Part shown: positions 1 through 64,000 of the stretch, piece by piece | How the letters are laid out: each line of letters starts with the position of its first letter | How positions within the stretch are numbered: the first letter of the stretch is position 1 | Origin: an uncultured Bacteroidales bacterium | Lineage (GTDB): Bacteria > Bacteroidota > Bacteroidia > Bacteroidales > P3 | Assembly: GCA_900316055.1 (NCBI GenBank) | Contig: ONBK01000001.1 | Span: forward strand, 248,001-312,000 | Reading direction: 5' to 3' | DNA: 64,000 nt | Made by a program: the position numbers and the translations under genes | Notes under the pieces: model-generated | What the model saw: only the letters and a program-made list of their open reading frames with translations | What the model was told of the DNA's origin: nothing | Database searches by the model: none

Positions 1-1011
1 GGCTTGAAGCAACTCATCCTCGACCTGGAGATTGTCTGTCCCATCAGCGGTACCCGCAACTGGACCGACGTGCGCCAATTCAACCTCATGTTCGCCACCA
101 AGATGGGCTCGGTCATCGACGATTCTGATACTCTCTACCTGCGTCCCGAGACCGCACAGGGCATCTTCGTCAACTTCCTCAACGTGCAGAAGAGCGGACG
201 CATGAAGATTCCCTTCGGCATCGCCCAGATTGGAAAAGCCTTCCGCAATGAGATTGTGGCCCGTCAGTTCATCTTCCGCATGCGCGAGTTCGAGCAGATG
301 GAGATGCAGTTCTTCGTGCGTCCCGGAACGGAGCTCGAATGGTTCAAGCACTGGAAAGAGGAGCGCCTGCAGTGGCACCTCGCCCTCGGCATCCCCGCGG
401 AGAACTACCGTTACCACGACCATGAGAAGCTGGCCCACTACGCCAATGCCGCCACAGATATCGAGTTCCGCTTCCCCTTCGGCTTCAAAGAGCTGGAAGG
501 TATCCACAGCCGCACCGACTTCGACCTCTCGCGCCACAGCGAGTTCAGCGGCAAGAAGCTGCAGTATTTCGACAGCGAGCTCAACGAGAGCTACACGCCC
601 TATGTCATCGAGACCTCTATCGGTGTCGACCGCACCTTCCTGGCCATCTTCAGCCATGCGCTGAAGGAGGAAACCCTCGAAGACGGCAGCATCCGCACCG
701 TGCTCTCGCTGCCCGCCAAGTTGGCACCCTACAAAGCTGCCGTGCTGCCGTTAGTGAAGAAAGACGGCCTCCCCGAGAAAGCCCGCGAAATTCAGCACCT
801 GCTCATGCCCGACATGATGGTGCAATACGACGAGAAGGACGCCATCGGCCGCCGCTACCGCCGTCAGGATGCCATCGGCACCCCCTTCTGCATCACCGTC
901 GACAACGACACGCTGACCGACAACGCCGTCACCGTCCGCCACCGCGACACCATGCAGCAGCAGCGCGTCAGCATCGACCAGCTGCCCGGCTACCTGAAGA
1001 GCAACCTGTAA
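1..1011 (+). CDS. glyS: Glycine--tRNA ligase, C-terminal part (cut by window edge)
   Basis: Class II aminoacyl-tRNA synthetase that charges tRNA-Gly in the cytoplasm. The frame is open from base 1, so the N-terminus lies outside the window; about 336 residues remain. Visible are the RPETAQGIFVNF segment, motif 2 (FRNEI followed by RMREFEQMEMQFF) and motif 3 (ETSIGVDRTFLAI), then the anticodon-binding domain starting near KLAPYKAAVLPL. This is the single-chain (alpha2) form, not the GlyQ/GlyS pair. The end is intact (TAA). The identification is secure; only the start is missing. Confidence 0.95.
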   Translation, partial: GLKQLILDLEIVCPISGTRNWTDVRQFNLMFATKMGSVIDDSDTLYLRPETAQGIFVNFLNVQKSGRMKIPFGIAQIGKAFRNEIVARQFIFRMREFEQMEMQFFVRPGTELEWFKHWKEERLQWHLALGIPAENYRYHDHEKLAHYANAATDIEFRFPFGFKELEGIHSRTDFDLSRHSEFSGKKLQYFDSELNESYTPYVIETSIGVDRTFLAIFSHALKEETLEDGSIRTVLSLPAKLAPYKAAVLPLVKKDGLPEKAREIQHLLMPDMMVQYDEKDAIGRRYRRQDAIGTPFCITVDNDTLTDNAVTVRHRDTMQQQRVSIDQLPGYLKSNL

Positions 1012-1023
1012 ATCCTCATAATC

Positions 1024-1203
1024 ATGAAAGAGTACGAATTGGAAGAAGAGACGATGGCCTCCGTCGCCGAGCCGACCGCAGAATACGACTTCCGCATCCG
1101 CAAGATGACCCGCGAGGAACTGGAACATGATTATATCACGCTGGAAGAATCTGACAGAAGAATATCTGAAAAGATTTATCGTCATTTTCATCCTGACGCA
1201 TGA
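1024..1203 (+). CDS. Small protein, putative antitoxin-like partner
   Basis: A 59-residue acidic protein beginning MKEYELEEETMASVAEP and ending RHFHPDA, 12 bp after glyS. Its stop overlaps the start of the next small ORF in an ATGA arrangement, the usual layout of toxin-antitoxin pairs. No DNA-binding motif is visible. The length, charge and overlap suggest the antitoxin half of a RelE/ParE-like pair; this is inference from context, not from a recognised domain. Confidence 0.55.
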   Translation: MKEYELEEETMASVAEPTAEYDFRIRKMTREELEHDYITLEESDRRISEKIYRHFHPDA

Positions 1204-1364
1204 GAATCTATATCAAATCACGTGTCCACAAACAGATTGATGAGTTTTATGATTATGCACTGCATAAACATATTACATTATCAGAAAGAATTGTGGATGC
1301 AAAAAAAAGAGCATCTCGTTGCGGCGGGATGCTCTTTTCTTATTACATAAGATGCTCCTCTTGA
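1200..1364 (+). pseudogene. Truncated RelE/ParE-like toxin fragment
   Basis: A 54-codon ORF starting MRIYIKSRVHKQIDEFYDYA. Its first ~37 residues look like the N-terminus of a RelE/ParE-superfamily toxin (normally ~100 residues), but the frame then runs through a hairpin with a T-rich tail and stops. The catalytic C-terminal half is absent, so the toxin is probably dead. It is translationally coupled (ATGA) to the upstream small protein. The family assignment is from memory of similar Bacteroidales pairs and is moderate only. Confidence 0.5.
1305..1338 (+). terminator. Rho-independent-type hairpin inside the toxin remnant
   Basis: A perfect 11-bp inverted repeat AAAAGAGCATC / GATGCTCTTTT with a 12-nt GC-rich loop, flanked by A-rich and T-rich tracts so it could work in both directions. 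It sits inside the broken toxin frame and probably marks the 3' end of the glyS/small-ORF transcript. Confidence 0.75.
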
Positions 1365-1515
1365 ACTAAAGAGAATTATATCTGGCAAAATGATCTAACC
1401 ACTGACTGTTCGCCGAGACATCACCGAGGAATCTTGCTTGCCACCCTATAGCCACTTTAGACCGATGCAAAGGATAATCATAGTTTAAGCAAAAGGGGAG
1501 CAAAGGGCGTAGAAA
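1365..1515. other. Spacer with no gene
   Basis: About 150 bp between the toxin remnant and the zeta-like gene. No ORF, repeat or clear promoter is seen; it may be decayed toxin sequence. Confidence 0.4.
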
Positions 1516-2112
1516 CTACAGCAGCACTTGTGCCCACTGGGGAATGGCGTCTGTGTAGCGTTTGATGATGGCACCGTCAGAGAAACGGAAAAGGATGCGA
1601 GCCTCATGTCCATCGACAGAGTTGTCGTAGATATAGACACGGTCTACAATGCTGGTAGCCACCTTGCAGTTGATGATGGATTTCTGATAGCGGGAGATTA
1701 TCTTTGCGATGGGAACGTCGTGGCCGCCTTTCATTACACGGCCAGCAATACGAGCGGCGTTAATCATCGGCGACTCGGTGCAGACAAAGAACAGACGGAT
1801 AAAGAAGCCCGCTTGTTTGGCTCGGCGGATGAAGTCCAACTTGTCGTCGGCAGAGAAAACGGTCTCGAATATCATGCTTTGCTTGTCAGCCAGACAACGC
1901 TCACGCCAGTCGGCACAATATTCGGCAGCTTGTCTCACCGCCTCAACCGAATTCCAATCACCAAAGCGATCCTGAGCCACTTGGTCTGGATTAATATAGA
2001 CCGAATTCTCCAACCACTCATGGTGCAGAATTTGCGACGTAATGGTGGTCTTGCCCGAGCCATTGGGTCCTGCAATGATTATCAAGACAGGACGATGTGA
2101 GGATACTTTCAT
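1516..2112 (-). CDS. Zeta-toxin-like P-loop kinase
   Basis: A 198-residue P-loop protein. The Walker A motif AGPNGSGKTT lies at residues 14-23, followed by VYINPDQVAQD and a FETVFS segment, an arrangement typical of the zeta-toxin/AAA family that phosphorylates UDP-N-acetylglucosamine or related sugars. The start overlaps the stop of the upstream 59-residue gene by ATGA. Family membership is well supported by the motif order. Whether it is toxic or a housekeeping kinase cannot be told from sequence. Confidence 0.8.
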   Translation of the reverse strand: MKVSSHRPVLIIIAGPNGSGKTTITSQILHHEWLENSVYINPDQVAQDRFGDWNSVEAVRQAAEYCADWRERCLADKQSMIFETVFSADDKLDFIRRAKQAGFFIRLFFVCTESPMINAARIAGRVMKGGHDVPIAKIISRYQKSIINCKVATSIVDRVYIYDNSVDGHEARILFRFSDGAIIKRYTDAIPQWAQVLL

Positions 2113-2288
2113 AATACAGCAACCCTCTTTTGCAACATGGTGCTGATTTCCTTAAAATAGTCCGCCAGTGCTTTTGCTGTGGATGTCGAAGCTTCTGCTG
2201 CAGCCTCCTTCATGATGACGGAGAGCATCTCGTCGGTAGGCTCCTCCATTGAAGTAAGACGGTAGGCGTTCAATTCTTTCTCTAACAT
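2109..2288 (-). CDS. Small partner of the zeta-like kinase (putative antitoxin)
   Basis: A 59-residue protein (MLEKELNAYRLTSMEEPTDEM...), mostly predicted helical and acidic in its first half, immediately upstream of the zeta-like kinase with an ATGA overlap. A promoter-like TAGTTTTGC box lies just upstream. Size and position match an antitoxin, but no known antitoxin domain is recognised. Confidence 0.6.
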   Translation of the reverse strand: MLEKELNAYRLTSMEEPTDEMLSVIMKEAAAEASTSTAKALADYFKEISTMLQKRVAVL

Positions 2289-2312
2289 GGTCTTCTATTT
2301 TGTCACATTAAC

Positions 2313-2321
2313 GCAAAACTA
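2313..2321 (-). promoter_or_regulatory. -7 box of the zeta-like operon
   Basis: Reads TAGTTTTGC on the minus strand, matching the Bacteroidota -7 consensus TAnnTTTGC, 25 bp before the start of the putative antitoxin. Confidence 0.6.
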
Positions 2322-2350
2322 AGGAAGTTATTGTGCGAAAGATTACTCAA

Positions 2351-3310
2351 TTATTCGTACACCAGTGCTAAGATGTCGTCGAGGATGGGATTGGGCTCGT
2401 GTTGCGAAGGTGTGGCTGTGCTGGCGCCGGTGAGGATGGTGCGGGCCTCGTCGAGGGCGGCGAGGTCGAGAGCGTCGGAGGCGATTTGGACGTCAGTGAT
2501 GATGTTGCGCTCCTGGTCGACGGTGAGCGACAGCTCTACCCCACCCCAGTCGAACTGGGCGGTGCGCTGGGCGGTAAAGGTGCGCCAACGGCCGTAGCGC
2601 CACTCGTCGGAAGCAAACTCCTCGTAGAGGGCGCGGACCTCGGGACGCTTGATGATTTCAGAGAACTCGGAATACTCCGATTTTTCTGAATACTCCGACT
2701 CAAAAGCACTGCGTAAATGGGGAATGATGCTGTCGGAAGTAATCTCGGCGTTGAGCTCGGAAAGGTTCACCACACGGCTGCGCACCGAGGCAACGCCGTG
2801 CTTCTGCAACTTGGCGGGCTTAGGCTTGAGGTAGCGCTGAAGGTCCTCCATGTTGCCTTTGATGAGGAGGGTGCCGTGATGCAGGTCCTGATATTTTCCT
2901 TTAGAAAAGGCATTACCCGAGAATTTGCGCCCCTCGGTGAGGATATCATTACGTCCCGATAACTCGGCCACGATGCCGAAGTCGGCCACGGCGCGCTGGA
3001 TGACACGGAACTGGCGCGTCTGGTCGTATAGCGCCTTGGGTACGACAAAGGAGAAGTTGATGTTGCCATCGTCGTGATAGACGGCACCGCCGCCGGTCCT
3101 GCGACGCATCAAGTAGCCGCCGTCGGCCTCAAGGGCCTCCACATTACACTCACTGAAAGGATTCTGGTTCTGACCAATGACCACCGTGCGGCGGTTCTTC
3201 CAAAGATAGAGCGTCACCACCTCGGTCTCGGGCAGCGACAAAAGATAATTCTCGACCGCGATGTTCCAATAAGGATTGGTCTGGTCGGAAACAATGAACT
3301 TTAACTTCAT
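2351..3310 (-). CDS. lplA: Lipoate--protein ligase A
   Basis: Attaches lipoate (via lipoyl-AMP) to lipoyl domains of 2-oxoacid dehydrogenases and GcvH. The 319-residue protein shows RRRTGGGAVYHDDGN at residues 69-83 and the lysine-containing GRKFSGNAFSKGKY region near 127-140, both hallmarks of the LplA catalytic domain, followed by a C-terminal accessory domain. Residues ~205-220 (ESEYSEKSEYSEFSEI) are a repetitive serine-glutamate-tyrosine insertion encoded by a short tandem repeat and not expected in the family. The gene lies 2 bp after porQ on the same strand. Confidence 0.92.
   Translation of the reverse strand: MKLKFIVSDQTNPYWNIAVENYLLSLPETEVVTLYLWKNRRTVVIGQNQNPFSECNVEALEADGGYLMRRRTGGGAVYHDDGNINFSFVVPKALYDQTRQFRVIQRAVADFGIVAELSGRNDILTEGRKFSGNAFSKGKYQDLHHGTLLIKGNMEDLQRYLKPKPAKLQKHGVASVRSRVVNLSELNAEITSDSIIPHLRSAFESEYSEKSEYSEFSEIIKRPEVRALYEEFASDEWRYGRWRTFTAQRTAQFDWGGVELSLTVDQERNIITDVQIASDALDLAALDEARTILTGASTATPSQHEPNPILDDILALVYE
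2657..2702. repeat. In-frame short repeat inside lplA
   Basis: Imperfect copies of a GAATACTCCGA-type unit, including its inverted form, encode EYSEKSEYSEFSE in the linker before the C-terminal domain. A related unit (AGAATACTC / AGAATATTC) occurs inside truB. Confidence 0.75.
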
Positions 3311-3312
3311 TT

Positions 3313-4395
3313 TTAAAATCTATAGCTAAGGGTAAAGAAATCCGGTGCCTGACCGAGATGGTAGTTGCGATGAGCATAGGAAAATTCGAACTTCTTGGTT
3401 CGCAGGCCGAAGCCGAAAGAGAAGCCGCTGAAGTTGATGGCGTCGATGGCACTCATCTCTGCCGTCTGTCGGTAACTGTAGCCCACACGGGCGAAAAAGG
3501 CTTTTCCGAGATTCAGTTCCACGCCGAACTGTGTATGGCGCATCAAGTTATCAAAGAACCCCTCAAACCATCCCTCCTTCTTCACCTCGCCAGTGAAGGG
3601 GTCCACCGTCGTTGTGGGGTTGTTGGGATCTTCATAGCGCAAATCCCAGCGTTGCAACTCCGTGGCGGCAAAGAAGAATCGGAAGGGGGCATTGGCCAGT
3701 TTATACGACAGCTCTGCTGATAACTCGAAAGGAAGGCTCTCGGACCTTCCATCGAAGGTCGACACTTGTGCCCCGATGTTGCGAGCCATCACGGTGGCCG
3801 CCAGCCGGCGGTTGTCGCTGACATAGCTGCCCGCCACATCGAAAGCCATAGCAAAAGCGGTGTAGTTGTCGTAGTGCGACAGCACGGGTTTGAAATTGAC
3901 ACCCACGCTAAAATTCGAATCGAGCCAAGTGCCCCACCCTATGGTGAGAGCATAGTCGGCAGCCGAGACCTTGCCTATCGGCATTTCCTCTTCGTCATAG
4001 CCGTCGAAAGTACCATAGTTGTTGAAACGGAATGCGAACATCAGAGTCCCCAGACGCTCGAAATGGTGTGCATAGGATAGCGACCCCATCGAGGCTCCGT
4101 CGAATACGGAGACAAAACTCAACGACCCAATACCACACATCTCGCGACGCAATAGCGACGGATTGTCGATGGCTATTGTTGGGTCATTGTCAAATATCGA
4201 CAGGTAGTCGAAACCCAGTGCCGATGTCCTCGCCTGACTGCTGAGGTCCAGCACCGTCAGAGTGTTCATACCGGCAATTTGCGAAAAAGAGGAGTATGGA
4301 AGTGCAAGGAGTATAAGGAGTGCAAGACAATACCAATACTTGCAGCATTTGTCCTGCACTCCCTGCACTCCTCGCACTCCTTGCACTCCCTTCAT
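3313..4395 (-). CDS. porQ: Type IX secretion system protein PorQ
   Basis: Outer-membrane beta-barrel protein of the T9SS family, 360 residues from the ATG at 4395. The mature part begins QIAGMNTLTVLDLSSQARTSALG, with the typical SIFDNDPTIAIDNPSLL segment, repeated amphipathic strands, and a terminal LSYRF barrel signature. This start is preferred over an upstream one that would overlap kamA. The N-terminus is unusual: GVQGVRGVQGVQD followed by the hydrophobic core LALLILLALPYSSFS are both written by an inverted 9-bp repeat. It sits between kamA (5-bp gap) and lplA. Confidence 0.88.
   Translation of the reverse strand: MKGVQGVRGVQGVQDKCCKYWYCLALLILLALPYSSFSQIAGMNTLTVLDLSSQARTSALGFDYLSIFDNDPTIAIDNPSLLRREMCGIGSLSFVSVFDGASMGSLSYAHHFERLGTLMFAFRFNNYGTFDGYDEEEMPIGKVSAADYALTIGWGTWLDSNFSVGVNFKPVLSHYDNYTAFAMAFDVAGSYVSDNRRLAATVMARNIGAQVSTFDGRSESLPFELSAELSYKLANAPFRFFFAATELQRWDLRYEDPNNPTTTVDPFTGEVKKEGWFEGFFDNLMRHTQFGVELNLGKAFFARVGYSYRQTAEMSAIDAINFSGFSFGFGLRTKKFEFSYAHRNYHLGQAPDFFTLSYRF
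4291..4394. repeat. Inverted 9-bp repeat forming the porQ signal peptide
   Basis: The left arm (4291-4326) has units like GTGCAAGGA and the right arm (4354-4390) has the inverse CACTCCTTG, with a ~27-bp spacer. In the porQ frame one arm encodes the tandem Gly-Val-Gln run and the other the Leu-rich hydrophobic core. Confidence 0.85.
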
Positions 4396-4400
4396 TTTTT

Positions 4401-5648
4401 TTATTTCTTGTTTCTCTCGTGGCGCATCAGGTGGCTGGGCTCGAGGGCCATGCGGTCGGTCTCGAGCAGAGAGGCGACACCCTCGTCCACGCGGCGTTTC
4501 TCTTCGCATGCCGGGCAGTGGCACTCCTCGTGGTACTCACGCGGCTCGGTATAGGTGGTGATGACACCTTCGAAGTTGCGCAGGATGACCTTGTCGGGGC
4601 TCTGCGAGATGACATACTGGGGCATGACGGGGGTCTTACCGCCGCCGCCGGGGGCGTCGACCACGAAGGTGGGCACAGCATAGCCACTGGTATGGCCGCG
4701 GAGGTTCTCGATAATCTCGATACCCTTGCTCACAGGGGTGCGGAAATGCTCGAGACCCATGCTCAGGTCGCACTGGTAGATATAGTACGGACGCACGCGG
4801 TTGCGCACCAGTTCGTGCATCAGTTTCTTCATCACATGGACGCAGTCGTTCACACCACGCAGCAACACGGTCTGGTTGCCCAGAGGAATACCGGCGTTGG
4901 CCAGACGGGCAAGAGCCTGTTCGGCCTCGGGGGTGAATTCGTTGGGGTGGTTGAAGTGGGTATTCAGCCAAATGGGATGATATTTCTTCAGCATGTCGCA
5001 GAGCTCGGGGGTGATGCGCTGCGGGCAGACGACCGGCGTGCGGCTGCCGATGCGTACGATCTCCACATGCGGGATGGCGCGCAGACGCTGGATGATATAC
5101 TCCAACTTGGCATCGCTGACCATCAGGGCGTCGCCACCAGAAAGCAGCACGTCGCGCACCTGCGGGGTCTTCTCAATGTATGCTAGGCACTTCTCGATAC
5201 GCTCGCTGGGGCTCTCGTCGTCCTTCTGACCGGCAAAACGACGGCGAGTGCAGTGGCGGCAGTACATAGAACACATGTCGGTGATGAGGAACAGCACACG
5301 GTCTGGATAACGATGAGTAAGGCCGGGAGCGGGAGAGTCTTCATCCTCGTGCAACGGGTCGTTGAGGTCGGCGGGGGCGATATTGCACTCGGGACCGGCA
5401 GGAATGGCCTGACGACGAATGGGGTCATACGGGTCCTTGGGGTCAATCAATGAGAGGTAATACGGTGTGATGGCCATACGGAATTTGGCCAGAGCCTTCT
5501 TGATACCTTCGGCCTCTTCGGGTTCGAAAGTGAAGTATTTGCTCAACTCCTCATAAGTCTCAATGCGGTTCTTCACCTGCCATTTCCAATCGTTCCATTG
5601 CTCGTCGGTGACGTTGGGAAACAGTTCTTTTCTGCGGTTTACTTTCAT
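4401..5648 (-). CDS. kamA: Lysine 2,3-aminomutase
   Basis: Radical-SAM, PLP-dependent enzyme converting L-lysine to beta-lysine, the first step of lysine fermentation (or beta-lysine synthesis). The 415-residue protein has the [4Fe-4S]/SAM motif C126-x3-C130-x2-C133 (CSMYCRHC), the LLSGGDALM stretch, and FVVDAPGGGGKTP in the PLP-binding region. The Cys- and His-rich C-terminus (HEECHCPACEEK) is typical of the family. No other lysine-fermentation gene is nearby, so its pathway role here is open. Confidence 0.95.
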   Translation of the reverse strand: MKVNRRKELFPNVTDEQWNDWKWQVKNRIETYEELSKYFTFEPEEAEGIKKALAKFRMAITPYYLSLIDPKDPYDPIRRQAIPAGPECNIAPADLNDPLHEDEDSPAPGLTHRYPDRVLFLITDMCSMYCRHCTRRRFAGQKDDESPSERIEKCLAYIEKTPQVRDVLLSGGDALMVSDAKLEYIIQRLRAIPHVEIVRIGSRTPVVCPQRITPELCDMLKKYHPIWLNTHFNHPNEFTPEAEQALARLANAGIPLGNQTVLLRGVNDCVHVMKKLMHELVRNRVRPYYIYQCDLSMGLEHFRTPVSKGIEIIENLRGHTSGYAVPTFVVDAPGGGGKTPVMPQYVISQSPDKVILRNFEGVITTYTEPREYHEECHCPACEEKRRVDEGVASLLETDRMALEPSHLMRHERNKK

Positions 5649-5724
5649 ACTATATTATTTCTTTTTATTTATTATTCAATAATATACACCCATATTCGGA
5701 CGATTTGTCCACAATCAAAACAAC

Positions 5725-5733
5725 GCAAAAATA
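5725..5733 (-). promoter_or_regulatory. -7 box upstream of kamA
   Basis: TATTTTTGC on the minus strand, about 77 bp before the kamA start. It probably drives kamA-porQ-lplA. Confidence 0.65.
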
Positions 5734-5837
5734 CAAAAAAAAGATGAACTAACAAAAATATTTTTGCCTTGTCTCTGCCAATGAAAAAAAACTGTTAAAC
5801 TTTTGCATAGGTATCGTATTTTCTCAAAAAAAACATG

Positions 5838-5846
5838 TATATTTGC
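5838..5846 (+). promoter_or_regulatory. -7 box for the exported protein and valS
   Basis: TATATTTGC, matching TAnnTTTGC, 75 bp upstream of the ATG at 5921. The surrounding spacer (5649-5920) is AT-rich and otherwise holds nothing recognisable. Confidence 0.65.
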
Positions 5847-5920
5847 AAGTTTTATTGCCCTATAATTTAGGCATAAAACACTAAAACTGAAATATTAATA
5901 TATAAAAGATTAATAAAAAA

Positions 5921-6532
5921 ATGAAAAAAAGTATTCTTTTCGTTGCCATGCTCTCGCTGATGGCCACCTCTTTTGCCCAAAACAACAACAGCAGTAACAA
6001 TCCCTTTTCTATTAAGAGTGATTGGTCCAAGATTATCGGCTACAGCTACCAGCCCGGTTATCACTACGGTATCTCCCTTGCTGGCGGTTCCTTCCTGTCG
6101 ATTGGCTGGGCAGAAGAAGATGCTCGCTACGACATCTCTGCCACCGAATACCGCGAACCTACATGGTCTCTCCGTTGCGGCTGGATAGGCTACAACTTCG
6201 ACGAGGATATTACCGGTTGGGGTGCTGTCTCATTCCGTCCCATGCTGGTACTCGGCATCGACAAGACCAAGGATGTTCTCAAGACCACTGACCCTGCCAC
6301 TGGCGCCCCCGTGTGGACCAAGGAGAGCAACACTTACTTCACCATGGCTCCCTCCATCGTCATCAATCTTTGGATGCTCCACTTCTCCGTGGGCTACGAA
6401 ATCGTCCCCAAATTCAAGGAACTCAACGGCCTCAACTTCGGCATCGGCCTTTCCATCCCCACCAGCACTACAAACAAGTGGACCGAGGATGCCAAAAATT
6501 ATCAGCAAAACAGAAAAAACAAAAAGAAATAA
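5921..6532 (+). CDS. Exported protein of unknown function, possible outer-membrane barrel
   Basis: A 203-residue protein with a clear signal peptide (MKKSILFVAMLSLMATSFAQ). The mature part has alternating aromatic/polar stretches and Gly-rich turns (GYHYGISLAGGSFLSIGW, LHFSVGYEIVPKF, FGIGLSIPTST) that suggest a small beta-barrel or lipocalin-like fold. It ends in a basic, Asn/Lys-rich tail. It lies 6 bp upstream of valS and is probably co-transcribed. No family is recognised. Confidence 0.75.
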   Translation: MKKSILFVAMLSLMATSFAQNNNSSNNPFSIKSDWSKIIGYSYQPGYHYGISLAGGSFLSIGWAEEDARYDISATEYREPTWSLRCGWIGYNFDEDITGWGAVSFRPMLVLGIDKTKDVLKTTDPATGAPVWTKESNTYFTMAPSIVINLWMLHFSVGYEIVPKFKELNGLNFGIGLSIPTSTTNKWTEDAKNYQQNRKNKKK

Positions 6533-6538
6533 GCCATA

Positions 6539-9301
6539 ATGGAAATCGCTTCTAAATACGACCCTCGTGCCATCGAGGAAAAATGGTATCAGTTCTGGCT
6601 TGACAAGAAACTCTTCCACTCCGAGCCCGACAACCGTGTGCCCTACACTGTGGTTATCCCGCCGCCCAACGTGACGGGTGTGCTCCACATGGGTCACATG
6701 CTCAACAACACCATCCAGGATGTGCTGGTGCGCCGTGCCCGCATGCAGGGAAAGAACGCCTGCTGGGTGCCCGGCACCGACCACGCCTCCATCGCCACCG
6801 AAGCCAAAGTGGTGAAACAACTCTCCGAGCAGGGCATCAAGAAGCACGACCTCACCCGCGAGCAATTCCTTGAGCACGCTTGGGAGTGGACCCACAAGCA
6901 TGGCGGCATCATCCTGCAACAGCTCCGCAAACTGGGCGCCAGCTGCGACTGGGACCGCACGGCATTCACCATGGACGACACCCGCAGCGAAAGCGTCACC
7001 AAGGTCTTTGTCGACCTCTACAACAAAGGCCTTATCTACCGCGGCCTGCGCATGATCAACTGGGACCCCAAGGCTCTCACCGCCCTCTCTACCGAAGAGG
7101 TGGAATACAAAGAAGAGCGCTCGAAGCTCTACTATCTGAAATACTACTTGGCTGATACTGTGCCCAGCGGTTTGACCGCTGGTGAAGGCGAAATCATCCA
7201 CAAGGATGAGAAAGGCTACTACGCCGTCGTCGCCACCACACGTCCCGAAACCATCATGGGCGATACCGCCATGTGTATCAACCCCAAGGATCCGAAGAAT
7301 CAGTGGCTCCGCGGCCATCGTGTCATCGTGCCTCTGGTGGGCCGCGAGGTGCCTGTCATCGAGGACCGCTATGTCGACATCGAGTTCGGTACCGGTTGCC
7401 TGAAGGTGACACCTGCACACGATATTAACGACTATAACCTCGGCAAGACCCACAACCTCGATACCATCGACATCTTCAACGCCGACGGCACCATCTCGGA
7501 GCAGTCGCCCCTCTATGTAGGCATGGACCGCTTCGCCTGCCGCAAGCAGATTGCCAAAGACCTCGAGGCTGCTGGCCTCATGGAGAAGGTCGAAGACTAC
7601 ACCAACAAGGTGGGCTACTCGCAGCGCAACCCCGACACCGCCATCGAGCCGCGCCTGTCGCTCCAGTGGTTCCTCAAGATGCAGCACTTCGCCGACATCG
7701 CCTTGCCGCCCGTCATGAACGACGAGATTAAGTTCTACCCCGAGAAATACAAGAATACCTACCGTCAATGGCTAGAAAATATCCAGGACTGGTGCATCTC
7801 ACGCCAGCTCTGGTGGGGTCATCGCATCCCGGCATGGTATATCGAGGTGGACGGCAAAGAGGAAATTGTCGTGGCTGTCAACGAAGAGGAGGCCCGCAAG
7901 ATTGCCAAAGAAAAATACAACTATACTGGCGAGATGCGCCAGGACGAGGATGCCCTCGACACTTGGTTCAGCTCCTGGCTGTGGCCCATCAGTCTCTTCG
8001 ATGGCATCAACAATCCCGGCAATAAGGAGATCAACTACTACTACCCCACCGTCGACCTCATCACCGCCCCCGACATCATCTTCTTCTGGGTGGCCCGTAT
8101 GATTATGGCCGGCGAGGAATACCTGCACAAAGTACCCTTCCGCAGCGTTTATTTCACCGGCGTGGTGCGCGACAAACTGGGTCGCAAGATGAGCAAGAGC
8201 CTCGGCAACAGCCCCGACCCCATCAAGTTGATGGAAGAGTACGGCGCCGACGGTGTCCGTATGGGCATGCTGCTCACCGCCCCTGCCGGCAACGACATAC
8301 TCTTCGACGAGAAGATCTGCGAACAAGGCCGCAACTTCAGCAACAAGATGTGGAACGCCCTGCGTTTAGTGTCTGGCTGGCAGGTCGGCGACCTCCAGCA
8401 GAGCAAGGAGAACGAGGTCAGCATCCAGTGGATGGAACAACGCATGGCACAGGTCATCGAGGAGATTGAGAAGGACTTCGACCAGTACCGTCTCAGCGAG
8501 GCCCTGATGGCTACCTATAAGCTCATCTGGGACGATTTCTGCTCGTGGTACCTCGAGATGGTGAAGCCCGCCTACGGCACCCCCATCGACCGCGAGACCT
8601 ACGATGCCACCCTCAACATCTTCAGCCGACTGATGCTCCTGATGCACCCCTTCATGCCCTTCGTCACCGAAGAGATATGGCATACCCTACAGGGCATCGG
8701 CAAGAGCGAGGAGCAGCAGCAATTCATCAATGCCAACTACAGCATCATGAACCAGCACCTGCCCACCAGCGTCTTCTTCGACCAGCGGATGCTCGACGAG
8801 TTCGACACCGCCCGCGAAGTCATCGCCGGTGTGCGCAACATCCGCAACACCCGCAACCTCTCGCCCAAGGAGTCTCTGGAAGTCTCGTTCATCGCTGCCG
8901 ACGAGCGCTATCGCTTCGACCATTTCTACGGTATCGTGCGCAAGCTGGCAAACGTCAGTGCCATCAACGAAATCAAGGAGAACCCCGAAGGGGAACTGAG
9001 CTCCGCTGAAAAACAATCAAATGAAGCGAAGAAGCCCGCTGGCGCCCTCTCCTTCATGGTGGGTACTATGGAGTGCTTCGTTCCGATGCCTGAGAACGTC
9101 AACAAAGACGAGGAATTGAAGAAACTCCAGGAAGACCTGAAGTATGCCGAAGGCTTCCTCAACAGCGTGCTGAAGAAACTCTCCAACGAGAAGTTCGTCA
9201 ACGGCGCCCCCGCGGCCGTCATCGAGAAGGAGCGCAACAAACAGCGCGACGCGGAGACCAAAATCGCCGCCCTCAAAGCCCAAATCGCCTCCCTCGGGTA
9301 G
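6539..9301 (+). CDS. valS: Valine--tRNA ligase
   Basis: Class I aminoacyl-tRNA synthetase, 920 residues, close to full family length. The signature HMGH is at residues 50-53 (after PPPNVTGVL) and KMSKS at 550-554. The CP1 editing domain is present ([15 protein letters not shown]), and the C-terminal coiled-coil arm typical of ValRS runs from about residue 855 ([13 protein letters not shown]). A stretch near 820-835 ([15 protein letters not shown]) looks like a low-complexity linker. A terminator follows the gene. Confidence 0.97.
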
Positions 9302-9341
9302 CTGAGAATCCGTTATTGGAAATCAATAAGTTACAAGCGCA

Positions 9342-9375
9342 AAAACGCACATAATCCTCTGGTTATGTGCGTTTT
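9342..9375 (+). terminator. Terminator after valS
   Basis: A 13-bp perfect stem AAAACGCACATAA / TTATGTGCGTTTT with an 8-nt loop and a T-rich tail. Confidence 0.85.
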
Positions 9376-9425
9376 ATTGTTTTAATGAACCTATAACACA
9401 CTGATAATCAGTAGCAGCACAACAC

Positions 9426-9490
9426 CAACACCGTACTATCTCCGTACCATCACCGTACCATCTCCTACCCTGGTAGGAGATGATAGGGTG
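9426..9490. repeat. CCGTACCATC direct repeats ending in a hairpin
   Basis: Three near-copies of CCGTAC(C/T)ATC lead into a 10-bp inverted repeat ATCTCCTACC / GGTAGGAGAT. No gene lies in 9302-9583. A similar arrangement precedes the DUF6266 gene near 56960. Confidence 0.6.
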
Positions 9491-9537
9491 ATGGCTGGGG
9501 GTTGGGAGGGGGAAGGTGTGAGGTGGGGGTAAAGAAA

Positions 9538-9561
9538 AAGCCCGCCGGTGGGGGCGGGCTT
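9538..9561 (-). terminator. Terminator after the S9 peptidase gene
   Basis: AAGCCCGCC / GGCGGGCTT stem followed on the minus strand by a T-rich tract, 23 bp beyond the peptidase stop. Confidence 0.8.
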
Positions 9562-9583
9562 GGCCTATTGACGGGGGCCATGT

Positions 9584-11698
9584 TTATTTTTTCAAGTAGG
9601 TGTCGAACCAGTCGATGAAGTTACGATGCCAGAGGAGGCTGTTCTGGGGTTTGAGGACCCAGTGGGTCTCGTCGGGGAAGTAGAGGTAACGGCTGGGGAT
9701 GCGGCGCAGCTGGGCGGCGTTGTAGGCGGCCATGCCCTGCGAGGCCACGATGCGGAAGTCGAACTCGCTGTGGATAACGCAGATGGGGGTATTCCATTCT
9801 CCCACGAAGAGGTGGGGCGAGTTGGAGAAGCCTTTCTTGATCTTGGCGTTCTTCTCGCGCTCCCAGTAGGGACCGCCAATCTCCCAGTTCTCGAACCACA
9901 TCTCTTCGGTCTCGAGGTACTGTTGCTCGAAGTTGAACATGCCATTGTGCGCGAGGAAAGCCTTGAAGCGACGACCTTCGTTGTAGCCCTTCACGTCATG
10001 GTTGTGGCCGGCGAGCCAGTAGATGCTGTAGCCACCGAAGGAGGCGCCACAGGCGCCGATGCGCTCACGGTCAATCTGCTTGATATTGTCGGCAGCCCAG
10101 TCGGTGGCGGCCATGTAGTCCTGCATGCAGAGTCCACCATAGTCTCCGGAAATCTCCTCACACCACTCCGTACCGAATCCGGGAACACCACGACGGTTGG
10201 GAGCGATGATGAAGTAGCCGGCACCAGACATCACCTCGAAATTCCAACGGGTGCTCCAGAACTGGCTAACGATGCTCTGAGGACCTCCCTCACAGAAGAG
10301 CAAAGCAGGGTAAACCTTGGTGCTATCATAGTCGTAAGGATAGATGATCCATGTGAGCATATCCTTGCCGTCGACAGTCTTAATCCAGTGGGGTTCCACC
10401 TTGCCCATGCGGACCTGCGAAAGGACATCGTCATTGAAGGTGGAAAGTTTCGTACCCTCGACCTTGTCATCGCTGAGGTTGTAAGCATAGAGAGTGGCAG
10501 GATACTGCATAGAGACTTGCGAAGCGAAGATATTGCTGCCATTCATGGTGAAACTGTTCACATCGTGCTGGCCAGCGGAAATCTGACGGATCGCTTTGGT
10601 CTCGCGATTAAAGGCGAAAAGTTCAAGTGTGCCCTGATACATGACGACGGCGACGAGTTCCTTGTCATCATTGGTCCAGTAGATGTTGCTGACGCCATAG
10701 TCGAAGTTCTCGGTGAGGTCGACCTTTGTACCAGAGGCGAGATCCATCACCATAAGACGCAATTTGTCGGCCTCGTAGCCATCGCGTTCCATGCTCTCCC
10801 AAGCAATCATCTTGCCATCGTGACTGAACACAGGGTTCTGATCGTAGCCCATAATTCCCTCGGAGATATTGCGGGTTTCGCCAGTCTCGACATTATAAAG
10901 ATAGATGTCGCTGTTGGTGCTGTGAGCGTATTCGTAGCCGGTCTTCTTACGGCAGGTATAGGCGATAGTCTTGCTGTCGGGGCTATAGTTGTACTGCTCG
11001 GTGCCACCCCAAGGACGCATGGGAGTCTCGAAGGGTTCTCCCTCGAGGATATCCTTAGCCTTGTCCATCATAGCCTTGCCGTTCTCCACAGGGGCATAGT
11101 AGATGTGGGGGATTTCGTCCACCCAGTTGTCCCAATGGCGATACATAAGGTTCTCATTGATGCGGCCGGTGGTCTTGTCGAGACCCGCATACAATTTTTC
11201 GATATTCTCGGGACGCTCTACGGGGATGGTGCTGATGTAGACCAACGACTTGCCATCGGGAGCCACCTTAAAGCCCTCGAAGCCACGTGAACATTCAGCC
11301 ACGACACTCTCTTTCATGTCATTGACATTCATAGAGACAATCTGGGTATCACGGCAGAACATAAGGGTGTTCTGGTCGTACCACACGGGGCTGAACTCGC
11401 TGGCCGCAGTGGTGGTCAGGCGTGTAGCCTCGCCGCCTTTGGCCGGCATGAGATAAAGCTCGGTGTTGTTCTTGTTCTGCTCCATATCGGTGTAGCGCAG
11501 AGTGTAGACCACTTGGCTGCCATCGGGGCTGACAGCGTATTCGCTCATCACACCGAGGCTCCACATCACCTCGGGAGTGAAACGGCCGTCGACGACAGGA
11601 ACATTGGGTTTGCCAATCACCTCTTTCTCGGCTTCTTTCGTGCTACAGGCGGCCAGGCACAAAGAGGCCACCGCCATTGTCAGTAAGGTTTTCTTCAT
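9584..11698 (-). CDS. S9 family exopeptidase lipoprotein, DPP5-like
   Basis: Serine peptidase of the prolyl-oligopeptidase clan, 704 residues, resembling dipeptidyl-peptidase 5 of Porphyromonas. It has a lipoprotein signal (LCLAAC), an N-terminal beta-propeller (blade motifs such as YSPDSKTIAYTCRKK, FSHDGKMIAWES), and a C-terminal alpha/beta hydrolase domain. The catalytic triad reads Ser553 (GASFGG), Asp647 (HSEFDFR) and His679 (DETHWV). It would release dipeptides from oligopeptides in the periplasm. It is preceded on the same strand by another lipoprotein gene (12 bp gap). Confidence 0.9.
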   Translation of the reverse strand: MKKTLLTMAVASLCLAACSTKEAEKEVIGKPNVPVVDGRFTPEVMWSLGVMSEYAVSPDGSQVVYTLRYTDMEQNKNNTELYLMPAKGGEATRLTTTAASEFSPVWYDQNTLMFCRDTQIVSMNVNDMKESVVAECSRGFEGFKVAPDGKSLVYISTIPVERPENIEKLYAGLDKTTGRINENLMYRHWDNWVDEIPHIYYAPVENGKAMMDKAKDILEGEPFETPMRPWGGTEQYNYSPDSKTIAYTCRKKTGYEYAHSTNSDIYLYNVETGETRNISEGIMGYDQNPVFSHDGKMIAWESMERDGYEADKLRLMVMDLASGTKVDLTENFDYGVSNIYWTNDDKELVAVVMYQGTLELFAFNRETKAIRQISAGQHDVNSFTMNGSNIFASQVSMQYPATLYAYNLSDDKVEGTKLSTFNDDVLSQVRMGKVEPHWIKTVDGKDMLTWIIYPYDYDSTKVYPALLFCEGGPQSIVSQFWSTRWNFEVMSGAGYFIIAPNRRGVPGFGTEWCEEISGDYGGLCMQDYMAATDWAADNIKQIDRERIGACGASFGGYSIYWLAGHNHDVKGYNEGRRFKAFLAHNGMFNFEQQYLETEEMWFENWEIGGPYWEREKNAKIKKGFSNSPHLFVGEWNTPICVIHSEFDFRIVASQGMAAYNAAQLRRIPSRYLYFPDETHWVLKPQNSLLWHRNFIDWFDTYLKK

Positions 11699-11710
11699 AG
11701 ATATACTGTT

Positions 11711-12583
11711 TTATTTATTGTTTTCAGCATTCTCAAGCTTCTTCATCTCGCGGAAACTCATGGGTGAACGAACATCGATGCCGTAGAAGTTGAAACCTTC
11801 TGCACCGGGTTCGACGATGTCGATGTTCTCGATATCGGGAGGCAGCGCCTCGAAAATGAGGGAGTAGACGAGCATGTCGTAGCCTCCACGATTGTGGGCG
11901 AAGGGAGTGTACTCGGGATAGAGTGTAATGCCCTCGGCGGAACGCAGTTTGTAGTGCTTGCCGGTAGCATTGTCGCTAATATAAACATCCTTATTGATGG
12001 AGAGGCCTTTGTCATATAGGGGACGATGAGCCGGGGTGCGGTCACAATAGGAGAAATAGACGACGGTCTTGTCGCGTTCAATCTCAATCTTCTCAACGCT
12101 GACAACTCTGGCGAAGGGCGAGCGGCTCTTGACGAAGGGGAAATCGAACGAACGCGGCACACGGGGCTTCACAACATAGGTGGGGTCGGGAATCCGCTCG
12201 GCTGCTTCGGCTTTATCGCTCACACGCTCGAAATTGGAGTTGATACCATAACACTTCATTGAGGGGTTGAAATAAAAGATAATACTTCCCTGCGGACAAC
12301 CTTCCTCATGGGTGCGGGAGTTGCGCACGGTGTGACGGCTGAGGAGAACGGCAGCGCTGGTACCCTCGAGCGAGACTGAATTATAGACTATGCGGGTGCC
12401 ACCCTCATTGTCGCGCGCCGATGCATCGGGATAACCGAAATCACTGACAACGTCGTAGTACGACTTGCCCATGTAGATTTTCTCCAAATCGGGGTCGGCT
12501 GAAACAAAACGGCTGCTCCCACAACTCGCGAGCAGGAAGAAGGAGCCGACGATGAGGAGCATTCTCGTGTAGTTCTTTTTCAT
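11711..12583 (-). CDS. Lipoprotein of unknown function
   Basis: A 290-residue protein with a lipobox (LLASCGSS). Near the N-terminus, DLEKIYMGKSYYDVVSDFGYPDA resembles the short BamE/SmpA-like helix-turn segment seen in many envelope lipoproteins. The rest contains strand-rich regions (TVVYFSYCDRTPAHRPLY). Position upstream of the S9 peptidase suggests co-transcription but gives no function. Confidence 0.75.
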   Translation of the reverse strand: MKKNYTRMLLIVGSFFLLASCGSSRFVSADPDLEKIYMGKSYYDVVSDFGYPDASARDNEGGTRIVYNSVSLEGTSAAVLLSRHTVRNSRTHEEGCPQGSIIFYFNPSMKCYGINSNFERVSDKAEAAERIPDPTYVVKPRVPRSFDFPFVKSRSPFARVVSVEKIEIERDKTVVYFSYCDRTPAHRPLYDKGLSINKDVYISDNATGKHYKLRSAEGITLYPEYTPFAHNRGGYDMLVYSLIFEALPPDIENIDIVEPGAEGFNFYGIDVRSPMSFREMKKLENAENNK

Positions 12584-12624
12584 ATTATCAGATGTTTTTA
12601 TTTTTTCGATACTAAACGACGGTG

Positions 12625-13515
12625 TTAATTGCTACCCTTGGACAATTCGGTGACGAACGTGCCCAGTTTATAGAAGTTAAACTGCCTAAGCGAATAATCA
12701 TTGCCCGAAAGGAAACTTGCTTCCATTCTCTTTTGCCTGTGTTGGAAGAGGCTTCTCACAAGTCCTTGCAGATGCCACACGCGCACCACATTATAAGCAC
12801 GGAGCAGACGTACGGAGCGGCAGAATGCGGCATCCTCCTTCATGAATCCGTAGATTTGAACCAGACTACCGACACCCTCGACCGTTTTCTGCAGAAATTC
12901 CTCGTTGCTCTCCACATAGCCGTTAACAACAGCATTGTCAATATGTAGGATGGGGACATGCTGCTGCTCGAGACGGTAGCCAAAGAGGGTGTCCTCGTGG
13001 CCATACTGACTCAGGCGGGAATCAAAACCAATCTGTTCCATCACTCTGCGACGCACCATGAAATTGTTTGTCATGAACGAACGGTAGGGGTTCCTGCGGC
13101 GGACAGCGGCAGGCTGGCTTTCGACGCGTGTACCGTAGAGGTGACGCAGACGATGTTCGGGGTTGTCGCCGCGATTGTCATAGATGCGGCCACCGACGAT
13201 GACATCGACAGCATCGCTCATGTAATCGCGATAGGCCTTCAGAAAATTTTCAGGCACCAGCGAGTCGTTATCGAGGAAGAGGAGCCAGTCGCCCTGCGCA
13301 TGGTCGAGGAAGCGGTTGCGAACCCGTGCACGACCTACATTCTCTCCCAGCACGATATATTTTCCCATCTTCTCAATGGGGCGGTTGTGTTCGATAAATT
13401 CCGTCGTCGAGCCGTCGTCGATGCACACCAACTCCACCTCTGCGTCCTGCGCAACAATGCTTTCCGCCAACGGCAGAACGTCATAGTTATGGATGGGTAT
13501 GCAGACAGAAATCAT
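12625..13515 (-). CDS. Family 2 glycosyltransferase
   Basis: A 296-residue GT-A fold enzyme. The N-terminus MISVCIPIHNYD, the nucleotide-binding VCIDDGST and the DxD-type metal site LLFLDNDSLVP are typical of GT2. There is no membrane segment, so it acts in the cytoplasm on an unknown acceptor, presumably an envelope glycan. It lies 12 bp downstream of the PhnP-like gene and may belong to the same transcript. Confidence 0.88.
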   Translation of the reverse strand: MISVCIPIHNYDVLPLAESIVAQDAEVELVCIDDGSTTEFIEHNRPIEKMGKYIVLGENVGRARVRNRFLDHAQGDWLLFLDNDSLVPENFLKAYRDYMSDAVDVIVGGRIYDNRGDNPEHRLRHLYGTRVESQPAAVRRRNPYRSFMTNNFMVRRRVMEQIGFDSRLSQYGHEDTLFGYRLEQQHVPILHIDNAVVNGYVESNEEFLQKTVEGVGSLVQIYGFMKEDAAFCRSVRLLRAYNVVRVWHLQGLVRSLFQHRQKRMEASFLSGNDYSLRQFNFYKLGTFVTELSKGSN

Positions 13516-13527
13516 TTCAGATAAGAG

Positions 13528-14295
13528 TTAGTTTATATCGATTTGGAGGTTGTCGTAGGCCTGGTGGACTCCATCGGGGAGTTCTTTCTCCACCTCGGAA
13601 TGCAGCCCCATCTCGTGACTGATATGGGTGATATAGGATTGCTTCGGTTGAATCTGTCCGATGACCTCAAGGGCTTCGGGCAAGGAGTAATGGGAGAAAT
13701 GCTTGGTTTTCCGCAGCGCATTGATAACCAATATTTCGACACCCTTCAGTTTCTCCATCTCGGAGGGAGCTATGTAGTTGGCATCGGTGATGTAGGCAAA
13801 ATTGCGGATGCGGTAGCCGAGAATAGGGAGATCCTTGTGCATCGCACGGATGGGCATCACCGTCTCCCCGGCAGCAAGGAACGGTTCTGCGCCCACCTCG
13901 TGGAGGTCAGCCTCGGGGAGACCGGGAAACTGGTGGTTTTCGAAGATATATCGATAGTCGCGCAAGAGTGCCGTTTTCGCCTCGTTATTGAGGTAGACAT
14001 TCATCTTGCTGTGCTGCACATAGTTGAACGAGCGTATGTCGTCCAATCCTCCCACATGGTCGCGATGGGCGTGGGTAATGAGGATAGCGTCGAGATGTTC
14101 GACACTGTGATGCAGCATCTGCTGACGGAAGTCGGGACCGATATCGAAAAGTATATTACTATTATTATCAGTGGTCAGCAAAGCAGAGGTACGAAGACGA
14201 GTGTCCCGCTCGTCTGACGAGCGGCACACATTGCAGTGGCAGGCAATCACCGGCACACCTTGCGAGGTTCCCGTACCTAAAAAAGTCAGTCTCAC
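13528..14295 (-). CDS. PhnP-like metallo-beta-lactamase-fold hydrolase
   Basis: A 255-residue MBL-fold protein. The metal motif HAHRDH is at residues 75-80, and the N-terminal LGTGTSQGVPVIACHCNVC, with a cysteine/histidine cluster, resembles PhnP/phosphoribosyl cyclic phosphodiesterases. No phn genes are near, so the substrate is uncertain. The start overlaps the stop of the response-regulator gene by ATGA, implying translational coupling. Confidence 0.85.
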   Translation of the reverse strand: MRLTFLGTGTSQGVPVIACHCNVCRSSDERDTRLRTSALLTTDNNSNILFDIGPDFRQQMLHHSVEHLDAILITHAHRDHVGGLDDIRSFNYVQHSKMNVYLNNEAKTALLRDYRYIFENHQFPGLPEADLHEVGAEPFLAAGETVMPIRAMHKDLPILGYRIRNFAYITDANYIAPSEMEKLKGVEILVINALRKTKHFSHYSLPEALEVIGQIQPKQSYITHISHEMGLHSEVEKELPDGVHQAYDNLQIDIN

Positions 14296-14987
14296 TGTTC
14301 TTTATGCGTCAGCTTAAAGCCGACACCATGCACGTTGACAATTTCCACCGTCGGATCGGCTTTGAGGTATTTACGAAGTTTGGTAATATAGACATCCATG
14401 CTGCGGGCAGCGAAGTAGCTGTCGTCCTTCCAAATCTTCTGAAGGGTGGTGTTACGGTCTACCAACTGATTGAAGTTGACTGCAAAAATGCGCAGCAGAT
14501 CGCACTCCTTGGCGGTAAGACGCTGCACTTCTTCACCGATGGTGAGGGTCTGATGGATATAGTCGAAGGTAAAGTTACCAATTTTGAAGACATTCTTGTC
14601 GGGACGGTCTTCGTTGAAGCTACGACGCATGGTAGCGTTGAGACGTGCCAAAAGTTCCTCCATGGAGAAAGGCTTGGTGATATAGTCGTCGGCACCGACC
14701 TCAAAGCCCTTCAGCTTGTCCTCCTCAAGATTCTTGGCAGTAAGGAAGATGATAGGCACTTTTTTGTCGACCTTTCTAATCTCCTTGGCCACAGTGAAGC
14801 CATCTTTCTGGGGCATCATGACATCGAGGATACAGGCATCTACATCTTCGGTATCAAACTGAGCGATAGCATCTTCTCCATCCTTGGCCCACACAACGGT
14901 GTAGCCCTTTTGGGTGAGATAAGCTTTGAGAATCGTTCCCAGGTTGGGATCGTCTTCAGCAACCAAAAGTTTAATTCCAAGATTCAT
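14292..14987 (-). CDS. rprY: OmpR-family response regulator, RprY-like
   Basis: A 231-residue regulator with receiver domain (phospho-acceptor Asp55 in CILDVMMP, conserved Lys105 in ITKPF) and a C-terminal winged helix (LTAKECDLLRIF, RSMDVYITKLRKYL, VHGVGFKL). It resembles Bacteroides RprY. No sensor kinase lies beside it in this window, so it is an orphan here. It leads a short transcript with the PhnP-like and glycosyltransferase genes. The symbol is by similarity only. Confidence 0.85.
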   Translation of the reverse strand: MNLGIKLLVAEDDPNLGTILKAYLTQKGYTVVWAKDGEDAIAQFDTEDVDACILDVMMPQKDGFTVAKEIRKVDKKVPIIFLTAKNLEEDKLKGFEVGADDYITKPFSMEELLARLNATMRRSFNEDRPDKNVFKIGNFTFDYIHQTLTIGEEVQRLTAKECDLLRIFAVNFNQLVDRNTTLQKIWKDDSYFAARSMDVYITKLRKYLKADPTVEIVNVHGVGFKLTHKEQ

Positions 14988-15096
14988 AATATAAAAGGTT
15001 TATGCTTTTTTCGACAATAATGTTATCTTTTCCTATTTGGTATTAACATAACTACAAAAATTGCATTTTATTGCATTTTAAGTTAATTTTTTTATG

Positions 15097-16233
15097 TTAA
15101 TTTATCAGACTAGACTGATTTATAGGTATGTGGAAGTTTCGATTCCATGCATCTTGAAGCGCCTCAACGGTGAGGAATCCCGAACGATGGGCCAAACGGA
15201 CAAGGGTGTCGGGGTCATCGACATCGGCATGTTCCGCCACGATGATAGAGACTGCATGCTGAACACGCAAAGCATCGATATAGTCGCCGAAGGGAATACC
15301 GTGATAGCGATGGATGGTGTCGATAACGTCATCCTCTGAGGTGTGGAGATGCTCTGCGAGCATAAAGACCGAAAAGTCGGGATTGAGGAATGCCTGTTCT
15401 TTCTCGACATATTCCTCCAACTGACGAATCAAATAAGAGGAATCCTTACGGCTTCGGGAGCGAGTAGGCAATCGTTCGGCACCGTTGTTAATCATATAGA
15501 CGGAACGACCGATATAGAAGAGGAGAATTGCCGACGGGAGACAGTAGGTAAAATAGAACCAAAATATATAGCGAGGTTCAAAGACTCGGGTAAACTGTCC
15601 CGTGGAGAGAATGAGTATTCCCATGTTGGCGGCGATATAAATACCTTTGAGGTTGAGATTTTGGAAGCGGTCGGAGGTGTAGTATTCTGCGTTGATACGT
15701 TTGAAATGGACAAACTGGCGGATACTGGTGATGAGGATAAACAAAGCCTCGAAGATGAACACTCCCCAAAAGAGGTAGAAATTGACGAAGACGATGAGGT
15801 TGTAGCGCCAACTGTTCGGGAAGAACATCCAGGTCAATCCCTCGAGTCCACGTGCAGCCCATAGAAGGTACATATCAGCTCCGCCGATGATGACAGAGAG
15901 AATCATGAGTGCGATGCAGATGATCGAAGGGAGGAAGAATGCGCGAATAGAGAGCGGCCGAGCCTGTGGCTGAGTGAGAACAGTAAGGGCGATGTGAATC
16001 ACGGGGGGAGTGACGAGAATAATAACAAAGAAAAGAATCATCAGGATGTACTCTCCCATCAAGAAAGTACTGAAGAGGGCGCCGAGCAGGAAAAAAGTAA
16101 ATGCCAGCATCGACATGGCCAGCATCATCAGCCATTGCGCATTGAGGACACGGCGTTTGAAAAGGAGGGTGGCAAGCGGCCAAAAGAGGGTGACGAGGCC
16201 GAGAATGTTGAGTCCGATGGAAACGGGAGTCAT
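15097..16233 (-). CDS. Multi-spanning membrane protein with AraC-like C-terminus
   Basis: A 378-residue protein with about seven hydrophobic segments in residues 1-260, then a soluble tail (EKEQAFLNPDFSVFMLAEHLHTSEDDVIDTIHRY...) laid out like an AraC-type helix-turn-helix, with the second half (VRLAHRSGFLTVEALQDAWN) resembling its second HTH. Membrane-anchored AraC regulators of this type occur in Bacteroidota. The next gene upstream encodes a related membrane module without the DNA-binding tail. Confidence 0.7.
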   Translation of the reverse strand: MTPVSIGLNILGLVTLFWPLATLLFKRRVLNAQWLMMLAMSMLAFTFFLLGALFSTFLMGEYILMILFFVIILVTPPVIHIALTVLTQPQARPLSIRAFFLPSIICIALMILSVIIGGADMYLLWAARGLEGLTWMFFPNSWRYNLIVFVNFYLFWGVFIFEALFILITSIRQFVHFKRINAEYYTSDRFQNLNLKGIYIAANMGILILSTGQFTRVFEPRYIFWFYFTYCLPSAILLFYIGRSVYMINNGAERLPTRSRSRKDSSYLIRQLEEYVEKEQAFLNPDFSVFMLAEHLHTSEDDVIDTIHRYHGIPFGDYIDALRVQHAVSIIVAEHADVDDPDTLVRLAHRSGFLTVEALQDAWNRNFHIPINQSSLIN

Positions 16234-16235
16234 TT

Positions 16236-16264
16236 TAGTTAAGAGTTTAGAATTAAGAGTTAAG
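16236..16264. repeat. AGTTAAGAGTTTAGAATTAAGAG-type spacer repeat
   Basis: Short tandem, roughly 7-bp repeat (variants of AATTAAG/AGTTTAG) filling the gap between the two membrane-protein genes. Confidence 0.6.
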
Positions 16265-17068
16265 CTTTTTTTCTTCCTGTTCTTTGTTCCTTATATAGTC
16301 GGCGAGGAAGCGTGCATCATAGTTGTAGCGGTAGGCGAAACGTCCTGTCATGTATTGTATCACCGTCAGCATAAGGGCGCAAAGGATGAGCCAATATTTA
16401 TAGTAGGGCGGTCGATAGGCGATGAGGTAGATAGAGAACATGATAAACGGGAGGAAGACCCAAGTGATAACAACAATTTCACGGATGTTGAGTTTCGGCA
16501 TATTGAGTCCCTTCGCATAGTAGCTGTCGAAACGCTGCTTGTAGAGACGAACTTTCCGTTCGCTCAAGAAGAGCAAGGTAACGCCCATGATGATAGTGAG
16601 TAGCGGGAACACTATCTGGTTCCACAGTATCATGAAGTTGTAGGCTATATCATTAGGATGCCAAGGGATGCGTCCATTCTCAGCAACATCCAGACACATG
16701 GCCTGATAGCGGCTGGGATGCATCCCGAACGCTCCAATAACAAGTCCGATGGTGAAAAGGATGGGGATAAGAAAGACATGCCTCTGTTTGAGGTTAGCGC
16801 CACGGGGTTCGGTGAGCGAACAGATGCTGATATAATACAGAGGAAAGCAGAATACTACGGTTACCTCAAGTAAAAAGTCATAAATGAAGAGCCTCTCCAC
16901 ATGCCCACGGAAGTAGATGCCTGCAACGGTGATAGCGAAGGCTTCAAAGATAAGCGAAAGAGTGAAGAGCACCTGCGCCTGAGTCGGACGCTTCTTGGTG
17001 AGGATGATGATGAGCGCCCACGCTATCGACACTATGGCCGGCAGAAACAATATGTAGCTCCACTTCAT
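16253..17068 (-). CDS. Multi-spanning membrane protein, relative of the neighbouring sensor module
   Basis: A 271-residue protein with about seven transmembrane helices (for example YILFLPAIVSIAWALIIIL, VTVVFCFPLYYISICSL) and a short basic C-terminal tail (RNKEQEEKKLNS). Helix layout and size match the membrane half of the next gene, suggesting duplication or a two-protein membrane complex. No enzymatic motif is seen. The last codons lie in a repeat-like sequence. Confidence 0.65.
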   Translation of the reverse strand: MKWSYILFLPAIVSIAWALIIILTKKRPTQAQVLFTLSLIFEAFAITVAGIYFRGHVERLFIYDFLLEVTVVFCFPLYYISICSLTEPRGANLKQRHVFLIPILFTIGLVIGAFGMHPSRYQAMCLDVAENGRIPWHPNDIAYNFMILWNQIVFPLLTIIMGVTLLFLSERKVRLYKQRFDSYYAKGLNMPKLNIREIVVITWVFLPFIMFSIYLIAYRPPYYKYWLILCALMLTVIQYMTGRFAYRYNYDARFLADYIRNKEQEEKKLNS

Positions 17069-17070
17069 AA

Positions 17071-17102
17071 GATGGGTTATGGGTTATAGGTTATGGGTTA
17101 TA
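17071..17102. repeat. GGTTATG heptamer array
   Basis: Four copies of GGTTATG/GGTTATA in tandem between the membrane-protein gene and ispG; the last copy supplies the ispG stop codon region. Confidence 0.8.
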
Positions 17103-18234
17103 GAGTCTTTCGGTCGTTTTCGATGAAACGTACAAGCTCGTCGACGGCGTCGCGTTGGTCGATGTCGCGCTTGACGATTTCGCGTCCTTTATATAATGTT
17201 ATCTTGCCGCGGCCGGAACCGACGTAGCCGTAGTCGGCGTCGGCCATCTCGCCGGGACCGTTGACGATGCAACCCATGACGCCGATCTTCACGCCGACGA
17301 GGTGCTTCGTCTTTTCTTTTATCTCACGCAACGCCGTTTGTATGTCGTACTGCGTGCGGCCGCAGGAGGGGCAGGCGATGTATTCGGGCTGTGTGATGCG
17401 GGCGCCGACGGCCTGCAGGATGTCGTAGGCAATGGGCATCTCAGCCTCGGGGTCTTCGGTGAGGCTGACGCGCACGGTGTCGCCGATGCCGTCGAGCAGC
17501 AAGGCGCCGATGCCGGCGGCTGATTTGAGGCGGCCCTGCATGCCGTCGCCCGCTTCGGTGACGCCCAAATGAATCGGGTAATCCATGCCGAGGGCTTTCA
17601 TCTTCTGCACGAAGAGGCGAGTGCTCTCCACCATCACCTTCACATTGCTGGCCTTCATCGAGAAGACGAGGTCGTGGTAGTCCTGTTCACGGCACACTTG
17701 TGCGAACTCGATGGCGCTCTGGGCCATGCCTTCGGGTGTGTTGCCGTAGCGGCTCATGATGCGCTCCGAGAGCGAGCCGTGATTGGTGCCGATACGCATA
17801 GCGGTGTGATGAGCCTTGCATATCTCTATCAGTGAGGACATCCTCTCCCCTATCCGCTGAAGCTCGTCGTTGTATTCCTGCTCGGTGAACTCCAGCTTGC
17901 CGGTATTCCTATCCGTATAGTTACCGGGATTGACGCGCACCTTCTCCACCAACGTGGCGGCCACCTCGGCGGCCTTGGGGTTGAAGTGGATGTCGGCCAC
18001 CAGCGGCACGTCGCAGCCGCGCTTCAGCAGCTCGTCCTTGATGCGGCCGAGATTCTCGGCGGCGCGGACGTCAGGCGCCGTGATGCGAACCAGTTCGCAG
18101 CCGGCCTCGACCATGCGCAGCGCCTGCGCGACGGTAGCCTGCGTGTCCATCGTATCGGTGTTGGTCATGCTCTGCACCCTTATCGGCGCACCGCCGCCAA
18201 GGGTGAGGTTTCCTATCTTGATTTGTCTGCTCAT
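17098..18234 (-). CDS. ispG: 4-hydroxy-3-methylbut-2-enyl diphosphate synthase, short form
   Basis: Penultimate enzyme of the MEP isoprenoid pathway. The 378-residue protein has the N-terminal TIM-barrel (GAPIRVQSMTNTDT, LVADIHFNP, RIGTNHGSLS) and the C-terminal [4Fe-4S] domain (CPSCGRTQYD and GCIVNGPGEMADADYGYVG). Its sequence style matches the three-domain plant/Chlamydia/Bacteroidales IspG, but the central insert domain (~200-250 residues) is absent, so the barrel joins the iron-sulfur domain directly. Confidence 0.93.
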   Translation of the reverse strand: MSRQIKIGNLTLGGGAPIRVQSMTNTDTMDTQATVAQALRMVEAGCELVRITAPDVRAAENLGRIKDELLKRGCDVPLVADIHFNPKAAEVAATLVEKVRVNPGNYTDRNTGKLEFTEQEYNDELQRIGERMSSLIEICKAHHTAMRIGTNHGSLSERIMSRYGNTPEGMAQSAIEFAQVCREQDYHDLVFSMKASNVKVMVESTRLFVQKMKALGMDYPIHLGVTEAGDGMQGRLKSAAGIGALLLDGIGDTVRVSLTEDPEAEMPIAYDILQAVGARITQPEYIACPSCGRTQYDIQTALREIKEKTKHLVGVKIGVMGCIVNGPGEMADADYGYVGSGRGKITLYKGREIVKRDIDQRDAVDELVRFIENDRKTL

Positions 18235-18368
18235 AGAGTTATTGGTTTATTGTACCTTCTCGTAGGTAAGCCATATGCTGCTGTATGAACTTCTAAACTT
18301 AAAATGTGTCGCATCGGGAACCTGCAAATCATATTTATCAGCCCTACTTCCTGACGAGATAAGATACG

Positions 18369-18950
18369 CTACTGCCATTTCTGGCCGATGTCCCAATGCT
18401 GGGCGGTCTTCACCTCGTAGTTGGTGCCGGCGAGGTTGAACTCCTCGACGATGAGCGGCACGGCCTGCGGGTATTGCTCAATCCAAGACCCTACGGCGAT
18501 GGTGAACACCTCGGTGTCGGGGTTGTAGAAGATGCGGCCGCGCGGCATCATCTCGTAAGCGCCGACGTAGGGGCCGATGCCGTCGTTCTTGTACTTCTGG
18601 CGGTGGAACTCCTTCTTCCACACGTCCTCGTGCATCTCGGAGCAGGAGACGCTGCCGAACTCTGTGCGGGCATTGGCCTTGGTGTAGTCGCTGATGCGGT
18701 GTGAGCGCACGCCGAACAACTCTTCGCGCTGCGGCGAGTACCAGAAGATGCCCACCATCGGCTCGTTGCCTTTGCCGCGGTTGCTCTGCATAAGACGCAT
18801 GGCCTCGTCGAGCTCCTTGTCGCTCATCTTGCTCACCTCGACTTCGGCGGCGGGCTTTTCGGGCTGTCCCTCGATACCTTTTACTTCCTTGAGCGCCACC
18901 TTGACAGCGGCGGCAACGATACGTTGCAGTTCTTCCTCGGTTACTGTCAT
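18369..18950 (-). CDS. Conserved protein of unknown function
   Basis: A 193-residue soluble protein. Residues ~1-50 are a charged helical/low-complexity N-terminus; the rest (MVGIFWYSPQREELFGV, GRIFYNPDTEVFTIAVGSWIEQYP, EEFNL) resembles a small conserved domain seen in stand-alone Bacteroidales proteins, with no known function. It is 12 bp downstream of the coiled-coil protein gene on the same strand. Confidence 0.65.
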   Translation of the reverse strand: MTVTEEELQRIVAAAVKVALKEVKGIEGQPEKPAAEVEVSKMSDKELDEAMRLMQSNRGKGNEPMVGIFWYSPQREELFGVRSHRISDYTKANARTEFGSVSCSEMHEDVWKKEFHRQKYKNDGIGPYVGAYEMMPRGRIFYNPDTEVFTIAVGSWIEQYPQAVPLIVEEFNLAGTNYEVKTAQHWDIGQKWQ

Positions 18951-18962
18951 GGGTTGTGGGTT

Positions 18963-19325
18963 TTATGAGATTCTTGCGATGGTGCGTTGCAGGCTCAGTA
19001 TCTGGCTCTTGAGCTGCTTTATCTGGTCCTGCAGGTTGGCGTTCTGCGAGCGGAGCTTGCGGTTCTCCTCTATCAGTTCGTATTGCGTCGGCTCACGGTG
19101 CTCCTCCTTGGCTTTCTGCTCCACGCTCTGGCCGATGGTCTCGTCGTTGAACACCTTGCCGACGCCCTGCTGCTCCGCCATGCGGATAAGCTCGCCCGGC
19201 GCGAATGGCATGTCAAAGCCTGATTCATCTTCCACATACACCATGCCACCCTGTATCTTCTTTACTATTCCTCCTCCCACGGAGTTGAGGAACTTCACTT
19301 TGTCGCCTATTTCAAAATTCGTCAT
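18963..19325 (-). CDS. DUF2027 N-terminal-type domain with coiled coil
   Basis: A 120-residue protein. Residues 1-50 (FEIGDKVKFLNSVGGGIVKKI...VYVEDESGFDMPF) resemble the N-terminal beta domain of DUF2027/Smr proteins; residues ~75-115 form a coiled coil (ENRKLRSQNANLQDQIKQLKSQI). The usual long middle part and Smr domain are missing, so this is a short variant or a truncated descendant. Confidence 0.7.
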   Translation of the reverse strand: MTNFEIGDKVKFLNSVGGGIVKKIQGGMVYVEDESGFDMPFAPGELIRMAEQQGVGKVFNDETIGQSVEQKAKEEHREPTQYELIEENRKLRSQNANLQDQIKQLKSQILSLQRTIARIS

Positions 19326-19348
19326 ATTTCTATCGGATTCAGTTATTT

Positions 19349-19423
19349 CAATCAGATTGTAAAAGATTGTAAAAGAAAAGCTACGCAGTCGTAATTCTTT
19401 TAAATTCTTTTACAATCTGATTG
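19349..19423. repeat. Inverted CAATCAGATTGTAAAAG element
   Basis: Arms 19349-19376 and 19397-19423 are near-perfect inverses (CAATCAGATTGTAAAAG... / ...CTTTTACAATCTGATTG) around a ~20-bp spacer, between mpl and the coiled-coil gene. Related inverted elements with TTCTGATTGAG ends are at 40751 and 44276. Confidence 0.85.
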
Positions 19424-19427
19424 AGCT

Positions 19428-20843
19428 TTAAATTATCTCGTCGGCCAGCTGTGCGAAGTCGATGCCGTCGAAGTTGCCGCTGGACATCATAAGCAGGTTG
19501 ACACCTTGATTGCTTGATTGTTTGATTGTTTGATTGTTTGAATGCTGACGCGTCAGCCACTCATGCATTAACGCAATCAAGCAATCAAGCAATCTCTTGC
19601 TGTCGGTGAATACCTCCACATTGCCGCCGAAAGCCGCTTTCACCTCGTCGGGGTGCAGGTCGGGGAGTTTCTTGAGCTGCAGGGCGTGCTTGCTGTAGTA
19701 TACGTAGCGCACGTCGGCCTCGTCCATCGCATTCTTGTACTGCTGCAGGAACTCCTGCGTCAGCGAGCTGAAAGTGTGCAACTCCATGCAAGCCACCAGC
19801 TTGCGGTCGGGGTACTGCTCGCGCATGGCGTGGATGGTGGCACGGAGTTTCGACGGAGCATGGGCGAAGTCCTTATAGACGGCACAGGTGTCGTTCTTCT
19901 TCACCAGCTCCAGACGCTTGCTGGCGCCCTCAAAGGTGCTGATGGCTTCGTCGAACTGTTCATCCGTCACCCCCACCTGGCGGCAAGCCAAGCGTGCCGC
20001 GGTAAGATTCAAAAGGTTATGGTGGCCAAATATCTTCAACGCAATGTTTCCAATATAGGTCACACCATTGTCTACCCGATGCTCGGGGCAGACATACGGC
20101 AGCTTCTGTATATCCGTGCGCTGGTTCTCCACTGCCACGCGGTGCACTTCTTTGTCCTCGTCACAATACACCAGCGTACCGTTGGGTTCAATAAGGTCGA
20201 TAAACTTGCTGAACTGCTCGCGGTAGATGTCGAACGTCGGGAAGACATTGATATGGTCCCACTCGATGCCGGTAATGATGGCCACATTGGGCTTGTAGAG
20301 GTGGAACTTGGGACGGCGGTCGATGGGCGACGTGAGGTACTCGTCTCCCTCGATAACCATCACCTTGGCGGTATGCGAGAGCCGCACCATCACCTCGAAG
20401 CCCTTCAGCTGCGCACCCACCATATAGTCGGCCTCAATGCCGCACTTGGCAAGCACATGCAGTATCATGGCGGTAGTCGTCGTCTTGCCGTGCGAGCCGC
20501 CCACCACGATACGCATTTTATCTTTGCTCTGCTCGTAGAGGTATTCGGGATAACTGTAAATCTTCAGCCCCAACTCCTGCGCCTTTAGCAGCTCTGGATT
20601 GTCGATGCGGGCGTGCATACCCAGCACCACGGCGTCGAGGTCGGGCGTGATGCGTTCGGGGTGCCAGCCGAACGACTCCGGCAGCAAGCCATACTTCTCC
20701 AGCCGGCTCTTCGCGGGGTCGAATATCTCGTCGTCACTTCCCGTGACGTTGATTCCTTTCTGACAGAGGGCGATGGCGAGGTTGTGCATGGCGGAACCGC
20801 CGATGGCTATAAAATGAACTTTCATATTTCTGTTATTGTTCAT
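19428..20843 (-). CDS. mpl: UDP-N-acetylmuramate:tripeptide ligase, Mpl-type Mur ligase
   Basis: Recycling Mur ligase that joins the released L-Ala-gamma-D-Glu-meso-DAP peptide to UDP-MurNAc. The 471-residue protein has the Rossmann start IGGSAMHNLAIALCQKG, the ATP loop GGSHGKTTTTAM and VIEGDEYLT typical of Mpl rather than MurC. Residues ~421-449 are an in-frame insertion encoded by a palindromic repeat, just before the conserved LLMMSSGNFDGID end. The start ATG shares a base with the upstream stop (TAATG); an alternative Met lies 6 codons downstream. Confidence 0.88.
   Translation of the reverse strand: MNNNRNMKVHFIAIGGSAMHNLAIALCQKGINVTGSDDEIFDPAKSRLEKYGLLPESFGWHPERITPDLDAVVLGMHARIDNPELLKAQELGLKIYSYPEYLYEQSKDKMRIVVGGSHGKTTTTAMILHVLAKCGIEADYMVGAQLKGFEVMVRLSHTAKVMVIEGDEYLTSPIDRRPKFHLYKPNVAIITGIEWDHINVFPTFDIYREQFSKFIDLIEPNGTLVYCDEDKEVHRVAVENQRTDIQKLPYVCPEHRVDNGVTYIGNIALKIFGHHNLLNLTAARLACRQVGVTDEQFDEAISTFEGASKRLELVKKNDTCAVYKDFAHAPSKLRATIHAMREQYPDRKLVACMELHTFSSLTQEFLQQYKNAMDEADVRYVYYSKHALQLKKLPDLHPDEVKAAFGGNVEVFTDSKRLLDCLIALMHEWLTRQHSNNQTIKQSSNQGVNLLMMSSGNFDGIDFAQLADEII
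19506..19594. repeat. TTTGATTG / CAATCAAG inverted element with central palindrome, inside mpl
   Basis: About four copies of TTTGATTG-type units, the 14-bp perfect palindrome GCTGACGCGTCAGC (19544-19557), a short spacer and three CAATCAAG units. The element is read in frame in mpl. Related elements are at 46829, 60537 and 62840. Confidence 0.9.
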
Positions 20844-22180
20844 TAGTTCTGTATTGATTCTAATTTTCCATTAGTGAAATACAAATACGACTTGCTTCCA
20901 TATACCCATTGTTCATGAGTGGCATATTGTGTAATCGTCCTATTAATGTCATCTGGCTCACCCCATGCTTCCCTGCACATTTCCGCAGTCATGCCTATTC
21001 TAACATTGCCTTCAAAAATTAGTTCTCCTTGCTTCTTCCCATATTTCTTAATTAGCGTCTGTTTACGTGCTTCGGCTTCCTTTGCTTTTTGTATTCTAAA
21101 GTTTTCTTTACTTATCTCTCTTCTTATGGTATAAAAACCATCCCATTCACGCGCCGCTTCCATTCTTACACTAGATCTGACAGAACCTCTTTCTTTAAGG
21201 AAACGCGCATCTGCATATTTGGCAAAATCCACTTCTTTTTCTGAATAAGCTACTGCTTTCCCATGATTGAATCCGAAGTATTTGCCAACACCGTTCTGTT
21301 CTTCATACAAAAAGAACGGAATACTATCCTTGTATTCAGCAGAATGTTTGTAAAATCCGACAAAAACGCCCATGTCTCTAACATTATCCAGACTATCTTT
21401 CACGTAAGCGACATGTTTCAAACTATCGTAATCCCGTTGTGTCATCAATGAATGCGAGGATAATAAGAGTTGTAATTTTTTGTATTTAATAACATAGTCT
21501 TTATTCTCTCCGTTTTCTTCCATTGAGACAAACAACTTATATGGTTCTTCACAAGTTCCATACTCGTAACCGTTCCATCGTATTCTGACCAATGTCTCTC
21601 CTGCAATGTTTTCCCCAAAAGAAGGATGATTGGACAAACATAACTCTGTTTTCCAATCGTCTTTTGGGTCAGATTTCCACACCTTATTTGATCTATTGAC
21701 ATTGAAGTACGAATAAGTATTCTCTATCCGTCGTATTTCAGAATCAACATATGCTGGATTAATAACATGTTTGTTTAAGATATAATTGTTGAATATATCC
21801 TTTGGTATTAAAAAGATTATTGTTTCCTTTTCGGTTTCCTGGCCAATCCGGACGTATGTAACCCCATTGACACTCGTCTCTCCTAGAACGTAATAAGATT
21901 CTCCATTTAGAAAAGAAGGTAGCTCTATTTCATAATAGTCTCCTAAATAACCATGTACTGTCTTTACCTTAGTTTTACGGTATTTACCACTCTTTTTCTC
22001 TATCAAAACACTATTTACAATTACGCCATACTCCTCAGCAGAAAAAAACACTCCTTTTGTAGCATAAATATATTTACCAAAAGCTTCTTCGATAGTGTTA
22101 AACTGCCACGGATTAACCTGTGCAAAGGAACTTAGCGAATATGCTACTGCTAATGCAAATAGTACTATCTTCTTTTTCAT
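20843..22180 (-). CDS. AT-rich exported protein of unknown function
   Basis: A 445-residue protein with signal peptide (MKKKIVLFALAVAYSLSSFAQ). The C-terminal ~60 residues (VRIGMTAEMCREAWGEPDDIN...YLYFTNGKLESIQN) resemble a SmpA/OmlA-like beta-alpha module. The middle has a charged helix (NFRIQKAKEAEARKQTLIKKYG). The DNA is visibly more AT-rich than its neighbours, and codon choice differs (many AAA, TTT, ATA), suggesting a different origin. It is coupled to mpl by TAATG. Confidence 0.72.
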   Translation of the reverse strand: MKKKIVLFALAVAYSLSSFAQVNPWQFNTIEEAFGKYIYATKGVFFSAEEYGVIVNSVLIEKKSGKYRKTKVKTVHGYLGDYYEIELPSFLNGESYYVLGETSVNGVTYVRIGQETEKETIIFLIPKDIFNNYILNKHVINPAYVDSEIRRIENTYSYFNVNRSNKVWKSDPKDDWKTELCLSNHPSFGENIAGETLVRIRWNGYEYGTCEEPYKLFVSMEENGENKDYVIKYKKLQLLLSSHSLMTQRDYDSLKHVAYVKDSLDNVRDMGVFVGFYKHSAEYKDSIPFFLYEEQNGVGKYFGFNHGKAVAYSEKEVDFAKYADARFLKERGSVRSSVRMEAAREWDGFYTIRREISKENFRIQKAKEAEARKQTLIKKYGKKQGELIFEGNVRIGMTAEMCREAWGEPDDINRTITQYATHEQWVYGSKSYLYFTNGKLESIQN

Positions 22181-22227
22181 CTTTGATTATTCATTTTCAT
22201 GTCATGCATGAAGTTATCTTTTTACCA

Positions 22228-23379
22228 TTATTTCGGGTGGTAGTAGTAGTACTTGGTAACCTGTTTTTCCAAGAAATGGCGGTCCAATTGGTCGCTAGCT
22301 TCACTGATGGGCAGGCAGCGTCCATCTTTGTAGAGAACCTTTATCTCTTGGTCGTTGAAGTCGTATGAGCGGTTGGCCAACCTTCCAGTACCCTCGAAGT
22401 ACGACGGTTTCGGTTCGGGGAAGGGCTCATTACTGAACCGTATAGCCGGCAGGCGGCGGTTGACCATATTGCGGCACAACGTGCTTAGTATCTCGTCGTC
22501 CGAGTGCTGCCAGTGCTTGACAGCGACCATGATGTCGTCGTCATCAATCTCAGCGAATTCATCAAGGAAGTCGGGCAATGACGGGTCGAAGTGGAACACC
22601 GTCGGGTCGAGCTCACGGGCGCGGCGCAGAATATTCAACAGCAACTGGTCAGCGGCGATGACGGTCTTGTGCATATAGACCTGCCAGTACATAAGACGGC
22701 GGCTGATGATGAACTTCTCCACGCTGTAGATGCCCTTCTCGTCAATCACCAGCTCATCATCGTGCACATTGAGCATCGAGATGATGCGGTCGGTACCCAC
22801 GATACCCTCGCTCACACCGGTGAAGAAGCTGTCGCGTCCCAGATAGTCGAGTCGGTCCATATCGAGCTGGCTGCTCACCAGCTGATGCAGGAAATGTTTG
22901 TGGTATTCGTTCTTGAAGATGGCAATACAAGTCTCAAGTGCCTTGCTTGCGTCAGCCATACTTTCCACTTCCCATTTTCCACTTTCCACTTCCTCTCTCA
23001 TCCGCTGCATCATCAGCAGCGTGATTTCCTCGTGGGGCACGTCGACGAGCACCCGCTCGCTGGTGTGCGAGAAAGGTCCATGGCCGATATCGTGCAGCAG
23101 AATGGCCAGCTTGGCTCCGCGACATTCCTCGTCGCTAATCTCCACCCCCTTCTGCTTCAGCACCTCCAGCGCCCGTCCCATCAGGTTGAGGGCGCCCAGC
23201 ATGTGGCTGAAGCGAGTGTGCATCGCGCCGGGATAAACGAGATAGGTCAATCCCAACTGCTTGATGCGACGCTGACGCTGGAAATAGGGATGCTCGATGA
23301 CCTGAAGAATCACCGGGTCATCAATCGAGAGAAACCCGTCGTACACCGGGTCGTTGATTATCTTACGCTTAGTTGTCAT
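22228..23379 (-). CDS. HD-domain phosphohydrolase (COG1078-type)
   Basis: A 383-residue protein from the ATG at 23379 (MTTKRKIINDP); an in-frame ATG 30 bp upstream is possible but less likely. HD-domain metal ligands are visible in HTRFSHMLGALNL and LLHDIGHGPFSH, the pattern of dNTP triphosphohydrolase-like proteins. An in-frame insertion (EEVESGKWEVESM, about residues 130-142) comes from a TTTCCAC heptamer array. The substrate is unknown. Confidence 0.85.
   Translation of the reverse strand: MTTKRKIINDPVYDGFLSIDDPVILQVIEHPYFQRQRRIKQLGLTYLVYPGAMHTRFSHMLGALNLMGRALEVLKQKGVEISDEECRGAKLAILLHDIGHGPFSHTSERVLVDVPHEEITLLMMQRMREEVESGKWEVESMADASKALETCIAIFKNEYHKHFLHQLVSSQLDMDRLDYLGRDSFFTGVSEGIVGTDRIISMLNVHDDELVIDEKGIYSVEKFIISRRLMYWQVYMHKTVIAADQLLLNILRRARELDPTVFHFDPSLPDFLDEFAEIDDDDIMVAVKHWQHSDDEILSTLCRNMVNRRLPAIRFSNEPFPEPKPSYFEGTGRLANRSYDFNDQEIKVLYKDGRCLPISEASDQLDRHFLEKQVTKYYYYHPK
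22961..22993. repeat. TTTCCAC heptamer array inside the HD gene
   Basis: Four imperfect copies of CTTTCCA/CATTTTCCA units, read on the minus strand as VESGKWEVES. Confidence 0.85.
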
Positions 23380-23468
23380 AGATTTCTTTGTAGCAAAACC
23401 TCCAAACATGCGAAATCCTTTCGAATCCGCATGTTTGGAGTGTGGTTGTGTGTCGTTGGTTCCGGAGG

Positions 23469-23606
23469 TTAGGCCTGATCAACAACCGTCTGCTCGGCCA
23501 TTACGGTAGAACCACGATAGGCGGGGCAGGTGTGGTGGGTGCAGCTGGCGGCCACGCCGGCCACGAACAGCATCAGTGCTGCGATAGCAAAAACTTTCTT
23601 TTTCAT
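23469..23606 (-). CDS. Small lipoprotein
   Basis: A 45-residue protein starting MKKKVFAIAALMLFVAGVAASC, a complete lipoprotein signal with Cys22 as lipidation site, followed by a short polar tail (THHTCPAYRGSTVMAEQ). It resembles the tiny lipoproteins common in Bacteroidales. It stands alone between the HD gene and ftcD. Confidence 0.65.
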   Translation of the reverse strand: MKKKVFAIAALMLFVAGVAASCTHHTCPAYRGSTVMAEQTVVDQA

Positions 23607-23623
23607 ATTTTTTTTATTTAGGA

Positions 23624-23808
23624 GTTAAGTAGTAAAGTAGTTATCGCTTCGCTCGCCCTTCGGGCAGTAGTTAAGACAAATGAACTTGTCGCTATGTTTG
23701 CTGTTAGAAATTGTATTGTCTTAACTCCTTCTGCCTGCTTGCAGGCTTTGAACTCCTTTGGAATTAAATTAATCCAGTGAAAAACTACTGTCTCCTTAAC
23801 TACTTTTA
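23624..23808. repeat. Inverted AGGAGTTAAGTAGT-type spacer element
   Basis: The ~200-bp spacer holds inverted arms: AGGAGTTAAGTAGTAAAGTAGTT near 23622 versus AACTACT...CTTAACTAC near 23780, with inner hairpins (CTCGCCCTTCGGGCAG; CTGCCTGCTTGCAGGC). No ORF is seen. Confidence 0.65.
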
Positions 23809-23809
23809 T

Positions 23810-25507
23810 TTATAAACCTATTTTCTCGTTAACAATCTTGAGTATTTCGGCTTCCTGACGGATGGCCTCGTCTTCGATGGCCTGAGCTTTCGCCAGGATG
23901 TCGGCCTTGAAGGCTTCGTCCTTCAGCGAGGAGGCGTTGATCTTCACGTTGAGGTGGGCACCCATGACGGCGCTGCGGGCGGCCAGGCTTCCCACGCCAC
24001 CGTCGGTGACGCTGTTGGGGTTGCCCCATTCCACCATCGCGCGGCAGACCTCGAAGGCTTCGAGCGAGCGCTGCATGGTGCGGAAAGGCACCTCGGTGGC
24101 GAACTTTGTCGCCTCCTGGATGGCGGCGCTGCGGGCAGCCTTCTCCTCGTCGGTCTTCTTGGGCAGGCCGAAGGCATCCATAATCTTGTTGAAGGCGGCG
24201 GTGTCCTCGTCCACGAGGTGCAGCAGCTCGTCCTTCAGCATCTGACCCTTGACGGCCACATCGCTGAATTTCTCCCACTCGTCGTCGTAGGCGGCTTTGC
24301 CACCGGTGAGGTTGGCCACCATAGTGCCGAGCGAGGCGGCGAGGGCACCCATGTAGGCGCTGACGCTGCCGCCGCCGGGGGCGGGACTCTCGCTGGCGGT
24401 CTCGTCGCAGAATCCGCGGCAGGTGAGGTCGACCAATTTCTTCTTGCTGTGGTCCTCGATGAGGTATTCAATGACTTTCTCCTTGGGATCGAAAGGCTTC
24501 AGGTCGTCGAGACCCATGCTCTTGATGGCCACCTTCATAATCTCCTCCTCGCTGACACCGAGGCTGCGCTGCTGTTTGGCCAGATAGTACTTGCCGGCGT
24601 CGATCAGCACGCTCTTGGGGATGAGGCCCACAATCTCGCAGCCGGTGACGCGCAGGCCGCGGTTGGCGGCGCAGCGGCACACCTCGTCGAAGCAGAGGTG
24701 CACAGGAGCCACCTTGATAGAGGTGATGTTCATGGAGACCTGGGCGATGCCATAGTCCTCGATGTACCAGCCGATGGCCTTGGTACCCTTCAGGGTGCCG
24801 GGAATCATGATGGTCTTGCCATTCTCGTCCTTGATGGGCTTGCCGCTGGGCTTACCACCCTCGCGTTTCGGACGGCCTTTCTCACGCACGTCGAAGGCAA
24901 TGGCGTTGGCGCGACGGGTGCTGGTGGTATTCAGGTTGTAGTTGATGGCCACGAGGAAGTCGCGGGCACCCACCTGGGTAGCGCCGGTATGGGCGGTGTG
25001 GTCGTTCCAGGCGTTAGGACCGAAGTCGGGCTTCCACTGCTCGGTGCCGAGACGGGAAGAGAGACTCTCGTACTCGCCGGTGCGGCAGTAGGCCAAGTTG
25101 CGGCGCTCGGGAATAAAGGCGGCGTTCTCGTAGCAGTAGATGGGGATCTGCAGCTCTTCGCCAAGGCGCTTGCCCAGCTTGTGGGCGTACTCCACCACCT
25201 CTTCCATGGTGATATTGCTCACGGGGATAAGGGGACAGACATCAGTAGCACCCTGACGGGGGTGGGCACCGTGGTGCTGGGTCATGTCGATGAGCTCGGC
25301 AGCCTTCTTGACTACCTGGTAGGCGGCCTCGAGGACGGGCTCGGGCTCACCCACGAAAGTGATGACGGTGCGGTTGGTTGTCTGACCGGGGTCGACATCG
25401 AGGAGTTTCACACCTTCGACCTTCTCAATCTCGGCAGTCACCTGATTGATGATATCCATGTTGCGGCCTTCGCTGATATTCGGCACGCATTCAATGAGTT
25501 GTTTCAT
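23810..25507 (-). CDS. ftcD: Glutamate formimidoyltransferase / formimidoyl-THF cyclodeaminase
   Basis: Bifunctional enzyme of histidine breakdown: it moves the formimino group from N-formimino-glutamate to tetrahydrofolate, then releases ammonia. The 565-residue protein starts MKQLIECVPNISEGRN, the family's canonical N-terminus. Transferase domain: residues 1 to ~300; cyclodeaminase domain: from about residue 350, with SPAPGGGSVSAYMGALAASLG. The start at 25507 is preferred over one 41 codons upstream, which would read through a spacer repeat. No other hut gene is nearby. Confidence 0.95.
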   Translation of the reverse strand: MKQLIECVPNISEGRNMDIINQVTAEIEKVEGVKLLDVDPGQTTNRTVITFVGEPEPVLEAAYQVVKKAAELIDMTQHHGAHPRQGATDVCPLIPVSNITMEEVVEYAHKLGKRLGEELQIPIYCYENAAFIPERRNLAYCRTGEYESLSSRLGTEQWKPDFGPNAWNDHTAHTGATQVGARDFLVAINYNLNTTSTRRANAIAFDVREKGRPKREGGKPSGKPIKDENGKTIMIPGTLKGTKAIGWYIEDYGIAQVSMNITSIKVAPVHLCFDEVCRCAANRGLRVTGCEIVGLIPKSVLIDAGKYYLAKQQRSLGVSEEEIMKVAIKSMGLDDLKPFDPKEKVIEYLIEDHSKKKLVDLTCRGFCDETASESPAPGGGSVSAYMGALAASLGTMVANLTGGKAAYDDEWEKFSDVAVKGQMLKDELLHLVDEDTAAFNKIMDAFGLPKKTDEEKAARSAAIQEATKFATEVPFRTMQRSLEAFEVCRAMVEWGNPNSVTDGGVGSLAARSAVMGAHLNVKINASSLKDEAFKADILAKAQAIEDEAIRQEAEILKIVNEKIGL

Positions 25508-25517
25508 ACAATAGTTA

Positions 25518-25549
25518 TTATTTCTAATTTCTGAATTCTGATTTCTAAG
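25518..25549. repeat. ATTTCTAATTTCTGAATTCTG-type spacer repeat
   Basis: Roughly 7-bp repeats (ATTTCTA/ATTTCTG/AATTCTG) directly upstream of ftcD. Confidence 0.65.
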
Positions 25550-25652
25550 TTTATTTTTTGATAACGACGATGTTTTTATTTTATTGTTTCGATACAAAAA
25601 ATAATTTAAACGACCGTTTGCCAAATACATATTATTGTCGTTATTAAATAGA

Positions 25653-25678
25653 AAAGCCTCCTATGGACAGGAGGCTTT
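25653..25678 (-). terminator. Terminator after the T9SS-tail remnant
   Basis: AAAGCCTCC / GGAGGCTTT stem with an 8-nt loop and a T-rich tail on the minus strand. Confidence 0.8.
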
Positions 25679-25697
25679 ATTGATGATTTAGTGGAAT

Positions 25698-25922
25698 TTA
25701 CCGGATTACCGCCACCTTGCGGGCAGGAAGTGTGCCGACCTTGACCATATAGACGCCTGTGGGCAGCGACTGGGCGCCGACGGGACGACCGACCATATCG
25801 AACACCTGCACCTTCTCGCCTTCTGCGCCGTTGACTATGATATTGCCGCCGTCGGTATAAACATGGATGGTGCTGCCGTCCACATCACCGATGCCCTCGG
25901 TGCCACCTTCGTTTGATTTCAC
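25698..25922 (-). pseudogene. Remnant: T9SS type A sorting domain behind its own promoter
   Basis: From a GTG at 25922 the frame gives 74 residues ending VFDMVGRPVGAQSLPTGVYMVKVGTLPARKVAVIR, a nearly complete T9SS type A C-terminal sorting domain. There is no signal peptide and no passenger domain. A -7 box sits 3 bp before the GTG and a terminator follows. The simplest reading is a secreted protein gene whose body was deleted, keeping promoter, tail and terminator. Confidence 0.7.
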
Positions 25923-25925
25923 GGT

Positions 25926-25934
25926 GCAAAAATA
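25926..25934 (-). promoter_or_regulatory. -7 box of the T9SS-tail remnant
   Basis: TATTTTTGC on the minus strand, separated from GTG by ACC. The same spacing (TTTGCACC then the start codon) is seen at 54755. Confidence 0.65.
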
Positions 25935-25966
25935 CGAATAAATTTTCAATCCACCAAAAAATAATT

Positions 25967-25998
25967 CACCTCCGCTGAGAAAAATCTCAACGGAGGTG
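25967..25998 (-). terminator. Terminator after hepT
   Basis: CACCTCCG-x-TGAGA / TCTCA-x-CGGAGGTG stem with an AAAA loop; T-rich stretch downstream on the minus strand. Confidence 0.75.
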
Positions 25999-26043
25999 AT
26001 AGAAAACGTATAATCTCTAACTAATAATAGCCTAAAATATACT

Positions 26044-26400
26044 TTATGGTAGCTGTTTGTCGTTCTGGACGATATCGGATATTTGTCGCTTCAGTATTGG
26101 GATATTTTTATTTGCCGTTTTCCATGCTAATGTAGGACTAATGTTGTAGTAATCGTGAACAAGAACATGCCGCATGCCAATCACGTCTTTCCATTCTATC
26201 TCCGGATGGCGAGTACACAACTCTTTGGTCAAGTTGTTCGCTGCTTCTCCAATAATCTCAATATTCTTTACTACTGCATAAAACAACATACTGTCCGAAC
26301 GAAAATCGTCAAAACTTTTCCCTTTAATAAAGTTCTCGATATGTTCAATGGCTATCAGGATATGCTCCAATCTGCCACGATCTCTAATTGGCTCTCTCAT
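26044..26400 (-). CDS. HepT-like toxin (DUF86)
   Basis: A 118-residue helical HEPN-family protein with the R-x4-H-x-Y motif: Arg77, His82, Tyr84 in RHVLVHDYY. In characterised HepT/MntA systems, HepT is an RNase toxin silenced by AMPylation of the motif tyrosine by MntA. It overlaps the upstream nucleotidyltransferase gene by 17 bp. Active-site residues are intact, so the pair looks functional. Confidence 0.88.
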   Translation of the reverse strand: MREPIRDRGRLEHILIAIEHIENFIKGKSFDDFRSDSMLFYAVVKNIEIIGEAANNLTKELCTRHPEIEWKDVIGMRHVLVHDYYNISPTLAWKTANKNIPILKRQISDIVQNDKQLP

Positions 26401-26686
26401 ATATCAAATATTTATCTCGGTTTGCATTTTGCTCCGCATATGGGAGCAGTGTGCCGTCCTCGACCAAGTCCACAGAGCGCCCCAAACGTTTTGTCAAATC
26501 ATTTATCATGTGAACATACTCCATTAATCCTATGTCTGCATGCTCATGATCAAAGTCAACGAGAATGTCGACGTCGCTGTCTTCACGCTGTTCGCCACGG
26601 GCAAAGGAGCCAAAGAGCCACGCTTTGTTCACGGGCTGTGTGGCCAAGTATTCGGCAATGGTCTTCGATATGTCGGCTGTGCTCAT
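26384..26686 (-). CDS. MntA-like minimal nucleotidyltransferase antitoxin
   Basis: A 100-residue protein from the ATG at 26686 (MSTADISKTIAEYL). The nucleotidyltransferase motif GS-x10-D-x-D is present: Gly26-Ser27, Asp38, Asp40 in GSFARGEQREDSDVD. In the MntA-HepT family this enzyme adds AMP to the HepT toxin. The longer frame upstream runs into promoter sequence and is rejected. Confidence 0.88.
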   Translation of the reverse strand: MSTADISKTIAEYLATQPVNKAWLFGSFARGEQREDSDVDILVDFDHEHADIGLMEYVHMINDLTKRLGRSVDLVEDGTLLPYAEQNANRDKYLIYERAN

Positions 26687-26712
26687 CCGCTTTTTACTTT
26701 TTAAACGGCGGT

Positions 26713-26721
26713 GCAAAATTA
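26713..26721 (-). promoter_or_regulatory. -7 box for mntA-hepT
   Basis: TAATTTTGC on the minus strand, 27 bp upstream of the mntA start; divergent from the promoter at 26798. Confidence 0.65.
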
Positions 26722-26797
26722 CGAATATTTTTCCAAACCACAAAAAAATTTTTTTGAGACATTGTCACTTTTTATTATAGATACTAAAATTTTTTTG

Positions 26798-26806
26798 TAT
26801 CTTTGC
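26798..26806 (+). promoter_or_regulatory. -7 box abutting the first P-domain gene
   Basis: TATCTTTGC ends 8 bp before the ATG at 26815, leaving room for almost no 5' leader. Confidence 0.7.
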
Positions 26807-26814
26807 ACCCATAT

Positions 26815-29052
26815 ATGAAAGGGAAATTGCATTTGATACAGAAGTGTATCATTTTGATATATTGTCTGTTGCCATTGTGTATGCAGGGGCAACGGATTAT
26901 CCATGTGGATGTAGATTCGCTGACTTGCCTGTGGGATTCGGTGCAAATCCGAGTAGGGTACGACTGGAACAACGAGGTGGTGATAGAGAATCCACGAACG
27001 TCGGTGTCGCATCCGGGACGGGTGTTCCTGCCCGACGGAACGCCATGCGGGACGTTGGGGTGCTCGTACCGCTCGCCTGCCACCTTCAGCGGCTTCCTGC
27101 CGGGAGCCACCATACAGTCGGTGGAAGACATCAAGTTCGTCCGCCTGAATATCGAGCACAGCTGGATAGGCGACATCTATATCGGCATCACCTGCCCCAA
27201 CGGACAGAAAGTCTCGCTGATGAACTACAGCGACAACGGTTCGTCGAACTGCTCTTCGTCCATCCCGTCGAACCACCGCGGATGGCTCGTTGACAACCAC
27301 GTTCCCAGCAACACCCACCTGGGAGACGCCTACGACTTCCATAGCTATACCAACGGCTGCGACTCGACCGACCCGGCCAACCAACCGGGAGTGGGATGGA
27401 ACTACTGCTGGAGCAACAACAGCACCGAGGGCTACGTCTACGCCAATGCATGGGTCGGCGACACGGGAAACATCTACTCCAGCGGCCACGCTCACGGTGG
27501 AATCCTCGACTCGTCGAATGTCGCCGCCGGCACCAATTTCTACCGTCCCGACCAGCACTTCAGCGCCTTGATAGGCTGTCCGCTGAACGGCGACTGGTAT
27601 ATCGAGGTGATGGACGGATGGAGCGGTGACAACGGCTATATCTTCGACTGGGAGATGTCGCTGAGCGATGCGCTTGTCGACCGCCGCGACTCCACGCTGA
27701 CCATCAGCATGACGGGCAACGAGGTGACGCGGACAAGCGACACCTCCTTCCTGGTATCGGCCCCCGCAGGGAGCACCCACGACACCACCGTGACCTACAC
27801 CATCACCGTCCAAACCAGCGACGGCACAGTATACGACACCACTGCGATGGTACACTTCGAGATGGAGCCCCGTCTGATATTCCGCGACAGCCTATGCATG
27901 GGCGACACTTTCTGGGTGGACACCATGGCCATCACGGAGACGCGCAAGGAGATAGATACCGTCTACCTCCCGTCGGGATGTCCCATCGTTCGGGAGTTCG
28001 ACCTGGTGTTCTCGCCAAGCTACCACTTCTACGATACTGCACTGTTCTGCTACAGCGATTTCTATACGTGGCACGACATCATCTTCCCGACCCCGGGAGA
28101 CTATGATTTCACGGCACAGACAGCCGGAGGGTGCGACAGCGTGTGGCATGTGACGATATGGGGACGCGACAGCGGCTTCGTGGCCACACCACTGATTAGC
28201 GACGACGGCACCCACTTCTACCACGACACGATGCTGGCGGGCTGCCGCCCGATGACAGTGTGGCTGCAGAGCGGAACGCCCCATGCGGCGCATAGCTGGT
28301 GGAACTGGGGCGACACCCTGTGGTACGAGGGCGACGAGATCACCCATGTGTTTGACAGCATAGGAATATTCCCGATAGCCTATATAACAGAGAGCGAACA
28401 CGGCTGCCGCGATACGGCAGAGATACCCAGCGTGTGGGTGTTCGGACGACCCGAAGCTGGATTCATTTGGACCCCCGAGACGCCTGCGATGTCGCACCCG
28501 ACAGCACAATTCTTCAGCCAGAGTACCCCCTATGGCGACAGCACCCAGGAGAATCTGGCTTCCATGAGTTATCGCTGGAACATCCAGACAAGCGGCGGAT
28601 ACGACAGCATCTGGGGCGAGAGCCCCGTCTACACATGGAGTGCCGAGGGCGGGAACGTGTTTGGCGACTTCACGGTGTTGCTAACGGCGATACAGACCTA
28701 CACAGGCCCCTACGGAGAGCCTACGGAATGCGAAGATACGGCATCGGCCATCATCACCATCGTCAACGACTGGCTGCAGTTCCCGAACCTGGTAACACCC
28801 AACGGCGACGGAACCAACGACACCTGGAAGGTGGTGAACATGCTGGAATGCGGGCTCTATTCGATGAACGAATTGTGGATATACAACAAATGGGGCACTC
28901 TGGTCTATCATGTGAAGAACATCGCCGAAGAGAGCGACTTCTGGGATCCCGAGAAGACCCACAGTCCCGACGGCACCTATTTCTACCGCTTCTCGGCGAA
29001 AAGCATGTTCGGTATTGTGAGGACCAACGGAATGATTGAGGTGGTGAGATGA
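26815..29052 (+). CDS. T9SS-exported P-domain protein with CHU_C C-terminal domain (paralog 1)
   Basis: A 745-residue secreted protein. Signal peptide residues 1-25 (LIQKCIILIYCLLPLCMQG); a proprotein-convertase P-type jelly-roll region in the first ~280 residues (FVRLNIEHSWIGDIYIGITCP, PLNGDWYIEVMDGWSGDNGYIFDWEMSL); PKD/Ig-like spacers; and a CHU_C (gliding motility-associated) C-terminal domain from about residue 660 (NLVTPNGDGTNDTWKV ... GTYFYRF). The ATG at 26815 is chosen over a TTG 12 bp upstream. No catalytic domain is visible; likely an adhesin or surface scaffold. Confidence 0.85.
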   Translation: MKGKLHLIQKCIILIYCLLPLCMQGQRIIHVDVDSLTCLWDSVQIRVGYDWNNEVVIENPRTSVSHPGRVFLPDGTPCGTLGCSYRSPATFSGFLPGATIQSVEDIKFVRLNIEHSWIGDIYIGITCPNGQKVSLMNYSDNGSSNCSSSIPSNHRGWLVDNHVPSNTHLGDAYDFHSYTNGCDSTDPANQPGVGWNYCWSNNSTEGYVYANAWVGDTGNIYSSGHAHGGILDSSNVAAGTNFYRPDQHFSALIGCPLNGDWYIEVMDGWSGDNGYIFDWEMSLSDALVDRRDSTLTISMTGNEVTRTSDTSFLVSAPAGSTHDTTVTYTITVQTSDGTVYDTTAMVHFEMEPRLIFRDSLCMGDTFWVDTMAITETRKEIDTVYLPSGCPIVREFDLVFSPSYHFYDTALFCYSDFYTWHDIIFPTPGDYDFTAQTAGGCDSVWHVTIWGRDSGFVATPLISDDGTHFYHDTMLAGCRPMTVWLQSGTPHAAHSWWNWGDTLWYEGDEITHVFDSIGIFPIAYITESEHGCRDTAEIPSVWVFGRPEAGFIWTPETPAMSHPTAQFFSQSTPYGDSTQENLASMSYRWNIQTSGGYDSIWGESPVYTWSAEGGNVFGDFTVLLTAIQTYTGPYGEPTECEDTASAIITIVNDWLQFPNLVTPNGDGTNDTWKVVNMLECGLYSMNELWIYNKWGTLVYHVKNIAEESDFWDPEKTHSPDGTYFYRFSAKSMFGIVRTNGMIEVVR

Positions 29053-29085
29053 AAGGTACAATAATGTTGGTAGAATATTGAAAGA

Positions 29086-30978
29086 ATGAGAATAATACAA
29101 AATATTTTGGTGTTGGTGTCTTTTTTCACCTGTCACCTCTCACCTTTCACCTTGGACGCGCAGTCGCTGCTGCGCTTCGATGTGCCGACATCCATTTGTA
29201 CCGGGAGTTCACAAACGATAACCTTCGGCTATGAGAGTTCTCACAATATCGTGGTGGGTGAAGAGGGCTCGACGCTGGGACACAGCGAACGCATCTTCCT
29301 GCCAGACGGAGTCCCTTGCGGGACGATGGGTTGCTCCTACCGCTCGCCGGTCACCTTCACCGCTTTCGAACCCGGAGCCACCATCACATCGGCAGAGGAC
29401 ATCAAATATCTGCGACTGAACATCGAACACAGCTGGATTGGAGACATCTATGTGGGTATCACTTGTCCCAGCGGGCAAAAAGCCTCGCTGATAAACTACA
29501 GCGGCGAAGGGTCGTCGAGTTGCACAAGCACCATCCCCTCCAACCATCGCGGATGGTCGACCGGAGACAACGTAGCGGTGGGGACCTTCCTGGGAAGTGC
29601 ACGTGACGAAGAGAGCACCTATTCCCAGTGCGATTCGACAGCCTCGGGCAATGAACCTGGGAGAGGCTGGAACTACTGCTGGAGCAGCAACACCACCTCG
29701 GGTTATACCTATGCCCATGCGTCGGAGAACGACGACGGCATCATCTACCGCAGCGGCCACGCCCACGCCAATAGCAACGCGTCCACCATCATCGATTCAT
29801 CCAATGTGGCGGCGAAGACCAACTTCTACCACCCCAACCAGAATTTCGAATCGCTGATTGGGTGCCCATTGAACGGCGACTGGTACATCGAGGTTCTTGA
29901 CGGCTGGAGCGGCGACAACGGCTATATCTTCGAATGGGAACTCTCGCTCGACGCAGACCTGATACCTCCCGACACCTGTGTCGTCGACTCTTTCTTAGTG
30001 ACAGGATACGGCGTTACCAAGGAGAACGACTCCACCTTCACCATCAACGCGCCCTCGCATATGGCACACGACACCACGCTGTACTATAACTTCCATGTCT
30101 TTAGCTCCTGCGGGAACGACATCGACAGTACGGTAGCTGTGACATTCTATACCCTCCACAACCATATCGACACCACCATCTGCGACAACCACCCTTTCCG
30201 TATAGGGATGGAATCGTTGAACGAGACGGGCGAATACTCCGTTGTCCTCTCCACCGCAGCACACTGCGACAGTGTGGTCAGCATCTTGTTGACGGCTCTC
30301 CCCCATCACGACATACACATCTACGATTCGACCTGCAAGTACGAGGGATTATCATTTAACGACAGCATCTATTATCAAGCCGGCACCTATTCATTCTCCT
30401 ACACAAACTCTTTCGGTTGCGACTCCATCCGCACTCTTCACCTAGTGAATCTGGGAGAAAACCTCAAAGCAGAAATCAAGGCCATCCCGCTCTTGGTGAC
30501 ACCGATGGAGCCCGACATACGACTCTACAACTACTCCCTTAACAGCAACTCCGGCCTCTGGATCATCGACGGACACGAATATAGCGACCGATACCTCACC
30601 TACCCCTTCCCCGACGAGGCTGATTCGCTGCCCGTGATTCTTCTGGCTTACAGCGATGACGGCTGCATCGATACCGCCATCACCGTCATCCATATCGACC
30701 GCTCCACCATGTTCACCCCCAATGTGTTCACCCCCAATCAGAGCACCAACAACATCTGGCAGCCTGGCATGATGGACATCCTTTCGTTAGAGCTATGGAT
30801 TTACTCACGTGAAGGTCTGCTCGTCTACCATTCGGAGGGAGCCGAAGTCCATTGGGACGGTACGAGGGACGGAGAGCCCTGTCCCCAGGGAGCCTACGTA
30901 TTCACCCTGTTGTATAGAACAGTGGCGAAACCAGAGATACAGCAGAAAACCACAGGAACAATACTATTGCTGAGGTAA
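29086..30978 (+). CDS. T9SS-exported P-domain protein with CHU_C C-terminal domain (paralog 2)
   Basis: A 630-residue tandem paralog of the preceding gene, 33 bp downstream. The N-terminal ~270 residues match block by block (DIKYLRLNIEHSWIGDIYVGITCP, STIPSNHRGW, GWNYCWSSNTTSGYTY, NFYHPNQNFESLIGCPLNGDWYIEV). The middle spacers differ and are shorter. The C-terminus (TPNVFTPNQSTNNIWQPGMMDI ... GAYVFTLLYRTV) is a CHU_C-type domain. Its signal peptide contains FFTCHLSPFTL, written by a TCACCTT heptamer array. Confidence 0.85.
   Translation: MRIIQNILVLVSFFTCHLSPFTLDAQSLLRFDVPTSICTGSSQTITFGYESSHNIVVGEEGSTLGHSERIFLPDGVPCGTMGCSYRSPVTFTAFEPGATITSAEDIKYLRLNIEHSWIGDIYVGITCPSGQKASLINYSGEGSSSCTSTIPSNHRGWSTGDNVAVGTFLGSARDEESTYSQCDSTASGNEPGRGWNYCWSSNTTSGYTYAHASENDDGIIYRSGHAHANSNASTIIDSSNVAAKTNFYHPNQNFESLIGCPLNGDWYIEVLDGWSGDNGYIFEWELSLDADLIPPDTCVVDSFLVTGYGVTKENDSTFTINAPSHMAHDTTLYYNFHVFSSCGNDIDSTVAVTFYTLHNHIDTTICDNHPFRIGMESLNETGEYSVVLSTAAHCDSVVSILLTALPHHDIHIYDSTCKYEGLSFNDSIYYQAGTYSFSYTNSFGCDSIRTLHLVNLGENLKAEIKAIPLLVTPMEPDIRLYNYSLNSNSGLWIIDGHEYSDRYLTYPFPDEADSLPVILLAYSDDGCIDTAITVIHIDRSTMFTPNVFTPNQSTNNIWQPGMMDILSLELWIYSREGLLVYHSEGAEVHWDGTRDGEPCPQGAYVFTLLYRTVAKPEIQQKTTGTILLLR
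29126..29153. repeat. TCACCTT heptamer array in a signal peptide
   Basis: Four copies (TCACCTG, TCACCTC, TCACCTT, TCACCTT) read in frame as FTCHLSPFTL at the end of the signal peptide. Confidence 0.85.
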
Positions 30979-31025
30979 ATGGTTATGGGATGTAGAAAAA
31001 AGGGAACTGGTTATTGAAAACAAAT

Positions 31026-31823
31026 ATGAAAGAGTATATAGAACAAATATGGGAGCAGCGAGAGCTCCTCGATAAGAAGGAGTACCGGGAGGCGGTACTC
31101 GAAGCCATACGGCTCCTCGATTGCGGACAACTCCGTGTGGCCCAACCCACGGATAATGGAAAATGGGAAGTAGCAAGCTGGGTCAAGAAAGCAGTACTCC
31201 TCTATTTCCCCGTGTGCGGCATGCAGACTCTCGAGGCCGGTCCTATGGAATACCATGACAAGATACCGCTGAAGCGCCACTTCGCCGAAGGTGGAGTGCG
31301 TGTGGTTCCACCGGCAGTGGCCCGCTACGGAGCCTACCTTGCTCCCGGCACCATCCTCATGCCCTCCTACGTCAATATCGGTGCTTACGTCGACAGCGGC
31401 ACTATGGTGGACACCTGGGCCACCGTGGGAAGTTGTGCACAGATAGGAAAGAATGTCCACCTCTCGGGAGGTGTGGGTATCGGTGGTGTGCTGGAACCCG
31501 TACAGGCCGCTCCCGTCATTGTAGAAGACAACTGCTTTATCGGTAGCCGTTGCATCATCGTCGAAGGAGCCCATATCGAGCACGAGGCCGTGCTGGGTTC
31601 GGGCACCGTCATCACGGCATCGACCCATATTATCGATGTCACCGGAGCCGAACCCGTGACCTATATCGGTCGTGTGCCGGCTCGCAGCGTCGTCATTCCC
31701 GGCTCCTACACCAAACATTTCCCCGCCGGCGACTACAACGTCTCCTGCGCCCTTATCATCGGGCAAAGAAAAGAATCCACAGATAAAAAAACCTCTCTCA
31801 ATGAAGCGTTACGTCTTTTTTAG
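31026..31823 (+). CDS. dapD: Tetrahydrodipicolinate N-succinyltransferase
   Basis: DAP/lysine pathway enzyme, 265 residues from the ATG at 31026 (MKEYIEQIWEQRELL). After a helical N-terminus it shows the left-handed beta-helix hexapeptide repeats (PSYVNIGAYVDSGTMVDTWATVGSCAQIGKNVHLS in part) and the conserved GVGIGGVLEP turn. Near full length for the family. It supplies meso-DAP for peptidoglycan, consistent with the Mur genes in this window. The 3' end overlaps the next lipoprotein gene by 23 bp. Confidence 0.93.
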   Translation: MKEYIEQIWEQRELLDKKEYREAVLEAIRLLDCGQLRVAQPTDNGKWEVASWVKKAVLLYFPVCGMQTLEAGPMEYHDKIPLKRHFAEGGVRVVPPAVARYGAYLAPGTILMPSYVNIGAYVDSGTMVDTWATVGSCAQIGKNVHLSGGVGIGGVLEPVQAAPVIVEDNCFIGSRCIIVEGAHIEHEAVLGSGTVITASTHIIDVTGAEPVTYIGRVPARSVVIPGSYTKHFPAGDYNVSCALIIGQRKESTDKKTSLNEALRLF

Positions 31824-32166
31824 TTTCCTGCTACTATTTGTTTCTTGTGTGAAACACGACGAGATTCCTTTCAAGGGCACCATTGTCGACACCCGGGAAT
31901 GCAATGCCTCTTTCGGACAGCACCAAGAGGCCGGCTTCGTGGTCAGCCTTACCACTCCCGACAGTATCGGGAAACCCTATACCCACAACGGAGTCACCTA
32001 CTCCAACTCCGTCATTCTCTATGATCCAGGGTGCCGTCTCTATAAAAACGACAAGGTGTCTGGCACCTTCTACCTCGACGACAAATATTCCCGTGCCAAC
32101 TGCAGCATCCACTGGTCCGACTTCGACATCCCTGAAGGGGTCTTCGTCGACGTCAGTGTTGAGTAG
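31801..32166 (+). CDS. Small lipoprotein of unknown function
   Basis: A 121-residue protein with a lipobox (LLLFVSCVKHD). The rest is strand-rich with an OB-like or Ig-like feel (GTIVDTRECNASF, FVVSLTTPDSIGKPY, NDKVSGTFYLDDKYSRANC). It overlaps dapD and is probably co-translated. No family recognised. Confidence 0.75.
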   Translation: MKRYVFFSFLLLFVSCVKHDEIPFKGTIVDTRECNASFGQHQEAGFVVSLTTPDSIGKPYTHNGVTYSNSVILYDPGCRLYKNDKVSGTFYLDDKYSRANCSIHWSDFDIPEGVFVDVSVE

Positions 32167-32215
32167 TTGTTAAAAAAATATTTCAATTTTCTCTTTTCAC
32201 TTTTCATTTTATTCG

Positions 32216-32224
32216 TACTTTTGC
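32216..32224 (+). promoter_or_regulatory. -7 box of dnaN
   Basis: TACTTTTGC, 34 bp upstream of the dnaN start. Confidence 0.7.
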
Positions 32225-32258
32225 ATTTTAATAATGAATAAATAAAAATAGCAACAAT

Positions 32259-33401
32259 ATGAAATTTATCGTCAACAGCCAACAGCTACTCAAGCAGTTG
32301 CAGTCCCTCAGCGGAGTTCTATCCTCCAGCAACACCATGCCCATCATCAACTGCTTCCATTTCCACCTCGAGGAAAACGATTTGACCATTAAGACCACCG
32401 ACCTCTCCACCACCCTTCTGGCCCATGTCGCCGTAGAGACGGGTGCCATGGAGAATCCCGAAGAGGTGGCTGTTCCTTCGAAGATGCTCCTTGATATCCT
32501 CAAAACCTTCGAGGACGTTCCTCTGACCTTCGACGTAAACCAGAGCAACTACAACATCGAGATTGCCTCCGGCAAAGGTCAGTACCATCTGGCCGGCATG
32601 GATGCCGCCACCTATCCCACCATGCCTGTGGCCGAGAGTACCAACAAGGTGGTGATGAGCGGCAGCGCCCTCGTCAACGCCATCAACAAGACCGTCTTCG
32701 CCACTTCGAATGACGAGATGCACCAGCAAATGAGCGGCATCTACTGCGAGATGACCCCCGACGGCGTCACCTTCGTAGCCACCGACGCCCACAAACTCGT
32801 GCGCTACCGCCGCAAAGATGTCTCCTCGGACGAGAGCACCAATTTCATCCTTCCCAAGAAACCCATCATCATCGTCAAGAACATCCTCGCCGCCCGCAAG
32901 GAAGAGGACGAGGTGACCATCGAATACAACAACACCAACCTCTTCATCACCTTCGACAACTTCTATATCGTCTGCCGCTTGGTCGACGGCCGCTATCCCA
33001 ACTACGAAGCCGCCATCCCCAAGGACAACCCCAACAAGCTCATCCTCGACCGCCTCTCGTTCCTCAACACGCTGAAGCGCGTCAGCATCTTCGCCTCCGA
33101 AGCCACCCGTCAGGTACGTCTCTCCATCGGCAAAGACCAGCTGGAGATTTCGGCCGAAGACCTTGAGCTCTCCAACAACGCCCATGAGACGCTCCCCTGC
33201 CAGTACGAAGGTGACCCCATGGACATTGGATTCAACGCCAAGTTCCTCACCGAGATGATTTCCTACCTCGACAGCGAACAGGTGCTCGTCGAGCTCTCGC
33301 ATCCCTCGCGCGCAGGTATCATCTTCCCCTATGGCGACGATGAGTCCGAGAAGAAGGACGACATCCTCATGCTCGTCATGCCTGTGATGCTGGCCAATTA
33401 A
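32259..33401 (+). CDS. dnaN: DNA polymerase III subunit beta (sliding clamp)
   Basis: Replication processivity clamp, 380 residues, normal length. The start MKFIVNSQQLLKQLQSLSGVL and the three repeated clamp domains are evident (IVSGSALVNAINKTVFATSNDE-like second domain; PMDIGFNAKFLTEMISYL in the third), ending in the family-typical MLVMPVMLAN. It leads a run of ftsX, DUF3098, uppP and truB; dnaA is not adjacent. Confidence 0.96.
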   Translation: MKFIVNSQQLLKQLQSLSGVLSSSNTMPIINCFHFHLEENDLTIKTTDLSTTLLAHVAVETGAMENPEEVAVPSKMLLDILKTFEDVPLTFDVNQSNYNIEIASGKGQYHLAGMDAATYPTMPVAESTNKVVMSGSALVNAINKTVFATSNDEMHQQMSGIYCEMTPDGVTFVATDAHKLVRYRRKDVSSDESTNFILPKKPIIIVKNILAARKEEDEVTIEYNNTNLFITFDNFYIVCRLVDGRYPNYEAAIPKDNPNKLILDRLSFLNTLKRVSIFASEATRQVRLSIGKDQLEISAEDLELSNNAHETLPCQYEGDPMDIGFNAKFLTEMISYLDSEQVLVELSHPSRAGIIFPYGDDESEKKDDILMLVMPVMLAN

Positions 33402-33403
33402 TG

Positions 33404-33434
33404 GTTAAAGTTTAAAGTTTAACGTTTAAAGTTT
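33404..33434. repeat. GTTTAAA heptamer array between dnaN and ftsX
   Basis: Four copies of GTTAAA/GTTTAAA units. The array contains stops in every frame on both strands and ends exactly at the ftsX start codon. Confidence 0.85.
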
Positions 33435-34324
33435 TGAAGAACAAGGTTAATCTTTGGGGAACGCATGGTGCCACTATCCTGGGCATCTCGCTGGTGCTGT
33501 TCATGCTTAGCCTGCTCATCACCATCGAATACCACGCCTACCGCACCACCCACGACGCACAGGAGCGCATCACCATTGATGTCACCCTCCTCATTCCCGA
33601 AAATATCCCCGACAACGTCTGTGACTCGCTGGCGCGGACCGACTCGGCCATTGTGGCCGCTTTGCCCAATGTCAAACAGGTAGAGTACAAGTCGAAGGAT
33701 GAGGCAGCCAAGGAACTCGCCGAAGACCTCGGCGATGACTTCATGGAGTTCATCGAGTACAACCCCATCAGCCCTCACCTGCTGGTGAACTTTAACGCTA
33801 AGTTTATCCCCGACACCTCGTCGGCCAACTACAAGAGCCTCTGTGCCGAGATTGAGAACTCGTGCAACTGCAAGGTCACAACCGACTTCGCCGAGTTGCC
33901 CAACCGTCAAAGCATGGTACACCAACTGCTCGAAATCTTCTACAAACTCACCTGGTTCCTCATCTTCTTCATCACGCTGCTGCTCATCATTACGGTAGTG
34001 CTCATCAACAGCCTCATCCGTATCGCCATCTACAGTCGACGTGACACCATCGCCACCATGCGTCTTGTAGGAGCCAAGTCGTCGTTCATCGGACGTCCCT
34101 TCCGTCTGCGTAGCATTGCCTACGGTGCCATCGGTGGACTCATCGCCAGTGTGCTCAACATCATCTCCATCTGGGCCTTCAGTAACGGATTCAGTCTGAA
34201 CATCCTCGGTAGTGAACACCTCCTCTGGTATGCGCTCATCTCTGTCGTCGTCATCCTTGTCGGCATCGTCATCTCCTACCTCTCCACTGCCATCACCATC
34301 CGCATCCACATAGCAAAGAATTAA
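33434..34324 (+). CDS. ftsX: Cell division protein FtsX
   Basis: Four-helix membrane partner of FtsE that activates peptidoglycan hydrolases at the septum. The 296-residue protein has TM1 near residues 16-33, a periplasmic domain (ERITIDVTLLIPENI ... QVEYKSKDEAAKELAEDLGDDF), and three C-terminal helices with IYSRRDTIATMRLVGAKSSFI, the typical FtsX loop. The start is a TTG at 33434; no in-frame ATG is available because a GTTTAAA repeat with stops occupies the upstream DNA. Confidence 0.9.
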   Translation: MKNKVNLWGTHGATILGISLVLFMLSLLITIEYHAYRTTHDAQERITIDVTLLIPENIPDNVCDSLARTDSAIVAALPNVKQVEYKSKDEAAKELAEDLGDDFMEFIEYNPISPHLLVNFNAKFIPDTSSANYKSLCAEIENSCNCKVTTDFAELPNRQSMVHQLLEIFYKLTWFLIFFITLLLIITVVLINSLIRIAIYSRRDTIATMRLVGAKSSFIGRPFRLRSIAYGAIGGLIASVLNIISIWAFSNGFSLNILGSEHLLWYALISVVVILVGIVISYLSTAITIRIHIAKN

Positions 34325-34343
34325 CACAACAATATTCAAGACA

Positions 34344-34640
34344 ATGAAAAAGAGCAACATAAAAAACACGACAACCAATAAGAACGTCACAACGACCAAG
34401 GAGAACAAACTCAATCTCCAACTCGCTTTCGGCCCTATCAACTACATCATGATGGTTGCCGGCATCGTCATCCTCGCCATCGGATACATACTCCTCAGCG
34501 GTGGTGGCAGTGACGACCCCAACACCTTCAATCCCGCCATGTTCGACGCCCGTCGTCTCACCGTGGCCCCCATCCTCATCGTGCTGGGCTTCGTGGTCGA
34601 AATCTTCGCCATCATGTTCAAAGGAAAAAAGAACGAATAA
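34344..34640 (+). CDS. DUF3098 small membrane protein
   Basis: A 98-residue protein with an Asn/Thr-rich N-terminus and two transmembrane helices (INYIMMVAGIVILAIGYILL and LTVAPILIVLGFVVEIFAIMF) separated by GGGSDDPNTFNPAMFDARR, the DUF3098 pattern. It lies between ftsX and uppP, a conserved Bacteroidota arrangement, suggesting an envelope or division-related role. Confidence 0.88.
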   Translation: MKKSNIKNTTTNKNVTTTKENKLNLQLAFGPINYIMMVAGIVILAIGYILLSGGGSDDPNTFNPAMFDARRLTVAPILIVLGFVVEIFAIMFKGKKNE

Positions 34641-34643
34641 ACA

Positions 34644-35489
34644 ATGGAAGAAACTCTCAACTGGTTCCAAGCTTTTATCCTTGGCATAATTCAAGGTCTA
34701 ACGGAGTATCTCCCTGTCTCTTCCAGCGGCCACCTCACCATCGCTTCCAACCTCTTTGGTATCGATGATGGCAGCAAAATTCTCACCCTGAACATCGCCG
34801 TTCACATTGCTACTGTGCTGAGCACCGTAGTCATTCTGTGGAAGGAAATCGTCTGGATATTCTCCGACCTCTTCAAATGGAAATGGAACGAGGGCTCGAA
34901 ATATGCCGTCAATATCCTCATTTCCATGATTCCTGTAGGTATTGTCGGCCTCCTCTTCAAAGACAAGGTCGAAGAGGTCTTCGGTAGTGGTCTGCTGGTG
35001 GTAGGAATCTGCCTTATGATTACTGCCACATTGCTGGCTTTCTCCTACTGGGCTAAACCACGCCAGCGCGAGAACATCTCACCCCTTCACGCTTTCATCA
35101 TTGGCATCGCCCAAGCTGTGGCAGTACTTCCTGGCCTTTCTCGCTCCGGAAGTACGATCGCTACCGGACTCATCCTTGGAAACAAGAAAGAACGCCTGGC
35201 TCAATTCTCCTTCCTGATGGTCATCCCCCCCATCCTCGGAGAAGCGCTCCTCGATGCCAAGAAACTTATAAGCGGCGAAACAGCCACTGCTGTCGCCGAT
35301 GCAGCCCAAAGCGGTGCTACCACCATTGGTACTATACCCCTGATTATCGGATTCCTCGCTGCTTTCATTGTCGGCTGCATCGCCTGTAAGTGGATGATTA
35401 ACATCGTCAAGAAAGGCAAACTCATCTGGTTCGCAGTCTACTGCGCCATCGTGGGCCTCGCCACCATTATCATTCCCCTCCTAGGTTAA
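34644..35489 (+). CDS. uppP: Undecaprenyl-diphosphatase
   Basis: BacA-family membrane enzyme that recycles undecaprenyl diphosphate for cell wall synthesis. The 281-residue protein shows the two signature motifs [14 protein letters not shown] (near residues 17-30) and [15 protein letters not shown] in the middle, with about eight membrane helices. It starts 3 bp after the DUF3098 stop. Confidence 0.95.
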
Positions 35490-35511
35490 CCTAGGACAAC
35501 CCTAGGATAGA
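35480..35511. repeat. CCTAGG-type repeat between uppP and truB
   Basis: Three CCTAGG units (CCTAGGTTAA, CCTAGGACAA, CCTAGGATAG) that also form the last codons of uppP. A related array is at 50716. Confidence 0.75.
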
Positions 35512-35513
35512 CA

Positions 35514-36320
35514 ATGATTACATTGGATCAGCTTCAGGCTGGCATCGTCATCCCCATCGACAAACCCCGCCAATGGACTTCCTTCCAGGCGGTAAACAAA
35601 ATCAAGGCCGTAGTGCGAAACACCTACGGCCTTAAAAAAATCAAGATAGGACATGCCGGCACCCTCGACCCGCTGGCCACCGGACTCCTCCTCGTCTGCA
35701 TCGGCAAAGCCACCAAGACCATCCCGCAGCTGCAGGACGGCGACAAAATCTACACCGGCACCATGGTCCTTGGTGCCACCACTCCCTGCTACGATCTCGA
35801 GCGGCCCATCGACCACTACTACCCCTACGAACATATCACCCCCGAACTCCTTGACGAGACCGTCCAACAGTTTACCGGCGCCATCCTTCAGGTACCTCCT
35901 ATGTTTAGCGCCGTGAAGATCGCTGGCCAGAGAGCCTATGAATATGCTCGTGTAGACGACCCCACTGCTACCATCTCACCCAAAGAGGTCTCCGTCTATC
36001 GTTTTGAAATCACTGATTTCAGAAAAAATCAGAATACTCAGAATATTCCAATTACACAGAATATTCCGGTTACTCAGATGATACCAACCAAAAACCTCTA
36101 CCAAAACCCTCTCGGCGAAGTGCCCCCTCACCTACCCCAAGCCGATTTCCGCATTCACTGCGGCAAAGGCACCTATATCCGCAGCCTGGCCCGCGACCTC
36201 GGCCTCGCCCTTGGCAGTGGAGCTTTTCTCTCCGCCCTTAGACGCGAAAAAGTAGGGAATTATTCCATTGACCAGGCTATCACACCTGATCAAATCCAAG
36301 AATATTTCAATCAGTTGTAA
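35514..36320 (+). CDS. truB: tRNA pseudouridine(55) synthase
   Basis: Makes pseudouridine 55 in the T-loop of tRNAs. The 268-residue protein has the catalytic Asp52 in GHAGTLDPLATGLL and the terminal GTYIRSLARDLG motif. It lacks a long PUA extension. Residues ~171-208 (KNQNTQNIPITQNIPVTQ...) are an in-frame Asn/Gln/Thr-rich insertion written by a repeated AGAATA(C/T)TC unit, placed just before the conserved ADFRIHCGKGTYIRS strand. Confidence 0.93.
   Translation: MITLDQLQAGIVIPIDKPRQWTSFQAVNKIKAVVRNTYGLKKIKIGHAGTLDPLATGLLLVCIGKATKTIPQLQDGDKIYTGTMVLGATTPCYDLERPIDHYYPYEHITPELLDETVQQFTGAILQVPPMFSAVKIAGQRAYEYARVDDPTATISPKEVSVYRFEITDFRKNQNTQNIPITQNIPVTQMIPTKNLYQNPLGEVPPHLPQADFRIHCGKGTYIRSLARDLGLALGSGAFLSALRREKVGNYSIDQAITPDQIQEYFNQL
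36019..36078. repeat. In-frame AGAATATTCC-type repeat inside truB
   Basis: Copies of CAGAATACT, CAGAATATTCCAATTAC, CAGAATATTCCGGTTAC encode QNTQNIPITQNIPVTQ. The unit resembles that inside lplA. Confidence 0.8.
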
Positions 36321-36326
36321 AAGAGA

Positions 36327-37349
36327 CTATGCCTCTGGATAGCCATCGGGGTTTTGGCTCTGCCAGTGCCAGCTGTCACGTACCATATCGTCGATACCGT
36401 AGTTAGCTTCCCAACCCAGTTCTGCTTTTGCTTTCGCAGGATTACAGTAACATGTGGCGATATCACCAGCACGGCGCGGCTTGATGCTGTAAGGTACGTC
36501 AACTCCGTTGACTCGGATAAAGGCCTTCACCATATCCAATACACTGTATCCATTTCCTGTTCCCACGTTGTAGATACCAATGCCACAGTTGCGCTCGATA
36601 GCCTGCAGGGCACAGACATGAGCATTGGCAAGGTCAACTACATGGATATAGTCGCGAACGCCAGTACCGTCGGGAGTATTATAGTCGTTACCAAAGACTC
36701 CTAATTCTTTACGTTTACCCACCGCCACCTGTGTGATATAGGGCATCAGGTTATTGGGGATACCATTAGGATTCTCGCCGATACGACCACTGGGATGAGC
36801 TCCCACGGGGTTGAAGTAGCGCAGCAACACCACATTCCATTCCGGGTCGGCTTTCTGGATATCCATCAGCACCTGCTCAAGCATCGATTTGGTCCAGCCA
36901 TAAGGATTGGTGCACTGACCCTTGGGACAGTTCTCCGTGATGGGGATCTCCTCTGGATCACCATAGACAGTGGCGCTGGAACTGAAGATAATGTTCTTGC
37001 AGCCGTTTTTGCGCATCACATCGACCAACACCAGCGTACCGCCGATATTGTTCTCATAGTACTCCCACGGTTTCTCTACACTCTCGCCCACAGCCTTGAG
37101 TCCTGCAAAATGGATACAAGCATCAAACCTATGCTCTGCGAAGACTTTCCCCAGACCTTCGCGGTCACGGATATCGACTTTGTAGAAAGGAATTTCTCGT
37201 ATGCCGATAATCTCAGCCACTCGTTTAAGGGCTTCAGGGTTACTATTGCTAAGGTTATCCAACACCACAGCGGTGTGGCCTGCCTTGTAAAGTTCTATCA
37301 ATGTGTGGGAGCCGATAAAACCGGCACCGCCGGTAACCAAGATATTCAT
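36327..37349 (-). CDS. galE: UDP-glucose 4-epimerase
   Basis: Interconverts UDP-glucose and UDP-galactose. The 340-residue SDR protein starts MNILVTGGAGFIGSHTLIEL (NAD-binding GxxGxxG), with SSSATVYGDP and the catalytic YxxxK in NPYGWTKSMLEQ. Full length. It is last in a minus-strand run after glnS and the M28 peptidase gene and converges on truB. Confidence 0.95.
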   Translation of the reverse strand: MNILVTGGAGFIGSHTLIELYKAGHTAVVLDNLSNSNPEALKRVAEIIGIREIPFYKVDIRDREGLGKVFAEHRFDACIHFAGLKAVGESVEKPWEYYENNIGGTLVLVDVMRKNGCKNIIFSSSATVYGDPEEIPITENCPKGQCTNPYGWTKSMLEQVLMDIQKADPEWNVVLLRYFNPVGAHPSGRIGENPNGIPNNLMPYITQVAVGKRKELGVFGNDYNTPDGTGVRDYIHVVDLANAHVCALQAIERNCGIGIYNVGTGNGYSVLDMVKAFIRVNGVDVPYSIKPRRAGDIATCYCNPAKAKAELGWEANYGIDDMVRDSWHWQSQNPDGYPEA

Positions 37350-37359
37350 ATTGTTCTGT

Positions 37360-38253
37360 TTATTTTGGCTGTTCTAACTGTTCAAGAAAAGTTCTAATTA
37401 GGGTCATAAAACCATTGTAATTGCGCAATCCACAACCTTCGCAGGTATCTAAGGGACTATGATAGCCACCGAAAGGACCGCCGAGGGTATAGATGAAAAT
37501 TGCCGGACATTGCTGACTGAGGAACCAGTGGTCACTGTTAGCTGCATTGTCGCGACGGCCAATCTTAGCTGCATAATGGCTATTATCATTGATTTTCTCC
37601 AAGAGATCTACAAAAATCTTGGTCTCAGGAGCATTGGCGTTGACAACCATAAAGCCCTCGTCGCCGCCACAAAAGAGGTCGATATTGACTGCCAATTTCA
37701 CCTTGCCCATATCAATGAGCGGATGATTGGAGAAATGTCTGCTTCCAATAAGGCCACTCTCTTCACCACCGAAAAACAAAAAGGCATAGGAGTATCGGCT
37801 TCGTTGCAAACTGAGCATCCGTGCCAAATCCATTACCGCAGCGGTGCCACTGGCATTGTCGTGGGCACCATAAAATATGGTGTCTCCATGCATGCCCAGA
37901 TGCTCATAATGTGCCGTGAAGACAATCATCGAGTCCGTCTCGCCTGGAATATATCCACAAACGTTCTGCGAGCGGTAACCAACTTTCACAATGGGAGGCC
38001 GCACAGTAGTATTAGGAAAGCGGAAGTACTGGAAATAATCCTCCGCCAACGGCTTCACACCAAGCGTTCGAAGTTCCTGACGCAGATAAGCCGCAGCAAT
38101 GGAGTCCCCCCTATGCTGCATTCCTCGCCCAAACATCTCCGGGGCCGAAAGGTCACGTATCAACCTCCGCACATACGTGCTGTCTTGTCCCATCGTCGAC
38201 AACGAAGCAAACAACGGGAATAGTAGCAGGAAATACCGTACCTTTCGAACCAT
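37360..38253 (-). CDS. Exported M28 family zinc peptidase
   Basis: A 297-residue aminopeptidase-type protein with signal peptide (FLLLFPLFASLSTMGQ). Metal-ligand blocks of the M28 family appear in order: TAHYEHLG, GAHDNASGTAAVMDLAR, GGEESGLIGSRHF, NIDLFCGG and a C-terminal GGYHSPLDTCEGC. Expected to trim peptides in the periplasm. It starts 5 bp after glnS; the gap to galE carries a short GTTCTAA-type repeat. Confidence 0.87.
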   Translation of the reverse strand: MVRKVRYFLLLFPLFASLSTMGQDSTYVRRLIRDLSAPEMFGRGMQHRGDSIAAAYLRQELRTLGVKPLAEDYFQYFRFPNTTVRPPIVKVGYRSQNVCGYIPGETDSMIVFTAHYEHLGMHGDTIFYGAHDNASGTAAVMDLARMLSLQRSRYSYAFLFFGGEESGLIGSRHFSNHPLIDMGKVKLAVNIDLFCGGDEGFMVVNANAPETKIFVDLLEKINDNSHYAAKIGRRDNAANSDHWFLSQQCPAIFIYTLGGPFGGYHSPLDTCEGCGLRNYNGFMTLIRTFLEQLEQPK

Positions 38254-38258
38254 CTATT

Positions 38259-39953
38259 TTACTTGATTTTTGCCCAACTGTCTTTTAACGTACAGGTCCG
38301 GTTAAAAACGAGATGCTCCGGTGTCGAGTCGCGGTCGGTGCAGAAATAACCCATGCGCTCAAACTGGTAACGCACAATTCCATCATTCCACTTTCCACTT
38401 TCCACTTTCCACTCAGCGAGTGCCTGCTCACATTTAGCGGTGACAACACGAAGACTGTTTGGGTTGAGGTTCTCGAGGAAGGTGTGGCCTTCCTCGACAT
38501 CATCGGGAGCCTCGACGGCGAAGAGGCGGTCGAAGAGGCGCACCTCAGCGTCGATGGCATGCTTGGCGCTGACCCAGTGAATAGTACCCTTCACCTTGCG
38601 CCCGTCGGGGGCATCGCCGCCACGTGTGGCGGGGTCATAGGTGCAGTGGATGCAAGTGATATTACCTTCGGCATCTTTCTCTACACTCTGTGCGGTGACA
38701 AAGTAGGCATAGCGCAGACGCACCTCCTGTCCAATAGCCATGCGGAAATATTTCTTGGGAGCCACCTCCATAAAGTCTTCACGCTCGATATAGAGCTCGC
38801 GACTGAAAGGCACCTGACGTGTACCATCAGCCTCGTTCTCGGGATTGTTCACGGCCGTCAGCATCTCAGTCTGTCCTTCTGGATAGTTATCGATGATTAC
38901 TTTCACAGGATCGAGGACGGCCATGCGACGCTGTGCCACCTTGTTGAGATGCTCGCGGAGCGAGAATTCAAGCAGGCCGTAGTCGATGATATTGTCGCGC
39001 TTAGCCACACCGATGCGGTCGCAAAAAGCCTTGATGCTCTCGGGCGTGTAGCCACGACGGCGGAAGCCACAGATGGTCGGCATACGGGGATCGTCCCAGC
39101 CACTGACATAGTTTTCCTTCACCAACTGAAGCAACTTGCGCTTGCTCATCACCGTATAGTTGATGTTCAGGCGGGCGAACTCGTACTGGTGACTCGGCCA
39201 AATGCCCAGCTGCTCAATGAACCAGTCGTAAAGTGGACGATGGATATCGAACTCCAGCGTGCAGATACTATGAGTGATATGCTCGATGGAATCGCTCTGA
39301 CCGTGGGCATAGTCGTACATCGGGTAGATACACCACTTGTCGCCCGTGCGGTGGTGATGGGCATGGAGGATGCGGTACATGATGGGGTCACGGAACATCA
39401 TGTTGGGGTGTGCCATATCTATCTTGGCGCGCAGCACCTTACTGCCATCGGGGAACTCACCGGCACGCATGCGGCGGAACAAATCGAGGTTCTCCTCGAC
39501 GCTACGGTCGCGATAGGGACTGTTCTTGCCTGGGGTGGTCACGGTACCGCGGCCCTCTCGAATCTCGTCGAGGGTCTGGTCGTCGACATAGGCAAGCCCT
39601 TTCTGAATCAGTACCTCGGCCCACTCGTAAAGCTGTTCAAAATAGTCAGATGCATAATGCTTCTCCGACCAATCGAAGCCCAGCCAGTGGATATCCTCTT
39701 GAATAGAGTCTACATATTCTGTATCTTCCTTCACAGGATTGGTGTCGTCAAAACGCAGGTTGGTCTTGCCACCATACTTCTTTGCCAGTCCGAAATTAAT
39801 GCAGATCGACTTGGCATGGCCGATGTGCAGGTAGCCGTTGGGTTCCGGCGGGAAACGGGTCTGGATAGCGCTATAGGTGCCATCCTTCAATCCCTGTTCA
39901 ATAATCTCTTCAAGAAAATTCAGTTGCTTCTCTGCGGCGTTATTCTCTTCCAT
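38259..39953 (-). CDS. glnS: Glutamine--tRNA ligase
   Basis: Class I synthetase, 564 residues. The HIGH motif appears as [15 protein letters not shown] and the KMSKS equivalent as VMSKRKL; the C-terminal anticodon-binding beta-barrels follow. Residues ~515-522 (WKVESGKW) are an in-frame insertion from a TTTCCAC heptamer array, in the last quarter of the protein before [14 protein letters not shown] -7 box precedes the gene. Confidence 0.95.
38386..38413. repeat. TTTCCAC heptamer array inside glnS
   Basis: Four tandem copies of TTCCACT, read on the minus strand as KVESGKW. Confidence 0.92.
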
Positions 39954-40006
39954 AATGACTTGATATATATATTATTTTATATTGTAAACATTTGTATAAA
40001 CAAACA

Positions 40007-40015
40007 GCAAAAATA
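40007..40015 (-). promoter_or_regulatory. -7 box of glnS
   Basis: TATTTTTGC on the minus strand, 54 bp before the glnS start. Confidence 0.65.
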
Positions 40016-40057
40016 CGAAAAAAAATGCATTATACGGGAAGAATAGATTATTTTTTG

Positions 40058-40066
40058 TATTTTTGC
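40058..40066 (+). promoter_or_regulatory. -7 box of the lipoprotein gene at 40101
   Basis: TATTTTTGC, 34 bp upstream of the ATG. Confidence 0.7.
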
Positions 40067-40100
40067 ACTTTCATTTTGAATCAAAAAAACAACAAATACC

Positions 40101-40700
40101 ATGAAAAAGATAGCTTTAGCCATTCTGCTCGCCGGTAGCCTCGCCTTCACCTCTTGCGACCTCCTGACCTCACTCACCTCCCAGGTCACCAGCATCGCCA
40201 ATCTGGTCAACTGCGAGTTCAACCTCAAGAATGTCAACAATGTCTCCGTCGCCGGTGTAAACGTAAAGAACCTCACCTCAGGCGACCTCTCCGCCACCGA
40301 TGTGGTGAAACTTGTGGCTGCCTACCAGAGCAAAAAAGTGCCCCTGAGCATGGATATCAATATCAACGTGAAGAACCCCACTGAGCACAAGGCCTCCTTG
40401 ACAGCTATGGACTGGATTCTTGCCCTCGACGGCACCGACGTGGCCAATGGTGCCAGCAGCCGTACCTATACCATCAAATCCAACACCACTACTACAGTAC
40501 CCTTGGGTGTCAACACCGACCTCGGCCAACTATTCTCCTCCAAAGGTCTGGATGCCTTGAAAAACTTTGCTTCCAGCTTCACCAACGATGGCACCTCCTC
40601 AAAAATTGGTCTCCGCATCCGCCCCAGTCTCTCCGTCGGCAGCTCCCAGGTTCCCTTCCCCAACTACATCAAGCTGGAGAAGAAGACGGGCAAGAGTTGA
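40101..40700 (+). CDS. Lipoprotein of unknown function, possibly LEA14-like
   Basis: A 199-residue lipoprotein (LAGSLAFTSC lipobox). The mature part has the strand pattern of a LEA14/WHy-type immunoglobulin-like domain (CEFNLKNVNNVSVAGVNV, VPLSMDININVKNPTEHKASLTAMDWILALDG, TTVPLGVNTDL), known for proteins that bind outside the cell or in the periplasm. The assignment is from pattern only. It has its own promoter and is followed by a repeat element and a terminator. Confidence 0.75.
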   Translation: MKKIALAILLAGSLAFTSCDLLTSLTSQVTSIANLVNCEFNLKNVNNVSVAGVNVKNLTSGDLSATDVVKLVAAYQSKKVPLSMDININVKNPTEHKASLTAMDWILALDGTDVANGASSRTYTIKSNTTTTVPLGVNTDLGQLFSSKGLDALKNFASSFTNDGTSSKIGLRIRPSLSVGSSQVPFPNYIKLEKKTGKS

Positions 40701-40750
40701 TGGACTGGTTTCCCCGCCTGCAGCGAAGATCTTGGAAATCCTGGAAATCA

Positions 40751-40832
40751 AGCTCAATCAGACAGCAGGAAAGTTCAATCAGAACTAAAAGAACTATCAG
40801 ATTTTCTTTTTGTTCTTTTGGTTCTGATTGAG
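40751..40832. repeat. Inverted TCAATCAGAACTAAAAGAAC element
   Basis: Arms 40775-40801 and 40805-40831 are near-perfect inverses (TCAATCAGAAC... / ...GTTCTGATTGA); an extra CTCAATCAGA copy lies upstream. Part of the same family as 19349 and 44276. Confidence 0.85.
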
Positions 40833-40845
40833 AGGAAAAAGAAGG

Positions 40846-40874
40846 TATCGGGGCGAGGCTCCGATATTTTTTTT
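40846..40874 (+). terminator. Terminator before the ECF sigma operon
   Basis: TATCGGGG / CTCCGATA stem (one G-U type mismatch) followed by eight T. Confidence 0.75.
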
Positions 40875-40922
40875 GTGCCCCGATGTTGTGATTGGCGTTG
40901 TCGCAGCGTCTAATATAGCGTA

Positions 40923-41393
40923 ATGGAAACAGACGAAGAAATATTCAAAGCGTTGGTGCGCCGGAACAGAGACCTGATCTGGCGCGTGTGCAGCAGCTAC
41001 CGGCTGAGCGCGGCGTGGACCACGGAGGACGCCTTCCACGAAGTGCTGTGCGACCTGTGGCGCGGGATGGGGACCTTCGACGGCCGCAGCGAGGAGCGCA
41101 CATGGGTGTTCCGCGTGGCCACCAACACGATGATTTCGCTCTCGCGGAAGACCTCCAACCAGCCGACGGCGCCACCGCCCGAACGATACGACCCGGGCTA
41201 CCGCGACGACGACTTCCGCGACCTGGTGACGCTCATCGAGGCCACCCCCGAACCCGACCGCACCATCGTCAAGGCACACGCACAAGGGTTTGGATACAAG
41301 GAGATTGCCGACATCACCGGCCTCACGGTGGCGGCGGTGAGCATGCGGCTTACGCGCGCATTGCGGAAATTGAGAAAACAATATAACCAATAA
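40923..41393 (+). CDS. ECF sigma-70 factor
   Basis: A 156-residue extracytoplasmic-function sigma factor. Region 2 (ALVRRNRDLIWRVCSSYRLSAAWTTEDAFHEVLCDLW) and region 4 HTH (GFGYKEIADITGLTVAAVSMRLTRALRKL) are clear. It is the first gene of a four-gene operon whose next product is an anti-sigma-like membrane protein. Confidence 0.9.
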   Translation: METDEEIFKALVRRNRDLIWRVCSSYRLSAAWTTEDAFHEVLCDLWRGMGTFDGRSEERTWVFRVATNTMISLSRKTSNQPTAPPPERYDPGYRDDDFRDLVTLIEATPEPDRTIVKAHAQGFGYKEIADITGLTVAAVSMRLTRALRKLRKQYNQ

Positions 41394-41397
41394 TATT

Positions 41398-41739
41398 ATG
41401 CGAGATTTCAAACAACAAATGGAACGATACGGCGACGAGATGAAGAGCGCCCGTTGCCCCCTGAGCGATGCGGAGCTGGATCGGGAGATACGCAGCGTGG
41501 TATGGAATACTCAAACGGACGACAATCAAACGGTCATGCCGCGTCGACGCAGTCATTGGCTGTGGCCTTCGGTGGCGGCTGCCGCCTGCCTAGCCTTGCT
41601 CGTCCCGCTGAGCCTGCCGGCACGGGGCGCCGAGGGCATTGCCCGCGTCAATGTCAATGGCGAGCACCTCTATTTCGTCTGTAACAACGGCTGCTCAGCC
41701 GAAGGCACCTTGGAAACCTTTAAAACCATGATAAGATGA
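41398..41739 (+). CDS. Putative anti-sigma factor, single-pass membrane protein
   Basis: A 113-residue protein with a cytoplasmic acidic N-terminus (QMERYGDEMKSARCPLSDAELDREI), one membrane helix (WPSVAAAACLALLVPLSL) and a short periplasmic tail with a CNNGC motif. Position directly after the ECF sigma gene and this topology suggest an anti-sigma factor; no ZAS or FecR domain is recognisable. Confidence 0.7.
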   Translation: MRDFKQQMERYGDEMKSARCPLSDAELDREIRSVVWNTQTDDNQTVMPRRRSHWLWPSVAAAACLALLVPLSLPARGAEGIARVNVNGEHLYFVCNNGCSAEGTLETFKTMIR

Positions 41740-42368
41740 AACGACTGTTATTGCCACTCATTATCTTATTGTTAGCAGCTTGCCAACGCGAGGCCGAAAT
41801 GCCCGAGGCCACCTCGGCGGCCAAAGAGGTCTACATGCAATATGCCGACCGCAAGGACCTCACCGTGGCCATGATCGGCGACTACCAGGGCTACAATGCC
41901 GTCATGCTGCAGGCGCAGGATGCCGAAGACTGGCTGCGGCTCTGCGAGGAGTTCGGCGTCGGCAAAAGGGTGGATGCCACTGCGTTGGACAGCACACGGG
42001 TATCGAGCCTGACAATAGGCAAAGCGCGCAGCGTCGACGGAGACAACCTACAGGCCCTGAAAGACTTGCTTGGGGACGACAGCGTCATGCTCGGGAACAT
42101 TCTGTCAAACACGCCTGTGAACGTGCGGATAGACACCGCTTTTTCCATCACACACCGCGAGCACTGGAATCATGGAGTTCTGGTGGACTCCTCAACCTCG
42201 ACGGCTGCCGGCAATCCTCAAAAGGAGGTGGACTTAATGCAACGTGCCATCGTACATGGTCACAATGGCTATATTGTGCGCGACGACAGCGACATGCTCA
42301 CACTCTGGCTTTTCTTCTATAGCACCGAAGACGAAAAAAATCAAATACTTAACACTACGGTACAATGA
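41736..42368 (+). CDS. Lipoprotein of unknown function in the ECF operon
   Basis: A 210-residue lipoprotein (LIILLLAACQ lipobox). The body mixes helices and strands without a known motif (VAMIGDYQGYNAVMLQAQDAEDWLRLC). The start overlaps the upstream stop (ATGA), so it is translated with the anti-sigma-like gene. Confidence 0.7.
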   Translation: MKRLLLPLIILLLAACQREAEMPEATSAAKEVYMQYADRKDLTVAMIGDYQGYNAVMLQAQDAEDWLRLCEEFGVGKRVDATALDSTRVSSLTIGKARSVDGDNLQALKDLLGDDSVMLGNILSNTPVNVRIDTAFSITHREHWNHGVLVDSSTSTAAGNPQKEVDLMQRAIVHGHNGYIVRDDSDMLTLWLFFYSTEDEKNQILNTTVQ

Positions 42369-43132
42369 AACAATTTGCATTCTTTACAGCGGCTTTCTTG
42401 CTCCTCGCAGCCTGCACCAAAGAGAAGCCGTCACCGACACCACAGGCCGAGCCTACGCCCATGACCTCATTGGCTGGCACCACGTGGGTGGGGACCTATG
42501 ATGACAACTACCAAGACTTCCCTGCCACCCTCACTTGGACTCTCGACCTCCTCACTGACAGCACCGGCACCCTCCACTTCGGCCTGGTGATTGCCGCCCA
42601 TCCACAACCTTCATTGGACAATGTCTTCACCTATACCTTCGACGGTACGAACGGAACCCTGTATAGCGACAACATGTCGGAGCCGGGCCACTTCGTGTAT
42701 GATTCCACCATGCGCACCATCACGATGACCTTACAGATAGGCGACGGGAACGTCACCCTTGGCGGCGAGACAGAGTTTCATCCGCAAGGTGAAACGCACG
42801 ATGCCTTCCCCGTCAACACCTCGTGGGAGGCCGAGCAGCAGTTGCCGTCGGGCGACACGCTGATGCCTGTCAAATGGGGCTTGGACTTCTGGGAGTATGG
42901 TTGGGGCGGACAGGTGAACTACTGCGCCGCAGGCACCTGCAGCGGCACCTCGTTCCTCTGGCAATACAACAGCACATTGCATACCGGTCTTATCAACATC
43001 AACGGAACACAATGCCCATTCTCTTACGATCCCGCTACCGGAATTCTCACATTAAACTACAGCACAACAATATATGGCACCGCAATCACCATCGGTGGCA
43101 CACTAACATTCCATAGTAAGCCTGAAGAATAG
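42365..43132 (+). CDS. Lipocalin-like lipoprotein of the ECF operon
   Basis: A 255-residue lipoprotein (FLLLAACTKEK). Two repeated blocks begin with SLAGTTWVGTYDDNYQ and FPVNTSWEAEQQLPSGD and continue as short beta strands (TLYSDNMSEPGHFVYDSTMRTITMTLQIGDG; ILTLNYSTTIYGTAITIGGTLTF), a layout common in Bacteroidales lipocalin-like proteins. It is coupled to the previous gene by ATGA, and its end overlaps the convergent amidohydrolase gene by 30 bp. Confidence 0.72.
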   Translation: MKQFAFFTAAFLLLAACTKEKPSPTPQAEPTPMTSLAGTTWVGTYDDNYQDFPATLTWTLDLLTDSTGTLHFGLVIAAHPQPSLDNVFTYTFDGTNGTLYSDNMSEPGHFVYDSTMRTITMTLQIGDGNVTLGGETEFHPQGETHDAFPVNTSWEAEQQLPSGDTLMPVKWGLDFWEYGWGGQVNYCAAGTCSGTSFLWQYNSTLHTGLININGTQCPFSYDPATGILTLNYSTTIYGTAITIGGTLTFHSKPEE

Positions 43133-44263
43133 CTGGGCGGCAGGCTCGATGAGGTCGTCGGGGAAGTCGTAGTCAGGGTGGTGCAGTTCGGCGTGATTCT
43201 CGCCGCTGCCGATGCCGAACATGGCGCCCTTGAACTCAAGGAGATATTCGGCAAAGTCCTCGCTCCAACGGTTGGGAGCTTCCTGATACTGAATGTTTAG
43301 CGGCAATTCTTTTGCCGCTTTTTCTATGGCTTTCACACTGTCGGGGTGGTTCTCCGTGGCGCGGAAGGGTTCCACTAAGGAGCGACTGACTTTCAAACCA
43401 TAACGGGCAGACACCTCATCTACTACTTGGTTGGCTTCTGAGAGCATTTTTTCCATCTCGTCGTTGGTGAAGGCTCTGAGGGTGAACATCACCTCGCCGT
43501 GCCCCGCCGAGGTGCCGAAGGCCGGCTGCCCGACGCGGACACATATCAAAGTGCATTGTCGAAACCCGGCCTCACCCCCAACCCCTCTCCGCTCGAAGAG
43601 GGGAGTAGATACTCCCGAATGTAAACACATTCCACACCCCTCTCCACTTGGAGAGGGATCGGGGGTGAGGCCGCCGTTAAACCGTTGTATTATCTCTGCA
43701 ATAGCCATCCCTGGGTTGATGCCCATCTCGGGTGTCGAGGCGTGCGTCTCGCGGCCGTCGAGGCGGTAGACAACGCCCGTCGAGGCGGCGGCAAATGTCC
43801 TAGGACAGAGGACTACGGTACCTAACGGATAGCCCGGGAGGTTGTGCAAGGCATAGAAAGACTGTATGTTATACTGCTGGAGAATGCCTGTGTCGAGCAC
43901 AGCACGCGAGCCGGTACCCGTCTCCTCGGCAGGCTGCCAGAGGAGAAGAATGTTGACACGTTGATACGTTGATACGTGCTCGTCGATTAATTCGGCGAGA
44001 CGTAGTAATATGGTCGTGTGTCCGTCGTGACCGCAGCGGTGGCCGATAGGCAGGGCATCGTTGTCGGCACGGAAAGCAACGGTAGGAGCCTGCGGATCCT
44101 TGCCCCAGACGGCGATGACGCCATAGCCGCCCACATGGGTGTACACCTTGTCGGGATGCAATCCCTGTAGATGATTCACTATTGTATCGTGTGCAAACTG
44201 CTCGTTGCCTGCGGTCTGCGGGTGTTCGTGGAGAGTCCTCCTTATTTCTTTATAATCAATCAT
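43103..44263 (-). CDS. M20 family amidohydrolase
   Basis: Metal-dependent aminoacylase/amidohydrolase of the HipO/carboxypeptidase type, 386 residues. Metal ligands are visible in GHRCGHDGH (Cys77, His79), the EE pair in QPAEETGTGS and His174 in ETHAS, with ENHAELHHPDYDF near the end. Residues ~198-235 (GGLTPDPSPSGEGCGM ... RRGVGGEAGF) are an in-frame insertion encoded by a ~105-bp inverted-repeat element, between a helix of the dimerisation domain and the next strand. Confidence 0.88.
   Translation of the reverse strand: MIDYKEIRRTLHEHPQTAGNEQFAHDTIVNHLQGLHPDKVYTHVGGYGVIAVWGKDPQAPTVAFRADNDALPIGHRCGHDGHTTILLRLAELIDEHVSTYQRVNILLLWQPAEETGTGSRAVLDTGILQQYNIQSFYALHNLPGYPLGTVVLCPRTFAAASTGVVYRLDGRETHASTPEMGINPGMAIAEIIQRFNGGLTPDPSPSGEGCGMCLHSGVSTPLFERRGVGGEAGFRQCTLICVRVGQPAFGTSAGHGEVMFTLRAFTNDEMEKMLSEANQVVDEVSARYGLKVSRSLVEPFRATENHPDSVKAIEKAAKELPLNIQYQEAPNRWSEDFAEYLLEFKGAMFGIGSGENHAELHHPDYDFPDDLIEPAAQLFFRLTMEC
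43568..43672. repeat. 105-bp element with 12-bp terminal inverted repeats, inside the M20 gene
   Basis: Ends are GGCCTCACCCCC and GGGGGTGAGGCC (perfect inverses). Inside are two hairpins of the form CCCCTCTCC...GGAGAGGGG. The element is open on both strands in the frame used. No transposase or target duplication is evident. Confidence 0.9.
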
Positions 44264-44275
44264 ATTATATTATTT

Positions 44276-44328
44276 CTCAATCAGAACTATCAGAACCTTT
44301 TCTTTTAGTTCTTTTCGTTCTGATTGAG
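44276..44328. repeat. Inverted CTCAATCAGAAC element at the murD end
   Basis: CTCAATCAGAACTATCAGAACC and GTTCTGATTGAG arms; the right arm encodes the murD C-terminus LNQNEKN. Confidence 0.85.
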
Positions 44329-45594
44329 CTTTAAAATCTGTTCGCGGAAGAAGTCGCCACGGTGTTCGAAGTTTTTGAAGGCGTCGTAGCTGGCGGCCGC
44401 CGGCGAGAGCAACACTACCCCACCCTGCGGCGTATGCTCGGCGCACCATGGGACAATCTTCTTGTAATCGTCTTCGACAATATAAGTGGAAAGCGGAAAG
44501 TGGAAAGTGGAAAGCATTCTTCTTCCTGCAGCGCCTACGAAAACAAGGTTCTTTATTGGGCTCTCTTTCAGGAAGTCGACCAGCGGAGTGTAGTCGATAC
44601 CTCGGTCAAAGCCACCGAGAATCAGCGTGTCCACGCGTCCCAGCGCGCGAACCGCAGCGATAGCGGCAGCAGGAATAGTGCTGATACTGTCGTCATACCA
44701 AGTGATGTCCTTATAGCATCCCACCTTCTCCATCCTGTGCCGGAGGCCTTGGAAAGAGGCAAAAGTCTCTTTAGTAGGTAGGGGGTAGTGGATAGTGGAT
44801 AGCGCCAACATCGCCACACGACAGGCCACCAAAGCATTACTTCTGTTATGATCTCCTTCCAACGGGCATGCGTTCAACAACATACGTTCCTCCTCCGTTG
44901 CATCGGTCAATCTATAGGGATGCAACATACCTGGCATAGCTTGCGAGCGGACAAGGTCATCAAGTTCGATAGCATCAGCACACCAGAAAAAATGATCGTC
45001 CGCTCGTTGTTTCAGCCCTATCTGCATCTTGGCCATCTTGTAACCCATATAGTTCTCGTAGTGGTCGAGATGTTCCTGGAAGAGATTGAGCAGCACAGCG
45101 ATATGCGGTCCTCGGTGGATATTCTCCAACTGGTGACAGCTCAACTCCGCCACCACAATGCTATCTTCCTTCAATCCATCAAGTATATCGAAGAGCGGTA
45201 TGCCGATATTGCCAGCCAAAATACTCCCAGGCAGCAGGTGATGTATCAAACTGGCGGTGGTGGACTTACCTTTGGTGCCAGTCACACCAATGGTCATGTC
45301 GCCATAAACCTGCAAAAACAAGTCTGTCAAACTTGTTAATTGGAAATTGAAAGTTGAAAATTGAAAATTAGGTATTCCCGGAGACTTGATGACCATATCG
45401 AACGGCCAGTCCTCATGCCACTCATCACTTTCGTCTCTCCACTTTCCACCTTCCACTTGCACGGCAATGGTGTAAGGTGTCTCGGGTACCAGCCGCTGTA
45501 TCAATCGCTCGGCGCTCTTGCCCTCGCGCCCGTAGCCGGCTATCAATATCTTGCGCCCTTTTAAGAGGGCTCTCAGTTGTTCTTCCCGGTACAT
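44305..45594 (-). CDS. murD: MurD-type UDP-N-acetylmuramoyl-L-alanine--glutamate ligase
   Basis: Cytoplasmic Mur ligase, 429 residues. The ATP loop GTKGKST is at 106-112, followed by AGNIGIPLFD, AELSCHQLEN and the C-terminal domain (ILGGFDRGIDYTPL, LLSPAAASYDAFKNFEHRGDFF). Its neighbour looks like MurL, so this could be the MurD2 type that adds L-glutamate. Four in-frame repeat insertions are visible: residues ~47-58 (VEGGKW), 76-88 (NFQFSTFNFQL), 265-275 (LSTIHYPLP) and 361-371 ([10 protein letters not shown]); a fifth repeat forms the C-terminus. Confidence 0.88.
   Translation of the reverse strand: MYREEQLRALLKGRKILIAGYGREGKSAERLIQRLVPETPYTIAVQVEGGKWRDESDEWHEDWPFDMVIKSPGIPNFQFSTFNFQLTSLTDLFLQVYGDMTIGVTGTKGKSTTASLIHHLLPGSILAGNIGIPLFDILDGLKEDSIVVAELSCHQLENIHRGPHIAVLLNLFQEHLDHYENYMGYKMAKMQIGLKQRADDHFFWCADAIELDDLVRSQAMPGMLHPYRLTDATEEERMLLNACPLEGDHNRSNALVACRVAMLALSTIHYPLPTKETFASFQGLRHRMEKVGCYKDITWYDDSISTIPAAAIAAVRALGRVDTLILGGFDRGIDYTPLVDFLKESPIKNLVFVGAAGRRMLSTFHFPLSTYIVEDDYKKIVPWCAEHTPQGGVVLLSPAAASYDAFKNFEHRGDFFREQILKLNQNEKN
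44484..44514. repeat. GTGGAAA heptamer array inside murD
   Basis: Four copies; read on the minus strand as [10 protein letters not shown], the opposite orientation to the array in glnS. Confidence 0.9.
44774..44803. repeat. GGATAGT heptamer array inside murD
   Basis: Units AGTAGGT, AGGGGGT, AGTGGAT, AGTGGAT; read on the minus strand as LSTIHYPLPT. Confidence 0.88.
45339..45370. repeat. TTGAAAG heptamer array inside murD
   Basis: Copies of ATTGGAA/ATTGAAA/GTTGAAA read on the minus strand as NFQFSTFNFQL. Confidence 0.88.
45437..45462. repeat. TTTCCAC heptamer array inside murD
   Basis: CTCCACTTTCCACCTTCCAC read on the minus strand as VEGGKW. Confidence 0.85.
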
Positions 45595-45596
45595 GA

Positions 45597-47072
45597 TTAA
45601 ATTGCTTGATTGACTGATTGCCTGATTGCCTGAGTCAGAATCTGTCGTTCTTCCTCCGTGAGATTCCCTATAGGAGCTATCGCTTCTATAGTATCTATAG
45701 CATCTATTGATTCTATCCTATAGCCCCTCAACAACGCAGGCCTCTCCTCCTGATACCACCTCTTCAGCGTCATACTCAATGCCAGCCGCACCTCGCTCAC
45801 CGTTCCCACACACTCGAAAGGCTTTGTCTCAGCCTCGCCGATAAGCTGTTTGAATTCAAGTTCCATCGTCATGTCGTCAAGCATCGACTTCCCGAAAATC
45901 TGATTCAATCGTGCAGGCTCAATAAACGGTGAAAGGATGATGTAGGCGAAGAGGCACTTCGCACAATGGCCGCACCAAATGTCCTCCTTGCTGCCTGCAT
46001 TGCACGAACGGAACACATCGTGATAATCCGTAAAACGGCTGAACAGCATGGCTATCTGCAATTCACTCAACGGCCGCAGAAAACTGAAATAATTATAAGT
46101 GGATAGTGGGTAGTGGACAGTGGGTAGCATTTGTGCCTGTGTGCTATCCACTACACACTCCCCACTCCCCACTACATATCTCCTAAAGTCGTCCTCGAAC
46201 TCAAGGCTTTTCGAATACTGGTGGTTCACATACGATCCCTTGACGGTACTCTCATTAGCCGAGTTTTCGTTGCTCAACGCCACGTTTGGAATGCCACTCA
46301 GCGCCGACGCCAACCGAGTGTAGAATGCCAACATCGCGGAGAAGGGCGTATGCCCATTCAGATACCCTTTGGCATTTAATTCCAACAGCGTCGGGTCAAT
46401 CTTACGCCGTATCACCAGCACCTCCTCCATCGGGAATCCTGCCACCCGGGCACACTCCTTAGTGGCCCCACGGGGATTCATAATTAACGGACGTATTTTC
46501 TTACCGGCCCTCCGCAGCAACTCCAGCGTAACAACAGAATCCTTCCCTCCCCCTATCGGCACCAAATAAGTTGAAAGTTGAGAGTTGAAAGTTGAAAGAT
46601 GGGCTCCCGTGGACTGCGTAGCTTCACTTTTCACTTTCATAAACGCCTCTGGCGTTTCTGAAATGCCGTTGGTATAGAAAAATTCACCGAGGCCGTTCCA
46701 ATAGAGTTTTTTCCAGAAAGCCACCTGCTCGTCGGTAAGTACTCCACACTCCACCTTTACCGTCGGGGGACAAGCACATTTCCAGTAGCTTATCAACTCT
46801 ATCATTCCGATATCGAAGACCATCCTGTCGATTGCCTGATTGCCTGATTGTTTGATTGCCTGAGTATTTGACGCGTCAGCACTCAAGCATTCAAGCATTG
46901 ACGAATTCAAGCATTTACGCTCGATAAGTGCTTCTGGATGAAACTCCACATCACCCATCTTGAAGTCGAACCACACCTTCAATCCCGCCTCCGTCACCTC
47001 ATAGTGATAATCCTCGTAAACGAACTCGGGATATTGCTCACGCAGCTCCCTGTACAATATTTCATTCTTCAT
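45597..47072 (-). CDS. murL: MurL-type UDP-MurNAc-L-Ala-L-Glu epimerase
   Basis: A 491-residue protein with a PP-loop-like motif PIGGGKDSVVTLELL (residues 172-186), RPLIMNPRGATKECA, and a Cys-rich site WCGHCAKCLFAY near residue 376. This matches the MurL family, which uses ATP (to AMP and PPi) to convert the L-Glu of UDP-MurNAc-L-Ala-L-Glu to D-Glu. Pairing with murD 2 bp downstream supports this. Five repeat insertions are visible: residues ~53-82, 158-168 (immediately before the PP-loop), 299-326, 453-469 and 478-491. Confidence 0.75.
   Translation of the reverse strand: MKNEILYRELREQYPEFVYEDYHYEVTEAGLKVWFDFKMGDVEFHPEALIERKCLNSSMLECLSADASNTQAIKQSGNQAIDRMVFDIGMIELISYWKCACPPTVKVECGVLTDEQVAFWKKLYWNGLGEFFYTNGISETPEAFMKVKSEATQSTGAHLSTFNSQLSTYLVPIGGGKDSVVTLELLRRAGKKIRPLIMNPRGATKECARVAGFPMEEVLVIRRKIDPTLLELNAKGYLNGHTPFSAMLAFYTRLASALSGIPNVALSNENSANESTVKGSYVNHQYSKSLEFEDDFRRYVVGSGECVVDSTQAQMLPTVHYPLSTYNYFSFLRPLSELQIAMLFSRFTDYHDVFRSCNAGSKEDIWCGHCAKCLFAYIILSPFIEPARLNQIFGKSMLDDMTMELEFKQLIGEAETKPFECVGTVSEVRLALSMTLKRWYQEERPALLRGYRIESIDAIDTIEAIAPIGNLTEEERQILTQAIRQSVNQAI
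45598..45640. repeat. ATTGCCTG/ATTGACTG array at the murL C-terminus
   Basis: Units of 8 bp read on the minus strand as LTQAIRQSVNQAI, including the murL stop. Confidence 0.85.
45670..45724. repeat. CTATAG-rich array inside murL
   Basis: Repeated (T)CTATAG(C/T)ATCTAT units read on the minus strand as IESIDAIDTIEAIAPIG. Confidence 0.82.
46097..46178. repeat. Inverted GTGGATAGTGG / CCACTATCCAC element inside murL
   Basis: The left arm GTGGATAGTGGGTAGTGG and right arm with CTATCCACTACACACTCC flank a ~15-bp spacer; read as VVGSGECVVDSTQAQMLPT and VHYPLSTYN. Confidence 0.85.
46569..46600. repeat. TTGAAAG heptamer array inside murL
   Basis: Four copies read on the minus strand as HLSTFNSQLSTY, directly before the PIGGGKDS motif. 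Confidence 0.88.
46829..46920. repeat. ATTGCCTG / CAAGCATT inverted element with GACGCGTC core, inside murL
   Basis: Four ATTGCCTG-like units, the core TTGACGCGTCAGC, then CTCAAGCATTCAAGCATT units. Same family as the element in mpl; read as ECLSADASNTQAIKQSGNQAI. Confidence 0.9.
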
Positions 47073-47102
47073 TCTTAATTCTTCATTCTTAATTTTAAAT
47101 TA
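47061..47102. repeat. ATTCTTCATTCTTA array at the murL start
   Basis: Tandem ATTCTTC/ATTCTTA heptamers surround and precede the murL start codon. Confidence 0.75.
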
Positions 47103-47179
47103 ACTCCTTTTTCAAAAAAATATTGTCCCTATACAATAAATTATAAAACCCCTCGTTAAAGACCCAAAATAGATAAGAC

Positions 47180-47479
47180 ATGAACATCGAAATGATACTC
47201 CTCGACATTCCCAACGGCTGGAAAACCGCCATTATGATTGTGGCCATGATTGCCGTCTTCTACCTCTTCCTCATCCGTCCCCAAACCCAGAAAGCCAAGA
47301 AAGAACAGGCCTACCGCGACAGCCTCCAGAAAGGCGACCGCATCATGACCGCTGGCGGCATCCATGTTACCTTTGTCAGCCGCGAAGGTGGTATGGCCAT
47401 TGTCGAAGCCGCCCCCGGCGCCCGCATGAAAGTGCAGATAGGTACCCTCCAGCCCATCCCCGAACGAAAAGAAAGATAA
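47180..47479 (+). CDS. yajC: Preprotein translocase subunit YajC
   Basis: Single-pass membrane partner of SecDF. The 99-residue protein has one helix (AIMIVAMIAVFYLFLI) followed by the family signature RPQTQKAKKEQAYRDSLQKGDRIMTAGGI. Monocistronic; secD/secF are not adjacent. A hairpin follows. Confidence 0.93.
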   Translation: MNIEMILLDIPNGWKTAIMIVAMIAVFYLFLIRPQTQKAKKEQAYRDSLQKGDRIMTAGGIHVTFVSREGGMAIVEAAPGARMKVQIGTLQPIPERKER

Positions 47480-47505
47480 AAAAACGCTTTAAGTTTTTTT
47501 AACAG

Positions 47506-47545
47506 AAAACTTAGGAAACGCTTTTAGTTTTCTAAGTTTTTTTGT
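47506..47545 (+). terminator. Hairpin after yajC
   Basis: AAAACTTAG / CTAAGTTTT arms with a 17-nt A/T-rich loop and a T run. The T run borders the -7 box of the next operon. Confidence 0.5.
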
Positions 47546-47546
47546 G

Positions 47547-47555
47547 TATTTTTGC
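47547..47555 (+). promoter_or_regulatory. -7 box of the efflux operon
   Basis: TATTTTTGC, 70 bp upstream of the TetR gene start. Confidence 0.7.
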
Positions 47556-47625
47556 AGCCCTTATCAAAACCGACAAAGGGCATTAAGAATAATATAAACT
47601 GCAGAAAAACAACATACTATAACAA

Positions 47626-48261
47626 ATGAGCATCGAGGAACACAGGAAGAAAATTGTGGAAACGGCACTACAGATGTTCAATAGCCGCGGCTGTAAAGGG
47701 GTGACAATGGACGACATCGCACAGGAGTTGCATATCTCCAAACGGACGCTTTATGAAACCTTCTCCAATAAAGAGGAGCTGCTGGCCGAGTGTCTTATGG
47801 GTGTTCATGACGAAATTGAAGACATGCACCACAATTTCTTCGCCAAAGCTGACGAGCCTCTCTTGGTGGCCCTTTACATGATGCGCGTCAATGCCGGCTT
47901 CTGTCACCGCTACCAGAAAGTCATCGATGATACCGAACGCTACTACCCTGAGATTCACGACCGATTCTTCAAAATCCAAACCTCCGGATTCCGTTCTATG
48001 GTAGAACGCGGCATGCTCTATGCCAAGGAACGCAACTATCTGCGCGAAGGTGCCGACATCCAAATTGCCACCGACTTCATCTGCGACCTCGTGCAGCGCC
48101 ACCGTTTCAGCGAGTTTAGCGACAGCCAAGAATATGCACGTCGAATCAAAGACATTGGATTCACCTATGTACGCGGCATGATGACCATCGATACCATCCG
48201 CCGCTATGAGGAGCACGAGACCGAATATGGAATGCTGCTCAACGAAATGGATAATAAATAA
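47626..48261 (+). CDS. TetR/AcrR family transcriptional regulator
   Basis: A 211-residue repressor-type protein. The N-terminal HTH (GVTMDDIAQELHISKRTLYETFSNKEELL) is typical; the rest is the helical ligand-binding domain. It is first in an operon with TolC, MFP and RND genes, so it probably controls this pump in response to a pump substrate and autoregulates. Confidence 0.92.
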   Translation: MSIEEHRKKIVETALQMFNSRGCKGVTMDDIAQELHISKRTLYETFSNKEELLAECLMGVHDEIEDMHHNFFAKADEPLLVALYMMRVNAGFCHRYQKVIDDTERYYPEIHDRFFKIQTSGFRSMVERGMLYAKERNYLREGADIQIATDFICDLVQRHRFSEFSDSQEYARRIKDIGFTYVRGMMTIDTIRRYEEHETEYGMLLNEMDNK

Positions 48262-48263
48262 AA

Positions 48264-48309
48264 GTTAGTGGTTATTGGTTATTGAAATATTGAAATATTG
48301 AAATTAAAG
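48264..48309. repeat. GTTATTG / AAATATTG spacer repeat
   Basis: Tandem units GGTTATTGGTTATTGAAATATTGAAATATTGAAATT between the TetR and TolC genes. Confidence 0.75.
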
Positions 48310-48324
48310 TAATAATATATAAAA

Positions 48325-49626
48325 ATGATAATGAGACTGAAAAACCTGACATTAGCGTTGGTACTCACCACCCTGAGTCTCTCCACCACAGCCCAACAGA
48401 CCCTTCGTCTAAGCCTTGGGGAGGCCCAACAGTATGCCATCGAGCACAACGCTACTATGCAAAACGCCGAACTCGACGTCAAGAAAGCCGAACTTGACCG
48501 TTGGAAGACTCTCTCCTCCATGCTGCCTACCGTCAAAGCAGGCTTCGACTACCAGAATATGCTGGGCTATGAAATGCACATGGGCATGGGAGGTCAAAGC
48601 ATCTCCATTCCTCTCAACCCTTCGGGAAGTTTCAGCGTCACCGCTGCCATAGCCCTCACAGGAGCTCAGATCGTTGGGGTTATGCTCCAAGATATTGCAC
48701 AAGAGATGACCGATATCACTCGCCAACAGACCGAGCAGACCACGCGCTCGCAGGTCAAGAATGTCTATGTCTCCATCCTTGTCATGGAAGAAACTGTGGG
48801 TCTCCTCGACTCCTCGCTGGCCAACCTCCAGCGCCTCGCCGAAACCAGTCAGGCTGCTGTCAATGTCGGCGCTGCCGAGCAGGTCGATGCCGATAAACTG
48901 CAAGTCCAAGTGGCCACTCTTAAGAACAGTATCAACACCACCAACCGTTCGCTCCAGATGCTCCGCAACTCCCTGCTCCTCCAACTCGGAGCCGATGTCA
49001 ACGCCACTGTCGAACTCACCACACCCGTCGAAGCCATCCTCAATGTGGGCGACGCCGCACAGCTCCTCGGCGAAGCCTTCCACCCGGAAAACAACTACAC
49101 CTATCGACTCCTCGAGCAAAACGAGCGTCTCGCCGAGAAAAACGTCACCATGGCATGGATGGACTTCTCTCCCACCCTCTCGGCCTACTACCAATATAGT
49201 GCCAAAACCTACTTTGGAAAAGACGAAGCTATGAACATGACGCCTCCCAATATGGTGGGATTCTCCATCAGCGTGCCTCTGCTCACTTCCGGCACCCGTC
49301 TCTCCAATATCAAGAGCAACAAGATTGCCCTCCAGGAGACCCAGAACTCCCGCCGTCAGGCCGAAGACGGTCTTCGTGTGCAGTACAACCAACTACGTTA
49401 TGACCTCACCTCGGCCCTCGAGACCTACGACATCCAGCGTCGCAACCTCGATGTCACCCAGCGTGTCTTTGCCAACATCTCTGAGAAATACAAATATGGC
49501 CGCGCCTCCAGTCTCGAGGTCACCACTGCCTCCTCCGACATCATCTCCGCTCAGAGCAACTATATCCAGGCCGCCCTCAACGTCATCTCCGCCCAGACGG
49601 CCCTCGAAAACCTGTTGAACAAATAA
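48325..49626 (+). CDS. TolC-family outer-membrane efflux protein
   Basis: A 433-residue protein with signal peptide (LTLALVLTTLSLSTTAQQ) and the repeated coiled-coil/strand architecture of TolC (LSLGEAQQYAIEHNATMQNAELDVKKAELDRW; RVFANISEKYKYGRASSLEVTTASSDIISAQSNYIQAALNVISAQ). An alternative start lies 2 codons downstream. It forms the outer-membrane channel of the pump. Confidence 0.93.
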   Translation: MIMRLKNLTLALVLTTLSLSTTAQQTLRLSLGEAQQYAIEHNATMQNAELDVKKAELDRWKTLSSMLPTVKAGFDYQNMLGYEMHMGMGGQSISIPLNPSGSFSVTAAIALTGAQIVGVMLQDIAQEMTDITRQQTEQTTRSQVKNVYVSILVMEETVGLLDSSLANLQRLAETSQAAVNVGAAEQVDADKLQVQVATLKNSINTTNRSLQMLRNSLLLQLGADVNATVELTTPVEAILNVGDAAQLLGEAFHPENNYTYRLLEQNERLAEKNVTMAWMDFSPTLSAYYQYSAKTYFGKDEAMNMTPPNMVGFSISVPLLTSGTRLSNIKSNKIALQETQNSRRQAEDGLRVQYNQLRYDLTSALETYDIQRRNLDVTQRVFANISEKYKYGRASSLEVTTASSDIISAQSNYIQAALNVISAQTALENLLNK

Positions 49627-49679
49627 CCTCGAAATAACGTCATAACGTTACCACATAATAACGAACAAAATAAAGAATC

Positions 49680-50717
49680 ATGAATAAGACCATCAAAATC
49701 ACAACCATCGCGCTGGCCTTCTTAGGCCTCGCCGCCTGCGGTGGCAACAAGCAGGACGACAAGAAATCTGCCACCACCACCAAGAAAGAAGCAGAGAAAG
49801 TGCAAGTGCTCACCCTCCAGAGTGAGCGCATCGCCAAGACACTCGAGCTATCCACCACCCTCGAGGGCTACGAGACCATGAATATCTCGCCCTCCATCAC
49901 CGGCCACATCGAGCATATCTATGTCCAGGTGGGTAGCCGCGTGCAGAAAGGCTCCATGCTCGTCCGCATGGACCAGACCCAACTTAACACCACTCGCATC
50001 AACCTCGCCTCCACCAAGACCGAGCTCGACCGCGTCACCGCCCTCAAAGCCTCCGGTTCTGTCAGCGAGCAGGTCTACGACCAGACCAAAGCCGCCTACG
50101 ACCAACTCGTCGAGTCCGAGCGCTTCCAGAACGAGAACACCTTCGTCAAAGCCCAGTTCGCCGGCGTCATCAGCGCCAAGAACTTCGAGGACGGTGAGAT
50201 GTACACCGGTGCTCCCATCCTCACCCTCACCCAGATCTCTCGTCTCAAGGCTATCATCAATATCCCCGAGACCTACTTCCCCTTGGTCAAAACTGGCATG
50301 AAGGTCGACATCGAGAGCGACATCTATCCTGGCAAAACCTTCCCCGCCACCATCGAGATTGTCTACCCCACCATCGACCCCGCTTCCCACACCTTCCAGG
50401 CCAAACTCAACATCCCCAACAACGGTGAAAAAATCCGTCCCGGTATGTACGTCCGCACCCACCTCGCCATCGGCGAAGTCGACGCCATCGTCGTCCCCTA
50501 CCAGAGCGTGCTGAAGCTCACGGGCTCGAACGACCGCTATGTCTTCGTGAATGAGGAAGGCACTGCCCGTCGCGTTGCCGTCACCCTCGGCCAACGCTAC
50601 GACGACCGCATCGAGGTCATCCCCGTCGAGAACGGCGCCATCAAAGCCGGCGACCAACTCGTCATCACCGGCCAAGCCCGCCTCGTGGATGGTGACAAGT
50701 TAGAGATTGTAGAATAA
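49680..50717 (+). CDS. RND efflux periplasmic adaptor (membrane fusion protein)
   Basis: A 345-residue lipoprotein (LAFLGLAACGG). It shows the biotinyl-lipoyl-like hairpin (GYETMNISPSITGHIEHIYVQVGSRVQKGSMLVRMD), a short coiled-coil, and the beta-barrel domain (NIPETYFPLVKTGMKVDIESDIYPG; NGEKIRPGMYVRTHLAIGE). It bridges the TolC protein and the RND permease. Confidence 0.94.
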   Translation: MNKTIKITTIALAFLGLAACGGNKQDDKKSATTTKKEAEKVQVLTLQSERIAKTLELSTTLEGYETMNISPSITGHIEHIYVQVGSRVQKGSMLVRMDQTQLNTTRINLASTKTELDRVTALKASGSVSEQVYDQTKAAYDQLVESERFQNENTFVKAQFAGVISAKNFEDGEMYTGAPILTLTQISRLKAIINIPETYFPLVKTGMKVDIESDIYPGKTFPATIEIVYPTIDPASHTFQAKLNIPNNGEKIRPGMYVRTHLAIGEVDAIVVPYQSVLKLTGSNDRYVFVNEEGTARRVAVTLGQRYDDRIEVIPVENGAIKAGDQLVITGQARLVDGDKLEIVE

Positions 50718-50766
50718 CTAGGAAAACCTAAGAGCACCTAGGAATGCCTAGGAAATCCTAGAAAAA
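50716..50766. repeat. CCTAGGAAA-type array between MFP and RND genes
   Basis: Five units such as CTAGGAAAAC, CTAAGAGCAC, CTAGGAATGC, CTAGGAAATC, CTAGAAAAAA; no coding potential. Confidence 0.8.
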
Positions 50767-50780
50767 AGAAATAAAAGAAA

Positions 50781-53700
50781 ATGGCTATTTACAAAACAGC
50801 AATCAACAAGCCCATCACCACGGGCTTGATATTCGTGGCCGTCATCATCATGGGTCTCTTCTCCCTCACGCGGCTGCCCATCGACCAGATGCCCGAGATG
50901 GACCCGCCCTACGTCACCGTGATGACCACCTACGCCGGCGCCAACGCCAGCGACATCGAGACCAATATCACCAAGATTCTCGAGAACTCACTCAACTCCG
51001 TCGACGGACTGAAAAACATTACCTCCACCTCCAAGGACAACATCTCCGTCGTCACCCTTGAATTTGAATGGGGTGAGAATATCGATGAGGCTCTCAACGA
51101 CATACGTTCTTATGTCGACCTCATCTACGACAACCTGCCCGACGGCGTGTCGCGTCCCATGATCCTCAAGCTCAACTCCTCGGCCATGCCCGTCATGATC
51201 TACGGCTTCACCGCCAAGGAGAGTTATTCGGGCCTCGACCGCATCCTGGAGGACAATGTCGTCAACGAGCTCAACCGCATCGATGGCATCGGTAACATCA
51301 CCGTCTCCGGTGCTCCCGAGCGCTACGTCTATATCGACCTCGACCCCAAACAGCTCGACGCCTACGGCATCAGCCTTGAGACGGTCGGCAACGCCATCTC
51401 GGCCAACAACCTCGACCTCGCCTCCGGTACCGTCAAGATGGGTAAGGAACAGTACCAGATGCGCGTCAAAGGCGAATATGTCGAAAGCTCTGAGATAGCC
51501 GACATCGCCGTCACCACCACCGCTACCGGAAAACAGGTCTTTGTGCGCGACCTCGCCACCGTGCGCGACACCATCAAGGACCTCTCCCTCGACGAGAAAA
51601 TCAACTCCCTCGACGGCGCCCGACTCATCATCACCAAGCAGACCGGTGCCAACACCGTAGAAATTGCCAAACAGGTGCGCGCCAAGATGGAAGAAATCCA
51701 GAAGACCTTGCCTCCCGACATCGAAGCCACCCTTATCCGTGACGGTTCCGAGGAAATCGTCAACGCCATCAATGGCCTCGCCGAGTCCATCTTCTATGCC
51801 CTCCTCTTCGTCGTCCTCGTGGTGCTGCTCTTCTTGGGCAACTGGCGCGCTACCATCATCATTGGCCTCACCATCCCCATCTCCCTCGTCACCTCCTTCA
51901 TCTACCTGCTCCTGGCCGACTCCTCGCTCAACATCATCTCTCTGGCCTCACTCACCGTGGCCATCGGTATGGTGGTCGACGACGCCATTGTGGTCCTCGA
52001 GAATATCTCCAAGCACATCGACCGCGGCGAGAGCCCACGCGAAGCCGCCATCTGCGCCACCAACGAGGTGTGGACCTCCGTCATCGCCACCACCTTGGTG
52101 CTTGTGGCCGTCTTCGTGCCCCTCACCATGCTGCCCGGCATGATGGGTATCTTCTTCAAGGAACTCGGCTGGATTGTCACCATCGTGGTCTGCGTCTCCA
52201 CCACCGCCGCCATCACCCTCATCCCCATGCTCTCTTCCAAGATGCTCAAGGAGAAGCCCTTCTTCCTCACCAAAGAGGCCCGTCTCGATGCCGAAGCCAA
52301 GCAGAAGAAGAAACTCTTTACCTTCGATAAGACCATCGGCCGCGCCTTCAGCGCCATCGAGGCCTCCTATGCCAACTTCCTCCGCTGGTGCCTCCGCCAC
52401 AAGATTGTCACCCTCCTTTCCGCTCTCGCCTTCTTCGTGGCGACGCTCATCTTCGGTGCCTCCACCTTCTCCCACATGGACTTCATGAAGGAACAGGACA
52501 ACGGCCAGATTTCCGTCACCGCCGAACTGCAACGCGGCACCCGCATCGAGGAGACCCTCAAGACCGCCCGTCACATGGAAGACGATATCCGCCGCATCCT
52601 CGGGGAAGACCTCCTCGTCATCTCCACCTCTGCAGGCTCCAACGACGACGCCGGCTTTGCCGCACTCTTCAACTCCACCACCAACAACAAGATTTCCATG
52701 ACCATCCGCGCCACCAAGAAATTCGAGCGTGAGCGCACCATCTTCCAGATGCAGGAGGAACTCCGCAAGTGCTTCGCCGAGTATCCGGAACTTGTCAACT
52801 ACCAGGTCAACAAAGGTGGTATGATGGGTGGCGGAAGCAATAACAGCCTCTCCATCGAAGTCTATGGTTACGACTTCGACCAGACCACCAACTTCACCCA
52901 GGAACTCAAGAAACGCATCGAGCAGAACGTCGCCGGTGCCCGCGATACCAAAGTCAGCCGCGATGAAGACCGCGCCGAGCTGAAGATTACCTTCGACAAA
53001 CAGAAGCTTGCCCTCCACGGACTGAACGGCTCGACGGTGGCCATGTATGTCCGAAACCGCGTCAACGGCATGGCCGCCGGCTACCTCAAGGAAGACGGCG
53101 AGGAATACAACATCGTCGTGCGTCTCCGCGAGGAATACCGCTCCTCCATCTCCGACATCGAACAGATGTCCATTCCCACCCCCATGGGCAAAATCATCAA
53201 GCTCGAGGAGCTCGCCAAGGTCGAGGAATACTGGTGCCCGCCCACCATCGAGCGTAAGAACCGCCAGCGCTACCTCACCCTCTCCGTTATGCCCTTCAAC
53301 ACCTCCCTCGGCGAACTCGCCATGGGTGTGCAGAAAGAACTCGACCAGATGGGCATCCCCCAAGGTGTCCACGTAGCCCTCGCCGGCAGCTATGAGGACC
53401 AGAAAGACTCCACCTCCGATATGGGTCTCCTCGCACTCCTCATCATGATGCTTGTCTACATCGTCATGGCCTCGCAGTTCGAGTCCTTCGGAAAACCAGC
53501 CATCATCATGTTCTCCATCCCCTTCGCCCTCTCGGGCGTCATCCTCACGCTGATGATCACCGGCGAAACCCTCGACATGGTGGGTATGCTCGGCATCGTC
53601 CTCCTCATCGGTATCGTGGTGAAAAACGGTATCGTGCTTGTGGACTATATCAACCTCTTGCGCGAGCGCGACGTGCCGCTCTACGAAGCCATCGCCCTCA

Positions 53701-53966
53701 GCGGCCAGAGCCGTCTGCGTCCCGTCATGATGACCGCCTTCACCACCATCCTCGGCATGATTCCCATGGCCACCTCCACGGCCGAAGGCTCCGAAATATG
53801 GACCACCATGGGTATCGTCGTCATCGGCGGTCTGCTGGTCTCCACCCTCGTCACCCTCATCGTCGTCCCCGTCCTCTACGGTGCCTTCAACCGCCGCGGT
53901 GACCACGAGCGTCAGGAAAAGATTCGCAAGAAATTCGTATTCATGAACATTAACCTTGATGAGTAA
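50781..53966 (+). CDS. RND (AcrB-type) efflux permease
   Basis: Inner-membrane proton-driven pump, 1061 residues. Typical N-terminus (PITTGLIFVAVIIMGLFSLTRLPIDQMPEMDPPYVTV), twelve membrane helices, and intramembrane proton-relay Asp pair in SLTVAIGMVVDDAIVVLENI. The C-terminal half has GMLGIVLLIGIVVKNGIVLVDYINLLRERD. Likely a multidrug pump of the hydrophobe/amphiphile class. It is followed by a repeat element and a PII-like gene. Confidence 0.95.
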   Translation: MAIYKTAINKPITTGLIFVAVIIMGLFSLTRLPIDQMPEMDPPYVTVMTTYAGANASDIETNITKILENSLNSVDGLKNITSTSKDNISVVTLEFEWGENIDEALNDIRSYVDLIYDNLPDGVSRPMILKLNSSAMPVMIYGFTAKESYSGLDRILEDNVVNELNRIDGIGNITVSGAPERYVYIDLDPKQLDAYGISLETVGNAISANNLDLASGTVKMGKEQYQMRVKGEYVESSEIADIAVTTTATGKQVFVRDLATVRDTIKDLSLDEKINSLDGARLIITKQTGANTVEIAKQVRAKMEEIQKTLPPDIEATLIRDGSEEIVNAINGLAESIFYALLFVVLVVLLFLGNWRATIIIGLTIPISLVTSFIYLLLADSSLNIISLASLTVAIGMVVDDAIVVLENISKHIDRGESPREAAICATNEVWTSVIATTLVLVAVFVPLTMLPGMMGIFFKELGWIVTIVVCVSTTAAITLIPMLSSKMLKEKPFFLTKEARLDAEAKQKKKLFTFDKTIGRAFSAIEASYANFLRWCLRHKIVTLLSALAFFVATLIFGASTFSHMDFMKEQDNGQISVTAELQRGTRIEETLKTARHMEDDIRRILGEDLLVISTSAGSNDDAGFAALFNSTTNNKISMTIRATKKFERERTIFQMQEELRKCFAEYPELVNYQVNKGGMMGGGSNNSLSIEVYGYDFDQTTNFTQELKKRIEQNVAGARDTKVSRDEDRAELKITFDKQKLALHGLNGSTVAMYVRNRVNGMAAGYLKEDGEEYNIVVRLREEYRSSISDIEQMSIPTPMGKIIKLEELAKVEEYWCPPTIERKNRQRYLTLSVMPFNTSLGELAMGVQKELDQMGIPQGVHVALAGSYEDQKDSTSDMGLLALLIMMLVYIVMASQFESFGKPAIIMFSIPFALSGVILTLMITGETLDMVGMLGIVLLIGIVVKNGIVLVDYINLLRERDVPLYEAIALSGQSRLRPVMMTAFTTILGMIPMATSTAEGSEIWTTMGIVVIGGLLVSTLVTLIVVPVLYGAFNRRGDHERQEKIRKKFVFMNINLDE

Positions 53967-53971
53967 TTAGC

Positions 53972-54020
53972 AATTAGGAATTAGGAATTATCGCCTCAGC
54001 CCAATTCCTAATTCCTAATT
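53972..54020. repeat. AATTAGG heptamer inverted element
   Basis: AATTAGGAATTAGGAATT (53972-53989) and its perfect inverse AATTCCTAATTCCTAATT (54003-54020) around a 13-bp spacer; extra partial copies flank both ends. Confidence 0.92.
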
Positions 54021-54037
54021 CAAAATTCCTAATTAAT

Positions 54038-54331
54038 ATGAAATCAGTCCTCATAGTCTACAACCAGGCCAACAACGAACGCGTCGAGTACATGCTCGAC
54101 ATGCTGCAGATTCGAGGCTTCACCTTCTGGGAAAACGTCCAAGGGCGCGGCAACGAGCATGGCGAACCTCACCGTGGCACCCATACCTGGCCAGAGATGA
54201 ACAACGCCATTATGACCGTTGTCCCCGACGAAAAAGTCGACGACCTCCTCCTCTCCGTCCGCAAACTCGACAAACGAAATGAGGAAGTAGGCATACGTGC
54301 TTTCGTCTGGAACATCGAACAGATGGTCTAA
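54038..54331 (+). CDS. PII-like (GlnB-fold) small protein
   Basis: A 97-residue protein beginning MKSVLIVYNQANNERVEYML with a GlnB-like ferredoxin fold pattern (strand-helix-strand; IMTVVPDEKVDDLLLSVRKLDKRNEEVGIRAFVWNIEQ). The T-loop tyrosine of true PII is absent. PII-like proteins are found next to RND pumps, where they may sense a ligand of the pump; here it is the last gene of the cluster. Confidence 0.75.
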   Translation: MKSVLIVYNQANNERVEYMLDMLQIRGFTFWENVQGRGNEHGEPHRGTHTWPEMNNAIMTVVPDEKVDDLLLSVRKLDKRNEEVGIRAFVWNIEQMV

Positions 54332-54473
54332 CCAATATCTAAGTATTACCGTGGGGAATTGACCCAATGGTCGAAGTATCTTTCATGCCCTCCAAGACTA
54401 CCATGCCGACAAAGAAGCCTCGGTGGTCACCGACAGAAAGACTGGTGTCGGGCCGATATTGACATGGTAAGGC
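54332..54473. other. Spacer with a possible gene remnant
   Basis: A ~36-codon open stretch on the plus strand ends ...HADKEASVVTDRKTGVGPILTW and a TAA at about 54468-54470. It has no start and looks like the decayed 3' end of an unknown gene. Confidence 0.3.
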
Positions 54474-54655
54474 TCAGCCAATTGTTTTGATGACCCGGGC
54501 GGGGTTTCCTCCCACCACCGTGTTGTCGGGCACATCCTTGGTGACGACGGCACCGGCGGCGACGACGGCATTCCTTCCTATGGTCACGCCCGGGCAGATG
54601 ATGGCTCCCATGCAAATCCATGCATTCTCCCGGAGGGTCACTTTCTTGAAATGTG
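54474..54655 (-). pseudogene. Remnant of a hexapeptide acetyltransferase behind its own promoter
   Basis: The frame encodes [51 protein letters not shown], the C-terminal coils of a left-handed beta-helix sugar O-acetyltransferase (full proteins are ~180-210 residues). The N-terminal two-thirds are gone, and a -7 box lies about 15 bp before the fragment. Same pattern as the T9SS-tail remnant at 25698: promoter plus gene end, body deleted. Confidence 0.75.
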
Positions 54656-54669
54656 TGTGTGTTCTCGCT

Positions 54670-54678
54670 GCAAAAGTA
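54670..54678 (-). promoter_or_regulatory. -7 box of the acetyltransferase remnant
   Basis: TACTTTTGC on the minus strand, divergent from the promoter at 54743. Confidence 0.65.
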
Positions 54679-54742
54679 CGAAAAAAAACACAACTGGATG
54701 GCATGGGGGAAAAAAAATTTTGGTCGGTTGGAAAAAAGTTTG

Positions 54743-54751
54743 TATCTTTGC
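54743..54751 (+). promoter_or_regulatory. -7 box abutting the M6-like protease gene
   Basis: TATCTTTGC ends 3 bp before the ATG at 54755, implying a leaderless or nearly leaderless transcript. Confidence 0.7.
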
Positions 54752-54754
54752 ACC

Positions 54755-56278
54755 ATGAAAAAAATCATCCTATTATTGGCTGTGATGCTATTATCACCGG
54801 TGGCAATGGCACAGACAGCTACCGAACTGACCAATCTGGTCGTATTTGTCCGATTTGCCGACGAAGATGAAATCGACTTTCCCTTCAGAGACATCGACAC
54901 CATGTTCAACGGACGCGCCCCCGGCAAGTTCACCATCTATAACTTTTACGATGTGCTCACCTATGGGCAGCTACACTACAACACGGTGTATCCGAACAAT
55001 ATGACAGGGAGTGCGATTGTCTCCTATCAGGACATCCATCCCCGCAGCTACTACCGTCCCTACAGCGAGGAGAATCCCGACGGCTACCAGGGCGAAAACC
55101 CGATGATAGGCATTTCGATGCGCGAGTCCCAGCTACTGGCTCGCGCGTTGGATTATATCGACTCGGAGCATCTGGTGGACAGCACCGTAGTGCTCGACGG
55201 AGACGGTGACGGATATATCGACAATATCAGCTTCATCGTCAAAGGAGACGTGGATGAGTGGGGCGATCTTCTGTGGCCACACATGGAGTTCTTCCCCCAC
55301 GATTCGATAGACCATCCTGTTTCCATCAACGGATTGTTGCCCGATGCTTTCAACATGGAGTTTGAGGGATCTGACGACATGTTTTCTGTCTATATTTTCC
55401 GGCACGAGATGGGGCACTCGCTGAATCTACCAGACCTCTACCATTATCGTAACTATACCCACATCAGTCAAGTGGGGATATGGGATATGATGGGGGTATC
55501 CGAATATCGCTGTCAAACAGCCGCCATTATGAAGAGTAAGATTCTCCATGTCGGCGATGACCCCGTGCAGATTACAGCCGACGGAGACTATACGTTGCGG
55601 AGCGCCGGCTCAAGTCCCACACAGAACTGCTACTATATCAAATCATCTATCGACACCACACAGTGGTATGTGTTCGAGTATCGCAACAAAGCCGACCTCT
55701 TCGAGGAGGGTATTCCGGGGACCGGCCTGGTGATTTCGCGCTGGGTTGACAGCATACCTCTCGACAGGGAAGGGATGTACCACAACTCATTTTTCGACAA
55801 CGAGAACTACGTGCACCTGTTGTGGATTTTCCGTCCCGATTGCAGCAATGACACCACCAACGGACGGCTTGCACGCGCCTTCTTCAGCCAGGCCTCGGGG
55901 CGCACCTCGTTCGGCCCCTCCACCAACCCGCACCCCTATCTCACTGACGGCACCCCCGAACAGAGTTTTGAGATTACCAATATCCAGGAGCACGACAGCA
56001 CGCTGACCTTCCATGTGCACTTTCTGCCGGTGGGCATCCCCGACAACAGAGACGAGAATGCGACAATCTGCGTCTATCCCAATCCCGCCAGCAGCCAGTT
56101 GACGGTGGCGGGCATCCCCACAGGTAGCCGTATAGAGGTATTCAACGCATTGGGATGCTGCCAGTTGGTCGCCTCACAATCCAGTTTTTCCATCTCGGCA
56201 CTGCCCACAGGCGTCTACCTGCTGAAGATGCACCTTCCCGACGGACAAATCTTGCATCATAAAATAATAAAACAATAA
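54755..56278 (+). CDS. T9SS-exported M6-like metalloprotease
   Basis: A 507-residue secreted protein. Signal peptide [20 protein letters not shown]; zinc-site motif [16 protein letters not shown] (HExxH-x5-D type), preceded by [17 protein letters not shown] and followed by QVGIWDMMG, as in M6 (immune inhibitor A-like) peptidases. The C-terminal ~75 residues ([19 protein letters not shown] ... TGVYLLKM) form a T9SS type A sorting domain. The ATG at 54755 is chosen because the upstream frame runs across the promoter. Confidence 0.88.
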
Positions 56279-56302
56279 ATAATAACCCTTAAAATCACAA
56301 TT

Positions 56303-56725
56303 ATGATTAAGAACATCAAAAGAATGGCCCTGCTGTTTGTCGCAGCCGCCGCAATGTTGAATGTCGCCTGCACGAAAGACGACAAAGAAAACAACGAAGA
56401 CAAGAACCTTGTCGGCACATCATGGAAATTCTACTATGAAGGAGACGTCCAGGGTATGGAAATCGTCATGAGCGACGAACTCCAAATCATCTCCGCCGAT
56501 TCTCTCAATCGCGTTGTCCATTTCGAAATGGCAGGAAACAGTAGGGATGAAACCAACACTGTACACTACACCTGGGACGGTACCACCTTGAGCATACCAG
56601 ACATGGGATTTGTTGTGACCTATCGCGCGAGCGACAACGTCCTTGTCCGTTCTACGGATGACCCCGAATCAGTACAGGCTATGGCCATGCTCGGACTCGA
56701 TGAGTTTCTGTATCACCAGCTGTAA
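56303..56725 (+). CDS. Small lipocalin-like lipoprotein
   Basis: A 140-residue lipoprotein (AAAAMLNVACTKDD). The mature part starts NLVGTSWKFYYEGDVQG and continues as short strands (VHYTWDGTTLSIPDMGFVVTYRA), a lipocalin-like layout similar to the lipoprotein at 42365. It follows the M6-like gene by 24 bp, likely the same transcript. Confidence 0.75.
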   Translation: MIKNIKRMALLFVAAAAMLNVACTKDDKENNEDKNLVGTSWKFYYEGDVQGMEIVMSDELQIISADSLNRVVHFEMAGNSRDETNTVHYTWDGTTLSIPDMGFVVTYRASDNVLVRSTDDPESVQAMAMLGLDEFLYHQL

Positions 56726-56782
56726 TCATTCTTTCCTTCCCACGTGTTGTTGCTCATAGCAACCACAGAGGAATCTCGACAC

Positions 56783-56822
56783 ACGACAGGAGGGCGCCCC
56801 ATGCGGGGCGCCCTCCTGTCGT
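56783..56822 (+). terminator. Perfect 18-bp hairpin after the lipoprotein gene
   Basis: ACGACAGGAGGGCGCCCC and its exact inverse with a 4-nt loop (ATGC). There is no long T tract, so it may be a terminator without a tail or a mobile hairpin. Confidence 0.6.
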
Positions 56823-57136
56823 AATTATCCTGTTGGATAAATTACAATACTCCATCCCGTTTAGTTTATAATTGCAAATATACTAATATTTTTTAATTAT
56901 ACCTCTCATGTATAAAACGCACTCACAACCATCTAAAAATCAGCATCCCCAGATACCAACACCGTCCTAAATCCGTCCCAACGACGTATCAGCAATGTAC
57001 CATCACCGACAACAGTCGGCGATGATACACCGTCGTGAGGAGGATAAACTGTTAAAGTTTAGTTAAAAATCCCTCGGTAACACGTTCGGGGCTTATATTA
57101 TATATGTTTCATTTTTCTGCCGGAGGCATGAAATAC

Positions 57137-57171
57137 ACCTTAAACCTTAAACCTTAAACTTTAAACTTTAC
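57137..57171. repeat. TTAAACC / TTTAAAC heptamer array
   Basis: Four tandem copies of ACCTTAA/ACTTTAA directly upstream of the DUF6266 start; related to the GTTTAAA array before ftsX. Confidence 0.85.
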
Positions 57172-57175
57172 AATT

Positions 57176-58150
57176 ATGGCAAAGCAACATTATGGAATCA
57201 ACGACGGCTACCGCGGGACCGTCGGGACAGTGATAGGCTACGAATGGCGCGGACAATGGTGTCTGCGGGCGAAGCCGCGGAGGGTGCGCAATCCGCGCAC
57301 GGAGCGGCAACAGAAGGCTCGCGGTCTTTTTTCACGGGTGTCGCAGTTGGCATCACATTTGCGTTCGGTTTTGCGTATCGGGATGCACACAGAGGCTGTG
57401 CGGATGCACCGCACGGAGTGCAACCATTTTATGAGCGTTAACAGCGACTGTTTTTCTTTGGAAGGCGGACAACTGACGATAGACTACGAGAGCCTCACCC
57501 TCAGCATCGGCCCTGTGGCACCTGTAGGCTTCGATACACCACAAATTACTGAAGGATGCACCGTTACGGTGCCTTTCGAGCGCAACCCGCAGCATCTCTG
57601 CTCGTCGAACGACGACCAGGTGTATCTCTATGCTTGGTGTCCGGAGATGGACGAGGGGGTGCTGTCGGTGCCTGCCTACCGCCGCAGTCGCCAGGTGACG
57701 GTGGAGCTGCCTGAACGTTGGGCGGGATGCGAGGTGCATCTCTACGGCTTCGTGGAGGACTATGCCGGACGCACTTCGGACAGCAGTTATATAGGGTGCG
57801 GACAAATACCTTCTGGGGACTTGACAAAAGAAGAATCCCCCGACTCGCAAGAGTCAGAGGATTCAAACAGTGTATCACTTACCACTTCGCGGCAGGGCTT
57901 ATTCGGCGCTGCTGATGAAGGGGTATTTGTAGTCGTAGGCGGGGTCGAAGGTCTCCTTGACGGCCTGGGGCGAAGTCCAACGGATGAGGTTGAGGTAGGA
58001 ACCGGCCTTGTCGTTGGTGCCGCTGGCGCGGGCACCGCCGAAGGGCTGCTGGCCAACGACAGCTCCGGTGGGCTTGTCGTTGAAGTAGATGTTGCCGGCG
58101 GCATTCTTCAGCAGGTCGTAGCCGGCACGGAGTGCCTTGCGGTCGCTTGA
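57176..58150 (+). CDS. DUF6266 family protein with antisense read-through tail
   Basis: The first ~210 residues (MAKQHYGINDGYRGTVGTVIGYEWRGQWCLRAKP ...) match the DUF6266 family of Bacteroidota, function unknown, with two Ig-like regions and the expected family end near SSYIGCG (about 57800). The frame then continues 110 more codons, the last 84 antisense to pruA, ending at 58150. The extra part is not a protein domain; a lost stop or frameshift is likely. True functional end is probably near 57810. Confidence 0.65.
   Translation: MAKQHYGINDGYRGTVGTVIGYEWRGQWCLRAKPRRVRNPRTERQQKARGLFSRVSQLASHLRSVLRIGMHTEAVRMHRTECNHFMSVNSDCFSLEGGQLTIDYESLTLSIGPVAPVGFDTPQITEGCTVTVPFERNPQHLCSSNDDQVYLYAWCPEMDEGVLSVPAYRRSRQVTVELPERWAGCEVHLYGFVEDYAGRTSDSSYIGCGQIPSGDLTKEESPDSQESEDSNSVSLTTSRQGLFGAADEGVFVVVGGVEGLLDGLGRSPTDEVEVGTGLVVGAAGAGTAEGLLANDSSGGLVVEVDVAGGILQQVVAGTECLAVA
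57833..57864 (-). terminator. Terminator after pruA
   Basis: GAATCC...ACTC / GAGT...GGATTC stem; on the minus strand it is followed by TTCTTTTGT. Works for pruA, and lies inside the read-through part of the DUF6266 frame. Confidence 0.65.
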
Positions 58151-59533
58151 GAAGATGGCTCCCGTGAGGGCGTAGGGCGAGGTGCTGTCGCAGAGCTGGC
58201 AGGTCTTCTCGTAGTCTTTGTCCTCATAGACATAGATGGTGATGATGGGTCCGAAGATCTCCTCGCACATGCTCTTGTAGTTGGGCTTGAGGGCGCGGAT
58301 GACGGTGGGCTCGACAAACCAGCCTTTCTTCTTGTCGCACTTGCCACCGAAGACGATTTCGGCGTCTTTGCTCTTCTTGGCGTGGTCGATATAGTTCTTG
58401 CAATTGTCGAAGGAAGCCTCGTCGATGACGGCGTTGACGAAGGCGCTGAAGTCGCGCACGTCGCCCATCTTAATTTCCTTCAGCATCTTGCCGATAATCT
58501 TTTCCACCTTGGGCCACATGGAGGCGGGCACATAGGCGCGGCTGGCGGCGGAGCATTTCTGTCCCTGGAACTCGAAGGCGCCACGGACGATGGCGGTAGC
58601 CACCTGGTCGGGGTCGGCGCTCTTGTGGACCATGATGAAGTCCTTGCCGCCGGTCTCACCGACAATCTTGGGATAGCTCTTGTATTTGTCGATATTCTGG
58701 CCGATGGCTTTCCAGAAGCCCTTGAAGGTGGCGGTGGAGCCGGTGAAGTGGACACCCGCGAGGTTCTCGTTGGCGAAGGCCACCTTGCCGATGAGGGCGC
58801 CGCTGCCGGGGAGGAAGTTGACCACACCGTCGGGCAGACCGGCCTCCTTGTAGATTTTCATCAGGAGGTAGTTGGAGAGCATGGCGGTGGTGGAGGGCTT
58901 CCAGATGCAGACATTGCCCATGAGCACGGGGCTGAGGCATAGGTTGCTGGCGATGGAGGTGAAGTTGAAGGGGGTGATGGCGAAGACGAAGCCTTCCATG
59001 GGACGATAGGTCACATAGTTGAGCGTGCCCTTGTCGCTGCAGGGCTGGTCGCTATAAATCTGGCTGGCATAGTGGGCGTTGTAGCGCAGGAAGTCGCAGA
59101 GCTCACAGGCGCTGTCGATTTCGGCCTGCATAGTGGTCTTGCCCTGGCCGAGCATGGTGGCGGCATTGATGAGGTAGCGGTATTTGCCGCTGATGAGGGT
59201 GGCGATTTTGAGCATCACGCTGGCGCGGTCGATCCAGGGGGTCTCGGCCCATTCCTTCTGGGCTTTCATGGCGGCGTCGATAGCGGCCTGCACCTCTTTC
59301 TCGCCCACTTTGTGGTAGCGGGCCAACACATGGTGATTCTCGGTGGGCATGACTATCTCGCCCATATTCTTGGTCTTGACCTCCTTGCCACCGATGATGG
59401 CGGGAATCTCGGTCACTTTCTTGTAGAGCTCGTCGAGGGCTTTGCGGATTTCTTTGCGTTCGGGGCTGCCGGGGGCATAGCCTTTCACGGGTTCATTCTC
59501 AGGTTTCGGGAAAACGAAAATACTGTTGTTCAT
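57899..59533 (-). CDS. pruA: L-glutamate gamma-semialdehyde dehydrogenase (P5C dehydrogenase)
   Basis: NAD-dependent aldehyde dehydrogenase of proline catabolism, 544 residues. Catalytic features are visible: VHFTGSTATFKGF, IVGETGGKDF (Glu), EFQGQKCSAASRAYVP (nucleophilic Cys), EEIFGPIITIYVY, QQPFGGARASGTNDKAG. The length fits the stand-alone group. No proline dehydrogenase gene is near. Confidence 0.95.
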   Translation of the reverse strand: MNNSIFVFPKPENEPVKGYAPGSPERKEIRKALDELYKKVTEIPAIIGGKEVKTKNMGEIVMPTENHHVLARYHKVGEKEVQAAIDAAMKAQKEWAETPWIDRASVMLKIATLISGKYRYLINAATMLGQGKTTMQAEIDSACELCDFLRYNAHYASQIYSDQPCSDKGTLNYVTYRPMEGFVFAITPFNFTSIASNLCLSPVLMGNVCIWKPSTTAMLSNYLLMKIYKEAGLPDGVVNFLPGSGALIGKVAFANENLAGVHFTGSTATFKGFWKAIGQNIDKYKSYPKIVGETGGKDFIMVHKSADPDQVATAIVRGAFEFQGQKCSAASRAYVPASMWPKVEKIIGKMLKEIKMGDVRDFSAFVNAVIDEASFDNCKNYIDHAKKSKDAEIVFGGKCDKKKGWFVEPTVIRALKPNYKSMCEEIFGPIITIYVYEDKDYEKTCQLCDSTSPYALTGAIFSSDRKALRAGYDLLKNAAGNIYFNDKPTGAVVGQQPFGGARASGTNDKAGSYLNLIRWTSPQAVKETFDPAYDYKYPFISSAE

Positions 59534-59563
59534 GTGTGTTGTTTTTATGGGTTGAATTTGGGT

Positions 59564-59572
59564 GCAAATTTA
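59564..59572 (-). promoter_or_regulatory. -7 box of pruA
   Basis: TAAATTTGC on the minus strand, about 31 bp before the pruA start. Confidence 0.65.
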
Positions 59573-59688
59573 CATATTTTTTCCAAAACAGACAAGGACA
59601 AGTTGAAAAAAAAATCTCCGTAATAGTTATAAACGTGAATTATCGTCAATTAGCCATAAATTATTTTTTATAAAACAAGAACAAAATA

Positions 59689-59710
59689 ACCCCACACTTC
59701 CGTGTGGGGT
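59689..59710 (-). terminator. Terminator after the Spy-like gene
   Basis: ACCCCACAC / GTGTGGGGT stem with a 4-nt loop, T-rich downstream on the minus strand. Confidence 0.8.
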
Positions 59711-59744
59711 TACTATGAGAGGGTACTTTCGGAGCAATACGTAA

Positions 59745-60170
59745 TTATTGTTGCTTTTTGCCGTATTTCTTGCGGTGCTGCTCGGAAGCTTTCTGGAACT
59801 CCTGACGCTGTTCTTTGGTAAGGACTTGCTCGATGCGCACCTTAGTGCTGTACATCTCGCGAGAAATCTCGGCTTGGATTTTGGCTTCGCAATCGAAAAG
59901 GGGATTGAGGTATCGTGACTGGTCGCCTTCGCGGTCCATATAGAGCGCAATGCTGTCGCGCACTGTCTTCTGGCGGGCGCGGAGCTTATCAACACGCTGG
60001 CGCGACTCGCTGGTGACGGTCTCGAGCTTGTTCTTCTGGCTGTCGGTGAGGTTGCTGACAAGCTGCGTGATATCGGGACGCTGGTCTTTGTGACGCTGAC
60101 CGCCCTGACGCTGTGCATAGAGCGAGAGTCCGAGGGCAAGGGTCAAGGTGAGGAAAAGGACTTTTTTCAT
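59745..60170 (-). CDS. Small exported helical protein, Spy/CpxP-like
   Basis: A 141-residue periplasmic protein: signal peptide MKKVLFLTLTLALGLSLYAQ, then a Gln/Arg-rich helical body (LTDSQKNKLETVTSESRQRVDKLRARQKTVRDSI; VLTKEQRQEFQKASEQHRKKYGKKQQ) resembling Spy/CpxP/heavy-metal resistance proteins. It follows the ECF sigma and anti-sigma genes and is probably their target. The start at 60170 is preferred over one 7 codons upstream. Confidence 0.8.
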   Translation of the reverse strand: MKKVLFLTLTLALGLSLYAQRQGGQRHKDQRPDITQLVSNLTDSQKNKLETVTSESRQRVDKLRARQKTVRDSIALYMDREGDQSRYLNPLFDCEAKIQAEISREMYSTKVRIEQVLTKEQRQEFQKASEQHRKKYGKKQQ

Positions 60171-60180
60171 AACGCAATAA

Positions 60181-60531
60181 TTAATACTCATCCGAATAGT
60201 CGTCGTAGAGGTAATCGATGGGGTTTTCTGCTGCCGATTCGACAGGGGCGTAGTAGTTATAGTCGGCCACCGAGGCCATCATGGAGCCTATCTGCTCTTC
60301 GTTATAGGTGGCGGCAACGGCAGGGGTGAGGTTGACGACAACGAGACCCGCCGCGGCAGCAACAGCCGTGAGGGAGGCCCAGGGCACCCAACGGACCTTG
60401 CGCACAGCGGGCTTGGCGACAGGCTGCAGGTAGGGGTGTTTGCGCACCTCGGCCATCACACTGTCCACCACATCGACCTGCTTGGGGCAAGTCTGCTGGG
60501 CGAGTTGTTTCAGTTGTTCGTCGATATTCAT
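60181..60531 (-). CDS. Putative anti-sigma factor
   Basis: A 116-residue protein: short cytoplasmic part (MNIDEQLKQLAQQTCPKQVDVVDSVMAEVRKHPYL), one membrane helix (ASLTAVAAAAGLVVVNLTPAVAA), acidic Tyr-rich tail (NPIDYLYDDYSDEY). It follows the ECF sigma gene, as anti-sigma factors do. The start at 60531 avoids the repeat element; a longer start at 60615 would translate it. Confidence 0.75.
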   Translation of the reverse strand: MNIDEQLKQLAQQTCPKQVDVVDSVMAEVRKHPYLQPVAKPAVRKVRWVPWASLTAVAAAAGLVVVNLTPAVAATYNEEQIGSMMASVADYNYYAPVESAAENPIDYLYDDYSDEY

Positions 60532-60536
60532 GGTTC

Positions 60537-60615
60537 TATTGTTTGATTGCGCTATTGTTTGATTGCTTGAGTTTTTTTTCGCATCAGACACTCTCACATT
60601 CACACATTCAAGCAT
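60537..60615. repeat. TTTGATTG / CACATTCAAGCATT inverted element
   Basis: Between the ECF sigma stop and the anti-sigma start. TTGTTTGATTGCGCTATTGTTTG units, a T-rich core with GCATCAGAC, then CACATTCACACATTCAAGCATT. The sigma stop codon lies inside the element. Confidence 0.85.
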
Positions 60616-61144
60616 TCTTTAGTTCCTTTGCCAGGTTCTTTTTTGCACGGAAGATGAGCGACTCCACTTTGGCGAGGCTGCACTGCATGACTTCAGCAAT
60701 CTGGTTGTAGGAGAAGTCCTCGAAGGTGTAGAGTATGAGGGCTGTGCGTTGCTCGTCCTTGAGGTGTCCGATAGCGGTGCGGAGGGCGTCCATCTGTTCG
60801 TTGTGGATGATCTGCTGCTCGGCGTTGCGGTCGGTGGAGACCTCCTCGGGCGGGTTCTCCCATTCGTCGCTGCTGACGAAGCGTTTGCTTTTGTTCAGCA
60901 TCTTGCTGACGACATTGACGGTGATGCGGTAGATGTAAGAGCTCAACTTCGAGTCGAAACGGAATCGGGGAAGGGCCATGTAGAGCTCGACGAAGACTTG
61001 CTGTGTCACCTCCTCTATCTCGAGGCGCGTGCCGCAGAGCTTGTAGGTGAGGTTGGCCACAATCTGCTGGTAGCGCCGCACGATGAGCGTGTACTGCTCA
61101 GTGTCTCCTGAGAGGATTCTTTCGACGATTTCCTTGTCTTCCAC
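60608..61144 (-). CDS. ECF sigma-70 factor
   Basis: A 178-residue ECF sigma: region 2 (IVRRYQQIVANLTYKLCGTRLEIEEVTQQVFVELYMALPRFRFDSKLSSYIYRI in part) and region 4 (LYTFEDFSYNQIAEVMQCSLAKVESLIFRAKKNL). First in a run sigma, anti-sigma, Spy-like protein, a plausible envelope-stress module. Confidence 0.92.
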   Translation of the reverse strand: MEDKEIVERILSGDTEQYTLIVRRYQQIVANLTYKLCGTRLEIEEVTQQVFVELYMALPRFRFDSKLSSYIYRITVNVVSKMLNKSKRFVSSDEWENPPEEVSTDRNAEQQIIHNEQMDALRTAIGHLKDEQRTALILYTFEDFSYNQIAEVMQCSLAKVESLIFRAKKNLAKELKNA

Positions 61145-61230
61145 TGTCTCGAATCGTTATTAGGTACTACTTGATTGTTTTTTCTTGCAAAAAGTTTCGG
61201 AAAAATATTCTTTTTCCCGGAATTTTCCTT

Positions 61231-61602
61231 TTACATGTACTTAAACTCCTCTAAGTCACGACGGTCTCGTTTTGTAGGACGACCGACGCCACGGTCGCGT
61301 TTCTCGAAAGCGTACTGGCGGGCCATCTGGATGCGCTCGTATTCCTCCTGCGGGGTGCGGTCAATCATAAAACCTTGGACAAGGGGAGCGCCCACGCGGT
61401 TGGGCGGGATGGCGAGGACCTCGATTTCCTTGTGCAACTGGTCGAGATTGAGGCTGAACCTCTCCCCTACCTTCACTTCGTGGGAGGGCTTCAGTTCCCT
61501 ACCCTCGGCCGTCAGCTTCACCTTGCCACACTGGCAGGCATCGGCGGCGAGGGAGCGCGTCTTGTAGAGGCGCACTGCCCAGAGGTATTTGTCGAGTCTC
61601 AT
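61231..61602 (-). CDS. hslR: S4-domain RNA-binding protein, HslR-like
   Basis: A 123-residue protein with the S4 fold (MRLDKYLWAVRLYKTRSLAADACQCGKVKLTAEGRELKPSHEVKVGE), like HslR/Hsp15, which binds stalled 50S-nascent chain complexes. The basic tail (RDRGVGRPTKRDRRDLEEF) is typical. It overlaps the tonB-like gene by ATGA. Confidence 0.88.
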   Translation of the reverse strand: MRLDKYLWAVRLYKTRSLAADACQCGKVKLTAEGRELKPSHEVKVGERFSLNLDQLHKEIEVLAIPPNRVGAPLVQGFMIDRTPQEEYERIQMARQYAFEKRDRGVGRPTKRDRRDLEEFKYM

Positions 61603-62378
61603 TTGGTGTTCTTGAAAGTGACGGTGATGGTACCCTTACGCAACTCGTCGCCCATATCGGTTCCCGGGAGCGGTGCGAACTTGGTACCCTTGGCCAAAGC
61701 GATGGCTTTGTCGCGGAGACGGACATCGCTATAGGTAGAGGTGCGGTAGTCGACACGCGTCACGTTGCCGTTCTTGTCGACCCACACGTCGAGGGTGAAG
61801 GTGATGTTGACGGTCTGCGTGGAGCTGAACTTGATGGGGGGATGGGAGACAACCTTGAAGCCCTTCACATTGCCCGAGAGTCCTCCGCCACCATTACCGT
61901 TGGTGTTGAGCGAATTGGGGTTGCCGTCGGCTTGGCCCTGGTTGCCGGGAGTGCCAGCCTCGCCGAGCCCTTGTCCTCTACCCGTGCTATTCTTGTTTCG
62001 GTTACCGGGGAAGAGGGCGTTCTGGTTGATTTCCGGCTCCTTGGGTTTCACTTCGGTGGTTTTGGCATCGGTGGTGACCGTTTTGTCGCTGGCGTTGACC
62101 TTCGCGTCGCTGTTGCGCTGGGTGGGAATATTCTGCTGCGGTGCCACCGGAGCAGGCTTGGTAGTGGTCTGCTGTTTGGCCGCGGGAGCGGGTTCGTCAC
62201 CCTGTCCGCGGTCGGGTTCACCGAGGCTCACCTCGAAACCCTCGGGAGGCTCCTTGGGAGGGTTTTCCTTCTCGTAGGCCCCTTTGTCGAAGGTGTAGCC
62301 GCTGACGAAAAACATCAGCAGGAGCATCACCCCGACGAAGATGGCGGTAGAGATGGCGGATTTGGTTTTCGATGACAT
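61599..62378 (-). CDS. TonB family energy transducer
   Basis: A 259-residue protein: N-terminal membrane helix (AISTAIFVGVMLLLMFFVSGYTF), long Pro/Lys/Gln/Asn-rich periplasmic linker, and a C-terminal TonB-like domain (FTLDVWVDKNGNVTRVDYRTSTYSDVRLRDKAIALAKGTKFAPLPG). It lies in a unit with exbD and exbB and would transmit proton-motive force to outer-membrane transporters. Confidence 0.88.
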   Translation of the reverse strand: MSSKTKSAISTAIFVGVMLLLMFFVSGYTFDKGAYEKENPPKEPPEGFEVSLGEPDRGQGDEPAPAAKQQTTTKPAPVAPQQNIPTQRNSDAKVNASDKTVTTDAKTTEVKPKEPEINQNALFPGNRNKNSTGRGQGLGEAGTPGNQGQADGNPNSLNTNGNGGGGLSGNVKGFKVVSHPPIKFSSTQTVNITFTLDVWVDKNGNVTRVDYRTSTYSDVRLRDKAIALAKGTKFAPLPGTDMGDELRKGTITVTFKNTK

Positions 62379-62395
62379 AGCTTTTGTTTGTTTTT

Positions 62396-62833
62396 TTATT
62401 CTTTACCGACAGTGGCCAAAGAGACCTTGTGGGCGTGATTCTCGGGGTCGGCATCGTTGATTCGGTTGACAGCGTCGAGGGTGTATACCACCTCTTCAAC
62501 GGGCATATCCTTATCGGCGCGGAGCACGATGGCAGCGTCTTTGGCGGAGCCTTCGAGCGCTTTGCTCAGCTCATCCTGAAGGGACTCACGAGCGACAAGA
62601 GTCTTTTCATCACGAATGTAGTAGGCAGGCATACCAGCCTCGTCAAAGGCGATATAGACGGTGAGGTCCTGCTTGACGCGGGTGTCGCTGCTGCTCTCGG
62701 GGAGATTCAGCGGCAGGGCGTTGGGACTAATGAGAGTCGAGGTAATCATGAAGAAAATGAGCAGCAGGAAGACCAAGTCGCTCATGCTCGACGAGGAAGT
62801 CTCGACACGTATTTTATTCTGTAGATTAATCAT
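62396..62833 (-). CDS. exbD: ExbD biopolymer transport protein
   Basis: A 145-residue single-pass protein (SMSDLVFLLLIFFMITSTLI, with the conserved membrane Asp of ExbD/TolR) followed by a periplasmic domain (LPLNLPESSSDTRVKQDLTVYI). Partner of ExbB in the proton channel. Confidence 0.92.
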   Translation of the reverse strand: MINLQNKIRVETSSSSMSDLVFLLLIFFMITSTLISPNALPLNLPESSSDTRVKQDLTVYIAFDEAGMPAYYIRDEKTLVARESLQDELSKALEGSAKDAAIVLRADKDMPVEEVVYTLDAVNRINDADPENHAHKVSLATVGKE

Positions 62834-62839
62834 TACTAT

Positions 62840-62925
62840 TATTGTTTGATTGTGTTATTGCTTGATTGTGTGAGAATTTGGCGCGACAGCACTCAAGCAT
62901 TCAAACAATCAAGCATTCAAACATT
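62840..62925. repeat. TTTGATTG / CAAGCATT inverted element between exbB and exbD
   Basis: ATTGTTTGATTGTGTTATTGCTTGATTG, core with GGCGCGACAGC, then CTCAAGCATTCAAACAATCAAGCATT. Same family as 19506, 46829 and 60537. Confidence 0.9.
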
Positions 62926-62927
62926 TT

Positions 62928-63605
62928 TTAGGCCGGTTCATGGAGGAGATCCATAAACTCGTTGGCGCGGACCTCGAGGTCGAAGACCACTTTGTTGATG
63001 CGGGAGACAAGGAGGTTATAGAGGAAATAGCAGATGATACCGACGATGAGGCCGCCGACGGTGGTGACCATAGCGGTGGAGATGCCGCCGGAGAGGGTGG
63101 CGATGCTGATGTCGGTGCCTGCATTCTTCATATCCTGGAAAGCGGTAATCATACCGGTGACGGTGCCGAGGAAGCCGAGCATGGGTCCCAAAGAGGCCAC
63201 GGTGGCGACGAGGGAGACACGTTTCTCAAGGTTGGCGACTTCGAGTTTGCCCTCACTTTCGATGGCAGCCTGGATGTCGGGCAGCGGACGACCGAGGCGC
63301 GAGAAGCCCTTGCTGATCATGCGACCCAGGGGCGAAGCGGTCTGCTTGGCGAGGTTGCGGGCCTCGTCGAGGTTGCCGTTGTGGACATGCTGACGGATTT
63401 CGTCCATAAAGACGCTGTCGTCGTTGCCTTTGAGAGCGTTGCTGAGGGTAATGTAACGCTCGATGAAGATGTAGACGGCAAGGACCAACATCAGTCCGAG
63501 GATAATCATAATCCATCCGCCACTGACAGCCATCTCCCAAAGGGAAAGAGACTTGGGGGCTTCGGCAGTAGTGCTGTCAAGAAGAATAAAAAGAGAGTTC
63601 GTCAT
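62928..63605 (-). CDS. exbB: MotA/TolQ/ExbB proton channel protein
   Basis: A 225-residue protein with three membrane helices (SGGWIMIILGLMLVLAVYIFI; VATVASLGPMLGFLGTVTGMI; AMVTTVGGLIVGIICYFLYN), the ExbB/TolQ pattern. It energises TonB together with ExbD. It is upstream of exbD with a repeat element in the gap. Confidence 0.92.
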   Translation of the reverse strand: MTNSLFILLDSTTAEAPKSLSLWEMAVSGGWIMIILGLMLVLAVYIFIERYITLSNALKGNDDSVFMDEIRQHVHNGNLDEARNLAKQTASPLGRMISKGFSRLGRPLPDIQAAIESEGKLEVANLEKRVSLVATVASLGPMLGFLGTVTGMITAFQDMKNAGTDISIATLSGGISTAMVTTVGGLIVGIICYFLYNLLVSRINKVVFDLEVRANEFMDLLHEPA

Positions 63606-63666
63606 TGTTTGTTGTTTTTTGTGTTTGCTTGATTAAACGTGTTATTTTGTTTATTATTGCATAGAT

Positions 63667-63708
63667 TAACTAGTTTTTCTGGTTTAACTAGTTTTTCTAA
63701 GTTTTCTA
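63667..63708. repeat. AACTAGTTTTTCT direct repeats at the DUF5683 gene end
   Basis: Two copies of AACTAGTTTTTCT 18 bp apart, followed by CTAAGTTTTCTAAA, reaching the DUF5683 stop codon. Confidence 0.7.
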
Positions 63709-64000
63709 AAATGAGAGAGTCACTCCCAACGAAGGCTGGAAGCCCATGGGCGTGGGCTGGAGCGTGGGGGCGACAGCCAGAGAGATGTCGTCGTCGATGC
63801 GGAAGTCATAGAGGTGGCCGAAAACATAGGCATCGACGAGGTTAAGGGCATAGACACCAACGGTGATAATGACCATGAGCTGGAAGTCACGGTTGTAGGA
63901 GTTGTAGAGATTATAGATATTGGAGGTGGGATAGTTGGCGTAGTCGGCGAGGTTGGGGGTGTCGTTATGGTTGACACGGTAGAGGTACTCATCCTTGAAT
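63706..64000 (-). CDS. DUF5683 domain protein, C-terminal part (cut by window edge)
   Basis: The last 98 residues of a protein running off the window edge. NLYNSYNRDFQLMVIITVGVYALNLVDAYVFGHLYDFRIDDDISL matches the hydrophobic C-terminal region of DUF5683 proteins (membrane-associated, function unknown), which in Bacteroidota often sit beside parB or tonB-type genes. Confidence 0.7.
   Translation of the reverse strand, partial: FKDEYLYRVNHNDTPNLADYANYPTSNIYNLYNSYNRDFQLMVIITVGVYALNLVDAYVFGHLYDFRIDDDISLAVAPTLQPTPMGFQPSLGVTLSF

What the first reader, a model, noticed from the sequence alone, without database searches (positions are those of the whole stretch)
2657..63708. Dispersed heptamer repeats whose placement follows their stop-codon content
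More than 30 short tandem repeats, mostly with 7-bp units, are scattered through the window. A 7-bp unit gives the same cyclic heptapeptide in all three frames, so an array is either open or closed on a whole strand. TTTCCAC is open on both strands (VESGKWK and FPLSTFH) and is found inside genes in both orientations (glnS and HD versus murD). TTTCAAC, TATCCAC and TTTCACC are open on one strand only, and long copies inside genes are in that orientation. GTTTAAA and AATTAGG are closed on both strands and are found only between genes. This suggests ongoing insertion or expansion followed by selection against frame-breaking copies, giving proteins with recurring peptide inserts. I do not recall a description of it in this phylum.
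Basis: partly seen in the sequence, partly recalled or inferred. Interest (0 to 1): 0.85.

Follow-up and report, generated by a model that had tools for sequence, protein, structure and literature searches.

The report
In-frame heptamer hairpins invading bacterial genes
In a group of gut and rumen bacteria, short stretches of DNA made of a repeated 7- or 8-letter word, some of them folded around a fixed core, have been copied into many genes without breaking them, and close relatives often carry a different word at the same spot.

Summary
The window has 17 heptamer and 8 octamer arrays. In 834 kb (34%) of its genome, heptamer arrays number 179 against 0 in a Markov copy. Placement follows stop content: wholly inside genes are 2 of 62 arrays closed on both strands, 55 of 95 open on one, 19 of 22 open on both; coding DNA is 86.3%. 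Part of this is built in, because genes are open frames, and the stop argument is in print for TAACTGA repeats (MacGregor 2015). Relatives show more. At 19 of 28 array sites in orthologous genes, an array-free ortholog is at least 9 bp shorter. Twelve sites carry arrays in several species, yet 18 of 135 species pairs share the unit. Length has a second mode near 31 bp. A subset are arms of hairpins around GGCTGNCGC: 38 of 185 core matches directly follow an array, against 5 of 614 for control motifs. I read these as small non-autonomous palindromic elements that spread by copying and change arm units in place, filtered by stop codons. The copying enzyme is not identified, and most arrays show no core.

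The parts
17072..17101 (.). heptamer array, AACCCAT class (ATGGGTT), at a gene end
19505..19594 (-). octamer hairpin inside ORF 19428-20843: CAATCAAG/CAATCAAA-type arms around core GCTGACGCGTCAGCC (19544-19558 on the + strand)
   Evidence: (z -3.52); same core with other octamer arms in G002 (found by the scan) and a close variant in G004 (read by eye), absent in five other orthologs
22949..22991 (-). TTTCCAC-class array (22960-22991) followed on the gene strand by core GGCTGACGC (22949-22957), inserted in the HD-domain protein gene 22228-23409
   Evidence: no array at this site in the other orthologs read
25520..25546 (.). heptamer array, AAATCAG class, intergenic
29126..29153 (+). TTTCACC array near the start of gene 29086-30978 (P-domain and CHU_C protein), sense-open orientation
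32181..32210 (.). heptamer array, AAAAGTG class, intergenic
33398..33434 (.). GTTTAAA-class array, closed on both strands, overlapping the end of gene 32259-33401
38386..38413 (-). TTTCCAC array in glnS (38259-39953); VESGKWK peptide, in a loop of the model
   Evidence: same unit in G004, G009, G022 and L025, other unit in G010, none in G002 and G023
43952..43977 (-). octamer array in the M20 peptidase gene 43103-44263; relatives carry other units or hairpins here
44484..44514 (-). TTTCCAC array, MurD-like gene, site 3
   Evidence: arrays in 10 of 12 species, 6 different units
44777..44802 (-). TATCCAC array, MurD-like gene, site 2
   Evidence: arrays in 8 of 12 species, 6 different units
45338..45369 (-). 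TTTTCAA-class array, MurD-like gene, site 1
   Evidence: arrays in 5 of 12 species, 3 different units
45601..45633 (-). octamer array forming the end of ORF 45597-47072, G000 only of 12 species
46088..46182 (-). hairpin inside ORF 45597-47072: AGTGGGG/ACCCACT arms around TAGCAC...TGCTA
   Evidence: z -4.04; similar loops
46568..46598 (-). TTTCAAC array in ORF 45597-47072
   Evidence: arrays in 7 of 12 species, 7 different units
46830..46899 (-). octamer arrays (46830-46858, 46878-46899) around core TGACGCGTCAGC (46869-46880 on the + strand), insertion in G000 only of 12 species
   Evidence: the DNA fold is not significant (z -0.78)
47061..47101 (.). heptamer array, TTCATTC class, at a gene start
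48264..48304 (.). heptamer (48264-48284) and octamer (48280-48304) arrays, intergenic
53959..54028 (.). inverted pair of AATTAGG arrays, closed on both strands, overlapping the end of the efflux-pump gene 50781-53966
   Evidence: (z -4.75)
57134..57170 (.). AAACCTT/AAACTTT array, closed on both strands, intergenic
62836..62928 (.). octamer hairpin between two genes, core-like GCTGTCGCGC
   Evidence: (z -3.75)

Best explanation
The arrays are whole or single arms of small hairpin-prone insertion elements. The full form is a tandem heptamer or octamer array of about 30 bp, then a core GGCTGNCGC, a short loop, then the inverted array. Copies are written into new sites within and between genes. 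A copy with a stop in the host frame is lost by selection, so that mostly units open on the sense strand stay inside genes, as a tolerated peptide insert. At an occupied site the insert can remain while the unit of its arms is replaced as a block, and idle arms decay by point mutation into ordinary coding sequence. Shown: in-frame insertion at many sites, the core association, the characteristic length, different units at fixed sites, identical irregular arrays at unlinked sites, and placement by stop content. Inferred: that units are replaced in place, that copying is templated (a replication fork or nascent strand switching between elements at cores and arms, or an unknown transposase acting in trans), that no host benefit is needed, and that coreless single arrays are derived half-elements.
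For: In-frame insertions against orthologs: HD gene array plus core only in G000; 69-bp and 57-bp full hairpins with core in G002, missing from 4 of 4 and 1 of 1 orthologs compared; octamer inserts in ORF 45597-47072 only in G000 among 12 species; 19 of 28 sites have an array-free ortholog at least 9 bp shorter. Fixed sites, different units: 12 of 28 sites are multi-species, identical unit in 18 of 135 same-site pairs. Core: 38 of 185 GGCTG[ACG]CGC sites have an array directly upstream (G000 15 of 78, relatives 23 of 107), control motifs 5 of 614; 23 of 50 GCTGNCGC cores with an upstream array also have a downstream one. Inverted partners: 40 of 232 arrays against 8 of 232 with another array's flanks. 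Length: second mode at 30-32 bp in G000 (62 arrays in the bin) and in relatives (54), Markov 0. Copying: exact irregular matches of 33-36 bp at non-orthologous loci. Unit pool: 106 of 179 arrays fit NTYMAMY against 6.4% (genome) and 8.8% (intergenic) of random heptamers, a pattern chosen after seeing the units. Stop filter: 2 of 62, 55 of 95, 19 of 22. Insert in a loop of the GlnS model.
Against: Most arrays show neither core nor partner: 3' of the purine-rich strand a core match of 9 or more of 11 is found in 13 of 233 arrays in G000 (1.2 expected) and 12 of 109 in relatives (0.7 expected). The core was found in G000 data, so its test there is not independent, and orthologous copies in relatives are not independent of each other; the fourth variant GGCTGTCGC is weak (2 of 45). 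At 9 of 28 sites no array-free ortholog is 9 bp shorter, so those arrays may have replaced sequence rather than been inserted. No mobilising enzyme is tied to them: RVT_1 is not found in G001, G002, G004 and G008, Y1 transposase not in G008 and G009; the Y1 gene of G000 on C12 has no core beside it but does have one 25-bp AACTCTT array in its 2.7-kb locus. No target-site duplication was seen by eye, and none was formally sought. Matched change of both arms is mixed: clear in ORF 45597-47072, but at the octamer hairpin and in the M20 gene one cross-species arm pairing scores as high as the within-species ones. One-strand-open arrays are less genic (55 of 95, 58%) than a pure stop filter would give (about 76%, my estimate by hand). 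Genic arrays are not confined to the genus: L222 (G155) has two in a 1,329-nt open frame.
Confidence: 0.57

Rival explanations
1. Ordinary simple-sequence repeats: arrays arise locally by replication slippage in 7- and 8-bp steps from chance seeds, and selection removes frame-breaking ones.
For: Heptanucleotide excess is common in bacteria (stated in PMC4679880 and PMC4692102). Outside the genus, TTTCACC arrays look like this: one apparently orthologous array has 31, 36, 31 and 52 bp of the same unit in four genomes. At 9 of 28 sites no array-free ortholog is clearly shorter.
Against: Length has a second mode near 31 bp instead of steady decay; the same few units recur at unlinked loci; at fixed sites units differ between species; single 7-bp steps inside a gene shift the frame; cores and inverted partners are unexplained; octamer and heptamer arrays occupy one site in different species.
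Confidence: 0.21
2. Protein-level selection: the heptapeptides are useful and the DNA repeat follows from the repeated peptide.
For: Arrays persist at fixed sites in the MurD-like gene and glnS across species, and units at a site resemble each other more than chance (0 of 2000 shuffles).
Against: TTTCCAC is used in both orientations in genes (5 against 7), giving unrelated peptides; the same kind of array with stops on both strands abounds between genes (49 of 80 intergenic heptamer arrays); some species have an unrelated element or no insert at the site.
Confidence: 0.07
3. Independent insertions into a few tolerant loops explain the shared sites; units are not replaced in place.
For: Unrelated elements hit the same loops (GGGGAGG-type palindromes in the M20 gene of G001 and G007, another element in the HD gene of G022 and G023), and single-species sites are common (16 of 28).
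Against: MurD-like site 3 has arrays in 10 of 12 species at nearly the same codon and of similar length; at site 2 a core-like GCGYCAGCC stands directly before the array region in 9 of the 14 aligned rows with various units (read by eye), though it also encodes a conserved protein stretch.
Confidence: 0.15

Closest known systems
TAACTGA heptamer direct repeats of Beggiatoaceae, Cyanobacteria and some Bacteroidetes (MacGregor 2015, PMC4679880; abstract and sections 3, 8, 9, 10 and 15 read)
   Same: Dispersed short heptamer arrays, closed on one strand and open on the other; closed copies overlap gene ends, and stop content is named as probably a major factor controlling distribution.
   Different: One unit, mostly intergenic and upstream of starts; the sections read describe no shared core and no unit change at fixed sites; genic or overlapping cases are 25 proteins, mostly at the periphery.
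Heptanucleotide repeats GGGNATC of Xanthomonas and Nostoc (Rehm 2015, PMC4692102; abstract and passages read)
   Same: Genome-wide heptamers with a preference for about four units, some overlapping stop codons.
   Different: G-rich, under-represented in coding regions, preference linked to G-quadruplexes; here a similar length preference occurs in units that are mostly not G-rich.
Rickettsia palindromic elements (described in a review, PMC10969869, passages read; Ogata 2000 and 2002 not read)
   Same: Small palindromic repeats inserted in frame in many unrelated genes.
   Different: About 150-bp families with a conserved peptide; the passages read mention no tandem heptamers and no change of arm unit at fixed sites.
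Coding palindromes in Nematomorpha mitochondria (Mikhailov 2019, PMC6649704, abstract read)
   Same: Inverted repeats embedded in coding sequence.
   Different: Arms encode conserved protein regions; the abstract does not describe tandem arrays.

Membership tests
Heptanucleotide simple sequence repeats / VNTR | Tandem 7-bp units in excess of chance | tested here: met
   179 against 0
Heptanucleotide simple sequence repeats / VNTR | Alleles differ in copy number of the same unit | tested here: inconclusive
   Between species it fails: 18 of 135 same-site pairs share the unit, and length has a fixed mode; alleles within a species could not be compared
Rickettsia palindromic elements (works like) | Palindromic repeat inserted in frame in unrelated protein genes | tested here: met
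   holds for the hairpin subset only
Rickettsia palindromic elements (works like) | Sequence similarity to RPE families | not tested
   RPE sequences not fetched; no membership claimed
REP elements moved by RAYT (Y1) transposases | Y1 gene present in the genomes and flanked by the element (feature recalled) | tested here: not met
   The two Y1 loci of G000 show no core flanked by arrays; one 25-bp array lies in L171; no Y1 match in G008 and G009, which are 88% and 95% complete
MITEs | Terminal inverted repeats with target-site duplications | tested here: inconclusive
   Inverted arms in a subset; no duplication seen by eye, no formal test
TAACTGA-type repeats | Unit TAACTGA in direct repeats | tested here: not met
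   0 arrays of this unit class among those of the 834-kb sample

The most novel reading that the evidence does not exclude
A class of small mobile palindromes with a constant core (GGCTGNCGC, perhaps also TAGCAC...TGCTA) whose arms are interchangeable tandem-repeat cassettes of about 30 bp. Some activity writes or rewrites the arms as a block, so that a site keeps its insert but changes its 7- or 8-bp word between species, also inside genes expected to be essential, such as glnS and a MurD-like ligase gene. That would be a cassette-like rewriting of coding sequence with a fixed length and period.
Probability: 0.35. Interest if true: 0.85.

Novelty: new variant of a known kind. Interest (0 to 1): 0.65.

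Why it matters
It would join two literatures, heptamer repeats and protein-coding palindromes, and suggest that they can be one element. A preferred length, a fixed core and a changing unit make a testable demand on the mechanism that plain slippage does not meet. It also shows enzymes repeatedly gaining, changing and absorbing peptide inserts within one genus, a direct view of how indel loops arise in proteins, and gives a warning for annotation: recurring peptides such as VESGKWK or FPLSTFH are not homology.

Tried and rejected
Reverse transcriptase or Y1 transposase as the agent: no consistent presence. Rfam families in the window: none at the gathering threshold. Peptide-level adaptation: judged unlikely on orientation balance. 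Assembly artefact: unlikely, since arrays recur at the same codons in separate genomes. A second core TAGCAC...TGCTA: 3 of 3 matches scanned (plus strand only) lie at arrays, too few to rest on, and two of them come from G012 stretches chosen because they hold arrays. Matched change of both arms at orthologous hairpins: mixed. Genome-wide homogenisation of units: weak (63 of 2000 shuffles reach the observed value). No null model was computed for the shared irregular arrays; 45 of its 310 pairs were shown, and these include other repeats and strand duplicates. The 28 sites are not all independent: the two arms of one hairpin count as two sites in three cases. Not tested: whether any closed array splits a gene into fragments.
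Full report
WHAT AND WHERE. The window is G000:C26:248001-312000 of a 2.43-Mb genome in 32 contigs. By GlnS its nearest named relatives (six records at 82-90% identity) are Bacteroidales-type MAGs, several from rumen by their titles, including Candidatus Colimorpha pelethequi (L023) and 'bacterium P3' (L025); Candidatus Colimorpha belongs to Bacteroidales. That the window's genus is Colimorpha is likely, not proven.

OBSERVATION. TRF lists 54 rows in the window, 13 of period 7. A lag scan allowing mismatches gives 17 heptamer and 8 octamer arrays. In the sample of the genome (C26 whole, most of C23 and C31, part of C21; 833,648 bp, 34%) there are 179 heptamer and 54 octamer arrays against 0 and 0 in one fourth-order Markov copy; one G run is counted in both. 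My own gene caller gave 592 genes, 86% coding; its start sites are approximate.

PLACEMENT. Wholly inside called genes: 2 of 62 heptamer arrays closed on both strands, 55 of 95 open on one (43 sense-open, 12 sense-closed), and 19 of 22 open on both; coding fraction 86.3%. For units with three G or C: 0 of 9, 27 of 38 and 13 of 15. Intergenic one-strand-open arrays between codirectional genes are 12 to 12 in orientation. Closed arrays of full length cannot lie inside an open frame, so part of the pattern is definitional. What is not definitional is that both-open arrays fall in genes as often as random placement predicts, and that closed units are over-represented in the pool compared with random heptamers. 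Non-genic arrays cluster at gene ends: 47 of 103 within 12 bp of a 3' end (random 14.6%) and 30 of 103 within 12 bp of a 5' end (16.0%); 27 overlap or touch the 3' end.

INSERTION. In the HD-domain protein (window 22228-23409), 26 loci including G000 were aligned. Only G000 has an array at that site, followed by GGCTGACGC. One row (G002) did not reach the site there, but one search shows that it lacks the insert. G022 and G023 have an unrelated insert at the same place, and a few species have arrays elsewhere in the gene. Over 68 genes with at least one ortholog in the fetched DNA (198 pairs), 28 array sites were found, 16 in one species and 12 in several; two arms of one hairpin count twice in three cases. 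At 19 of 28 sites an array-free ortholog is at least 9 bp shorter; at 9 none is, so there the array may have replaced sequence of like length. Full hairpins with a core are inserted in frame in G002: 69 bp missing from G000, G004, G009 and G015, and 57 bp missing from G000, the only ortholog compared. The octamer hairpin at window 19505-19594 has nearly the same core in G000, G002 and G004 with different octamers and is missing from five other species.

DIFFERENT UNITS AT FIXED SITES. MurD-like gene, site 3: arrays in 10 of 12 species with 6 units; site 2: 8 of 12 with 6 units; a site in ORF 45597-47072: 7 of 12 with 7 units; GlnS: 5 of 7 with 2 units. Over all sites, 18 of 135 same-site species pairs have the identical heptamer unit. 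Mean best-rotation similarity is 4.66 of 7 at the same site, 3.96 for different sites of one species, and 3.75 for different sites of different species. Shuffling units within species never reaches the site value (0 of 2000); shuffling within sites reaches the genome value in 63 of 2000. In GlnS, L025 shares a 29-bp array exactly although flanks differ, and L027 has a degenerate sequence of equal length. In the HD gene, G002 has a regular TTTCACC array where G009 and G023 have a degenerate heptad, which suggests that arrays decay into ordinary sequence.

CORE AND HAIRPIN. An inverted partner within 130 bp is found for 40 of 232 arrays (8 of 232 against the flanks of a random other array). GGCTG[ACG]CGC is directly preceded by an array in 38 of 185 cases (G000 15 of 78; relatives 23 of 107), while nine control motifs give 5 of 614 in all and the variant GGCTGTCGC 2 of 45. 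The motif was found in G000, so the relatives are the fairer test, though orthologous copies there are not independent. Of 50 GCTGNCGC cores with an upstream array (775 cores examined), 23 also have one downstream. Four of five tested window elements fold as single-stranded DNA better than all 200 shuffles (z -3.5 to -4.8); the fifth does not (z -0.78). In four stretches of G012 of the same genus, chosen because they hold TTTCCAC arrays, hairpins with arms of about 25-31 bp lie in long open frames.

LENGTH AND COPYING. Array lengths fall roughly as chance predicts to about 21 bp, then rise to a second mode at 30-32 bp: 62 arrays in that bin in G000 and 54 in relatives, Markov 0. Exact matches including irregular positions join unlinked loci: 34 bp at C26:116746 and C31:75969, 33 bp at C26:134349 and 351263, 36 bp in G002 and G009 (no null model). 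Outside the genus, 11 loci of 7 genomes chosen for TTTCACC arrays were read: those arrays are 25-94 bp long, one apparently orthologous array keeps its unit while its length varies (31, 36, 31, 52 bp), no GGCTG core stands next to them, and one genome has two arrays in a 1,329-nt open frame. TTTCACC in three copies is found in 8 of 148 genomes of the phylum sample, the own genome included, which has 65 matches. Close same-genus MurD loci have 55 heptamer arrays in 50 kb and more distant ones 1 in 77 kb; HD loci show no such drop (8 in 54 kb, 10 in 66 kb).

MECHANISM. The evidence supports a dispersed element written as a block and filtered by stop codons. Ectopic template switching at cores and arms is my inference; it would explain constant cores, changing units and complementary arms. 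The test of matched arm change is mixed. No enzyme was identified.

PRIOR ART. MacGregor 2015 (PMC4679880) describes heptamer arrays with one open and one closed strand and says this probably controls placement. Rehm 2015 (PMC4692102) describes heptamers with a four-unit preference. Rickettsia palindromic elements are the nearest in-frame invaders (PMC10969869, passages). Searches for heptanucleotide repeats, cyanobacterial STRR, coding palindromes of Rickettsia, heptamer repeats with Bacteroidetes, Colimorpha and in-frame palindromic repeats listed no paper whose title or abstract start describes the combination; the library holds open-licence papers only.

Noticed in passing
Relatives G001 and G007, M20 peptidase gene (ortholog of window 43103-44263), and G007 MurD-like gene: Another palindromic element (CTCCCCTTGCCAAGGGGAGGTGCCCGAAGGGCGGAGGGG type) is inserted in frame at loops where other species carry heptamer or octamer arrays.
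   Followed up: partly
Relatives G022 and G023, HD-domain gene (ortholog of window 22228-23409): A third in-frame element (CGCGACCGAAGTGGAGCGAACGAGG) sits at the site of the G000 array.
   Followed up: no
G000:C12:83441-86654: Two reverse-transcriptase matches and a Y1 transposase match lie within 3.3 kb.
   Followed up: no
G000 C26:4701, C26:11484, C23:150564 and G002 (second fetched stretch): A 33-39 bp repeat AGTAGTTAAGTAGACAGTAGTTAAGTAGTTAAG recurs at unlinked loci and in a relative.
   Followed up: no
window 26881-30978: Two neighbouring proteins with P-domain and CHU_C type IX secretion signals; the second carries a TTTCACC array near its start.
   Followed up: no
L063 (Gemmatimonadota record), about 1811-1900: An inverted pair of AATTAGG/AATTACG arrays resembling window 53959-54028 occurs in a record of another phylum.
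   Followed up: no
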